NCBI GenBank assembly: GCA_947179485.1
Contig: OX359246.1
Location: 14,570,001-14,634,000, forward strand
DNA length: 64,000 nucleotides
Source of the DNA: Allacma fusca
Lineage: Eukaryota > Arthropoda > Collembola > Symphypleona > Sminthuridae
Direction of reading: 5' to 3'
Of the stretch, positions 1 to 64,000 are shown one piece after another (within the stretch, counting starts at the first letter, position 1; every line of letters starts with the position of its first letter). The notes under the pieces are model-generated. The model was not told the origin of the DNA. It searched no databases and worked only from the letters and a program-made list of their open reading frames with translations. The position numbers and the translations under genes were made by a program.

Positions 1-3000
1 GCAACAGCATTAAACATGTTCGCCACCGAAAATATTACAAAGTACAATTGAGCTCCTAAAGCCCAATATCCAAAACTTTCATTGAATAATTTCTGAATGA
101 TTTTGAGCTCGTGATACCAATGAAAGATTCCTTCGTTTGTCATGGCGGTTTTGGGATTCCATGTTAATGATGTCACTCTATTTTGAAACATCGAAAATAT
201 AACAATAATAATTATGACCCACAGACGTTTACGCTGTATTTAAATTACAATAAATTATTATTCCATTGTACCTCAATCCCTTTATTACTGGGAGCACTGC
301 TTCCACGTAGCAGATGACAGTAACCATGTTAAATATGGGCGTGAAGTATTGCACAATGTTAATGTAGCCGATCAAAGCAGTGTGGAGTAGAATGATGCCC
401 TTTTTTAGCTTCTTGGGTTGTAATGCCATGGATGTGAAGTACATGGGTGCCTCCGGACGTTTCAGAGCTCCTAATGTGTTTCCCAGAGCGAACAGTGTCG
501 AAGGTATCATTACAAGGGAAATCATTCGGCTCAATTTTTTGTCACTTTTATTGGATCCCCGCTTAGTTTTTCCCAAGCCATTGCGTAATTTGTCTTTCGA
601 TTCTGTGAAGAACACAACTAGATATTTAATATTTACGTAATTGTAAAGGGAAATATGTCACCACAAGTACTTTGCAAAGCAGTACACAGTACTGGAAACA
701 TTTGACTACTATATACATAGGTACCTTACTGTATGCATATTATCCTTAGTGTTTCTTGTAGGCCTCCGCTCATGTACAACTCAGACATGAATGTTTCATG
801 TGTGACTCATGTCTCAACTCATGTTCATGTATCGGATTATCAAATCACAGACCATTCATGTGTATTTAAAACATACTTGACATCATACATGATTTGTCAA
901 GTCATGTCTTATGTCATGTGCAGGTTACCATGAAAACATGAAGTTGATTTCATGTACACTTTCATGTTAACAAAATCAGAAGACATGAACTCAAGCTCAA
1001 AAACACGAATATTTTCATGTCACCATAAGGTATGGAAGTAATCGCTAAATCGTTGTCATGTCGCTCTTTTCCTTGCGCGTATGGAGCGGGAAACCTGAAT
1101 CAGGTGACGATTATTGCTGATATGAGGCACAGATGGGCACCCTCACGAGGGATGAGGCATTGATGGCCCTCTGCCTCATCTCTCCTAAAATATAAGCATG
1201 ATGGAGAGTACAAGCTTAACATGAATGCACTCATTAAAATGAGGCTGAGGGGCAAAAGCGGTCTGTAAATGAGGACGATGGGGAGTGCTATTGATGCCCT
1301 CATTTGGAAAAAATTGGAAAAATTGAGTACAAAAATATTCCAACATTATAACGACACGCAAATCTGCGCAAATTATGTCCTATATTGTCAAGTCATTTCC
1401 AAAGTGCAAAAAATTAACGGATCAGCATGGTGATCCATTTCTTGACATCCCAAATTTACCCCATTTCCTTCTTTCTACATTTGTATAAGTAAGTCAAAAT
1501 TTTACAAATACAAAACAATATTAGTTTTGTATTATATTTATTTTAAATGCTTAATATGGAAGCCCGTTACAAATCAATTATTTTAATGACACTAAATAAG
1601 AACAATTCACGTCGGGAGTGGCACTCACGTTAACGAGGGAGAGGGCTGTGTTTTATAAATTGGTGCTCACGAGAGAGAGAGTGTGAGGGCCATCTGGTAG
1701 ATGTCGCGCGAGGGTTTGTGAGGGAGGGCATGACCGCATATTATGACTCCCTCGTGAGGGGAGGGCGAGGGTTGACTTAATGCCCATGCATGATATGAGG
1801 TAGAAGACTACGTGTTATCCTCTCTACTAAATTGAGAGAGTTGATAGTGAAAGTGATGGTAAGATTCAAATATTCGCGCGCGAGCTCTGCGGCAATATTC
1901 GCGCACTCTAGATGTATCGACAACCATAGTGCAATGCTCGTTCCATTTAAACCATACCAGTCATTTTAAGTTGTAGAATTTACCACTTTTACTACTACGG
2001 AAAAAGAAGGATCAAATATGAGAGAATCAGCTCCAATAAGTAGCAGTATGTATCAATAGATGAGTAATGCGAATTTTATTTCATGTCATCATGTTCATGT
2101 ACATGTTCATGTCCAGTTCATGTACTTGAAATTTTCACTTTTCATGTTCATGTAAATGTCATGTTCAAGTTTACTTTATTCACATGAAATAAAAGTCAAG
2201 TATTCGTTTAGAGTGACATGGTTTAATTCGGGTGATTTTGAAAATAACTCATGTAAAACATGAAAATTCATGTTCATGTTCATTTTCATGTTCATGTTTA
2301 AGGAAAATGTACATGTGCGGAGGCCTAGTTTCTTGTGAATTGCAAGTTAGCCGCAATTACTAATTGAACTTGCAAATTCGGTTCAATTGGGGTAATTGGA
2401 CACCAGAAAATTGCAATTGTCGGTGCAAGTGCAATTTCTATCTACTTAAATTGCAATAATTACAAAAGCAATAAATACTCGCAATTACCGGTTAAGCACA
2501 ACTGAAATTACAAGAAATTCAATTGCATTTACAAGTGCTTGCACTGCAAAAAATGTTTGCAATTTTAAAAATACTTATCAATTTAATTGTAACTTCCAAC
2601 CGTTTCGAATTTGAAATTCCACGAAATGCATCAATAAGTCATTTGGCTCTAATAACTGTAATGTACTATATAATAATCACGAGTATTATCTCAACGAGTA
2701 TAGTTACTACACAATTCGGTTTTCGACTTTTATGTCTCATTGCCGAGGCAAAATAGTTTCTTTAGAAATTATATCCAGATGTTTTTCCAACTGCCTTACC
2801 AACTTGTTGACTAATTGCAAGTTCAACTTGTCAATTAGGTTATTCGCATATTGACATATTTTAGCAAGTGCCAGCTATGGCATTACTGACACTTGCATTA
2901 TCAATTATATTGTAACTGCAAGTTCGGGTATTCCCAATCTTTGCACCGACAGAAACACTAATTCTAATTTAAGAAAAATTAACCAGTGTAAGCAAGGAGA

Positions 3001-3562
3001 CATTTCTGGTCATTGTAAAAGACAAGTACTGTTACAAGAGGTCTTGTGCGGTCAGAGTACAAATTTTACGAGTATTTTACCGATGCTATTATGAATCATT
3101 TTATAACCTATAGAGCCGGGTATAATTTCAGGACTAACTTGACCATGTGTGATTTTGAAAATTTAAAAGCGTCAAATTAAGAAACAATAGATTACCGTGA
3201 AATGTGTTCGTGAGGTGAACGAAGCTGTTGACAAGCATAGGGAAATTCTGACAGTAGGCAACTGTATTGATGACATTGAAACCCATCCCAAGGAAAGATG
3301 TGATCATGTACAGCAAATGAAATTTCGGGCTTGTGGGCAATCTAGTACTTTGGGCAATGCCAAAGGACCTTACAATCAAAAATATTTGGTACAGCGCCAT
3401 GCAAAGTAACTGAAGAGAGTATTTTGTCGTGGACCAAAACGTTTTCTTCTTTATAAATTTTTTGGCTCTCTTATCCCAAACCCATTTGTAGGGGAAGAGG
3501 TTGATTGCGCTGGAGAAGCGGATGATTCCTTTGTAATATTTCAAAGATGACTCTCCAAGCAT
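1..3562 (-). CDS. Gustatory-receptor-like 7TM protein GR1 (3' partial)
   Basis: Exon 1 is 3196-3562, exon 2 is 272-602 and exon 3 starts at 177 and runs off the window. Exons 1 and 2 have exactly the lengths (367 and 331 nt) and splice phases of GR2 at 38405-40025, with GT donors and AG acceptors. The protein starts MLGESSLKYYKG and has hydrophobic helices in exon 1, exon 2 and the visible part of exon 3, as expected of a divergent arthropod gustatory-receptor channel subunit in the membrane of chemosensory neurons. No stop or frameshift is visible. Intron 1 is 2593 bp against 370 bp in GR2, because of nested hAT elements at 747-2960. The conserved C-terminal TM7 and TY motif lie outside the window, so family assignment rests on GR2. 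Ligand is unknown. Confidence 0.75.
759..2327. mobile_element. hAT non-autonomous element, CATGTTCATGT-word type
   Basis: Imperfect terminal inverted repeats TAGGCCTCCGCTCATGTAC and its complement with one or two changes. The 8-bp target duplication GTTTCTTG (751-758 and 2328-2335) is perfect. It inserted 12 bp inside the left end of the 747-2960 element. Both arms (770-1020 and 2080-2310) consist of degenerate repeats of CATGTTCATGTA. There is no transposase; it is 1569 bp including a further nested element at 1128-1792. Confidence 0.9.
1128..1792. mobile_element. hAT non-autonomous element, innermost, CAAAGATGGGCA-type ends
   Basis: Left end CACAGATGGGCA and right end TGCCCATGCATG, about 9 of 12 positions paired. 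Perfect 8-bp target duplication ATATGAGG (1120-1127 and 1793-1800). Arms are rich in CTCACGAGGG and GATGAGG words. Length is 665 bp. The ends resemble those of the elements at 24925, 33566 and 56034. Confidence 0.82.
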
Positions 3563-4119
3563 TTTGGAGTTGATATTTCCAAAGTGTTAAACGTTGGAAG
3601 GAAGTTCTAGAACTGGAGATCTGTCGGACATGTGGCAAAAGCTCATACTACCGACAGTATTGCACTTGTAAGCGCAATATGATTTTAATATTTCAGAGCG
3701 TGTCTATGTTATTAAATGATAATAACCGGATTCATTCATGTATTATTTTAGCCTCTCCAACGACAATGTACATATGGTGTCAGGACTTCACACATAAAAT
3801 AATAAAATAATAATGTTTTTATACTCCGACTTCTACCTTTAAAGTCTTGTAGTGTTTTTGTACAGAAATAATAAATTACAGGTTTTAATCAGTCTCTTTC
3901 TCTTGTCTCTTGTTAATAAAATATGAAAAGCTAAAGCTCTTTAATTACTATTGTCGAGTAACTGAGCAAGTGTTGTATCGACCCACGTAAAGCATTCACC
4001 CAATTGTAAAAGTTGCAATACACATTCCGAGGTTTAATATAAATTTACCGTCAGAGGTATTTCCTTATAACCAAACCATATGGTAATGAACTACTGTAAT
4101 GTAAAAATATAATTGATGT

Positions 4120-4380
4120 TAGGAAACTTTTAAATTGAAATTTGAAACTGAATTTTTGAAGTTTGTGACTGGTTTGAGTTACTCGAATTTCCATCAATGA
4201 TAATGAATCACACTTAACTTGTCCAACAATACAGGGAAATTGTAGGGAGAGTTGAAGAACTAGGGTAATTTTCAAATCAGCCGTAAAACTGAAAAATTTA
4301 CAGACGCCTTTCATCTCAAATGTAGACTTCAGTATATTTCTAGGGACATTTTGACAGCTTTCCAAAATTTCTATTTAAAT
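4120..4380 (-). pseudogene. Dead copy of the Cys-rich secreted-protein gene
   Basis: Matches the first third of the gene at 41148-41783 (the stretches DLKITLVLQLSLQFPCIVGQ-like and SLSL are still readable). The start codon position reads ATA instead of ATG, one base is missing near 4194 (CCATCAATG where the intact copy has CCATCCAATG), which shifts the frame, and the Cys-rich C-terminal two thirds are absent. It belongs to copy A of the duplication next to GR1. Confidence 0.75.
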
Positions 4381-5574
4381 CCCGTAGGGATCAAATACTT
4401 TTGCGTGTCAGTTGTCATCTCATGCTGTCATTTTTTTAATAATACTTGTATATGACTATCAAATTCACTTCAATTTATCTGTTTATATTACAAGTCAAAA
4501 TTTGCAGTTTATTGTTTGACTGGATGAGGGTTTTGATGCACAATCAAATTTTTAATTACTGCTTCAATACGAGAACACAATAAACCAGGTTATTGCAACT
4601 TTAAATAATTACAAATGTTAGTATGTGCAATTTTTAATTCGTGCTTAGTGCAGAAAAACGCAATCTACGCAAATGATTTTGACACTTTAAAATATCTAAT
4701 TTATTGAAAAATCCCTTTGAAACGTGCAGGAAAATATGACACAATGCAACTAACTTGCAAATCTTTATGAATGAACTTCTTGGCTCTAGGTGACATTTGA
4801 ACAAATTATACGGGAGTTATTTTAACAAGCATAAATTTTAACCTGGTCATTATAAGTTAAATTCACTAATTTAGCATAATTACATTTATTCCATTAAAAT
4901 TTTGGAGGTATTGCTTTCCTTTTCAAACCCATCATTCTCTCCACACTTTGCCATTCCGATCAGATTTTTCGTGATACAAATTTTGGAATTGGAAAACGTT
5001 TTATGGCGTCAAAATTAATCCTGAGTGTCACTACTGTTGTTTTAGCTGAAGTCAGTGTGTATTGGTGTCATTAATTGGGAAATTAATTCAGTCAAATTCA
5101 AGAATCTTGAATGAATGAATCATATTGTTGCGACAGGTGCTATGGCTCCATGGTAACATGTTGTTCTTTACAATATGCTGAAGCAAAATTAATGAGCACA
5201 GTTTCATTTAGCGGAGTGTACATTTGAAAACATGCAATTATTACAAGAGGGAAATTGTGCTACTTTTAAGTGCTCAAATGAGGAATTGTACTGTACTTGA
5301 AACATTAATTCTCAACTTTGCTTTGTTTACAAACTTCGATCTCTTGAAATCTGTGTTTACGGAATTAAATAAATTGAAGTGCTTGTTACCCCAAACTCCT
5401 GTAGTAATATTTCCATTTAGACTTTTTGCTGCAAATAATCTGAGTTGAGTTTAATTCTGACTTTTAGTGAGTACAGTCACATCTCAAATTAGCTCCTAGA
5501 AATATCCTGTATAACAAAAATAATTAAAATACCAGTGAAGTGAGCAAGAGCAAATGTAAGTGCAAATGTTAAAT
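4381..5574. other. Intergenic, no gene seen
   Basis: Up to about 4930 this is the upstream flank shared with 41800-42360. Beyond that it is AT-rich unique-looking DNA. Short open frames (for example 5224-5448) have no recognisable motif. Confidence 0.6.
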
Positions 5575-5955
5575 ATGCAAGGCAAAAGAGAGCTCACAAT
5601 CAGTCATACTACCCGTGATAAATCAAATACTAGTGTTGATAAGCTCATACCAAAACCTACGAAAAAGTCCAAAAACATGGAAGTTGCTAATAGTGAACTT
5701 AAAACACATTTAGGGTTATAGTGTTCCACACTTGTCGAGAGTTTAGCACCATTGAATCGATTCCATAGTTGGTGCTAAATTAGATAGAGATATTTTAAGA
5801 AGATTTCAGTAATTTAATCAAAAATGTATCCAACGAAATGTTATGAGAAATCAGTTGTGATATTTGGAGTCGATGAGGAAACAAATGAGTCTTTCAGCGA
5901 AACCCGTCTTGTGCATTGTGAAAATTATTTCCGTGTCGTAGGCGGAAACCCGTAA
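5575..5955 (+). pseudogene. LINE ORF1-like relic
   Basis: Two open pieces in a broken frame. The first (from 5575) is a basic, Lys/Ser/Thr-rich stretch beginning MQGKRELTISHTTRDK. The second (about 5838-5945) reads EKSVVIFGVDEETNESF followed by SETRLVHCENYFRV, which resembles the VIxGxxE...ET region of the RNA-binding domain in ORF1 of CR1/Jockey-type non-LTR retrotransposons. Stops lie between the pieces. Assignment is by resemblance only. Confidence 0.4.
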
Positions 5956-6039
5956 TCTAGACCCAAAATCTAGATTACATTTTAGACTTAACCAGGAGAC
6001 ACTCATTTGCTTAAACAAGGATTTCAAAGGGAGTTACGA

Positions 6040-6215
6040 GAAAACTCCGCCGGGGATTTTTACGCGGAGATATTTACGCAGAGAAAACTCCGCGGGAGAT
6101 TATTACGCCCGGGTGGAGATTATTACGCGGAGATTATTACGGGGAGGAAATTCCGCCGGAGATTTTTACGCCACGTGAGAGAAATTTACGCGGAGAGAAT
6201 TCCTTCGGAGATTAT
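6040..6215. repeat. Degenerate tandem repeat, GGAGATTATTACGCG type
   Basis: About nine imperfect copies of a unit near 15-20 bp built on GGAGATTATTACGC and AACTCCGCGGG. It is GC-richer than its surroundings. It looks like one arm of a word-array transposon, but no paired terminal repeat was found. Confidence 0.6.
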
Positions 6216-6244
6216 TAATATTTTCTGTAGAATATTGTGAGACA

Positions 6245-6430
6245 CTGCCAGTACTAGTGCTGTCCATGGTAACATGAGACACCCAGGTTTTTGGGAATAG
6301 GAACAGGAATGGGTGCGTACGGGAACACACATTTTGTTCCCAAAACACTTTGGGAACGTTTGGGAACATAGAAATTGTTCCCAAAATATAGGAACAAAAG
6401 CGGGTTTGGGAACAGGAACAAAACGTATAC
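6245..6430. repeat. Word array of GGGAACA / TGTTCCC
   Basis: The words TTTGGGAACA and TTGTTCCCAAAA repeat on both strands over about 180 bp. The composition recalls the hAT element at 13553-14419. Clear terminal repeats and a target duplication were not found, so it may be a truncated or worn element. Confidence 0.45.
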
Positions 6431-6829
6431 CTACCCGGTATTCACATGAAGTTTATAATATAAAAACCTCACAATCAAAATAATATTTTAAAAGTATGTT
6501 GCAACATATAAAATAAGTCACTCTTTCGCACGTCAATATTTAACAAAAAAATAAATTATTATTATTTAACACGTTGCAAAAATGGAATTCTCTGGAACTT
6601 AAACCCAAAATTGTAGCTCAGAAAACTCCAGTGTGCTCTTTTCCTTATTAGCTCAGCAAAAGTATATTGAAAGTGCTACTTGTCTTAGCTAATTTCAGTT
6701 ACTACTGTACTTTGCGCTGCGATAATTAATTTAATGACTGTTACTGAATTCTCATTTAAATTCGAGTAGCTACTGGTATTACAGATGGTGTGCTGTTATT
6801 TATTTTTAATAAAGTCGATCTGAAATTTG

Positions 6830-7005
6830 GCTTTTTAGAAAGTGAAACTTTCTTATAGACGAGTCTGTTCCGTCCGTCCGTCCGTCCGTCCGTCTACAAA
6901 ATCTTGTAAATCGCACAACTCAACAACAGAAAGACATACGGACATGGGACTTGTCCCAAAAAATCGGACTTACATTCTAGATGTGCCTTTTGATATTTTC
7001 CCTAA
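6830..7005. repeat. Interspersed repeat with GAAAGTGAAACTTTC and (CCGT)n
   Basis: The sequence TTTTTAGAAAGTGAAACTTTCTTAT is followed by a CCGT microsatellite (about 6869-6894) and TCTACAAAATCTTGT. A clear second copy lies at 34741-34810 and a partial one at 26122-26145; the short palindrome also occurs in the arms of the 21625-25846 element. Family unknown. This copy runs into the assembly gap. Confidence 0.7.
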
Positions 7006-7205
7006 NNNNNNNNNNNNNNNNNNNNNNNNNNNNNNNNNNNNNNNNNNNNNNNNNNNNNNNNNNNNNNNNNNNNNNNNNNNNNNNNNNNNNNNNNNNNNNN
7101 NNNNNNNNNNNNNNNNNNNNNNNNNNNNNNNNNNNNNNNNNNNNNNNNNNNNNNNNNNNNNNNNNNNNNNNNNNNNNNNNNNNNNNNNNNNNNNNNNNNN
7201 NNNNN
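7006..7205. other. Assembly gap (200 N)
   Basis: Exactly 200 unknown bases, the usual scaffold-join placeholder. Confidence 0.99.
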
Positions 7206-7247
7206 CACGACACGACGATGTTAAGCAGTGGTATCAACGCAGAGTAC
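7206..7247 (+). other. Library barcode plus SMART PCR primer left in the assembly
   Basis: Bases 7206-7221 read CACGACACGACGATGT, which I recall as one of the standard PacBio 16-mer barcodes (bc1020 from memory). Bases 7223-7247 begin AAGCAGTGGTATCAACGCAG and continue AGTAC: this is the SMART template-switch / low-input amplification primer. The pair directly abuts the gap, so the contig end here is the untrimmed end of an amplified read, not genome. Confidence 0.93.
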
Positions 7248-7420
7248 TAGATGAAGAGAGTCGACATGCGAAGTTCAAAGGGGAAAGTCCCGGGAGCTAG
7301 TGTCAGCTTGTATTTCAATGCGGATGTTTCAAAACTACTGTTGTTTGTGAATTAAAAACTGTTGACAAAACTGCCATTAAAATACAACCGACAAGGTTTG
7401 ATTTGACAACAGGTCAACTC

Positions 7421-8578
7421 ATAGGGTTCCCACTTTTTTGAAACGTAATTCCGGGACAAAATAATTTTAAATTTTGTTTACGCATTTCTACACGATTCCT
7501 AATTGTATTTTTCAGCCTTTTTTGCATCTAATAACATTTTGTTTTCCGGTTTGTTCAAACAAGAAACCAATTCACATCATGAAAAGGGCACATTAAGCCT
7601 GCCTTCACAAGTTTTGTTGACATTAAGTTTCTCTCGGCTGTCCAAACTTTCTTCATTAGGCTGAAACAACTTTCTACAAAATCGTTGCTAACAGGAATTA
7701 TCTGTAATATCACAAACGATACAAGCTGAAGTAGTTCCGGATATCGATCTTTCTTAAAAAACTCAGCCCACTTTGCACGGACCGATCTCACGATCCCCGA
7801 ACACAATCAAAAACTCAGGTTTGACGAAGTTAGCAAAATTCATTGTACAGCTGGTACTTGTTTAACTTAATATCGAGTGCAACGGAAATATTTAGTAAAA
7901 AAGCCATGGATAGTAACAATTCCTCTGATTTCAAATTTAGTAGTTCCATTTTCAAAAAAATTAGTACCACTGAACTCAAAATGTCAGCTTAAATAGGTCT
8001 GCAGTGATTTCAAAAAATGCAAAGCTTCCTGTTCAAAGCGCTTTTTTGTGTTGCGCGGGTAAAGTTTTCCGAAATGCATTAACGCTACTTCAGTAAAATT
8101 TATCGTTATATTGGTTTACACAACTTTCCAGAAGAGATTTCATTATGGCGTAAACTTCCGTAGAAGTACAGTCATAACACTCCAACATTAAAATGGGCGA
8201 ATTCATTTATTGTAAAATACTGTGCGCAATACATACTTAACATTTGTGCAGGCATTTTACTTTCGCGGCATCTTCATTGGTGTTATGACATACAACCTTG
8301 CGAATAACAACAGGGCAGTCACTTTGTTCCTTTAAAAGAAAATATGACTTCAAAGCTGACCTATTAGAAAGGAATCTATCCAGTGCTGGAAGTAAGGAAA
8401 GATCCACAAACACACAGAACTGTTTTAAAGAGTCTAGTCTCTGCGCAGACGAGCTGGATTCGCTAAAAACCTTTAAAACTAAGCCTTCAACATCCATTGA
8501 TAATTTGTTGTGTATAATATGATATTTGAAATTAGCAGCAACACTTGATGGATTTACTTCCTGGAATTTCGGAAACAC
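7421..8578 (-). pseudogene. hAT-family transposase relic
   Basis: Two translated pieces on the minus strand. 8578-8237 contains VEGLVLKVFSESSSSAQRLD, then SLKQFCVFVDL and LLPALDRFLSNRSALKSYF, the middle region found in a widespread class of arthropod hAT-like transposases. 7806-7555 contains FVESCFSLMKKVWTAERN followed by LMSTKLVKAGL, the C-terminal hAT dimerisation region. The DNA between them is riddled with stops and frameshifts. A possible right terminal sequence TAGGGTTCCCACTTTT lies near 7424, but no partner was found. It is one of only two traces of transposase coding in the window. Confidence 0.7.
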
Positions 8579-8671
8579 ATAATTTTGGCGAACGGGATTT
8601 ACGTTCGCATTGTTCGCGCGAGGGGTACCTTCTAAAGGTTAAAATTGCCTGCCAGGATACCTTAAATAATA

Positions 8672-8765
8672 TCCTGAAACAGAAGAAATATTGTGTATTT
8701 GCAATACGCTAATACCCATTCCGTAATAACCAGGAATTATGTGCTCTCATAAATTAAATTTTTAT
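8672..8765 (+). repeat. Dispersed repeat, copy 1
   Basis: About 90 bp (ATATCCTGAAACAG, AATACCCATTCCGTAATAA, TGTGCTCTCATAA) that recurs with about 85-90% identity by eye at 25931-26035 in the same orientation. Family unknown. Confidence 0.7.
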
Positions 8766-10666
8766 ATCCTGCAAGCAGTGTCAAAGTAGGTGCTATATAT
8801 GTATATACCTCATTATCCAAGGAGAAATAGACTACTTAATTAGAATGATGAACCACCAAAGGGATTAATAATCCTAGTAATATAGTAACGTTTGAACTCC
8901 ACGCTACTAATAAAGCTAATCATGCAAAAGAAGAGTGATTCCAAACCAAAAATAATATGCTCAGCATTCATTTACGTACAAACAAATTATACATAATTAC
9001 AGCAATACAAGACAATGTCAGTATGCACGTTGACAGAGCATTTAGCAGTAGCTTTTAAATGACGTATTAATGACCGAGATACAATATCCGGTAAAAATTT
9101 CCGGAATCAGGTTTTTTTACAATTTTGAGTGCCAGTTGAAATGATTTTGAATTTTTTCATTTTATTACACAATTTTTACGGAATTTTTGTAAACTTTTAG
9201 GAAATTAGAAAACAAACAACTAGAAAATGTGCAGCTTAATTAAATTAGTAGGCAACTCCCTTATTTTGATTACACGGTAGGTATACAGTAAATTGCAATA
9301 GTCATCAGTAATTATTAACTCTTAGTATCAGATCATTGCTATCAGCTTATGTGAATATTTTTGGCTGCAAATTCCTTTTGTTTCTCATAATTCAACCAAA
9401 GACATATACATAATTTTGTATGTACATACCTTAAAATAAGCAAGTTGGTTCATATTTATTATGAATAATTTCTGTTTACCAACTATAATTACTAACTATG
9501 AATGAGGGTAATTCAAACAGTTCATTTAATTTTACTTAGGGTTGGGTCTGAAGGCACTTTTGTATTTACTTCAGCTGAATTGTTGCATTGTTTTAATGAC
9601 AAAACATGTAGGGATAAAAACATGTTGAGTTCTAAAAAATTAAATTAGTAACCCATTTGATACTCGAGTCCATTGATAAATCAGGTGCAAAAAATGCTCA
9701 ACAGAACGGCTATCCATCATGCTTATCATTTCATTACTTATCGTATTCCATACTGATATCTTCATTCTAATACTTTGCAACTGCAAATAAACACTTCAAT
9801 TTGGTGTTTGAGCTTCGTAACAATATATACCTCAATATTCCAGACGTCCGATAAAAGAATATCAGCTCTTTTGGACAAGAGTATGTGGACGCGTTACCAA
9901 TTTTTACATTTTTAATGTTCCTCTAATATTTTTAGCCTCGCCATCATAAAAGTCCAATTCTGCTTCTTTTTGGGATGCTTGAAAAAAGAGAGTTTGCATA
10001 CTTTGTGATACTTACTGATAACAAGCTGCAAATTAAGGATTATAATTATTAATATTTAACATAACGAGTTTAAATCAGTCCGATTAGTCGTTCATGTCCT
10101 CACCTGGGACAACCTAAAGTTAAATACGTCTGAAACTTTGTCAAGCATTTCAGCAAAACGGTTTCTGGAACCACTGTCATCTTTGAAGGTATATATTTAC
10201 ATACTTCACTCAATCTGAAACTTTTAACTGACTCACATATAAGACATTAAAATATTGCTTGTAACAGCATTAAGAGTAACTACCTCTTGGAACCGTGGAA
10301 CCGACGGAATTTTCGTCTTTTCAACTTCAGTGAACACAGATCAGATTCAAACAATCGGGGAAATGGGAAACTGCCTATCAAAGAGGTAATTTCAATTAAC
10401 AGTGTCAAAATTCTTGGTTGATGGCTATACAAATAAATGACTAATTAAAATTAATTTCTACATTGGAAAATACTTGATTCCGGATTTGGTGGAATATGAC
10501 ACATTTCCTTTTGTAGGCAATTTAAATTCGAACAGTAATGATTTAAAGGGTTGCAGAAAGTCAAGGAAATAACAAATGCTTACCTTAATGAATTTTTACT
10601 ACACTAGTGATACAGTATTTAAAGGGTACTGTAAAACATTTTTATGACCCTCCATTGTCCAAAGAA
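8766..10666. other. Intergenic, no gene seen
   Basis: AT-rich DNA without recognisable coding, RNA or terminal-repeat structure. Confidence 0.55.
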
Positions 10667-10674
10667 GGGTAAAG

Positions 10675-11637
10675 CAGGGACGGGAATTCGAATTCGAATC
10701 GGAATTAGAATCGGAATTATATTCAAAAAATTCGGGTATCCGAATCGATATTAGAATCGGAAAACAAGTCACCACGGTATTTGTATCCGAAATTGGATTA
10801 GAATAAAAACAAGGGTATTCGAATCGGTATTCGAATGTTTTTTAACGAATTACGATTCCAATAAAGTATCGATTTCATTGGGTTTTATACTGTCACGTGC
10901 GAGAAAATGTTCATAGGTAGCATTTTTTGAAAGCCGCACATGCAATTATAAAACCCAAAGGGCAAGTAACGAACGTTTGGTAAACGAAAAGTGTATGGTT
11001 GGTAATGGGCAAAGAATTAAAGCCCTTTTAGTAAAAATTCCTACAATAGGATGAGATAGCCGCATGGTGCAGGTCTTACAGAACGATCAAGTGAATCAAG
11101 TTTCTTCTTTCTTAAATCTTGTTCTCATCATGGGATGCGTAAAACTAATTCCGTTGAAGTGCATTTTAGTTACCATGTGTTATCAAACAAATCGATTTGC
11201 AAATATATACTGTCAGAAAAAACTAACCGGAAAAGTAGTTAGACAGCTTAACAGATTACTCCGAATTTTTAAAAAATGTTATTGGATCAATCCTTGCTTT
11301 TCTAGTTACTGAAATTTCAGTTGAGCGTGTGTTTTCTGCGCTTAAATTTATATTAAATGATTACGTGGTAATGTATAGATGCAAAAACGCTTAATGTGTT
11401 ATGTATTGCTTATTTTTTTGCGATTAAATTGTTCTTTTAAATAAATTCCCGTAAATTGTACGAATATCCGAAAAGTATTTGAATCGGAATTCAAATTCAG
11501 CAAGTATTCAAATATATTGGAATCCGTATCGGAATTCAAATTTTTAAGTATTATTAAAAATAATTAAAATTGAAATCGAAACTAGAAAGTATTCGAATCC
11601 GAATTTAAATCCGTATTTTTCCGATATCCCGTCCCTG
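10675..11637. mobile_element. hAT element, GAATTCGAATCGG-word type, with transposase remnant
   Basis: Ends CAGGGACGGG and CCCGTCCCTG, with a perfect 8-bp target duplication GGGTAAAG (10667-10674 and 11638-11645). Both arms are degenerate arrays of GAATTCGAATCGGTATTCG. Between the arms, plus-strand DNA near 11310-11370 encodes EISVERVFSALKFILND, the signature of the hAT C-terminal dimerisation domain, so this 963-bp element is an internally deleted descendant of an autonomous hAT. Confidence 0.92.
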
Positions 11638-11645
11638 GGGTAAAG

Positions 11646-11947
11646 GAAAAAGGTATTCGGTTCTCCCATTTTGTATCAAAGTAAGGATGTAACTTACAAT
11701 CCGTAGAATCTATGTATGCACGTTTGCGTTTATAATGAACTCGTATTTCAGAGAAAGCACCGGAGAGGCCGCATTGAAAACAATACGACTGGATAAGGAT
11801 ATGACTGTCCAGGTTGAACAAAGTGCAGTGGTAATGTTTTTACAAATTTATAAATGTTCAAACATTATTTATCGTTAATAATGTGTACAAGTAAGCAAAA
11901 TAACAAAAGCCAACTTTTTCTGCTTATTTAAATTTAGGAATCAAATA
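11646..11947. other. Upstream flank of the NB-ARC gene
   Basis: No upstream exon was recognised. A possible splice acceptor (polypyrimidine tract then TTTAG at about 11938) lies just before the first ATG of the NB-ARC frame, so a short 5' exon cannot be excluded. Confidence 0.4.
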
Positions 11948-13552
11948 ATGTACCCTCAACATCTGCTACCTCACAGGGAATCACTTTCAGGTGGAACTAT
12001 GCGCGAAATCAACTATCCAATAAATAATTCGGGAAGTATACATAACCTTATAATAAACTCGCAAACAACTTCGACTTCACGACTTGAATTCAATGTTCAG
12101 GAATGCATTCAAACTTTTTTTGGAAGAGAAGAATTTATCAAGAAACTGCATGAAAACATTTCGAACATTCGTACACCCAACCCTTCGTCCATAATATCAA
12201 ACGCTATTATGATTTGTGGACTAGGAGGTGTAGGAAAAACTCAAGTGGTCCGAAAATACATTCAAGAGCACAAGGCATATTATGGCCATATTTTATGGAT
12301 AAATGCCGAGAGCAAAACTGGAGCAACAAGCAACTTCCTTCAATTAGCTAAAAAATTACGAATAGATGTAAACCAAGATGGAAAACAAAACACGGGTGAA
12401 GATACTATGGAAGATGTATATGATGTTGTATGCAAACAACTTTCGTTGCTCGTTTACGACAACATGGAACCAACTGCTGATGGTAAGGATGGCATTCCTT
12501 GGATGCTTCCAAAAACTATAAAATCTGGTTGGAAAGCACCAGTGATAATAATCACATCACGAAATCGGGACTGGGTGCATTTTCAAGTGGAGGAACTCCA
12601 AGTCTCTGATTCAAGTGAAAGCTTGTCATTTCTTTCTTCGTTGGAGTTCGAAGATTGTGAAGATAATCGCATCCTGCTTCAAGAAGTTGTAAAAATCTGC
12701 CAGGGTTTGCCACTTGCTTTGCAACAAGTAGTAGCATTCGTTCGAAACAAGCGAAACGCGCGTGCTGCTCTTCATGAAAAACCGTACAATTTAGAAGATT
12801 TTTTAAATGACGTTGCAATTCAACGAAAAAAATTTCTGGAGACTAGACCAGAAGGAGTACAACATCCAGACCTGTTCACACTATTTGATATGACATTTGA
12901 ACATATTCTCTCTACAAAGCAAGGGACATTGACCATTCAATGCTTGGACGTAATGGCAATTCTTAACCCCGATCACATCTCAACAGAACTTATCCAGAAA
13001 ATTTTCAACCATGCAAAGGATAAACTAGCAAAAGTGCTGAATTTGCTAAGTAAATTCGGTTTAATCACCAGATGTGATGGTTACTATCAGATGCATCGCA
13101 TGATTCAAGCTGCCATCAATGAGTCAAGGAAAACAGGCACCAAATATACCCACATAAAACACAACTTTTATCAAATCGTAGCCACTTTTGACGAATTAGT
13201 AGAAAATTTGCCTACGAACTATGACAATGTGCACCAGACGCTCGACAATGTGATCCGAATTTATGACTTCAACCCTGAAATTAACACAAAAAAATTCCAA
13301 AAATATCAAATAAATCTCGCCGAAAAACTAACAGACGTAGGGAACTACATAATTGCGATTAAAATATATATCAAAACAGTAAACTCGAGCAAACTACTTT
13401 ATGGAACTGATCACCAGAATACACAAATTGCGAAAGGAAACTTGGCAAACCTTTTGCGAATACAAGGAAAATATGACGACGCAGTAGAACTTAACAACGC
13501 CGTTTTGGAAATGAGCAATAAAATCTTAGGTCCCGATCACCCTAATACACTT

Positions 13553-14419
13553 TAGAGCTACTTTTGGGATCGGGATACACCCGGGAATTGGGTTCGAGAT
13601 CGGGAACGGGTTCGAGTTCGGGTGTCTAATTAATGTTCCCAAATACTTTGAGACCAGGTTCAGGAGCATGCTCAGCAGACCCGGGATTTCAGGATCGGGA
13701 CCGGGTTTGGGAACGGGTTCAAGCTTGATGCAGGTATTTGTGTTCCCGTCGGGAACCGGGAACATCTTCGTTCCCACACCCGTTACACGCTTCACGTTCC
13801 CGGGAACCACGTAACCATCTAGCGGAGAAAAAAATACAAAGCATGCACGGCTTCCCTCGTTAAAGTGTTGAGATAATAATTTTACGAGAGCGACTTGGGC
13901 CGTTTCGCATATTGTCAGTTGGGATCGCATGTCGCATAGTAGTGATTTCCGCCTACTCTAACTTGCAAGATGAAAGTCATTGCAAAACTCATAGTGGGAA
14001 TCGTTTAAGCAGTCTTCCTGCATCTTTTTCGGCAACGCAGACCAGACGTTTAGTTTGATGACAATTTTTACTAGTTTCTAAATCTATTGTATCATGGTAC
14101 GCACGCATAAGTATTGCTAAATCAATAAAAATGTGAAGAAAAAAACTGATTTACACCAACTGCGCTGGTCCCGGGAACGAGTCCGGGTTCAAGGGATTCG
14201 GGATCGGGATTGGGAGCAAATTTTATCTGATTTCGGGTTCGGGACCGGGATCGGGTTTGAGATCAACGGTTCAAGGATATTTAATATCTGGGTTTTTGTG
14301 CACCCGATCCCAGTATTTCGAGAACGGGTTCGGGTGTGAGTCCGAAAATATTGATGACCCGATTTTCGGGATCGGGTTCGGGAATGGGATCAAACTTTTC
14401 GTTCCCACAAGTAGCTCTA
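13553..14419. mobile_element. hAT non-autonomous element inside the TPR coding sequence
   Basis: Ends TAGAGCTACTTTTGGGA and TCCCACAAGTAGCTCTA, one mismatch. Perfect 8-bp target duplication ATACACTT (13545-13552 and 14420-14427). Arms are arrays of GGGATCGGGTTCGGGAACG and its complement in opposite orientations; the centre (about 13810-14150) is AT-richer and has no transposase. Length is 867 bp. The intact duplication points to a recent insertion. Confidence 0.95.
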
Positions 14420-14427
14420 ATACACTT

Positions 14428-15561
14428 AGGACCAAAAATAACTTAGCAGCAGTTTTTCAAGCCCAGGGAAAGTATGACGACGCAATAGAGCTTTACAACG
14501 CCGTTTTGGAAATAAGCAATAAAATCTTAGGTCCCGATCACCATGATGTACTTACGACCAAAAATAACTTCGGCATAGTTTTCCAAGCTCAGGGAAAGTA
14601 TGAGGATGCAATAGAGCTTTACAACGCCGTTTTGAAAATAAGCAATAAAATCTTAGGTCCCAATCACCCTGATACACTTAGGACCAAAAATAACTTAGGC
14701 TTAGTTTTCCAAGCTCAGGGAAAGTATGACGACGCAATAGGGCTTTACAACGCCGTTTTGAAAATGAGGAATAAAATCTTAGGTCCCGATCACCCTGATA
14801 CACTTAGGACCAAAAATAACTTAGCAGCAGTTTTTCAAGCCCAGGGAAAGTATGACGACGCAATAGAGCTTTACAACGCCGTTTTGGAAATAAGCAATAA
14901 AATCTTAGGTCCCGATCACCATGATGTACTTACGACCAAAAATAACTTCGGCATAGTTTTCCAAGCTCAGGGAAAGTATGGGGACGCAATGGAGCTTTAC
15001 AACGCCGTTTTGAAAATAAGCAATAAAATCTTAGGTCCCAATCACCCTGATACACTTAGGACCAAAAATAACTTAGGCTTAGTTTTCCAAGCTCAGGGAA
15101 AGTATGACGACGCAATAGGGCTTTACAACGCCGTTTTGAAAATGAGGAATAAAATCTTAGGTCCCGATCACCCTGATACACTTAGGACCAAAAATAACTT
15201 AGCAGCAGTTTTTCAAGCCCAGGGAAAGTATGACGACGCAATAGAGCTTTACAACGCCGTTTTGGAAATAAGCAATAAAATCTTAGGTCCCGATCACCAT
15301 GATGTACTTACGACCAAAAATAACTTCGGCATAGTTTTCCAAGCTCAGGGAAAGTATGAGGATGCAATAGAGCTTTACAACGCCGTTTTGAAAATAAGCA
15401 ATAAAATCTTAGGTCCCAATCACCCTGATACACTTAGGACCAAAAATAACTTAGGCTTAGTTTTCCAAGCTCAGGGAAAGTATGACGACGCAATAGGGCT
15501 TTACAACGCCGTTTTGAAAATGAGGAATAAAATCTTAGGTCCCGATCACCCTGATACACTT
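14428..15561 (+). repeat. 378-bp higher-order repeat of three TPRs, three copies
   Basis: Three consecutive 378-bp units (14428, 14806, 15184), each three 126-bp TPR modules in the order LAAVFQ/ELYNAVLEIS, FGIVFQ/ELYNAVLKIS, LGLVFQ/GLYNAVLKMR. Units 1 and 3 look identical and unit 2 differs by about three bases, including KYGDAMELY for KYEDAIELY. Two further, more diverged TPRs (from 15562 and 15688) and a broken one follow. The pattern indicates recent unequal exchange or gene conversion. Confidence 0.92.
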
Positions 15562-16117
15562 AGGACCAAAAATAACTTAGCAGCTGTTTTTCAAGCTCAG
15601 GGAAAGCATGACGACGCAATAGATCTTTACAACGCCGTTTTGGAAATGAGGAATAAAATCGTAGGTCCTGATCACCCTGATACACTTACGACCAAAAATA
15701 ACTTAGCAGCAGTTTTTCAAGCTCAGGGAAAGTATGCCGACGCAATGGAGCTTTACAATGCCGTTTTGGAATTAAGCAGTAAAATGTTAGGTCCCGATCA
15801 CCCCGATATACTTACGACCAAAAATAACTTAGGCTTAGTTTTCCAAGCTCAGGGAATGTATGAGGATGCAATAGACGAGAAGAGGAGGTTCCTACCATTG
15901 TAATACAGCGGTAGCGCTTTCGCTGTAAACAGAAAGTACCATCACGCTTCATTCCTTGGGATCGACCCGTAGCTTAACTAGTCACATTGTTTTTTAAAGT
16001 ATTTTGGGATTCGTTGGATGTAGAACAATAATATTGGACCTTAATATTACCCACAGTATTTAAATTGTATGTATATACATTATATGTAGATTGCCTTAAA
16101 AACATTTTAATATGAGA

Positions 16118-16172
16118 ATGGCTGTTCTCAAAATGCTCATAAGGTTTTAGGTCCCAATCACCACATTATTTA
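16118..16172 (+). pseudogene. Orphan TPR fragment downstream of the NB-ARC gene
   Basis: GCTGTTCTCAAAATG followed by TTTTAGGTCCCAATCACC aligns with the GCCGTTTTGAAAATA...ATCTTAGGTCCCAATCACC segment of the TPR modules, with small gaps. It lies about 240 bp beyond the point (about 15876) where the last TPR is cut off, as if unrelated DNA had been inserted into that TPR. Confidence 0.55.
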
Positions 16173-16418
16173 ATATTTTCACGCTCGTATTGTTTTGATA
16201 ACTAGGTTTTGAGAGTGTTGTCGGGTTTCTTGTGATGCAATGTATCTTATTTGACGTAGTTATCATGTAAAGTAGTATTAATAATATAAAATGGAATTAT
16301 TTGTGATGATATGTAACAAGTGCAAATATTTACTTGAGTCAGTAAAAGCATAAATAAGGTGGCGATATGAAATGCTTATTTAATAAATTGCTACTAATAA
16401 ATGAAACATTATTGCAAT

Positions 16419-17278
16419 TAGGGTTTGTCGATTTTTAAATGCCTTAGGTATTTTGCCTGGCCAGTATTTTTTGCCCGTGGCAAGGCAAAAAAAAACAATT
16501 TATGCCTTCGCCTTGCCCTTAAAAATAAATGCCGGGCAAAAAGGCAATAAATGCATGGCAAAAATGGCAAAAATTATGGCAACAAAAAACTTCTCGCGAA
16601 AAATCTTTTGCGGGGCATGTTGAGGTGCAGTATCGTGCCATGAAGAAGTAAAACTTGTTCAGCAGACTCGACAACAATGAGTATGCTTTCAAAAATGCCA
16701 CCATTACAAATCGAAAATTTGGAACAAATGTGAGAATGCTGGTCTATTTGTTTTCAATTTGTAATTTTAGTATTCATCCAAATGTTTAACATTATATTAA
16801 CCGACAATACTCATCCAATTTGTCACTTTTTGGGAACTATTGTGTCTAAGTCAAAACTATCGCCAAAAATATGTGAACACAAACTAACAATTTTCCAAAT
16901 CACTATCAGAATACGGTTCCTCAATTATCAATATTGTTTCAAGTTAATCGTCGGTTTTTTCGTCGCCTTCATCAATTTCATTGAGGCTATTAACATATGA
17001 CGAAGTGTCTGCAAATAATTAATTGTATATCGAATCCACGAGCCCACATTCTTTTGCTCGTTTGAAAGCCTATTTTAAAGTTAGCCACGGTCGGAGCAAG
17101 CAGTAATGATGGCGGAAATAGAGCGTTCCATGAGCATAGTTAATTTATGCCAATTTTGCCAAGGCAAAAAATATTAAATGCCAATTCTGCCAGAATGGCA
17201 TAAAAAATCATTTTTTGCCCATGTGAATAAATGCCCTAAATGCCTGCAAATTTGCCATTTAAAAATCGACAAACCCTA
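16419..17278. mobile_element. hAT non-autonomous element, AAATGCC / TTTTTGCC-word type
   Basis: Long, apparently perfect ends TAGGGTTTGTCGATTTTTAA and complement. Perfect 8-bp target duplication ATTGCAAT (16411-16418 and 17279-17286). Arms are made of GGCAAAAA and AAATGCC words, inverted between halves. No transposase. 860 bp. Confidence 0.95.
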
Positions 17279-17286
17279 ATTGCAAT

Positions 17287-19000
17287 GGTGTAGATTAATT
17301 TCAGTTTCGGATATGAATTATACATATACAAGGAAACTGAGAGTAGTTACGCCTGTCAATACAGCAATAATACTAGAGTTCTGCAAAACTAAGTCAATAA
17401 TATTACACGTGTTTTACAAAACAAACTCGCAATTCGATAATTATTTAAAAAGAATACATTACAATAATTTAGAGTAAAAATAATAAATTGGAATAAAAAT
17501 CATCGCCCCGATTATTTAAGGCTGTCGTGTATGGCTGTGTTAGCTACGTTCATTTCTACTTACCCTATTTATTTTGTTATACTGAGCTCAAAAATATCCG
17601 TTACAAACGAGGAAATGAAATTTCATTATTTTGGAATGAATTATATATAGATATTAAAGTCCGCTCACTCAATCTATTTTCAATGATCTATTACCTGATT
17701 GGAAACCTATCCACATGCCATATTTCTCCATCAATTAAAATGTAAGGAAAAGATGCCAATTATGGGGATAATGGTTCAAATTTTGCACTCACTCAATAGA
17801 CACCAAAAGAGTCCTCAACTTCCAGCCACACACATTTTACTGTGTATTTTGCAATTTACATTTAAAGTAAATCTAAACTGTCTTTTGCGAAACTGTGCAA
17901 TGCCGTTTACATATCATGCGATCTGGAGGACCAAGTGTGACCCTTTATTGCTGCGAAATCATTAACAATCAGTTCTAGATCTCGCCAAATACTTTTTTGC
18001 ATGAATAGCAAATACTCAAAAATCTGCAAAATAGTCTGTCAGATTACAGTTTTTTCGCTGCCCTATATTACAAAATTTATTGTCAATCACCACCCCAACT
18101 ACTTTCAGTGTTAAGAGTGCATTTTTTGTGGCAGTGTTGACCACAGGGTTTGTGTAAGACAATCCGTTACACCGTATCTACCCACTAACTACCGCCAGAG
18201 CTTTGCTACCTACTCATTACCCAAAAATCATGTCGGCGTAGCGTCGTACTTGAACGAGTGTAGCACAAATTAGTAAGTACTGTAGAAATGTCCAAACGGT
18301 TTGCATGTCTCGTTAGTAGACAATGTATTACCCACAGCTTCCATCCAAAATTGGCCCATGCATTAAACCGTATCGTAGTGTTTATCCAATTACGACAGAA
18401 ATCCTTCGCTTGCAATGCGGATACAAAAACCTGTTTGTACCTCCAAGCCGTTTTTAAGAAATTGCAAAAGGACCAGCTAGGCAGTGATAATTACTAATGG
18501 ATAGACGTTAGAATGCACATGGGAATAGTAGCATAGATTAGAATAATATCTACCGTGGTCCAAAGGACTAACCGACTACATTCGCGCAATAACTTCTTCA
18601 TACATTTGTTGCCGAAGTTCCCTTTTTATTTTTGAAAACACAAAATTATTGGGTATGTCAGGGTGTTAGACTCGAGCAGCTCCTACACTCTAAAAACTGG
18701 GTTTGTCCTGCATGCAGAATAAATACAAGTTAATCCGATTTAAGACCGTATTTACACCGACACACAAAAAATGCAAGACAAAATTATTCTTGCTGTGCGA
18801 GCCGATTTTCACGTCAGTGATTTTTGATCTTGTACGGGCAACTCGCAACTTGTACATGTAACAAGTAATAAATTAATCCTGTTAGAGATTAAATTTAGCG
18901 TTCAGTATGGAGTAAATAATATTGATCGTTACATTTTCTCCTACGAACTTATATTGCATGCATGGTCTTCGACCGCCATTTGCTTCAGAATAGTTACTCA
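17287..19000. other. Intergenic, no gene seen
   Basis: AT-rich, short open frames only, none with recognisable domains. Confidence 0.5.
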
Positions 19001-19054
19001 CATTGACTCTTTGAGGAGAACATTGACTCTTTGAGGAGAACATTGACTCTTTAG
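19001..19054 (+). repeat. 20-bp tandem repeat, 2.7 copies
   Basis: CATTGACTCTTTGAGGAGAA occurs twice without change and a third time in part. Confidence 0.9.
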
Positions 19055-19519
19055 CAGTTTTAGAGTTAAAGCTTACCAAAATGAGTTTGACATAATTGAT
19101 TCAATTCTAGAGAAGTTAAATCTGGTGCAAATGTATTGCCAGACATTTTATGGTAATTTTTATTTTCATAGATATACAATAGTCTGTACGCAAATACGTA
19201 CTATACGGAATGATTTTATATCCGTTTTAAAAGTCACAAAATTCGTTGATTATAATAATATGTTCGGGTAAAAACAAAATAGTGATATAATGAAAATATA
19301 TTACTGAAACTTGCTTGACAGTTGGTGTGGTTTATATTTAAAAGTTTAGTATTTTTAGTTTTTTATTTTTAGTAGTTTAGTATTTTAAAATAATAAAACA
19401 GATGAGCATCTGGACGATGGTGTTTCATCCCGAAATTCGGAAGATGACCAACTTAAGGATAAGCAGTAGTAATTAGCACAGGGCATCGCATGCGGATGAA
19501 TTCAAACCTCAAAAGATTT

Positions 19520-19735
19520 CCAAGGTAAAGTGCACTTATTGTGAAATACAGTTTGACCTTCTTTGGGAATGTTTATTAACACATTAAAAAAGTACACGGA
19601 ATCAATTCTCGCTCTAAACTCTCAAGCTATTCATGTCCAGTTTGCAATTCCAATGTTGTGTACTACAAGTACTTTAAGAAACATTTTGAGAATCATAGCA
19701 ACACGGCAGATCTAAGTGAAATTTATTACACAGTT
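19520..19735 (+). pseudogene. C2H2 zinc-finger relic
   Basis: One piece reads KCTYCEIQFDLLWECLLTH, followed after a stop and frameshift by KKVHG. A second reads YSCPVCNSNVVYYKYF then KKHFENH, a C-x2-C-x12-H-x3-H finger. Stops separate the fingers, and no intact frame surrounds them, so this looks like a decayed gene or transposon-borne zinc-finger fragment. Confidence 0.5.
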
Positions 19736-20805
19736 CTGAAATATTTGCTTACAAATTAATTATTCGTACTTTTATTTCATAACAGTCCATGGTTGATATC
19801 AATCTTTTTGCAACAATCTGTGATGGTCCTATACAGCGACAATTGTCTGCAAAGGTAATTTGGGAAATCTGGATTTACAGGAGTTCTACCTGGTGTTTGA
19901 GAAACGTGCCATTAGAGCGGAGACGTATCTAGCAGCAATGGATTTAGCTTACAAAACATATTGTCTTTAACGTATCGTTCTCTGTATCTTGTATTAGTGT
20001 TTAGTAATTTTTATACTATTTACTATATGATTTGATGCAAAAATTTTCCTTCCCCCAAGTGTTTCAGAGCTTTCTGCTTTTGTGTCACAATAAATTGTAG
20101 TGTACATCGGGTGAATTTGTACTTTTTGAAAGGATTTTTGCATTGAATAAAAGCTACCAATATAGCATATTAATGCTATTTGACAAGTATATTTTTAAAG
20201 TAATTTTCAGAATTGTACATACAAGGCCAACCATAATTAATTTAATGCGGAAAGCATATTTAAAATAAACTTAACCGGATTAAAATCATATCTCTGGCAG
20301 ATTCAGCATAACAATGGGCAGTGAACTGTTTTTAAACCGTTTGCGGAGTGAATTTATTTAACCCATACATGAACAATGGTCACAGTACTAAATCTGGCAA
20401 GATTGGCTTAAATTTTCAGTAATCCGCATTACGGAGTAAATTTAGTACTATCCATGATATGACAGCATTCTCTTCTTGCTAGGGAATAACGAACTACCCC
20501 AATAGAACTGATTTTACTCTTTAATTTTTAGAGTGTATTTACTCTAATATAAACGAAAATTGTATCCAATAATGTCAAAATAATTTATTAAATAAGCTGT
20601 ATTAACTTGTTCTTCAATAGTAACAACAGTACGATGAAAAAACATCAACATGGAATATGCGACATCCATCAAATCTTGTCTCGCACTGCCATTTGAAGTT
20701 ATAATTTGAATTTATTTATTGGTAGGAATCTCATCGGGCAGCACCCATATCATCCATTATATTACAAAGGCGTAGTACTTACTAGTTATTTACAATTAAA
20801 ATGAA

Positions 20806-21119
20806 TCAGAATAAAGACTCATGCAAATGTCTTAGTTTGATACATCGTGAGATAAAATTAATAATGTCCCGAATTACGTCTGAGGAGGATGTTTTGAGGA
20901 ATGACAAAAATGTATCATGGTTACAATTGGAGATATTATATTTGCTGAGAGAACTTCTGTATGATTTGTAGTGAGGGCATTTTGCAATTAAGTGAATTAT
21001 ATCGTCTGGTTCATTTAGGTTACAAAAATTACAGTTTTCGGGGGCCAGAAATGTGAGTTTACAATTTCTTCCGTATATTCTTGGCGAATCTAGACGCAGA
21101 TCTAGACGGGGTTTATTAC
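20806..21119 (-). pseudogene. Non-LTR retrotransposon (LINE) 3' end fragment
   Basis: An open minus-strand frame, ending at a TGA at 20808-20806, reads RLDSPRIYGRNCKLTFL, then CNFCNLNEPDDIIHLIAKC and PHYKSYRSSL. The C-x2-C...H-x4-C pattern with following P and R is the zinc-binding tail found at the end of the reverse-transcriptase ORF of many arthropod LINEs. The reverse transcriptase itself is absent, as in a 5'-truncated copy. Confidence 0.75.
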
Positions 21120-21270
21120 TAATATTAGTAATTAAATTAAGTTTAAATTAATTACTATTATTAGTTATAATTATTAAATTGCCACTATAAATTGAATTGA
21201 AAATTCAATTTCAATTACAAATTCAATTTCAACTAGCTCAATAAATTGAGTTGTGAGGAGCCCTAAACTG
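21120..21270. repeat. AT-rich word array with hAT-like end
   Basis: Repeated AATTACTAAT and AAATTCAATTTC words end in GTGAGGAGCCCTAAACTGG, whose complement (TAGGGCTCCTCAC) looks like a hAT terminal repeat of the TAGGG class. The other end was not found; the LINE fragment abuts it. Confidence 0.4.
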
Positions 21271-21864
21271 GACGCATGAATCAGCTGTACTGTGTGTACT
21301 TTGTACGAGTTTAATGTTTACACAACCCAACCTCTAGATCATATTTGGTTTACTAATACTTTTTAAGTAAAAAATTGCATTTGACAACACTTTACTCGTT
21401 GAATTCAACGATTCGTTTTTGCTCTCATTCAACAAAACTCTACTTTCTCCATTATTTCTGCCTTACAATTATATTGTATTGGCTCGAATTTCATTTTACT
21501 GTTGATTACACCAGTGACATGACTTCTACAACCTCATTGGAAATGTGATAGTGATAAGTTTCAAATGGTCAGCAGGGATTAAGCATATTAATTGCATACT
21601 CAAACGAAAGTAACAAAGTAACTAACAAGTAACCCTCGCCACATGCCCACTCGGAATCGGAATGATATTTTGTAAAAACTTAGGTACCTGGCCTAGTGTC
21701 CCAGTGAGACCAAATGTTTGGATCAACTCGCCCTGGTTTGAGCGGGAAATCGCGCAGAAGTTTCAAATTCCAATTCGTGAGCAAAAGGCCCTCCTGTGGA
21801 ACCTGAATCTTCCCATGTTAAATCCCATAACAAAGTTTCACTTTTGAATGTCAATGCTGTCTTA

Positions 21865-22088
21865 GGGTGTACTCACATAAAGCACGTTTTGTCCGTACAC
21901 GTAAAATTTTTCTCCGTTACGGAGAGACCTCTCACATTAGTTCAGACCGTAAGTAATTACTTGCGGAACGGTGAATGCGAGATGTCTGTTCGTAAGCGGT
22001 TGGAATGTTCTTTGCGTTTAGTTCCTTCCGTGAAGCCGACAAAAATATTTACGGTTACGGAAGGAACATGCTTTATGTGAGTACACCC
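21865..22088. mobile_element. Tourist-like (PIF/Harbinger) MITE
   Basis: Ends GGGTGTACTCACATAAAGCA and complement, 3-bp target duplication TTA (21862-21864 and 22089-22091). The inverted arm at about 24840 keeps the empty site (ATGCTGTTTTAGATGAAC on the complement), which fixes both borders and the duplication. 224 bp, non-coding. Confidence 0.88.
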
Positions 22089-22269
22089 TTAGATGAATGA
22101 ACACACGTATGAGATGCACTCATCATAAGTGGTTCTAAGGTTAAAATAATAACCAGTGTTGGTAACCATTATTTTCTTGGCGTCGGGTTAAACAACAGTA
22201 ATCTCTGCTGTTTCTTGATTTCAGATTAATTAATACTTCACAAGAGCTGAATTCTTGAAATTATATTGC

Positions 22270-23110
22270 TAAGTATTGGTCATAACTAGTTTTTTTCATC
22301 ACGCATGTCAATATTTTTCACAATTAGTTTTTTGACCTCGAATTGTTGAATATTGGACACAATTAGTTTTTTGACCTCAAATTGTTGAATATTTTTCACT
22401 AGTTTTTTGACCTCAAATTGTTGAATATTTTTCACAATTAGTTTTTTGACCTCACGTTGGTCAATATTGGTCGCAACTAGTTTTTTGATCTCACGTTGCT
22501 CAATATTGGTCGCAACTTGTTTTTTGATCTCACGTTGCTCATTATTGGTCGCAACTAGTGTTTGGATCTCACGTTGAAAAAAATTAGTCACAGCTATTTT
22601 TTTGAACTCACATTGCACAATATTGGTCACAATTAGTTTTTAGACTTAACGTTGGTCAATATTGGCCGCAACTAGTTTTTTGAACTCACATTGCACAATA
22701 TTGGTCACAATTAGTTTTTAGACCTCACGTTGGTCAATATTGGTCGCAACTAGTTTTTTGATCTCACGTTGCTCAATATTGGTCACAACTAGTTTTTGGA
22801 ACTCACGTTGCACAATATTGGTCACAATTAGTTTTTTGAACTCACGTTGCTCAATATTGGGCACAATTAGGTTTTGACTCATATTGGTTAATATCGGTCA
22901 TAATTAGTTTTTTGGCCTCAGATTGTCTAATATTCGTCACGATTTTTCGTTGGAATCAAATTGACCAATATTCGTCCAAATTTTTCTGTTGGAATCAAAT
23001 TGACCAATATTCGTCCAAATTTTTCTGTTAGAATCAAATTGACCAATATTCGTCCAAATTTTTCTGTTGGAATCAAATTGACCAGTATTGGTTATAAATG
23101 GTCTTTTTAC
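22270..23110. repeat. 39-bp tandem array, left half
   Basis: About 20 imperfect units of AACTAGTTTTTTGATCTCAC plus GTTGCTCAATATTGGTCGC (39 bp). Because 39 is divisible by three, open frames of 13-residue repeats (VATNIEQREIKKL on the minus strand) appear by chance. A four-copy 39-bp variant (CCAATATTCGTCC...) lies at 22966-23090. Confidence 0.9.
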
Positions 23111-24359
23111 CTCAGATCATCGCCACAACTGGTTTCTTGGCTGTTGGGTCAAACGCAAAGCAAAGATATTGTTTTCAGTGTATCAATTCCTTCATCCTTT
23201 AATAAGTGCATAAATTCTTTTGAGAAATTGTTTTGATTTCAATTGTAGTAATTATTTTTATGAAATACATATGGGATTTCCTGCAAGCTATAACAAAGGT
23301 ATCTAGGTTTATGATTTAACAGGACCTACAAATTTATGAAGAGCGTTGACAGAACTCTTCTCGCAAAAGCATGTTTGGAGAAATTCAGCTGGTAAGGAAA
23401 ACTAAAGAGAAAACGTGGAGAAGTTATTGAAAAAAGTTTATGATTTTGTCATTTTTAATGTACGGTCGGCGTTTATCAAAATGGTTTGGACTCTTGGTAC
23501 AAATCACAAAGGAATTCATTTCATTTGTATATCTTCCTGCGACAAGAATTATGGCCTGAAAACGTATCAGATTGATTGGTTAAAATGTGCGATTTTATTG
23601 GCCGGCTTTAAAGAAATTAATTTTAGAATTTGAGGAAATACATGTGCTGGAATATATACTGGGAGATCCAATTATTTTATGAATAACTCCTCCATGTGAC
23701 CTGGAGGGGGCACATGATTATGGTCACCCTATTTAGAAATGTTCTACGGCAGTGTATAAAGTGACGACGTGCACCGATGTTTTGTGGTCTTTTTCTCCTC
23801 GACTTGTCCACATTAAGAAGTAATTCATAACAGAAAATAGTTCCCGTTAGCAGCAAATTTGCTATTAGATATTCTAAAATTATCTTCAATCACCAATTTG
23901 TTCAATTTTCGCGGTCAGACTGAAACAAAGTCGAAATGCATTATGCATTATCAATATAGTAGTTATTCATTTTAGCACATTTGTTTCCACAATATCTATT
24001 AACGGCCATTTGTACCAACATTTATGGGCTATCCTTGAGGATGCTCACCAGGGCACCATGCGTCCTTTTAGGATGAAAACAGAGATCAAGATTGAGGTTT
24101 TATGGTTTCATAAGAAAGTGAGAAAGATTCACAAAAGGATTACTGTAAATTCGGTTCTCGTAGGTTTTTGCCACGACACAGGAAGGCAACAAAACCATGA
24201 AGCATCTTTAAATTTGCACAAGCAGAGCTTTGCGAGGTATTTTAAGGAATAAAAAACGTTTAAGAAAAATATTCGCTAAAAAAACTAACTTGTGAATTCA
24301 AAAACTACAAAATATTTCAACCTTGCTTGATATACATGACGCGCAAAAATTGACAAGCC

Positions 24360-24715
24360 AATTGTGACCAATATTTGTCAATCTGAGACCAAGTAAAAAA
24401 TTGTGACCAATATTTGTCAATCCAAGGCCAGGAGAAAAATTGTGACCCATATTGATCAACGTGAGGACAAAAAACTAATTGTGACTAATATTGAGCAATA
24501 TGGAGCCAAAAAATCTACTTTAATCAACGTTGTCCAATATGCGGCCAAAAAAATTGTAACCAATATTGAAAAATATAGTGCCAAAAATCGAGAAGTAAAT
24601 GTGACCAATCAGAAAACAAAAGCTAATAGTTACCGATACTGACCAATCCGAGGACAAAAAACTAATTGCCAATATTGGTCAATATAAGGTCAAGAATTTT
24701 TGACAAATACTGATC
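24360..24715. repeat. 39-bp tandem array, right half, inverted
   Basis: About nine worn units such as ATTGTGACCAATATTGATCA and CGTGAGGACAAAAAACTA, the complement of the 22270-23110 array. Confidence 0.85.
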
Positions 24716-24924
24716 AACCTGAAGTCAAGAAACTACAGTGACCACTGTTGTTTAATCTGAAGCCAACAAACCATTGGTTTCCAAATGTGGTCACTATTTG
24801 AACTTCTGATGAACGCATGCCATAAATGCGTCGTTCATCTAAAACAGCATCGACTTTCGAAAGTGAAACTTTCTTATGGGATTTAACACTAGAAAATTTA
24901 GGTGGGACAGGATACCCTTTGCTC

Positions 24925-25676
24925 CAAAGATGGGCAAATGAAGTGCCTAAGTCTATAGCCTGCCTATTTTATTTCAAAAAATATCGCCATCCTATATAGG
25001 CTAATAGGATGTTCCAACGAAAAGAATAGCCTTAATACCACGGGTCAAGTACTCTAACTGCCTGCCTATTAGCCTATATCTGTCCTAGTGTGCATTGATT
25101 TTGCCTGCCTATATTTGCTGTACAGCTTCTGACAGCGCTTTGCCAGCCTATATAGGCGATATAATTGTGAGCTTTAGTTAGAAAGTGTAAGCCGTATACA
25201 AGGATCACATGCAACATGCAATTGGAATATCAATGTAGGGGTTTGATTAGTGCTGTAGTAAACTACATAGTATCCATCCAGCGAGAATAATAAAATTATG
25301 GGACGATTATGTACGTACTATGGTACACATGTGCATATACTTTGGTAATTACTGGTTGCAAGTAATTCCCGCCTCATTGTCAGCCCGTCTCTGGAAACGT
25401 TTTCCCAACGTTTGTAATCCTGTCCTAACAAATTGGTGCTTTGAGAATGTTCCGCTCACCACTATTGCCTAGCCTTTACTTGAAGGAACTTGTAGCCTGC
25501 CTGAATAGCCCAGTCCCTTGTTCGGAAATATCTGAATATCCTAGATTTTCCCAAAGCCTGTATTGTAGTGGTGATTGACCAACCTAGAACCTCGCCTAGA
25601 TTTATATCCCAACTTGTAGCATCCTAGAGCCTTAGCCTATTATAGGGCCTAGAATCTAGGCAGGCGCCCATGTTTG
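24925..25676. mobile_element. hAT non-autonomous element, CAAAGATGGGC ends, TAGCCTA words
   Basis: Ends CAAAGATGGGC and GCCCATGTTTG, perfect 8-bp target duplication CTTTGCTC (24917-24924 and 25677-25684). Arms are arrays of GCCTATATAGGC and TAGCCTGCCTA words. 752 bp, no transposase. Inserted in the right arm of the large inverted-repeat element. Confidence 0.93.
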
Positions 25677-25930
25677 CTTTGCTCACGAATTAGAATTTGA
25701 AACTTCTGTGCGATTTCCCGCGCAAACCAGGGCGAGTTGGTCCAAACATTTGGTCTCACTGGGACACTGGGCCAGGTACCTAAGCTCCCACAAAATTCCA
25801 TTCCGATCCCGAGTGGGCATGTTGGGGGCATGCAAGGGTTACTTGTAAGTAAACAACCTACATACGTAATATGCTGAACTATAGGTAAATAAGTATTGAA
25901 GTAATATTTTAAACTAAACGCAAATAAGTA

Positions 25931-26035
25931 ACGAAGTAATATCCTGAAACAGTAGAAATATGGTGCATTTGTAATATGCTAATACCCATTCCGTAATAAT
26001 CAGTAATTGTGTGCTCTCATAATTTAAATGTTCAC
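25931..26035 (+). repeat. Dispersed repeat, copy 2
   Basis: Second copy of the repeat at 8672-8765. It is followed at 26122-26145 by another partial copy of the TTTTTAGAAAGTGAAACTTT repeat. Confidence 0.7.
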
Positions 26036-26149
26036 TTACGGTTCATGCACATATTAATCACATAACTACCACAACGCTTCGCTCATTTAGCTATGGGCTT
26101 GCCGCCTGCAATTAATGATTTTTAGAAAGTGAAACTTTATACATTTGTG

Positions 26150-29100
26150 TGATCCTCTCACCCAAGGTTTGTAATCTCGATAACTAAATAACTGGACAAC
26201 TTAACGAAATGATACAAGTACCAAAAAAATAGGTTATTTGCTTCTTTGGCTTACGTGGTTAACTTTATTAAACAATTAGGTTATTTGCTGTTGTTGTGCC
26301 TTTTCATAATTTCGATCACAAGTTGCGGCTAGGTTAATTACAATTAATTAAAATCTATAACATCGTTACTGCAAGGACATGCAATCGCGGATGATGCTCA
26401 TGTGATAGTTGATTGCCTACAGTTTTCGTTGTAATACAATTAATCCGTAGTGGATAAATTTTATATTCGGGTTATTTTATATCCCATTAGTTTATTATTA
26501 AGCATGACTTTGGCAGGTGTGCTACATTTTGTGCGAAATTAGAGCTATTTAACGTGAGCGGTAGGAAATTATTGTTTAATAAAATACACGAACATAACAA
26601 TCAACCAATATTTTAAAATCTTATCATTAACTTCTATTCTTGTCCAATGTTTTTCTCATTTGTCCTCGTCAAGTTTTTTTTAAAACGCGATAATAAATTT
26701 AAACTAATTTAACAATGTACATTGAGTTTCTATCTCTGCGAGGTCAATCTTATACCAGTGCTGAAATGTTTTGATTGCCCATTATTATCGTAATAACGTA
26801 GAAAAAACAGATGCTGCTGTTAATGTATACTGAATATTTTTTTATAGCAAAACTAAATTTTTAATGTAACCTTGAACTTAATTTTTGAAATACGGTCTTT
26901 TTCCAAAATTCGCCTTACTGGTAATTTTTCTTTTCAAAAGCTGGTTCCGTAAAACTGGACGTAAATAGGGTCTACAATTTAAGCGATGGGCTAAGGAACT
27001 AACTAGGAATTGTTAGACAGTAAGAAAATTTTGAAGTATCCTTTAAAATTTCAGAGAGAGTAATTTATTGTCACGGCTAAAATCATTTGAAAAACAATTA
27101 TTATTTATACTAATTCCTTTAATGTGTTTAATTATAAACATTCTAACTTCTAGGCCAGCCCTTTTGAAAATGAGCTTGGTTGGTGGTTCTTCAGTTTCGA
27201 AATGGTAAATACAAACAAATTGACTATTTGGGATCAAACATTTGCTGGGAACGTTCCTGTGCGGTCCACAAATGTTTGTTTGATCCGGTCAGATTCAAAA
27301 AATTGGAACCTTTGAAATGGTATATTTCAAAAATATCATAAATCGAACCATAAGTTTTATTTATTACAATTAAATAAAAATACAACGTAAAACAACTCGA
27401 GAAAGTACTAAACAACTTTATTGGAGGTTTCATCAGAGAGCTTACAGAAAGCATTCAATTCCTAAAGTTTTTCAACTGTAGCCGCCGGATTATTTGGTAT
27501 ATGACTACCATCCGGAATTGTCGTATAATTAATTGGTTTCATGTCCGGAGCTCGTGTGCGAGAGCGTCAACCCTACGAAAATTTTTGTCAAAATCGTTTC
27601 TTGAACGTCTGCAAAAACTATTTTCACTAGGCATTTTATTTTTATCCCCACATCAAGCTGATCAAGCCTTAAAGCATGAATCCAATAGATTCAATCATAG
27701 CTATATGTATATAACGGGTTTTGGAGTAGTTTTACAGGGTGACTCACCCCGGCCTGGCCTGGGTAAAAACGTTTAGAGCGAGGATAAAATAAAATTATTA
27801 CAGACCCTCAGATTGCCTGTGGAAATCCCCAAAATTTTGGTTTTAAGGACTAGGACCAGGGTAAAAAATATAATATTTATCCACCCTTGTATGTATAATT
27901 ATATGTGTACATAGGTAGGCAGATAAACATTGTTTAATGAGCAGGGATTTTGAAAACTATTGTCATTTTTACAAGGGATGTTTAAATATACGGACGTTAA
28001 ATAGGGAAAATCTTTGGTCAACAGGGATTTTCAAATAGGGATTTATGAACAATTTATGAATATGTGTAGATCGGTGAAATTGTTTTCCAAATGATCTGGT
28101 CCGACGGATGCAGGGAACTTCGTCGTCTGGATCAGTTTATCCCATGAAACATGTTCCACGGTCAAAGAGTAAGAAACAGATGAATGGAATGGTCCGCGCT
28201 GGGACCAGGTCAGACTGTTTGAATTTGCACACTTGGATTTTCAGTTTGTGTAAATAATACATCCCCATCAGCACAAGGAAATCGGGAAGGCGCATGTTTG
28301 CTGCATGTAAGCAGGGTCGGCCAGGCGATATATTTTGGCCATCTTTCCCGAGCCGCCAGCTGAGTAGCCCCCGCTGTTGGCATGACGCCGTTTGTCGACG
28401 CATTATATGCACTTGTCAGCTACTATTATGCGCAAAAAATACGATGCTGGTAATGCATGGTAACGGCGGTTCATTTATATTAAAATCTTAGTGTTAGAAC
28501 AACTCCAGCGTATTACAAACGGAAATCGATTGCATTTATATCAAACTATATTTTGTTGCACATACATTAACCATTATAATAATTATTTGATAAAATAGAA
28601 GTATAGGGAATACAAAAGTATTTCTCGGAATGAATATCTGTGGGAAGTAAAACAAATTTTTGATGCAGTTCACTAATGCTTGACGAATTCAATTCTGTAA
28701 AAGTGTTGCTGGTTTTTACAATATTAAATAGAACACTATTCATAGGGTAATCATTAATAGGTTTTGGAATGGATACAATATATTCACTGCAATCTGCTTC
28801 CACAATGCAGCTGTAATTGTTAAAGAAAAATGACATTCTAACTCACCTGAGATTACCCAGCTGGATGGGACAACTTCAACTGCCCCTTCTTCCGGAAATT
28901 CTATAACCCAATAAGGACCTTCTTGTTTTACTTATTCCTACTATTGAATAGTTTTTTATACTAAAAATCGGTGTAACATTGAAATTTTAACTAATAACTG
29001 AATTTTATAAATAACCTGCAATAACTTTATGTACGAACTCAAATGAGGAACAATGACTTGCTACAGGCATGACCACACCTAACACAAACTGCAGTTACAA

Positions 29101-29738
29101 GGTGATTTGGTTCATGAGAGCACGCTGTTCAATTCAAACATTCGAATGCGCATGCTCGGAAACACATATTTTACAGGACGGGGTTATTTTCTCATTCTGA
29201 AGTCGATTCGATGCATTTACAACGCCAAATCAATAGAAGCAGTCCTAATGGGAATATTATGGCGCAAATTAAGCGCCTTGTCGAACACATATTTTAAGCG
29301 CACGATATTCCTGGCAATAATTGCGAAATTAAAGCACCCGGCTGTATGCAACTGCACGATTCCGAAATATCTACTATAAATTTGCGCATGGCCGACAGAC
29401 CAGTGCTGATAGGGATGAAATTCAATTTCATAACTGAAGTCACTTTAATGATGTCAATTTATATATTTTAATATTTACATTGATTTTCAAACAACCGGTA
29501 ACACCGTAACTTTTTGTTCAACTCATTTGTTGGCAAACAAATTCAAGTGAGATTCCAATTATTTAAGCGAATGTGTTGTAAACGAAGTAACGCACCATCA
29601 TTCTCAAATATTTAGTCGGTTCAAATTTGATAATTATTTAACAGACAACATACATGCACAACGCACAATGTAAAAATTGTTACTCAGTTTTTATTGAATC
29701 TATTATTCCCGTAAAAATCGTTTTGAACATCCGTAAGC
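26150..29738. other. Intergenic, no gene supported
   Basis: AT-rich. Minus-strand open stretches at 28137-28412 (MRLPDFLVLMGMYYLHKLK) and 28567-28836 have no motif I can name and no matching exon structure. A small GC-rich patch at 27738-27880 (CAGGGTGACTCACC...CCACCCTTG) may be a worn transposon. Confidence 0.45.
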
Positions 29739-31665
29739 ATGGAACCAGCTATTTTCTTACGGATATCTTTAATCTTTTTGTTGAAATATTCTCAGTCAAT
29801 CGATTTGCAGCACCTTACTGATAAACTCAGAAGCTGTATGATAAGCATTCTACAGTTTGCTGTTATTCCTCATGATTACTGTGCAATCAACATGCCTTTT
29901 AGCCTTAGGGTCTATCCTGTGGAGAAAAACAGATACCCTGAAGACGTTTTAAACATTTCAGGGTTACTCGTTCCATCCAAAGTTTTCAATCAAAGAAATA
30001 TCCGGTACTATGTCACAATCATTTTATTTGCATCAAACCCCACCTATGATCCAAATATGCTGTATGAAAAATATCCCAAATTCGAAATCAATAGTAAGAT
30101 TCTCTGGATCCAACAAGAGCCTCTGAGTTTCTTGTTCATATTTTCCCAGAATTCAATAGAGTCTGAGCTCCTGCGTACTATAGTAACAAATATTAAACCT
30201 TTGATACGTCATGTGCCAACATTTGGGCTATTTCCGAAATCCAAAGGTTATCTTGGTGGATTTTATGTCTGCAACTGCTACGAGTGCCAGTGATATAGAG
30301 TTTGAGTGTTCCACGTTGGATTGCTTAGACACGCTGCATTCAACATTCCTTGGAGTAACAAATTATGGCAGACGTTCAATTTTTTGGGTCCTTGACAGTA
30401 AACGTTTAGGGATTTATCATTCTTACAAACTGTCCGACTCCAAAAAACATCTGGGTCCTCAATATCAGAACGATCCGTCGGGTTTGTATTCCACGACTGT
30501 CGATTATTTAACGACGGATTTGGATATGAATGTATCGTCTTATGGCAGCTCACTTACAGAAACAATAGAGATCGGAATTACGACCAGTGAAAACTTTTAC
30601 TCCGAATTTATGCTCTCCTACACTCCAACCCTAAATTTCATAACAGCTGATATCGTTACTTCCGGATCACTCGAGTTTACAGACTATTCATCACCTTTTG
30701 ATATCCATATTTGGCTCTGCCTTGCATTATCAATGATTTTACTAACTCCGATTCTCATCAATTACAGACACAATTGGAGTCTGCTGACTTGCACATCCCG
30801 GAATTTTTCGACTTTAGCAAACTTGCTGGCAAATATTGTGGAACAGACCGGTTATATGGGAGAACGTGAAACGACAATTGGCCAAACTAACAATAAGGCC
30901 AAAAGAATGCTAATTATCATTTGGCTCTTGTTGGGAATTATTATTTCAAATGGCTACAAGGGATTTCTGAAAAGCTCGTTTTTGGTTCCGGAAGATACAC
31001 GTACCAATTGGAAACATTTAAAAGAGCTCCAGATTTTTAGTACACTGTACATTCCAAAAGGTTGCATATATTTGAATTCATACTTTGGCAAAGATGTCCA
31101 AACATGCCGAAGTCGTTGTAACGTTAATTCCTTTTACGGCATTTCCAATGAAAAGAGCATATTGTCTCTAGAACAGGACGAGGGATCGTTCCTTCAATTT
31201 CGATGCCTGCACTGGCTAGAAATTGATAAAATAGTCGTTCAATACTTGAGTAGGCCAAATACGCTCTGGTTGATTTTCGGAAGACCTTCGCTTCTACTGG
31301 AATCACATTAATAAAATAGCTATGAGAAAATCCATAAAAGTTGGTAACAATAGAAAGGTTGTTGATGATCATTTGATGAAAAAAAACTATACGGATTTTT
31401 ATTCCGTTGGGTTTTGGTGAAAAGTATAATCCAGTTTTGAAGAGAGCTCAGGCGATTACTACCGCGAATTTGTTTTGGTTTTGGGAAAAGTGGGATAAAA
31501 TACAATTCCCAAGCTGCTTATCAGCAGGAAATAAACAGATTGCATTTGACAAGCCCGTGAAAGCTTTATCGATGCAGAATTCTATAGCACTGGCAATTTA
31601 AGCTTTTGTTTGGAGCTGTGCGGCCTTCGTAGGGCTTTTTATTGTAGAAGTAACTTACCCAACTT
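29739..31665 (+). pseudogene. Ionotropic-receptor-like pseudogene
   Basis: Divergent variant ionotropic glutamate receptors (IRs) are chemosensory cation channels of arthropods. The frame opens with a signal-peptide-like MEPAIFLRISLIFLLKYS. Later it shows the IR layout: TM1 FDIHIWLCLALSMILLTPIL near 30700, TM2 LIIIWLLLGIIISNGYKGFL near 30910, the ligand-lobe part TLYIPKG near 31045, and a C-terminal TM3 AFVWSCAAFVGLFIVEVTY near 31605. The frame is broken at least four times: shifts near 30290, 31280 and 31410 and an in-frame TAA at about 31599. It has no introns. No pore-lining consensus residues could be judged. Decay is modest, so inactivation is probably recent. Confidence 0.75.
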
Positions 31666-31783
31666 ACCCAACCTTAAAATTTAATCGCCTAGGATTGTAA
31701 ATGTTACTATTGAAAATAATGAATCTACATTTAACATCTGAACTTTTAAACGTTAGACACCATGAGAATACTACGGAGGAGGT

Positions 31784-31966
31784 TAGGGCTTCTTTCGGGA
31801 CTTGACGTCTCGAGGTTTTCGGGACCGGGATCGGGACAGTTTCGGGACAAAGTCTTTGTCCCCATTTTATTTCGGGACTGAACGGCGACGAACGTTTTTG
31901 TCCCGAGGATTTCGGGACTGGACAGAATTGTCAGAGGGACAAAAAATTGTGCCAGTAGAAGCCCTA
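31784..31966. mobile_element. Miniature hAT-like element, TTTCGGGAC words
   Basis: Ends TAGGGCTTCT and AGAAGCCCTA. Flanking 8-mers GAGGAGGT and GTGGAGGG agree at six of eight positions. Arms consist of TTTCGGGACCGGGA words in opposite orientation. 183 bp, the smallest member of the word-array class. Confidence 0.75.
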
Positions 31967-32115
31967 GTGGAGGGTTACAGTATAAGTACATGTCTATTAA
32001 GTAATTTCTAAATATTTAGGAAGCTTATTTGCATTAAAATCTTACTTGAAGTAGTTGCAATGATGCAGATTTTCTTCTAACGTAAAATGATTGTGGGCAA
32101 CGGATAGGTTTTTTT

Positions 32116-33068
32116 CAGAAACCTCAAGTTAGCCGACGCCCCACGAAGGTCGGGACAAGTCAGCCCACGTACGTCGACTTCATCTTCAAATCAGCCGACG
32201 TCCGACGTTTCGCACACGTTGGCTGACACCGGCGAACGTCGGGACAAGTCAACCGACGTACGTCGGCTTCATCATCAACTTCGCGATTGAACAACGATTG
32301 AATTAGACAATGCTAAAAGATGGTCTATGATTATTCCAGAAATTGTTTTCTTAAAATGTGTTTTGGCCGGTGGGTAAACCCCGAGGTACAGATTAATGCA
32401 ATCCTTATGAATCTTATCTCCTTCATAGGATATTTTTCAAGCGTATTATCTTTGTTAGCTCTCGTAATTTGATTGAAAATGCGAGGAGTATACGTAGCTA
32501 TTTATTTATTCTTCTCAGGGATGTGATTGCAACAGACAAAAATTTAAGTAAAATTACAATTGGAATTTACAACTTCCTTAAAGTGTACACACTAAAACTG
32601 TTTCAACTTATTGAAAACTGATGATCTACTTGAACTTCCTCAGTACTGTTTAGTAACAAATCAGTAGGATTTAAAAATCGCCTAAAATTTCCAACCACGT
32701 CTGATTCATACGATGAATATTGAATGTTTGATTTTTATTAAATACTTATCACGTGTTCCGACATCCGTCGGCGTCGGCCAACTTGTGCGAAACGTTGGGT
32801 GTCGGACGTCGGCGAAGTTGATGATGAAGCCGACGTACGTCGGCTGACTTGTCCCGACGTTTGTCGGCGTCGGCCAACGTGTGCAAAACGTCGGACGTCG
32901 GCAAAGTTGATGATGAAGCCGACGTACGTCGGCTGACTTGTCCCGACGTTTGTCGGCGTCGGCCAACGTGTGCAAAACGTCGGACGTCGGCTGATTTGAA
33001 GATGAAGCCGACGTACGTCGGCTGACTTGTCCCGACGTTCGTGGGTGTCGGCTAACTTGAGGTTTCCG
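32116..33068. mobile_element. Inverted-repeat element with CGACGTACGTCGGC words
   Basis: Ends CAGAAACCTCAAGTTAGCC and complement with one change. The left arm (32116-32285) pairs with the right arm (32755-33068), both GC-rich and made of GCCGACGTACGTCGGCTGAC, GTCGGGACAAGTC and ACGTCGGACGTCGGC words; the centre is AT-rich and non-coding. No clear target duplication. The right arm contains an 89-bp tandem repeat. Confidence 0.85.
32826..33060. repeat. 89-bp tandem repeat in the right arm
   Basis: The phrase GAAGCCGACGTACGTCGGCT recurs at 32826, 32915 and 33004, exactly 89 bp apart, with near-identical DNA between. The left arm has only one to two units, so the array grew after the element formed. 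Confidence 0.9.
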
Positions 33069-33274
33069 TTTTGGTCGGCGTTGCGGAGTATTCTCATAGC
33101 TTTCAGCGTCACTGGTAACAACATCAATGATATTGTCTGGAAATTAATTTTCAAGACGTTCAAAGTGTTGAGGTTGAGACTCTACTTCCTCACTACATTC
33201 CTCACCAGCCAAGTGGTTACTCTCCTCGTGATAAGAATGCCGTGGGGTGTATGATTCGTTAGTGGAATTTAAAC

Positions 33275-33535
33275 TGGGGCGGGAATTCGATTGTTCGATA
33301 AACCAATTTCGAATACAAAGCGATTAAAAACAGAATCAGTATCCAAATTGGATTTGTAGTTTAACTAATCGGTTCGAACTTTATTTGGTTTGATAAACCA
33401 ACTTCGATTATTCATTCCATTCGAATTTTGTTCGGTTTAACGCAACCGAACCGGTAGCTCTTGGCTAATCAAATCGGCTCGTATTCGAAATCGAACATTT
33501 CGATTATAATCGTAATCGGTCGCATCACTGGCTAC
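33275..33535. repeat. Worn word array (TCGAATT / CGATTA)
   Basis: Dense degenerate TCGAATT, ACCAATTTCG and AATCGGT words between GGGGCGGGAATTCG and GGTCGCATCACTGG. It looks like a degraded relative of the word-array hAT elements. Terminal pairing is weak and no target duplication was found. Confidence 0.4.
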
Positions 33536-33565
33536 ACACATGAGTGAACTGAAAATACTTTCACA

Positions 33566-34427
33566 CAAAGATGGGCACCTCGCCTGAAACTACTTGTGAA
33601 TAGGCAACTAGGAAGGAAGGAAAGCAAAACGGATAGGTTTTTAGGAAAGGAACTAGGAAGGTTGTAGAATTTATGTCAAAACTAGGAAATAGAATAGGAA
33701 GGCTGAGAATATGTAAAATAATAGGCAAGTTCATAGGAAGGGTGAGGGAATTGGAAGGATCCTAGGAAGGACTACCGGGAAGACATATTTGACGCCAACC
33801 AGCGGCAAGAGATGAAAATGGTTTGTATGATTTCTGCTAGTTATTTGTATTGAACCGTATAACTTTGAATAAACGACATAGTAAAAAACAAGCTGTGAAG
33901 AAATTCCATCTATAGGGACCCCACTAATAGTTAGACGACTAGATTCGGTGTTTCCGTAGATTTCATGGTGTGCTGTGAACAGGGTTTATTTTTAGTACAT
34001 TAATATTCTGAATGCTGCTAACGTTAAAATATATCTTCCAGAAAATAAATCCAAACTTGGAACTTATCATGTGTTCGTCTAACAATATACATTTTAAATG
34101 ATTACAATTATCATATCTACCCGCTTATGTTAATGTATATTGTTTCTCAACGCTATTCGTAAAGAAATGTACAATTTTGACCAAACCGGCAAAGGAATAC
34201 CCAACCAACTAAGGCTGAACAAAGGCAATTCAGACTGACTTAGGCATTTTCGACCCTACTAGGCAATTTAATAATCTGACAAGGAAATAGGAAGGGCAAT
34301 TATATGCCCATTTTTAGGAAAAAGGAAATCAGCAAAAGTCCGGTTTAGGAAGGGTATTAGGAAGGACAATCGAGATTACATTGTATAGGTAAGGTTTCAG
34401 GCGAGGAAAACCAGTTGCCCACCTTTG
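33566..34427. mobile_element. hAT non-autonomous element, CAAAGATGGGCA ends, TAGGAAGG words
   Basis: Ends CAAAGATGGGCA and TGCCCACCTTTG, perfect 8-bp target duplication CTTTCACA (33558-33565 and 34428-34435). Both arms also carry a second shared block (CTCGCCTGAAAC and GTTTCAGGCGAG). Arms are arrays of ACTAGGAAGGAAGG words; centre non-coding. 862 bp. Confidence 0.93.
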
Positions 34428-34740
34428 CTTTCACAAACATTTTAAAAACAGTGACGGTCTCATTATGGAAAAATCTCTGTCACATATTATACTTTCGTTT
34501 TGGATATGCATGAAATTTACTACAAAATCACGCCGTCCTAATTTGTTTTAAGAAGGCTAGATCGTCCATGATAAAATTATTTTTTAGGTATGGAAACCCG
34601 TTTAAAATCGCATTTAAAAGTTCATAAATTTTCATATAAATTTGCTTTAAAAATTCCGTAATAATTTAAAATTCCAAAACTTCAACTTTGTGAAAACAAA
34701 TCCCCCAGCATTTATTAATATGCTGCTTAGTTACCATCAT

Positions 34741-35010
34741 TTTTAGAAATTGAAACTTTCTTGTGCACAATTGTATTCGGTCCGTCCGTCCGTCTACAAA
34801 ATCTTGTGGTGGCCATGTCTTTACAACGGATTAACGTACGAACATGCGCCTATCACCAAAACATCCACCAGAAAATGTAGTTGTCGTTTCCTAAATTAGG
34901 TGACCTCAGTTCAACCACTTGATCTCAAGATTCTTTTTTGGGAAAATCAATCTCACAAGATCTTGTGTTTGCCACATCTCGCCACGGATTGATGTAACGA
35001 CATCTAACTA
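34741..35010. repeat. Interspersed repeat copy with (CCGT)n
   Basis: TTTTTAGAAATTGAAACTTTC, then GGTCCGTCCGTCCGTCTAC and AAAATCTTGT, matching 6830-6910. The next transposon (35011) inserted in or beside this copy. Confidence 0.65.
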
Positions 35011-36367
35011 CAGTGTACTCTCGCTATAAGAGCACCCCTAAAAGTACTCCAAAAGTGATCTTATAACGGTACGCTCCTATAAGGAACATGTATCTAAATA
35101 CTGTAAGGAATAATTATTATGATGGCTCAATGCTACTCCTTACAATAAGAAATACAGCTTTATTAAAGGAAATAACGCACAACAATTGAGAAGGCTAAAA
35201 TGCACCACAAAGCCTATATATTATTATTAAGGTAACTTAAATAGCTATAACACACTGTAATGCCAATAAGACCTGGAAACAATCAATCATTATTAATTCA
35301 ATCTGAATATGCGAAAACTCACTACTGAGATTCTCAGTAGAGAGCGACTGAATTTTAGGTTAGAGAGTCTCAGAACCCAAAAGGAGTATGATCTTCCATT
35401 TCGTCTCACTGTCATCACCAACAGAAACCTACAGTTTCATTGGTCACAATAGCAGAGATCCAATAGTTTTACATTTAATATATTGGTAAAATAATATATA
35501 CTACAGTAAGCTAACAATAAGTTGTTAACATCGTAGCCATAGAGACAAGTAAAGGACTATGCAAGAAAATTCTTTACAATACATTACAGTACTGGTTTAC
35601 ACTATAAAAGTGCGCTAAATAAGATATTACTTAACAGTACTAAAGATTCCAGTTCCAGTTTTTATGTGTAAATAATTTCGTATTATTCAATGAATTTTTG
35701 GTTGGAATGAAACTGGGCCTGGCCTGTACAGACATCATTGCGAGATTTTTGTCTACAATATTTTTATTTCCACCAAAGAATCCTTTATATGAATTCTTAC
35801 AAATGAGCCAATGCTTTTGTTTTTTCAACCAAAAGCAAACCGTGCAAGGTTGTAATATGAGGAATTATAACTGACTCATTACTGTATGAATAAAACTCAA
35901 TCAACACTCAATGTTTTTGCCAGTAATACGTGAAACAATATTGTGGTTCATTTCGATACCCTCAGTTGCGAGCTAAAATCAAGTACTTGTTACTTTCGGT
36001 GTATATGAGGCTTGTATTGTTTGACGCAGATATACCTACAAGGTTATAGATGGGCATTATAACCTCTTTTGCCCTACATATGAGACGTTGTGTATACTAC
36101 TCCGTCGTCACCAATTCCACTACACTGTAGACATTGGCGCGTTCTATGCAAACGTTTCATAATCGTTTCTATGTCAGCTCATATGCTCTTATGAAGGATT
36201 TTTCTGACGCGAAGAAGTAAAATGTCAGATCTTACATCGGAAATGATCAATAAACAGTGCTCTTACAGGGAACAATTGCACCACTACAATCCCATTGGGA
36301 GGACCTGGGAGTGCTCTTATACAGAACATGCTCTTATACCGAGGCCTCTTATAGCGAGAGTAAACTG
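35011..36367. mobile_element. Tc1/mariner-class, pogo/Tigger-like non-autonomous element
   Basis: Ends CAGTGTACTCTCGCTATAAG and complement with one change, flanked on both sides by TA (35009-35010, 36368-36369). Subterminal AAGAGCACC/GTGCTCTTATA words extend the inverted repeat. The CAGT...CTCTCGCTATAA pattern is typical of pogo/Tigger elements. 1357 bp; no DDE transposase was recognised inside. Confidence 0.8.
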
Positions 36368-36369
36368 TA

Positions 36370-38404
36370 GAGTGAACATATTTAGCCACAAAATTTAGTT
36401 TCGTTAATAATTACTTGGCTAGTGCCAGGCCTGGTTTAAGGCAACACTAGACGGAACATTAGTAGGGCAATAATTTAAACATTATTTCCAAAGGAATTTA
36501 TTTTGTTAATATTGTTAGAGTAATTTCAACCATGTTTGTGGTGACTTCTTTGATTCCAATTTTAGCTATCATAATCCACTCCGAATTTTCTTAAATGACA
36601 AACTTCTGCCTAGCGAGAATTGAGGTTGCGTATACATTGATATTTATTTTAATGTTTGGAAAATAAATTACCGATTAATTAATTATGTATCCATTTAATT
36701 TTTTTATTTGTTGTAACAATCCAAATCTATTCCCTACCTTACTATCAATATTTAATATTGTGTGAAGATTACATATACAAGGCATTATTATATGAGCATT
36801 CATGTATGTATGTACATTGGCACGTGTCATTTGCCCACACGTCCTACCTCGCGCGTTCCTGTCTATTCTTGTCTCAACAGGAATAATCCTGTCTCAACCT
36901 GCACTCACAATCCTTACCATTGCAGGGCCTGAGAATACACACTCTCATGCCCACGAGAACTCTTCCTCCGACTCTCACCCTTTACACACCTAACTATCTC
37001 TTCTCTCCCTCTTTATACATTCGGACTTTCTTGAATAAATACTCTCTTCTTTCCTATTCTACAACGTCGTTATTCTCATCATTCATTTTCCATTCACGCT
37101 ACCTCACGAGAATAATACAAATATCAATAAGTTTCACTTCCCTTGATTGTACTCCGTATGCGCATACAAAGAAGCTTGCAATCTCCGCAGCGACTATGTC
37201 TGTTTTAATCATGCCACAGGTTGAATTTTTAATAAATCCCCTTAAGCGTCATTTCCCTTAAAATTTTTAAATTTTGTGAGGGAGCCAGAAATAAGGAAAT
37301 CCTAGGGGTCATGTCTTTATTTCCTTTTACAAATCCTTTACAACTATGAGATATGATAGTTGTAAAGGTAAGGTTGCTGGTAATATATTCTAATAATCAA
37401 AGTAAATCTTAACAATATAAAAAACTAATTGAGGGTAATTATCATTTATACAGAGTAAAAAGATACGGCAAATCAAAAATAAATAGATGTGATGCCTTTT
37501 CAAATTCAGTGGCAAGTCGTTCTGAAACCATGTATTTGCATTACTTTCAATTAGTAAGAAATCCTAATATAAAAAACCACATTGACTTACTTAAAAAAAT
37601 ATATTTCTTCCACCTACTAATGAAAGATGCCTTTTGATTATTTGTCTCCCCTCAGACTTATTTAAATTTTTAAATTAAGTCACCTTTACATCAGTCCTCC
37701 TTCCTAATGTCGAGCCCTCATATATTATAAAATTTTAGAAATGCTATGAAAACTAAATCGTGAAACGAAGTTGTCTTGATTAGCAGCATGCATCGTCGCA
37801 TATGTACGTATGAATGTGATGGGCAGCTCATACAAATATTTAATAGCATTTACACTTCCGCCCTGTATTTCATTCATAATGCATCATCCTTATGTTGCCT
37901 TTACATAGTAAAACATCCGTATAAAGTCGTCGTTACCGATATTGGAAACTCGTATTTAAATTTGTGAAAAGCGGATTTCTGAAAAAATGATATACAATTA
38001 GCAAATTTATATAATTAGCTACTGGTGTGAAAGCTGTAGGGAAAACTAAAGGGAAAAAACCGGTAAACAGTTGAGCTTCAAGCTAAGAATTGACTTCTTT
38101 CTATTACGTGGAAAGTATGTAATTATGTAAAGTTACTAAAATTAAATCAGCAAAGCACCTGAACTTTTCTCCTTTATATAAAACGATTATTATTCGGCAC
38201 ATGGCATATATGTATATATCTACATAGTTATATAAATTCAAAGCAGAAAAAAAGTCATGAGGTAGCTCAAAAGTTCATAGCCAAATTAAATAGGAGTGTC
38301 TTGTTTTTTCCCAAAACGAATGAATTATTACATTTTCATTATGCTCGAAAAGAAAAATTACAATTGTCACATTGCAACCCACGTGCACATTTCAAATTCC
38401 AACT
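36370..38404. other. Intergenic, no gene supported
   Basis: AT-rich. A pyrimidine-rich stretch at 36830-37130 with AATAAA at about 37030 has no partner or coding motif. The last part (about 38000-38400) is the 3' flank of GR2. Confidence 0.5.
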
Positions 38405-40025
38405 TTAGATATCCTTGTAGGTCACAACAACATTCACAGAATTAACGAAAATAATAGAGACCATAGTGAGAACCAAATTGTAGTCCGCATAATAGAACGC
38501 CCCTATTGTAACCCTCAATGGCTGGCATGACCTGCAGAACTTTCGAAACCACAAAGGATCCGTTTTTCTCTTCCAAGACTCCATAGACTCCCTTGAAATT
38601 TCATACACCCGAGCCAGGTGCTTGAACAAGATGCAAAGAAGAAAGATTAGAAACCCCCCTGCAAAGAATCCTCTAATTTGATGTAATGCAACAGCATTAA
38701 ACATATTCGCCACCGAAAATATTACAAAGAACAATTGAGCTCCTAAAGCCCAATATCCAAAACTTTCATTGAATAATTTCTGAATGATTTTCAGCTCGTG
38801 ATACCAATGAAAGATTCCTTCGTTTGTCATGGCGGTTTTGGGATTCCATGTTAATGATGTAACTCTATTTTAAAACATCGAAAATATGAAAATAATAATT
38901 ATGGCCAACATACTTTTAGACTGTATTTAAATTACAAGTATTATTCCATATAATTACCTCAAGCCCTTTATTACAGGGAGCACTGCTTCCACGTAGCAGA
39001 TGACAGTAACCATGTTAAATACGGGCATGAAGTATTGCACAATGTTAATGTAGCTGTTCAAAGCAGCGTGTAGTAGAATAATACCCTTTTTTAACTTCCG
39101 GGGTTGTAATGCCATGGACGTGAGGAACATGGGAGCCTCCGGACGTTTCAGAGCTCCTAATGTATTTCCCAAGGCGAACAGTGTAGAAGGTATCATTACA
39201 AGTGAAATCATTCGGATCAATTTTTTGTCACCTTTATTTGATGCCCGCTTAGTTTTTCCAAAGCCGTGGCGTAATTTGTCTTTCGATTCTGTGAAGAACA
39301 CAATTGCGAATTTATTATTTACAAAATTCTAAATAGGAATATGTGACTACAAATACTTTGCAAAGCAGTATGTACACAGTACTAGAAACATTTCAGTGTA
39401 CTATAGATATCTGACTACATATTCTCGTGTAAGAAAAATTAGCATGTGTCAGTAAAGTGAAATTTCGGGTCATTAAAAGACAAGCACTATTATCAAAGGT
39501 CCTGTACTGTCAGAGTGCAAATTAAGTGTGTTTTAACGATACTGATAGGAATCCTATTATGTTCCATAGAGTCTGGTATAACATCAGGACAAACTTGACC
39601 ATGTGTTGTTTCGGAAATTTAAAAGCGTAAAATTAAGGAATAATAATAATTACATTACCGTGAAATGTGTTCGTTAGCTGAACGAAGCTGTTGACAAGCA
39701 TAGGGAAATTCTGACAGTAGGCAAATGTATTGATGGCATTGTAACCCATGCCCAGGAAGGACGTGATCATGTACAGCAACTGGAATTTCTGACTTGTGGG
39801 CAATCTAGTACTTTGAGCAATGCCATAGGACCTCACAATCAAAAATATCTGATACAGTGCCATGCAAAGTAATTGAATGGAGTATTTTGTCATGGACCAA
39901 AACGTTTTCTTCTTTATAAATTTTTTGGCTCTCTTATCCCAAACCCATTTGTAGGGGAAGAGGTTGATTGCGCTGGAGAAGCGAATGATTCCTTTGTAAT
40001 ATTTCAAAGATGACTCTCCAAGCAT
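38405..40025 (-). CDS. Gustatory-receptor-like 7TM protein GR2
   Basis: Three exons, 40025-39659, 39288-38958 and 38864-38405, phases 1 and 2, introns 370 and 93 bp, all GT-AG; total 1158 nt, 385 aa. Seven hydrophobic segments: KYSIQLLCMALYQIFLIV (about 47-64), LLYMITSFLGMGYNAINTF (about 84-102), IRMISLVMIPSTLFALGN, YINIVQYFMPVFNMVTVIC, ALGAQLFFVIFSVANMFNA, FFAGGFLIFLLCILF and VLTMVSIIFVNSVNVVV, ending VTYKDI. The CQPLRVTIGAFYYAD loop and terminal TY are the hallmark of arthropod gustatory-type ligand-gated channels in a form I associate with springtails. Length (about 385) is normal. Intact, unlike many neighbours. It is the paralogue of GR1 and lies in copy B of a duplication. Ligand unknown; an odorant-receptor-like name is possible in automated annotation. 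Confidence 0.82.
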
Positions 40026-40029
40026 TTTA

Positions 40030-41147
40030 GAGTTGATATTTCCAAAGTGTTAAAGGCTGGAATGAAATTCTAGAACTACTGAAGATCTGTAGGATATATG
40101 GAATAAGCGTTCCATACTAACGAATGTATCGCACTTTTAAGTGATGTATGATTTTAGCTATTCACAGAGCGTGTCTGTTATTAAATATTAATTGGTGGAA
40201 TAATTCATGCATTATTTCTCGAAACTACAAAGAGTGCATATATGGTGTCAGAGCTGTACATGTAATATCTAATAATAAAATCATGTGGGGTTTATACACC
40301 GACTTCTACCTTTAAAGTCTTGTAGAGTTTTTCTACACATGTAATAAATTACAGGTTTTAATCAGTCTCTCTCTCTTCTCTCTGGTCAATAAAATATGAA
40401 AAGCTAAAGCTCTTTAATTGCCATTGAGGAGTAACTGAGCAAGTGTTGTATCGACCCATGTAAAGCATTCATAAATTTATTGTAAACGTTGCAACATACT
40501 GAATTTCCTTTCGGTTAGAAAGTATTAATGCTACATCAGCAATATATTTAAACATGCATTTCCAGAATGTGTCCCCATATTTTATGTAATTATATAAACA
40601 TAAAATATAGCATATTGAACTATCATTTTCTATTTATTGTAGTTGAATCTGAATGTATGTATATACTTTAAAATAGAATTGCTAATATTAAATTGACGGA
40701 TGTTTTAAATTCGAATGATTTAAAAATTTTAAATTAATTTTCAGATAATTTCCAACCATGTGCCGAGTTCAAAGTCAGAAAATATGTACACGTTAGGTTG
40801 ACTCAAACTACAATATTTGCGTGGTTTATAGTGACTCTATACGCATGCGTAGCGTTTGTACTCCATACCTTCAAACGTTCAAACGGGGTTTAAAATGTTC
40901 GCATGGTTCAAAAAATACGGTAGCGGGAAAATCCGGAGGGGATAATAATACGCCGATCTCACGGTGAAATTGTGTTGTGTTTGGATTTTTAGTTCTCAAG
41001 TCAGTTCATAATGCTATGGGGAGCAGTATCCGTCATTGCTAACATACTTGTCATAATTAATTTTGATATCTGAAAAACGGAGAAAATTTATTATTGAATG
41101 CACCTTTTATTACATATGCACGATCAACAAAGATCGAACGAGTTTAG
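40030..41147. other. Intergenic between GR2 and the Cys-rich gene
   Basis: The GR2 5' flank (to about 40480) is shared with 3563-4000. The remainder is AT-rich with no recognised feature. Confidence 0.5.
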
Positions 41148-41783
41148 TCATGTTTGTATGAGACAAAAATCTTTGATCATACCTCGATTGCAGAGTTTCG
41201 CCATGCACCAAAGGTGACATTTTGTAACTGTCCAGCCATTACGGAGGCAAAGAGGAGGGAAAAACCGTTGATCCGTACAGTTTTTGTTTCTTGGAATGTG
41301 CTCTATTGTGGTGTTTTTTAATTGACCAAAATAAGTTTGATTGCTACAAGTTACCCAATGGCTGGCGGTACAGTTCCCGGCCCAGTCCAGCCTTACTTTC
41401 TTGTCCTCCTCCGTTTCTAATGAGCTCGGCTCTGGTGTTCCCAACGGTCCGACAAAATTTACTTTCTTGGGGTCAGCAGATACATTGAAGGAATAATTAT
41501 TATTCGTTGGATAACTCTCAACTGAGTTATTCAAATTGCTTTTATGCTCAATAATTCCAATTTTTGAAGTTGTTGAATGGTTTAAGTTACTCGAATTTCC
41601 ATCCAATGATAATGCATTCCCGTTAACTTGTCCAACAATACAGGGAAATTGTAGGGAGAGTTGAAGAATTACTGTAATTTTCAAGTCAGCCTTGTAACTG
41701 AAAGATTTATAAACACCTTTCATCTCGAATGCAGACTTCACTATATTTCTGAGGACATTTCGACAGCTCTCTTCAATTCCCAT
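41148..41783 (-). CDS. Unknown Cys-rich, N-glycosylation-rich secreted protein
   Basis: Single open frame of 211 aa; a TAA lies directly before the ATG in frame, which supports the start. A hydrophobic stretch ITVILQLSLQFPCIV at about residues 36-50 could act as a signal or anchor, especially if translation starts at the internal Met near 21. Then comes a low-complexity Asn/Ser-rich segment with about eight N-x-S/T sites (NSSN, NHST, NNSV, NYSF, NVSA, NCTA, NQTY, NTTI), and a C-terminal region with paired cysteines (NCTASHWVTC, NKNCTDQ, PPLCLRN, CHLWCMAKLC). I do not recognise the family. Its pairing with a gustatory-receptor gene is kept in both duplication copies, but the copy at 4120-4380 is dead. 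It could be one exon of a larger gene. Confidence 0.5.
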   Translation of the reverse strand: MGIEESCRNVLRNIVKSAFEMKGVYKSFSYKADLKITVILQLSLQFPCIVGQVNGNALSLDGNSSNLNHSTTSKIGIIEHKSNLNNSVESYPTNNNYSFNVSADPKKVNFVGPLGTPEPSSLETEEDKKVRLDWAGNCTASHWVTCSNQTYFGQLKNTTIEHIPRNKNCTDQRFFPPLCLRNGWTVTKCHLWCMAKLCNRGMIKDFCLIQT

Positions 41784-42720
41784 TTAAATCCCGTAGGATT
41801 CAAATACTTGGGCGTGTCATGTGTAATCTCATACTGCCATGTTTTTTTTATTAATGCCTGTATATTACTATCAAATTCACAAATTTAACTGGTTGCATTA
41901 CAAGTTAAAATTTGCAGTATGTATGTATATTGTTTAGCTCGATGTGGGTTTCGAACATTGTAATTTTTAAATATTGCCTCAATTTGAGAACACAATAAAA
42001 GGGAGTACATGTAACTTTAAATGCAATTGTTAGCATGTGCAATTTCCAGTTCGTGATAAATGTAGGAAAACGCGATCTGTGCGTATGATTTTTCCTCCAA
42101 AGCTTAAACACTTTCAAAATAGCTAATTTATTGAAAAGTCCAGTTGAAACATGTAGGAAAATACGACACAAAGCAAATAACTTGCAAATTTTATGAACGA
42201 ACTTCCTGGCTTGAAGTGACATTTGAACAAATTATCTGGGAGTAATTTTGTCAAGTATCAATTTTAAGCTGCTCTTTGTGAATTAAATTAAAATTTGGCA
42301 TAATTACGTTAGTTTAAATATTTTAAATTGTATGGATATTGCTTTCCTTCCCATCGCTATATTCTCGTTCTAGTATTATTATAAGTTCAATTCATTAGGG
42401 CTGTTTTGGGGGAAACTGGCTGAAAAAAATCCAGCATTGGCAGCGGAACCATATTGAGTGTTAAAGTTCTAAAAAGTGTTTTCATTTTTACAGGAGCTTG
42501 ATATTTGGGCTTTCAAAGTGTTTCCGCATTGAGTGCTAGATAAGTTCATACTTTCATGCATTATATGTAGTGCGGCAGTAATTAGCTTCATTACCAGATC
42601 TTACCTGACTAACATGCCAATTTTAATGAAAAGTACATTCAAATTTTTTAATTGTTGTCATTCTGCTTTGAAATCTGCTTCGATTTATTAAATTCCAAAA
42701 ATATTGTCATATTATTGACT
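41784..42720. other. Intergenic; junction of the two duplications
   Basis: Up to about 42360 belongs to the receptor duplication; from about 42395 begins the esterase duplication unit. An AATAAA on the minus strand at 42689-42684, about 32 nt past the esterase stop, is a likely polyadenylation signal. Confidence 0.55.
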
Positions 42721-45700
42721 TCACCATTTCAAAATACTGGTTAACGTTTCCACTCTTTCCTCAAATGGTTCCTGTATAACTTTCGGTGTTTCTGACAACT
42801 CGAAATAGTGAAGCTTACCAGGAGTATGTTTCTGTTTCGTCCACTTCACACCACGGAACTCCATTTTCTCACTAAAAGAATTAATAATATTTTAAAATAA
42901 ATATTGCCAAATAGAATACGTTTGCAAGAGAATTTTCAGGAGTACAAAAATATAATTAATTACTCGTCAGTAGCAAACTGGACCCAAAGTTTGACCATGT
43001 CTTTAGAAAACTTGTAATCAGCCGAGTCATCCTTTTGAACGTCGAAAATCCCGTTCAGTACAAAAAGCATTGCAATATCGTCGCCATGACAGACGCCTAA
43101 AACATATTCCATTTGAATTAATCTTACTTCATAAACATAGAGAACTAAAAACGGGTCACTCAAAATTACCGTAGTCATGAGGCTTAGTTCCGAGAATACT
43201 GTTGAAGATAGATTTGGCAATGAAGATGCCAAACTCAATTAAAATTGGATATCTATCCTGAAGTCCTGCAATTAGTGTGGCCATAGAAGGTCCGCCATGA
43301 CGATTGTAGTAGTACAAATACACAGGCATATACGGTTTCTGAACCCAAAAGGTATAGCTGGCATGATGGTTGAAAAAACTGTCTGAAAATAATTGTGTAT
43401 ATTTTTTGAATTTTTGCTCCTTTGTCATAGGTTCAGCAGACTTTGGGAAATATAAATTCCGTATTTTTGCAGCTTTAGCCTCCGCATCAGGTGTATCCTT
43501 GGGAAAGCCAAAAGAGCGAAGTACATTTTCAGTCCAATTATCTTCGTAGGCTTGCATTGCTGCTTCGGATTTAAGGAACTCTGTTTACAAATGTGAAAGA
43601 ATTTTATTTCAAAAATTACATAATTACCAAAGGTGGAACCGCTTTGAATCAAACTAAATTTACACCTAACGCTGATATCAGTCCCTCATCAGCAGTGACC
43701 CCGGACATCCATGGAATGCGATGGAATTTGCGTTCTTTTACTGCATCCAAAGGGTGCTGGGCCAAAAATGTTTCTTCGTCATCAATAGCTTCAACGCTGG
43801 GTCTCAACCAGTGGCCATCCTTGTGGGGGTGGAAAACGTCGGATTTATCCTGTAATGATAACATTTAAAAAATAGCTCCTCTTGAAGAGAAACAAAATCT
43901 ACAAACAAAGAGAATATTTTATGGTAGAGAGCCTGCATCAAAATAACGCAAAAAGGTTGCACTTACGATCTCAATATTCCCAGCTTTTATCAAATCTTCA
44001 ACACTTTTCTCTCTCAAGCATTGAGCTAGCTGAGCGGAATTCCCAGTTGGACAATTCAGTTCCGCAGCAAATTTTTCCGTGTACTTTTTGGCTACCTCCG
44101 TGGTATCAGAGCCCCAGGGTTGAGAAGCTACGCCACTCTGCGAGATCACTTTTTGGAACAATCCCTTCGTAGAGGGTGATAGCAACAAGTAGTGAGTACT
44201 TCCACCGCTGTTGGTGAAATTTTACATTTAATAAAACAATCGATACAGCACACTTGTACAATAATATACTGATTTATGCATCAAGTCGTTTCAAGTCATT
44301 AATTTAGAGCCATTTGTCATGCTTGAAATTTATTATTTTCGTAGAACTTACCCAGCGGATTCCCCAAAAACAGTTATTTTATTGGAATCCCCCCCGAAAG
44401 CCCCTATGTTTTCTTTGACCCATTTGAGTGCCAGTACTTGATCCTTTAAACCCATGTTTCCTCGAATATTTTTATCACCCGTATTTAGGAAACCTACATA
44501 AAACATTTTATTTATACTCTTCATCACAAGGGTAATAGATTTGATCTTTCGTGTGAAACTAATTTGGAAAATAATCACGATAAATTGTACCTAAAGCATT
44601 CAAGCGGTAATTAATCGTTACAACGACCACTTCCTCATCCATGAAAAAATTCGGCTTGTATTCAGCATTATTCCCGTATTGGTAACCACCGCCATGAACC
44701 CACACCATTACAGGAAGAAGTTTGTGGAGTGTGATCTTATTAGGCATTTCATTTTACAAGGCTTTTATCAATAAAGAGAATCTCGCTAGCACTATATATC
44801 TACATAATACCGTGTGTTCTAGACATATGGGGCTTGTTCTATGATTTTGTTGTAAGTATATTGGGATCATTTACTGATTTATACTCAATCCTTTCCCATC
44901 CCCCATCAACCCATATACAGATAGGGGTCAATGTCAGAGAGCATTGGATTATTTCATAAAAAACCTGCCTGTAAAATACGTTCCTATGTCTTAAAAATTA
45001 AGTGAAAGTGCTCCCCTTTGGATCGGTAAGGTCAAACGGCATTGCCCAGATATTTTAAACTCCAACAAACATTGAAACACTGTCCCGATTTGAAATTATT
45101 TGTTTTTTTATTTTTGATTTATGAAGCTGATTTACGATTTTGTGGCAGAATCTTGCTCCACATTTTTCACGTCTGTGTCAATCGAATTACTCAACGTAGG
45201 AAACTTATACGTTGTGCTTGTTTCAAAGCACTTTAAATTTGATAATATCGAGGTTTAATCTTTTTTTAAATTTGAAGTTTTTGAGTTAAAGTAATAAAAC
45301 AAATTTTGAAAATTATGTAAGAAAATTGGACAGCTAGTGAAGGAATTGAGTATTTTTTGACATTGGCCTCAACATCGGCTGACGGAAGATGGGCGATTTT
45401 CGAATATAGGAGTATATCAGAATGACACCATAAGCAACAACTCCTACTGCTTTCATGCTTCAGGAGCTTTCTTATAATTGTGTTATAGAGAGAGCGCACT
45501 GTATTGAATACATTCTTATAGTTCCGTCACTTACCTTTGGGGAATGAACGTTGAGCGACAAACAGTCCTGTCAAGTTAAAAATCATGTCATTAAGTACAA
45601 ATTTGCATGTAAGCATTTTTATTATACGTGTTGATATTTTAACTGCTCTGTTATTATTTTACAAACCTCATCACCACTGTAGACACTACCGTCCAGGGAA

Positions 45701-46099
45701 AACATACTTGGCTGCGGACATTGGGCTCCATAATTGCTCCCATCCCTGACTCCTTCCCATTTGTCCGCAGGTTGAGGACTCTGCACATTGTGAGTACACG
45801 GAGTTAAGTAAATTAAGCCATATGTACATAAATCAACGTTCACAATTTACAAGTTCAACAATTTTTACATTTGAGCAAAATTGTATTACCTGGAATCGAA
45901 GTTCCCCTACAGGTGGCTTTCCATAAGGAATTCCAAGCCACTCCTCAAAATCACTCCCATCCCTGGATTTGGATACAATTCCTTGAACTAATCCATTCTT
46001 GGTTTCCACAGTTCTCCCCCGTATTTTACTGGAAGGTCTCCGTATATACAAGGCTACTACTGCTATTACAATAGAGAGTATCACAAGTTTTTTGAACAT
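42721..46099 (-). CDS. Carboxylesterase 1 (CE-1), ten exons, intact
   Basis: Exons: 46099-45890, 45780-45667, 45567-45535, 44735-44591, 44493-44352, 44207-43967, 43849-43666, 43580-43170, 43096-42964, 42871-42721; every junction is GT-AG and in phase, total 1764 nt, 587 aa. Alpha/beta-hydrolase of the type-B carboxylesterase family, hydrolysing carboxylic esters (xenobiotic, lipid or pheromone esters). Seen: an N-terminal membrane anchor or signal [46 protein letters not shown]; oxyanion hole HGGG 133-136; nucleophile Ser213 in GESAG; Glu350 in TADEG; His497 in GVCHGD. So the triad is complete. The exon 7/8 junction uses donor TTAG|GTGTAA; read through, it would meet a stop, as also in CE-2. 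Length is normal. Catalytic in principle; substrate unknown. Confidence 0.92.
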
Positions 46100-47180
46100 A
46101 TTGACACTGGATTAAATAAATTACGTGAGTATAAATTGAAAAGTTAGCGTTCAAACTAGGATTAATAAAAGTCCCTAGGAAGGAGTTTTCATGCAACTGA
46201 TAAATCATTTTCGTTCACACATTCCTGTACAAACAATTAATACTGACAGACTTTTTGCATGGCTCAAGTGTTTTTGTCAGGAGATAAAAATTGTGTCCAT
46301 AATGATGAGTTATATGGAGCCCTAACGAGTGTTCATAAAAGTTGTCCTTGAATTTTTATAATAGTTATTATGATCATCACACATGATGTACTTACATAAT
46401 AACTATTTACGTGCTACTTATTTTTATCACATGAAAGATACTAAATATCCACTCGTTCCCTTGTATTGCTTCGATAACGTTAGATAATTTTGGGGGCGCG
46501 CTTAACTTATACGCTCAGCCTTATAATTACGAATTTGTCTGGCTATCAACTGGACCCAATCCACTCTGACTGTAGAAATCTTACAATTATATAAGTACAA
46601 TTACTGATCAATAGGAATAGTTAAAATATATATTGGGACGCATTTTAACGTTTTTCCTTCTCGCAAATAAATGTCCTTGTAACGGGGTGAATTTGTTCTA
46701 AATTAAGGGCTGAGCCTGGTACAAGAGTGGACGTTACGTAAAAATCATGCATGAAGATAAAGTTTTTACGTACAAGACTATATGCACTTGATGTACTACA
46801 AGCTCAAAGAAAAAAGGACTTGAACAATGTACTTAGCATCTTCACGTGCGTAAAATTCATCGCGATTAGCATCAGCTAAAAAATAATACAGGACAGAATT
46901 TGTATTCACTCAATATTCCAGGTACGTCTCTGTAGGACTCACTGAGAAGCAAGCATTTGTTTTAACAGGATCATTTATGTTGCACCTCATCTCTCACATG
47001 CAATGACAGGATTTGAGCACTGAATTTGACGGCTTCACTTAAAAGGATTTTTTCTTGAGTAATTGAAGTGGCCTTATAAATTTTGACCTTCGAAAATTTA
47101 TTGCACAATTTCAGGATATAGTCCTTTCTGGACAGGAAGTGTCCAGTCATCAAGGAAATTCTCGTTCCTTTATTTGTTAA
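46100..47180. other. Upstream flank of CE-1
   Basis: Shared with about 57130-58035, so part of the duplicated unit and likely to include the promoter; no motif can be assigned. No gene seen. Confidence 0.5.
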
Positions 47181-49283
47181 CCCTACTGCTCCCAACCTAT
47201 GTCCAGCCTGTCCAAAATGGAAAAATTTGAGGAATACTATTATTTTTTTAAACTCCAGTTAAACCTACAGATTTGAAAAAAAATGTTTTCGTTTCCGGAA
47301 GTGTTTTCTGCTGTTTTAAAAATTTTCAACATTCCAGGTTCATAAACAAAGCCGCAATAAAATTATAAAAAATTAAAATCCTTATATTTCCGCCATTTTC
47401 AATGCTAGATAAGCGGTCCATGCAATTGCATAGGGGCCATCAAAATATTTCTACGAAATGAAAAGGCAATTTCTATTATTTTGAAGCCACTGGGAAGGCT
47501 CAAAGTGGTACACATGTGTAGCAGGGATACCAAAGATTGTCCCTATCACCTTTGCAGGTCACATAGGTCAACTTGAGGTCACGATAAAAACGAGTGGAAT
47601 TCTCCCAAATAAAAGCCATCTGAGAGTTTCAGTTTTATTTATAGGAGGCACTGGTGGTAATTGTGTCCTATTGACAATTATTAAGGGGCACCACGCTATA
47701 AAATGACGATTTTGACGTTGACCTCATCATACTCTTTTTTTTTCTCTACAGGTCACAATACACTTCTTGTACCTTGTTTAGGTTTCCACTACAATTAGTT
47801 TTGGCAAAACTCGGTATTTGTTTCCGATTTTTTTTTCATGTAGTGTTTGACCTCCTGATAACCTAGTTGACATCCAGGATCACGGTCTTGAATGAGGATA
47901 TGTTTGGAGGGGAAAGCAGACATTATTCGTCAGTTACACTGTCTAACCTTATTTGACCCAAGTTGACCTGTAAAGGTCGCGTCAGTCATTAGCAAAAAAG
48001 TGGCCCAATCTAACCATTTTTAGGTTGAATACAGCGGGGTTATCAAAACGTTTCGTCCAGACCAGTGCTCGGCATGGGTACGAAAAATCGGTACCCGTAC
48101 CCGTATCCGTACCCGAAGTGCGGGTATTGTAATATCTGGTATCTATACCCGTACCCATACCCAAGTATCCGGGTACAAATTTTTCATACCCGTACCCGCA
48201 ATGTAATCTCAAACTATGTACCTGTACCCGCATTGTACCCGTACCCGAAAAATACTCGAAAATTGTACCCATACGCGTGTATCTCAGTGTCGTACCCGTA
48301 ATCGTACTCGGGTACTTTATATCCAGATTTCTCTAAATGTAGTATATAGTATGTTATGTATAATAATGTATGACAGCTTATTGTTAGTGTGTAATTTTGA
48401 CTAGCTAGGGCGGTATTTGATTTTGTATATTTTCATTGAAGATTAGAAACACTAGAAGCGTTTTTGATTAGAAATAAAATTAACTTGCATACTTGCAGAT
48501 TTAACAAAATATTACCAAGCGTACAAATGTTTGCTGAATCCTATTCTCCTCTTCTATTTTGTTATTATTCCTCGTTTGTGTTTATTCATTTATACATCCT
48601 AAAACCTGTTTGCCTAAACACATATATTTTAGCTACAGTCTAACATACATTTACTGTATGTTTTAAGGTTAAAATAGTATTAACACTAAGCTATAAGTAT
48701 TCAGAAACACCAAAAATAAGGCCAGAAGTTTCCAACGTACGGGCATTATAGTATAAAATGCATTAAAATGTCTCATTTCTCAGTGTATCCAAATACTCGG
48801 GTACAATAGTCGTGGGTACGATAGTAAATGACCCCATTATACCCGTACCCGGTGGGTATATGCCCATTTTGAAATCCGTGTACCCGTACCCATACCCGTA
48901 TCCATACCCGAAATTTTTATTTACCAAAGTGTACCCGGGTAGTACCCAAAATTGATCGGGTACACAAAATTGGTATCCGGGTAGTACCCATACCCGTACC
49001 CGTTTACCCGAGTATTACCCATACCCGTGCTGAGCACTGGTCCAGACGATCTACTAACTGACCTCAGGTCAACCTAGTTGACCTGATGGTTGACCTATTG
49101 GGTTACACGGGGAATTTGTGGAAGGGTGTTTCAGTTTTCAAAGCAGCCTGGAGGAAATTGGGTTACTGCATGTGACAACTCCTTTGTAACTTTGTTGATG
49201 GACCCTTGCATGGAAAATTCCATTGGACAGGCTGTCCATACCTTGGGAATATATGTAACCAATTTAGGTTGGGAGGCAACGGG
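47181..49283. mobile_element. piggyBac-like non-autonomous element
   Basis: TTAA on both sides (47177-47180 and 49284-49287), ends CCCTACTGCTCCCAACCT and AGGTTGGGAGGCAACGGG. TTAA duplication and CCC start are the hallmarks of piggyBac. The right esterase unit keeps the empty site (CGTTAATGCAGG near 58040). The body repeats AGGTCAACTTGAGGTCA-type words and has no transposase. 2103 bp including a nested 977-bp hAT. Confidence 0.9.
48063..49039. mobile_element. hAT non-autonomous element, GTACCCGTACCC words
   Basis: Ends CAGTGCTCGGCATGGGTA and complement with two changes, perfect 8-bp target duplication GTCCAGAC (48055-48062 and 49040-49047). Both arms are almost pure TACCCGTACCCGTA arrays; centre AT-rich, non-coding. 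It lies inside the piggyBac-like element and is therefore younger. Confidence 0.96.
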
Positions 49284-50073
49284 TTAATGCAGGTTAGCAT
49301 TCCTTTCCTGTATTACATTCCGAGCATAAACTGAACGTCCCTGTCGCCAGTCCCCAGCATAAAGGTCAGTGGAAGTAAAGCCAGAATTTCCTGAATAAGT
49401 CAAAAACATGATTAGTGATAGATTATAGGAAGGAATTTTATTCACTGATGGTCAATAAAGAACCTGCATTGAATTGAATATCGAATGGCATTTGTGTATA
49501 AGGACATGGAAGAATTGCAAGAATAAAATCAGTACATGTCCGAAAATACAACCAGGAATTAACCTCGTTCAGAAAATACTGAATATTTTCTGCTGTCGGC
49601 CATAAATGGAGCAAGCTTTGGTGGAGTCCTCAAGGAGACCCCAAGCTATAGTAAAATGTAGTCATTCTATTGAATGTTGTGCAAAATACAATTAATTAAG
49701 AAGTAATATTTTACTTCTTGGTTAACTTGGGCGCGCAGGTCTGATTATTATGATATATTTTTATGGGATTTCCTATTTTGTAGAAAGACTTTCAGATTAT
49801 TTTTAAGTAATCTCACCAGGTGATTTAAACTTTTATCATTCAAATAAAATACTACTCACGTTACACGATAAAGTGCACTCTAGACATTGGAAGGTTCATT
49901 TTTGGATCATTGTTGCTGTACAAATATCTGGATCTTTCCCCCTAACTTTCTTATTGTATAAGAGTATAGGTTAATTTAATCCTGGAAAAATTAAAACCAA
50001 ATTAGTACAATTTCACAGGCAAATATTTTATTGGCATTACGAATACAACTCCTGTTTTCTGATTTGACGAATC

Positions 50074-50480
50074 CCCTCACCAATGTAGACGCCACTCAAC
50101 AATGAGAAAATTGTTGGCTGTTGACAATTGGTACCATGACTGTTCTCATTTCTGATTCCTTCCAATTTACCTGCTGGTTGAGGACTCTATACGTTGTAAG
50201 CACATTAGGTTACATAAAAATCATAAAAAAGGGTTTTACAAATTTAGCAGATTATGTTCGATTGCCATTTTTACCTGGCATTGAAGTTCCCCAACAGGTG
50301 GCTTTGCATAAGGAATTCCCAGCAACTACTTAAATTCTCTCATGTCTCTGGATTTGGACATAATTCCTTCTAAGTCACTCTTGGCTTCCATAGTTCTTCC
50401 CCTTTTTTTACTGGAAGGTTTCTGGATATACAAGGCTTTAAAAGCTATAATACTAAAGATTATTACTATTTTTTGAACAT
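50074..50480 (-). pseudogene. Carboxylesterase fragment (exons 1-2 only)
   Basis: Exon 1 remnant 50480-50275 and exon 2 remnant 50186-50074 match CE-1 and CE-2. After MFKK a 4-base loss gives an immediate TAG. Later the exon reads KPSSKKRGRTMEAKS and then meets another stop (MREFK*). The exon 2 donor is lost (GGTGAGGGG for GATGAGGTTT). Exons 3-10 are absent. 5' flank up to about 50690 also resembles the other units. It is the oldest of the three esterase copies. Confidence 0.88.
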
Positions 50481-50699
50481 ACTGACACTGGATTAAATGA
50501 ATTGCGTGACTTTCTGTATATTGAAAAGTTGCCGTAAAAACCAGGATTAGTTTAAGCTCCTTAGAAGGCATTTTCAAATAATCATTTTGGCTTACTTGTT
50601 CCTGTTCCTAGACTAATAAATTATATTGGCAGGTTTCTGCTTGGCTCAAGTGTTTTTGTCGGTAAATAGCAATTATCAGTGGCTCAATTTTGGTTGAGT

Positions 50700-52112
50700 A
50701 AAGTACTGTGTGTATCTACCAGAAATTTGAAATTTGTAAGCATTCCATTTCTGAATGTGTTGTATATTTGGGCTTTAAGCTTTGATAGCGTTAGTAATTA
50801 TTAGCATGGATTCCTTACTCGCAGCTTTATTTCATTTTCAAGTCTCAATCGATTTCCGGACGATTTTAAATACACAAGCATTCATTTTCACCATGTCATA
50901 ATATGCAACCCGTAACGAATGCTGAATTTATTGTTCGTCAAACGTAATAGGGGGCGGTTTTAAAAATCTAATGAATCGTTTAAAATGATCAAAGAAAAAA
51001 TTACATGGGCAATAAAATGTATAAGTGCTGTTCAAAAAATCTTGTGGACTTGCATACATATACATATGTAATTACATAAGGCTTGTTGCAAAAGCTAAGC
51101 AATAGAAAAGCCTTGGCGTTGCATTTATTTTAATTTTATTCGATTTCCAGTTCGGCTTATGAGAAATTCTTTTGCTCCAAATATAACTGATAGTCTTAGT
51201 AGAATTTATAACTTCCTCTGAATGGATATTAGGAGTTTATGAAACAAGCTGAAACAAATAAATCCAATTGAAAACCGTAAAGTTCAAAGTATTAGAACTG
51301 GTTTTGGTGAAACGGGTTGAAAGAATTCCAGCGTTGGCAACGGAAACCTAGGGTTTTAAAGTTCTAAAAAGTGTTTTTATTTTTACATAAGCCGGATATT
51401 TTATAGTTTCAAACGGTTTCATCCTAGAGCGTTAGGTAAGCTCATTCTTTCATGCATTATTGCCGCAATAATTAGTTTTATTCATTAAAGAGATTTTTAT
51501 TGTCTGACCATACCGTACTTACTACACAAACGATATCAAAACACTGAACTAACAATAAATCAAAGTTTTAATTTCCTTACAATTTCTACTGGTAAAGTCC
51601 AGGAAAAGTTGGGAAACGGAGTTTGTGGAAACATTTTTGCTCCAATTACTCAATGCTCGTATGAAACAGATATGCTAAGACAAGAGTAGTTTTGAGAACG
51701 GAAGCGTTGAATTTGTTTTTTACTTCGCCTACCAATTCTGGTACATTGTATGAAGCCTTCACTCACTCAACGTTCAGGGAAAAATTCAGCCCAACTTCCA
51801 TATTCCTTCTCTGGGCTGAAACATAGGTGAGCAGTGTTCATTGAAGCCTGTTTTGAATACTAGCCTTCGAATACTGGACATACCTGTTTAAGTCTGTACA
51901 GATACTTACTTTATTACAAGGAAAATTGGGTGTTTGCTTTGGGTGCACTAATTTATACGTTTGGCAGGCGATAGATATTTAGTATATGATATGTATGTAT
52001 ATAATATGCCAATTTTAATTAAGAGTATCTTTACATTTTTTAATTGCTGTCATTCTGCTTCAAAATTTGCTTTGCTTTATAACTTTCCAAAACATTTGAC
52101 ATATAATTTACT
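50700..52112. other. Intergenic; 3' flank of CE-2
   Basis: From about 51290 this is the duplicated 3' flank; earlier DNA is AT-rich with no gene. Confidence 0.5.
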
Positions 52113-55813
<3,701 letters not shown>

Positions 55814-56033
55814 ATTAACACTGGATTAAATAAGTACGTGAGTATAAATTGAAAAATTTGCGTTCAAACTAGGATTAAGGGCGATCTGATTGTGAGTAGT
55901 CCAGCACTGTAAGTACCTAAATATCATAGGTGGGGGATGGCTTCGAAGCCCCGTGCCCTGATCGTAGGAATGAAAGAGATGGATGCTGGATGCCGCTGGA
56001 TGTGCTGGGTCTGAAATATTACACACAAAACAC

Positions 56034-56970
56034 CAAAGGTGTCCACCTATCCTATTTATAGGCCTATATATAGGATAAAAATAGGCAGGATGCAAAATCC
56101 AAGTAATTATAGGTAGTAAAATAGGGTGCAGTAATTACCGCTAAAATTAATCCTATATTATATGTAGGAGGTGCAAGAGTTCACTTTTTATTTAGGAACA
56201 AGGTACTGTCGAGTCAAGCCAGGCTGATACTTTACCAATTAAGGACAGGTGTGTTACGCACGCCTCTCTTGCCTGCGATTGGCCGATAATTTTTCATGCG
56301 TTTCAGCGCGAAATAAAAGAATGTATGCATATGCAATGTAAATATCTTGCAACATGATTACGAAATTGAAACTCGATGGTTCACTCACTCATTACAAATA
56401 CAGAGTCAATCTATGGTTGACAAGTAAACGATGGTTGACAGTCACTCTATGGTAACTAGCATAAGCCTATCGGAGGCAAGAAAGGCGTGCGTAACACACC
56501 TGTCCTTAATTGGTAAAGTATCAGCCTGGCTTGACTCGACAGTTTGCGAAGGTAAAAATAGGCATATTTAATAATCTATTGACAAATTTGTCAAGCAATT
56601 ATTTGATTTAACCTTAAAATAAATCTCAAAAATATTCTTGTGACATTTTAGTAGTACGATTTTTTTCATGTGTTACGATTGCACGTACATGCATAGATGA
56701 TTTTTAGTTTAAAAAATAAGCCTTTCTAGGCTAAAAATAGGTGTTTATAGGCTAAAAAATAGGCCTTTATAGGCTAAAAAATAGGCCTTTAAAGGCTAAA
56801 AATAGGCCTTTAGAGGCTAAAATATAGGCAGAAACATTATAGTAGTATATATGTAGGCAAATAGGTAGGCAATTTATTTTTTATAAATAATATAGGTTAA
56901 TATGTAGGGAAGGCAAAGCTGCAAAAAATATGTAGTATTTTAGGTAGGCTGAACCTTTTGGACACCTTTG
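56034..56970. mobile_element. hAT non-autonomous element, CAAAGGTG ends, ATAGGCCT words
   Basis: Ends CAAAGGTGTCCA and TGGACACCTTTG, perfect 8-bp target duplication CAAAACAC (56026-56033 and 56971-56978). Arms are arrays of TATAGGCTAAAAATAGGCCT. 937 bp, including a nested foldback element at 56205-56543. The ends belong with those at 1128, 24925 and 33566. Confidence 0.93.
56205..56543. mobile_element. Foldback-like element with 75-bp terminal inverted repeats
   Basis: The first about 78 bases (ACTGTCGAGTCAAGCCAGGC...) are repeated inverted at the end with only about three changes, joined by about 180 bp of non-coding spacer. Target duplication not clear (flanks AACAAGGT and TTGCGAAG). The near-perfect arms imply recent activity. 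Family undetermined; long arms recall Mutator-like or foldback MITEs. Confidence 0.85.
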
Positions 56971-56999
56971 CAAAACACTCTGAAAAGCCAGACTTAGTC

Positions 57000-59900
57000 A
57001 GGAGAGTGAGAGTACCTATTTATGTATGCTGTTTTAGGGAGATCTGTGCAGATTAAAGCGAAAGCCCAGCACATCAGCGGTACGTCATGGGATGAAATCT
57101 CATTCTGTTGTTCCCTCAGCTACATATGTTAAGATAAGCAAATGATGTTAAAGAATAACAATTGTATCCATAATGATGGGTTATATGGAGCCCTAAAGAG
57201 TGTCCATGAAAGTTGTCCTTGCATTCATAATAATTATTATGATCATCATACAATGTGTATACTTACATAACTATTTTTTTATCACATGAAAGATACTAAA
57301 TAGCCACTCGTTCCCTTGTTGTATTGCTTCGATAACGTTAATAATTTTATGGGCGCTTAACTTATACTCTCAGCCTTATAATTACGAATATGTCTGGTTA
57401 TTAACTGGACTGGACACAATCCACTCTGACTGTAAAAATCTTACAATTCGATACGTACAATTACCGATCAATAGGAACATTTAAAATATATATATTGGGA
57501 CGCATTTTAACGTTTTTCCTTCTCACAAATGAATGTCCTTGTAACGGGGCGGATTTTTTCTAAATTAAGGGCTGAGCCTGGTACAAGAGTGGACGTTACG
57601 TAAAAATCATGCATAAAGATTACGTTTTTACGTACAAGACTATATGCACGTGATGTAAGTACTACAAGCTCAAAGAAAAAATGACTTGAGCAATGTACTT
57701 AGCATCTTCACGTGCGTAAAACTCATCTCGATTAGCATCAGCTAAAAAAAATGATACAGGACAGAATTTGTATTCACTCAATACTCTACGTCTTTGTAGG
57801 ACTCCCTGAGAAGAAGCAAGCATTTGTTTTAATAGGATAATTTAAATTGCACCTCATCTCTCACATGCAATGACAAGATGTGAGCACTGAATTTGACGGC
57901 TTCATGTCGATTTTGTTTTTGAGTAAATGAAATGACCTTATAAATTTTGACCTACGAAAATTTATTGCACAATTTCAGGATATAGTCCTCTGGACAGGAA
58001 GTGTCCAGTCAACAAGGTAATTCTTGTTCGATTATTCGTTAATGCAGGTTAGCATTCCTTTCCTGTATTACATTCCGAGCACAAACTGAACGTCCCTGTC
58101 GTCAGTCCCCAGCATAAAGGTCAGTGGAAGTAAAGCCACAATTTCCTGAATAAGTCAAAAACAGGATTAGTGATAGATTATAGGAAGGAATTTTATTCAC
58201 TGATGGTCAATAAAGAACCTGCATTGAATTGAATATCAAATAGAATATAACAAGGACATGGAAGAATTGCAAGAATAAAATAAGTACATGCCCGAAAATA
58301 TAACCAGGAATTAACCTCGTTAAGAAAATACTGAATATTTTCTGCTGTCGGCCATAAATGGAACAAGCTTTGGTGGAGTCCTCAAGGAGACCCCAAGCTA
58401 TAGTAAAATGTAGTCATTCTATTGAATGTTGTGCAAAATACAATTAATTAAGAAGCAATAAGGTACTGTAGTTGAGCAAATCTAACAATGGGCTGAAGTA
58501 TTTTTTATGGTTGTGAAATCATAATCAGTCAATCTGGCATTGTTTCTAATTGAAGTTACAACATAATCCAATGAAATACTACTGTTTGGATGACTCAAAA
58601 ATAGGTATCTACAAGTCCTTGTAAAACCACTGTCCCCCATGTAACTTATTCATGTTGGATCAGGTAACTAGGAAATTTTTACGGTTGCAATTAAAAATTA
58701 CTTAACTACATTAAATAAATAGAACCAGAAACTTGTTGTAGTAATGGATAGTCGGCTCAGAAACGAGTTTACGGGATGGTTCACTCTTGACTTTATGTAT
58801 ACTTACTCCAATGTACCCTTTTGCAAGGGATAAAAACAAGTATAGGTTTGGAGGTAAAAATAGATCACATTTGTTTGATCCATTAGGATTTTTTTAATGT
58901 CTCCCAAGAATTTCATTAAAGTGTTGAGGCTGACATTGGTAAGAGATAAAGCTCGTGCATGCGCTCTTTTTTTGAAGATTTTCATTCAAGATTTTTGATG
59001 TACATTTTATTGCTTCTCTCCACATGTCTTGCAGATTAAGACAACTTTTACAAAGCGACTTTCTAAGTCTCGAATGGCGCCAGTGACCATAATTGAAGAG
59101 AGCAGCAGTCAACTCTCACACTATGGAGAACATGTTCGTAGCGTAAATATATGTATGTACATTTATGTGGGCAGGTTCAGTTAATTGTGAGTTGCGCTAC
59201 TGAAATAAGTATATATGTATCCTGTTAAGATTGAATAAGAAATTCGAGTAGATTTGGTATCCAAAATTTCAGTCCTTGACAAATTTTTTAAATCAAAATG
59301 TAAGATACTTAACACCCCCAAAATTTTTGCTGCTATAATTTTGTCATGAAATTGTGTTTTCTTTTAAATGAGAATTTTACACTCCTAACCCTATACTAAC
59401 TTACGTCAATGAGTGATAATTTACGGACTATTTGTCAGTAATGTGCCTCACGTGCGTCCTGTCCTCAAACCTGTTCTCATAGTTTGTATGCATTTTATGC
59501 CAAAAATATAAAAGCTTTTTTTTATAATACAAAAGAAGCAGTCCTATATAAATCGTTACCGGACTTATGACAGCTCCATGAATTCATGAGCAGAGCAAGC
59601 GATCTCATTGGAATGCTGAAGTCGTTCCTTGGAAATGAGCTTTAAATAAATGTAAAATTATTCTGAAATTACAACTGCTTAGAATTACAGCACGTTTTTG
59701 GCTTAGATACGAATAGTATACTCAAGTAATAACTGAGAATATTCCTTGTAGGTAGGAGTTTGTTGCTTACAAATATTACAATTCTGTTATGAAAAATAAC
59801 TAATGAATAATGCACTTTTAGTATATGTTTATATTACTGTACCTGCAAAATTTCCATAATGCAATAATTGTGAATTCAAACTAGTAAGTAATAATAAAAA

Positions 59901-60976
59901 CTGCAAGGTTTTGGAATGACTCCTTTGAAAAAATTTAGGAAACCCCGAATGTTGTTATAAAACTTGTTTTAATAAGCTGTATACGGATACGACATTAAAA
60001 TTAACAATGATTTGGTCAACGGAAGTACTAGAATATTAATTACTATGATTATGCTCCTCGGAGACACATATACATAGATACAGTGTGTGTGTGTGTGTGT
60101 GTTTGTGTGTAGGTTTAAAAACACAAAACTAGAGCACACAATGCGCATATATTTCCATCCTCATCCATATTTAAGTTACCTCAACTCACATATGTTCCAA
60201 GTAATCATAAATTATAAGTTGATGTGAGCTCACCCATGGGGATCTTGCTCCTGACTCAGATTACAGCTAATTATCAATATTTATATTTAGACTTGAAAAA
60301 AAAAACAACAACAGGTAGTTCATGTATATAGGTAAGTTTACATAAATAAATAACTTTATCACACGGCGCGACATGCTAATTGTATAAGTTCGGTCAATAT
60401 GCAGCATTTTAGTAGTGTACAGTAAATATACATACAACATGGGGGTAATGTAATGTAGACAGTGTGCGGTCACTCGGGAAGAGCAAGAGAACAATTTTTA
60501 GTGGAGAGGTTTTCAACAACGACGGCTCCGACACGTAGATATAATCTCGTATGTAAAAAAAATATATACTGACGCTCACCGTACATATAAGAACAACGGA
60601 AGGGTAAAAAAATTGTTTACACTCAAAATTCTAAATGTGAAGTAAGTTATTGCATTGACAACAACCGACTAACAATGAGAGACTTTCACAGTAAAAGTTT
60701 ACATATCTGCATATTATTCATAACATCAAACTGGATTTAGAATAGAACCAAACACAGACACATTCCAAACACAGGACTGTCGTAAACAAGTTTCCCATAA
60801 ACGAAAGACTGTATTACATGAGAATCAAGTATTAATGTCATTAAATACTTATCTGAAGACTTGCTCGCAAAAGACAAGTGGTTCCAGTTTAAATAAATAA
60901 ATTAACCCTTGTCTTCTTTCTTCCCTCAGCCTACAACTACCGACGTGTAGAGTTGAGTGGTGTCATTAAATCTTCA
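57000..60976. other. Intergenic, no gene seen
   Basis: 57130-58455 is the duplicated 5' flank of CE-2. From 58456 on, AT-rich DNA; no coding frame has recognisable motifs. A GT-dinucleotide tract lies at 60083-60110. The last 700 bases are probably 3' UTR and flank of the RNF144-type gene. Confidence 0.5.
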
Positions 60977-62183
60977 TTACAATTGAACGGGATCCTTCGG
61001 GTCCAACTTGTTTGCACAGTACCCACATCGACAGCATAGGAGGCATGGGGCTGCGAGGATGAGGAGAGGTGATGCCAGAAGAACCAATATCCCGAACCCT
61101 GCGAAGATCCCTATGACCTGGGCTCGATGCCACACGACGGAGGCTCGGGAGTGCCCCAATTTATTCTTACATGGACCTTTGTCATAATGACGGAGGAGGA
61201 AGTCATCCTATTCAAAAAAAAAAGCAAAAAATATAACTTCAAATTCTAACACACAGACAGATATTCCCATTAAAACGTATCCCGTAATATCTTAAAATAC
61301 TGAACTTCCAATATCCTTCGATTATTGTAACTTTGAAAGAAACCAAAATTAAAAATTTGTAAGTATTCAAAATAGAAACAAAAAATACTGCCAAAATTAT
61401 GACACTCAACGGAAATAAGACCTCAAGTGAGCATGCCCATTAGTAACCCTTCAAACTTCTGGAACTACTATAGTTATAGATACATTTTGGCTAGACGTTC
61501 AACTCCGGATCCCAGCCTGGGTTCAATTCCATTGGGAGAATTAACGAGAGCTCAAATTCGAGCACATCCTTCTTCTTACGTCAGTAAATTATTATTAAAG
61601 AGCACGAAATTGTTTTGACAGGATGTTAGAAAATTACAAATATTTACCACAGGCTGAGGTCTAGGCAGCTTAATTATATTTCTTGGAAGTAATTATAATT
61701 TACTTTCAATAGACGTTTAGTTCTTTTTTTTTTCGCCTACCCGCTCTCCCCCACTATAAAAATACGTCCACACTGGAAATTAACTTGAAAAAACAGATGG
61801 AAGTAAACTTACATCCAAAGATGTGAGGCAATACCAACAGAAGACATGCTTGCATCTCTTGCACATCATCTGAGCACAGCCTGAGTCCTTTTCGATGGGA
61901 ACGTGGCAAAAGGGACATTTCTTAATTGACTTGATGGAGTAAATCTCCGACTCATCCACAACCAACTTCCCCTGCTTCACTAGCTTCCGGCGGTGGGACT
62001 CACAGGAAATATCAGGATGACTATTTAATTTGCAGTCGGCACAGAACGTCTTGGAGCACGTCGTGCAAGTAATAGTGGATCTTCGTACGCCTGACAAGTC
62101 CTTCTCCGCTCCCTCTTGGATGCGACAAACAGTTTCACAGCCAGGGGATGGACACCATGTCAGTTGCCCGTCCTTCTCGATCT
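60977..62183 (-). CDS. RNF144A: RNF144-type RBR E3 ubiquitin ligase (3' two exons)
   Basis: Exons 62183-61813 and 61207-60977 join in phase 0; intron 605 bp. RING-between-RING ligases take ubiquitin from an E2 onto a catalytic cysteine and then onto substrate. Visible: the end of RING1 linker, [14 protein letters not shown] opening the IBR domain with its Cys pairs, RING2 [20 protein letters not shown] followed by [12 protein letters not shown], with catalytic Cys in the conserved GCAQMMC, then [16 protein letters not shown] and [19 protein letters not shown]. The tail has the C-terminal transmembrane helix [20 protein letters not shown], diagnostic of RNF144A/B, which anchors it to internal membranes. 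The exon join falls inside SLD|DDF exactly as the family sequence requires. RING1 exons are beyond the window; the single-copy ancestor of RNF144A and B is likely. Confidence 0.93.
61480..61535 (+). repeat. Possible tRNA-derived SINE promoter remnant
   Basis: TGGCTAGACGTTC resembles a Pol III A box and GGGTTCAATTCC a B box, 22 bp apart, closer than in a normal tRNA. No foldable tRNA was seen. Lies in the RNF144-type intron. Confidence 0.3.
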
Positions 62184-63775
62184 CTACAAGGGAAAAAAAA
62201 ATCAAAGATAATGCAATATTATTTCAGAACCATCCAGTATATAAGTACATTCTGATCGTAATTGCTTCACGTACACTTTTACACGCTTTACACGCACATA
62301 CTATTTATTATTACTTGTTTTCCTAATTTTCTATACCCAGATGATGATGACATACTTGCATCAAAGTACTATACATTTCCTGCAAAACGGGCTAGTGAAC
62401 ATATAGTGAGTCCTGTGTACACGTGTAAACTGTGCAATATGTTCCAATTGTCTCTGTATGCTCAGACTCGGGTCCCCCCATTGTGTAGCAATGAAACAGT
62501 TGCAACAACAAAAAATTGAGACTCAACTACTAAACTACAGGTACCCGACGTCTCTACTCTGTATGTGTACAGGACAAATATCTATCTATCCCTATCCCTA
62601 CCAACAAGAGCCGTAAAATATTGAACGATTTTTCCTAGCCGTTTGACAACGTCCATAAAGTTTTGCAAACCTGGTGGATGTATAGGTAGAAAAAAATAAA
62701 CAAGTCCAAACAAGAGATATTATTATGGTTCTATGTGCTTCAAAGAGGAAAAATCTCCTGAGCAATATTTTACAACCCGTCAGAGTCACAAAGTCCGGTT
62801 GAGTTACAATGTAAATCCTTCCTACAGGCTCAACTTCTTCAACATCTTCAAAGTATAGATATACATACGTTTCTATTTCAGCCCAGAGTTTTTTGCCCCG
62901 ATACTTCACCTTGTCCCGTATGCTTTTTAAAGTGTGGTATATAGCACATGTCCTATATATATTTACCTATACAAAATTTAATGTACACAAGTTAGTATAG
63001 ATACAATACGCTATGTATGTATATGTACTGTAATTATGTATATGCCTGCCCCTTACGAAGTAGTACGCATTTGGCCCCAAACCTGAATTGGCATATGTAA
63101 ACAAAGCTTGGAAAACCTCTTTCACACTCGGAATCCCATGACCTGTCAGTAAAATTCGTACTTGACTTTCACTCTGTCAAGCCAAGCTCAAAAATCTGAC
63201 GCAACCCTTTTTACAGTAGACTCGCAGACATTTCATTTTGTATATAAATGATTGTTGTTGTGAGAGTGACTTGCTTTCTGAAGAAGGGAAATACTAAAAC
63301 CATAAATACGTAACGGTAACGGGATGGGGAGAGAAGGGGAAGGATCGAAGGATACCCCATAAAAATTATATTTTAGGGGCAGAGTGAAAATTCACTCGGC
63401 AGGACTACAAAGGAAAAGTAAACATGATTATACTAAAAACTTTTACAAACATACACACACACACACACAAACACATACAAGATACTCTAATAATAAATAA
63501 ACTCCAGCCATCATCATCATCATCATATAATAAAAAAAAGTTGCCTTGTTCCCACAACAGCCCAGTCGTGCGGATCCTTCCTCCAATGAAAAATGAACTA
63601 CGCCTCAAGTAGCAGTAGCAGTTTTTTTAGACGGATCTAAATCTATATACGTGTGTAGGTATCTATATAGACGAGCCAGCTTCCCCCAAAAAAAACCTCA
63701 AGTTGATGAATGCATTTTGCTGGAAACTCGAGAGAGAGAGAGAGAGAGTAAATAAAGAAAGACGTATTTCCTTCA

Positions 63776-63811
<36 letters not shown>

Positions 63812-64000
63812 AGGAACCATTTTTAAAACCCTGAGTCAAAGAACCTTTGAAAAATTGCTCAGTAAAATAAAAGTTGCTTTTCCCATTTGTCTTTGATCAT
63901 AAACTTTTCTCAATTCCGCTCTATGTTCATCCCCCTGTATATAATACACACACACTATGGAAATATCGACTACAAATATCCTAGTCGTCCCATATGAAAG
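62184..64000. other. Probable RNF144-type intron, microsatellite-rich
   Basis: No RING1 exon was found. Holds simple repeats: (AC)n at 63453-63470, (CAT)n at 63509-63526, (GA)n at 63730-63748, (AT)n at 63779-63809 and a short (AC)n at 63946-63955. Confidence 0.6.

Follow-up and report, generated by a model that had tools for sequence, protein, structure and literature searches.

Across the genome of Allacma fusca, the short degenerate words that recur in the arms of hAT elements were co-inherited with the transposases of those elements. We consider it very probable that the words are subterminal sites, each bound by its own family's transposase, and this gives the best account of the data as a whole. 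Word and transposase were correlated, as the first-pass annotation had predicted: a Mantel test over 27 families gave r 0.59 at the floor of 20,000 permutations (p 5e-5). It held among pairs with less than 60% transposase identity (r 0.32, p 5e-5) and was still 0.59 when the last 30 bp were removed. The control, 200 bp of DNA outside the 3' end, gave r 0.01 (p 0.43, n 24). In 13 of 27 families the best word match belonged to the nearest transposase (p 0.0002), and in the other 14 it did not. Collapsing 33 arms at 90% identity gave the 27 families; the 33 are the 34 delimited arms minus that of L087, whose array may belong elsewhere. Delimitation was done partly by eye, using end strings seen by eye, the ends of full elements or the peak of the word-richness score z (see below). 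The other 34 of the 68 transposase loci were same-family copies or had no assignable end or array (for L048 and L071 the end search found none). By eye, about nineteen distinct words were counted in the genome, among them GGACTGA (L056), AACCGTT (L047) and AACCGAA (L061). The coevolving recognition system proposed earlier is thus supported as far as co-inheritance of word and transposase goes; the support does not extend to reciprocal adaptive change.

The starting point was the window, i.e. the whole stretch of 64,000 nucleotides analysed, in which about ten elements had been claimed. Ten distinct ones were found (Table 1), and the separately listed element at 747 was merely the flank of element 759. 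The 8-bp target duplications, said to be perfect in eight or more cases, were perfect in nine of ten. Terminal inverted repeats (TIRs) were short, with 9–16 of the first 16 bases in agreement. A scan for target duplications (TSDs) combined with TIRs returned 20 rows in the real window versus one or two in each of five locally shuffled windows; six of the 20 were noted elements, and many others were register variants of two tandem arrays. Word richness, scored as z against dinucleotide shuffles, was 3.5 to 39 in all 18 arms of nine elements (31784 was left out as too short) and −1.6 to 3.3 in their middles. The background of 160 windows had a median z of 0.66, exceeding 5 in six and 10 in four. 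The statement that nearly the whole of both arms consists of the word proved too strong: in eight window elements the best 8-mer, with up to two mismatches, covered 19–50% of the arms and 0–13% of the middles. In 13 of 14 elements the left arm retrieved its own right arm first. For 1128, 24925 and 56034, the limits used in the tests of arm z, coverage and polarity lie at most 7 bases off the final ones. Subterminal repeats were present in both ends, as expected for hAT elements, and the window elements are real non-autonomous, Ds/MITE-like cut-and-paste hAT transposons. Retention of autonomous ends with loss of the coding part was seen directly for two of them only, 33566 and 10675.

Table 1. 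Elements and associated features in the window (positions include target duplications where present; lengths of elements do not).
Feature	Position	Strand	Length (bp)	Target duplication	TIR or ends	Word	Remarks
Element 759-2327	751..2335	.	1569	GTTTCTTG	TIR TAGGCCTCCGC	CATGTTCATG	word in both arms; duplication at 751-758
Element 1128-1792	1120..1800	.	665	ATATGAGG	ends CACAGATGGGCA/CATGCATGGGCA	GAGGG/GTGAGGG	nested within element 759
Element 10675-11637	10667..11645	+	963	GGGTAAAG	TIR CAGGGACGGGA	GAATCGGAATT	
hAT transposase C-terminal remnant (..SVERVFSALKFILNDY..)	11239..11391	+					inside element 10675
Element 13553-14419	13545..14427	.	867	ATACACTT	TIR TAGAGCTACTT	GGGATCGGGTTC	
Element 16419-17278	16411..17286	.	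860	ATTGCAAT	TIR TAGGGTTTGTCGATTT (16/16)	AAATGCC/GGCAAA	
Element 24925-25676	24917..25684	.	752	CTTTGCTC	ends CAAAGATGGGCA/CAAACATGGGCG	ATAGGC/TAGCCTA	
Element 31784-31966	31776..31974	.	183	imperfect (6/8)	TIR TAGGGCTTCT	TCGGGAC	
Element 33566-34427	33558..34435	+	862	CTTTCACA	ends CAAAGATGGGCA/CAAAGGTGGGCA	TAGGAAGG	
TTAA-flanked repeat, piggyBac-like ends	47177..49287	.	2111				length includes both TTAA; passenger is element 48063
Element 48063-49039	48055..49047	.	977	GTCCAGAC	TIR CAGTGCTCGGCA	GTACCC	
Element 56034-56970	56026..56978	.	937	CAAAACAC	TIR CAAAGGTGTCCA	ATAGGCCT	

The five families that were counted have copy numbers in the tens to hundreds. Genome-wide, the end patterns of 759, 13553 and 48063 had 89 + 85, 206 + 207 and 774 + 764 matches, respectively, and their controls (reversed for 759 and 48063) had none. 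Copies were mostly full-length: the full element was spanned in 37 of the 43 genome rows for 10675 (36 of these 37 at 93–100%), 38 of 40 scored copies of 13553 reached across positions 1–867, and all 40 scored copies of 33566 were within 8 bases of full length, at 92–100%. Element 13553 sits in an array of TPR-coding repeats, and its empty site is visible there, since other units of the array have the duplicated word once. Nine top rows for 48063 at 100%, one of them the window copy, were considered as recent independent jumps. Eight of them were fetched (L063–L070, of which L069 is the window), and for these the idea was rejected: they have target duplication and flanks in common, as passengers of the multiplied TTAA-flanked repeat; the window copy and the seven others are identical throughout 47177..49287. 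In plasmids, no DNA similar to window positions 40000–48000 was found. A longer repeat, at about 21641–25822, encloses element 24925.

The hAT C-terminal dimerisation domain had at least 150 matches in the genome (with 150 of 860 candidates scored). Seven transposase elements with complete ends and a perfect 8-bp duplication carried arrays in both arms (L015, L030, L032, L049, L052, L055 and L061), and L054, shorter, was an eighth with both ends, a perfect 8-bp duplication and word arrays. A 200-bp window with z above 6 lay within 900 bp past the transposase stop codon at 45 of 68 loci, family copies being counted apart. By the same threshold, the coding side had such a window in 3 of 48 cases, and stretches of the analysed window in 15 of 53 outside the named elements and in 31 of 71 including them.

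The first-pass annotation had suggested looking for autonomous hAT copies that carry the same word. Two window elements could be tied to transposases by homology and three by word content; four or five had no clear partner. Element 33566 matched L023/L072 over 499 bp at 78%, extending to the 3' end, and derives by deletion from a hAT transposon of the L023/L072 type. The arm and word of 10675 matched those of L089. The remnant inside 10675, the only trace of a hAT transposase within the window, had no Pfam match at E 0.01; against L089, 21 of 38 residues were identical (E 1e-13, for a single comparison). In word content, 1128 was nearest to the transposase arms L022 and L038 (cosine 0.57 and 0.54; 95% of the null at 0.38) and 56034 to L010 (0.44; 0.34). 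L010 was also the best transposase arm for 24925, whose left arm is closer to the right arm of 56034 than to that of 24925 itself. The words of the four CAAAGATGGGCA-type elements, described as unrelated, are thus not all so: 24925 and 56034 share one. Partners were borderline for 48063 (L079, cosine 0.32; 95% of the null at 0.30) and for 16419 (L017), and word content gave none for 759, 13553 and 31784. GTACCC arrays near L019–L021 and L062 were not accepted as arms of those transposons, having the look of elements inserted on their own. Nor was a GTACCC element of 3.3 kb taken as the autonomous partner of 48063: the part that was read, its last 1.5 kb, has a minisatellite and no transposase recognisable by eye.

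The words had been described as inverted between the halves of an element. This was rejected: the words mostly have one direction throughout both arms, and direct sharing exceeded inverted sharing in all 13 element families (p 0.00024). With the single best 8-mer, the polarity agreed in 11 of the 13; that of 10675 is palindromic and L030 disagrees. Elements 1128 and 31784 were omitted beforehand and L049, L052 and L054 were collapsed with their relatives, while 24925 and 56034 were counted separately despite their common word. In 33566 the best 8-mer was unidirectional, with 9/0 and 5/0 copies in its arms. In the end patterns of 759 and 13553, diagnostic bases tell the two ends apart; as descent accounts for these differences, they were dropped as a sign of functional asymmetry.

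Among the alternatives, the one that survives best is that arms and transposase are merely co-inherited, the word correlation being residual arm homology without functional meaning. We regard this as unlikely, even if some related pairs (e.g. L056/L062, L032/L082 and L082/L054) have arms that are colinear beyond word-order shuffles. A correlation with the transposase was also seen for the DNA that separates the stop codon from the arm (r 0.36, p 0.0008, n 19 over all pairs; r 0.26, p 0.006 below 70% identity), and dinucleotide-shuffled arms gave r 0.10 (p 0.075) over all pairs and r 0.13 (p 0.03) below 60%. Composition and common descent therefore explain part of the word correlation. Below 60% identity, however, the stop-to-arm correlation faded (r 0.12, p 0.09), whereas that of the arms persisted. 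Furthermore, L015/L016 and L027/L034 share words without detectable colinearity, and L016/L017, L017/L033 and L023/L033 share words although their alignment scores lie within the shuffled range.

Replication slippage, with each family having slipped a different seed into micro- or minisatellites devoid of a binding role, is improbable. It would fit the tandem unit of roughly 30 bp in the 3' arm of L015, the tandem periods of 6–43 bp in 759, 48063 and 56034, and the plentiful other arrays, such as those in the window outside the named elements. It does not readily explain why the same word occurs in both arms of an element, why its copies lie on both strands with spacing that is irregular by eye, or why the arrays are restricted to the arms and occur in transposase-bearing copies too. 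Nor would slippage make word similarity follow the transposase below 60% identity while the DNA outside does not. That the words are silencing-evasion or small-RNA-related features is very unlikely, as transposase binding would account for the co-inheritance without it. Least probable of all are Foldback or Galileo-type elements, whose long inverted ends are built of repeats. Galileo is known to have ends rich in repeats that hold transposase sites (PMC3688188). Here, however, direct word sharing between ends exceeds inverted sharing in 13 of 13 families, the TIRs are short, the target duplications measure 8 bp and the transposases are of the hAT type.

Binding by each family's own transposase would be the task of its BED zinc finger. 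The genome had 35 zf-BED matches, 12 of them, compared by eye, on the same strand and 1–3 kb upstream of one of the 150 dimerisation matches listed; the BED domain of L056 scored E 3.7e-6. Three pairs of same-word families have like fingers (L056/L062, L047/L059 and L049/L052). Other observations count against this role. The finger of L040 resembles those of L047/L059, and its available sequence shows only an A+T-rich array; that of L051 resembles the finger of L055, with no array in its available sequence. No BED-like finger was seen by motif in L012, L013, L015 and L030. Where fingers are missing from view, introns perhaps split them.

In the mechanism we propose, each window family would have retained the cis signals that its autonomous parent had, namely short TIRs, which many families have in similar form (CANNGATGNGCA and TAAGGTTCT are examples), and a subterminal word array occupying the outer 200–300 bp at both ends. 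The N-terminal BED finger of the family's transposase would read the word, and several words per end would load several subunits, presumably cooperatively. The common polarity would make the two ends distinct to the enzyme, and for Hermes asymmetric binding of the ends has indeed been reported. Families with a common tip and different words are to be expected if it is the catalytic core that touches the tip, while the words are touched by the finger specific to the family; the words would then keep tip-sharing families apart. A more far-reaching idea, which we put forward tentatively, is that the genome holds a natural code of recognition. Some two dozen lineages of hAT transposase would have about nineteen words, each word being read by its own lineage's BED finger and inherited together with it, and families with near-identical tips would consequently move independently. 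One polarity through both ends would then make the reading of element direction a general rule of the hAT transpososome and not a quirk of Hermes.

What appears new is the combination of many transposase-word pairs in one genome with a common word polarity. Among titles and abstract openings of a mostly open-access literature, no published report of a many-family word-transposase correlation or of a common polarity was found. In the sources consulted, structural detail of hAT end recognition comes from Hermes, and PDB matches were Hermes or unnamed transposase entries. The many pairs in one genome would make a BED-DNA code directly testable and are candidates for mutually orthogonal transposon systems. 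The common polarity across 13 families extends the asymmetry of Hermes and gives a concrete prediction on end identity. The data also suggest that masking such arms as simple repeats would hide functional ends.

Arms made wholly of element-specific words had been presented as not known before. The words of maize Ac/Ds differ from those of the window elements. Non-autonomous Ac/Ds derivatives are described as retaining the TIR and some subterminal repeats (PMC3260210). The literature counts subterminal repeats bound by an N-terminal BED finger among the defining features of hAT transposons (PMC4890040, PMC10368747), and the window arrays are therefore a known kind of thing. Tgf2 has 17 and 18 repeats in its ends (PMC4890040), and mutation of its subterminal repeats lowers the excision of Tol2 (as cited in PMC10368747). 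Both resemble the window elements in having subterminal repeats; they are single families, for which the cited passages describe no word-transposase series. In Anopheles gambiae, the Herves transposase has a short binding motif in the subterminal DNA, and its binding is asymmetric between the two ends (PMC3143072); this motif, which we read as C(G/A)ATTCAT, is a different word and belongs to one family. Hermes ends contain 17 and 14 AAG(T/C) motifs bound by BED fingers, left-end STR2-7 being antisense and right-end STR1-5 sense (PMC10368747). If counted inward from each tip, these would, in our reading, have one polarity along the element. The elements described here are like Hermes in their many short sites in both ends and, in the proposed mechanism, would also share its BED recognition and asymmetric ends. 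The Hermes site, however, is 4 bp long, whereas here the best 8-mer, with two mismatches, covers 19–53% of 320-bp arms and, unlike in Hermes, families with about nineteen words, counted by eye, coexist in one genome.

Ten distinct elements with hAT-type ends, named here by their start positions, stood from the list in the first-pass annotation, nine of them with perfect 8-bp target duplications in a base-by-base check and one (31784) with six of eight bases; its entry at 747 was no element of its own. When compared with dinucleotide shuffles, short element-specific words were enriched in all 18 arms of nine elements (z 3.5 to 39), while the middles of the same elements gave z −1.6 to 3.3 and 160 background windows a median of 0.66, exceeding 5 in six and 10 in four. 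The words had been described as filling nearly the whole of each arm, which was an overstatement since the best 8-mer (≤2 mismatches) covered 19-50% of the arms and 0-13% of the middles in eight window elements. Units of 14 bp and 63 bp resembling GGAGATTATTACGC formed an array at 6051-6201, perhaps a further word-type element overlooked in that annotation.

The words had also been thought to be inverted between the two halves. This was contradicted by our comparison of left and right arms, the last 25 bp being trimmed: direct 8-mer sharing exceeded inverted sharing in all 13 families. For the single best 8-mer, arm directions agreed in 11 of the 13 (33566, 9/0 and 5/0; transposase locus L015, 1/6 and 0/18); the exceptions were 10675, whose word is palindromic, and locus L030, which disagreed.

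The 393-Mb eukaryotic genome holds at least 150 matches to the hAT C-terminal dimerisation domain (150 scored among 860 candidates), of which 68 loci were read, each in part. A 200-bp stretch with z > 6 lay within 900 bp 3′ of the transposase stop at 45 of 68 loci, a count that includes some arrays of neighbouring elements and takes family copies apart; such stretches occurred on the coding side at 3 of 48 and in 15 of 53 window stretches outside named elements. Transposase-bearing elements with word arrays were found: in L015, L030, L032, L049, L052, L055, L061 and the shorter L054, transposase sequence lies in an element with its two ends, a perfect 8-bp duplication and one word common to the arms. 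Among these, L032, L049 and L052 are relatives of one another, and so are L054 and L061. ACTTGAC/GACTTGACT arrays at L018 (about 2280-2530), L041 (about 961-1200) and the L085 tail constitute an additional word family adjoining transposase loci.

A correlation between words and transposases was likewise observed. Across 27 families, 3′-arm word similarity followed dimerisation-domain identity (r 0.59, p 5e-5). It still did so when only the 334 pairs of less than 60% identity were taken (r 0.32, p 5e-5). In 13 of 27 families the nearest transposase was the best word match (p 0.0002). The 200 bp outside the elements showed no correlation with transposase identity (r 0.01, p 0.43, n = 24). Values for stop-to-arm DNA were r 0.36, p 0.0008, n = 19 (below 60% identity, r 0.12, p 0.09) and for dinucleotide-shuffled arms r 0.10, p 0.075 (below 60%, r 0.13, p 0.03). 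Arms of relatives were colinear in some pairs, and in others shared words in scrambled order. Together with the correlations, this mixture supports descent with constraint for words and transposases; the data do not show reciprocal adaptation.

Like helices in BED, the N-terminal zinc finger, accompanied a common word in L056 and L062 (GGACTGA), L047 and L059 (AACCGTT) and L049 and L052 (ATCGGATA), few cases compared without statistics. However, the L040 helix resembles that of L047 with an A+T-rich array alone seen, and that of L051 resembles L055's, yet no array was seen.

As for the window elements, 33566 matched the L023 and L072 transposons at 78% in an alignment of 499 bp that covers their 3′ part and runs up to the end. 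Element 10675 keeps a stretch resembling the L089 transposase (21/38 residues) and shares the word GAATCGGAATT with the 3′ arm of L089. By word content alone, judged against the 95% level of 20 shuffles, 1128 grouped with L022/L038, and both 24925 and 56034 with L010, above that level; the match of 48063 to L079 was barely above it and that of 16419 at it, not above. The same comparison with transposase arms found no partner for 759, 13553 or 31784.

Genome-wide copies were counted for five families. End patterns (≤1 mismatch) occurred on the two strands 774 + 764 times for 48063, 89 + 85 for 759 and 206 + 207 for 13553, the reversed pattern 0 times in each case. All 40 best scored copies of 33566 were within 8 bases of full length (identity 92-100%), 38 of the 40 best scored for 13553 covered the full span, and 37 of 43 alignment rows spanned 10675 (93-100% in 36, 79% in one). 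Full-length copies with identities this high have the same word. Element 48063 is a passenger in a 2111-bp TTAA-flanked repeat (47177-49287) with piggyBac-like TTAACCC...GGGTTAA ends, identical throughout in the window copy and seven other fetched copies. Independent insertion of these eight exact 48063 copies was ruled out, because all have the target duplication and flanks within this repeat in common.

Other features of the window
Feature	Position	Remarks
NB-ARC-domain gene with long TPR array	11882-15903	near-identical 126-bp repeats, 378-bp higher-order unit; interrupted by 13553
~4.2-kb repeat	21641-25822	ends 92% complementary over 145 bp; contains 24925
Inverted arms with 89-bp tandem array rich in ACGTCGG	32140-33056	arms 93% over 145 bp; between 31784 and 33566
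Near-duplicate ORF pairs with long hydrophobic stretches	229-657/38954-39328; 3134-3586/39633-40049	~38 kb apart; by eye

Unlike the word elements, the ~4.2-kb repeat has inner arms made of a 39-bp minisatellite in inverted orientation. The near-duplicate hydrophobic frames suggest a putative duplicated membrane-protein gene.

The window elements are thus of a known kind, since subterminal repeats of hAT elements recognised by the BED finger are already established according to excerpts of PMC4890040 and PMC10368747. No published report of a many-family word-transposase correlation or of a common polarity was found among the papers listed by searches of an open-licence library, which is weak evidence of absence. 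In Hermes, an excerpt of PMC10368747 gives STR2-7 of the left end as antisense and STR1-5 of the right end as sense; this matches the polarity observed here if the STRs are numbered inward from each tip, which is our reading of that excerpt.
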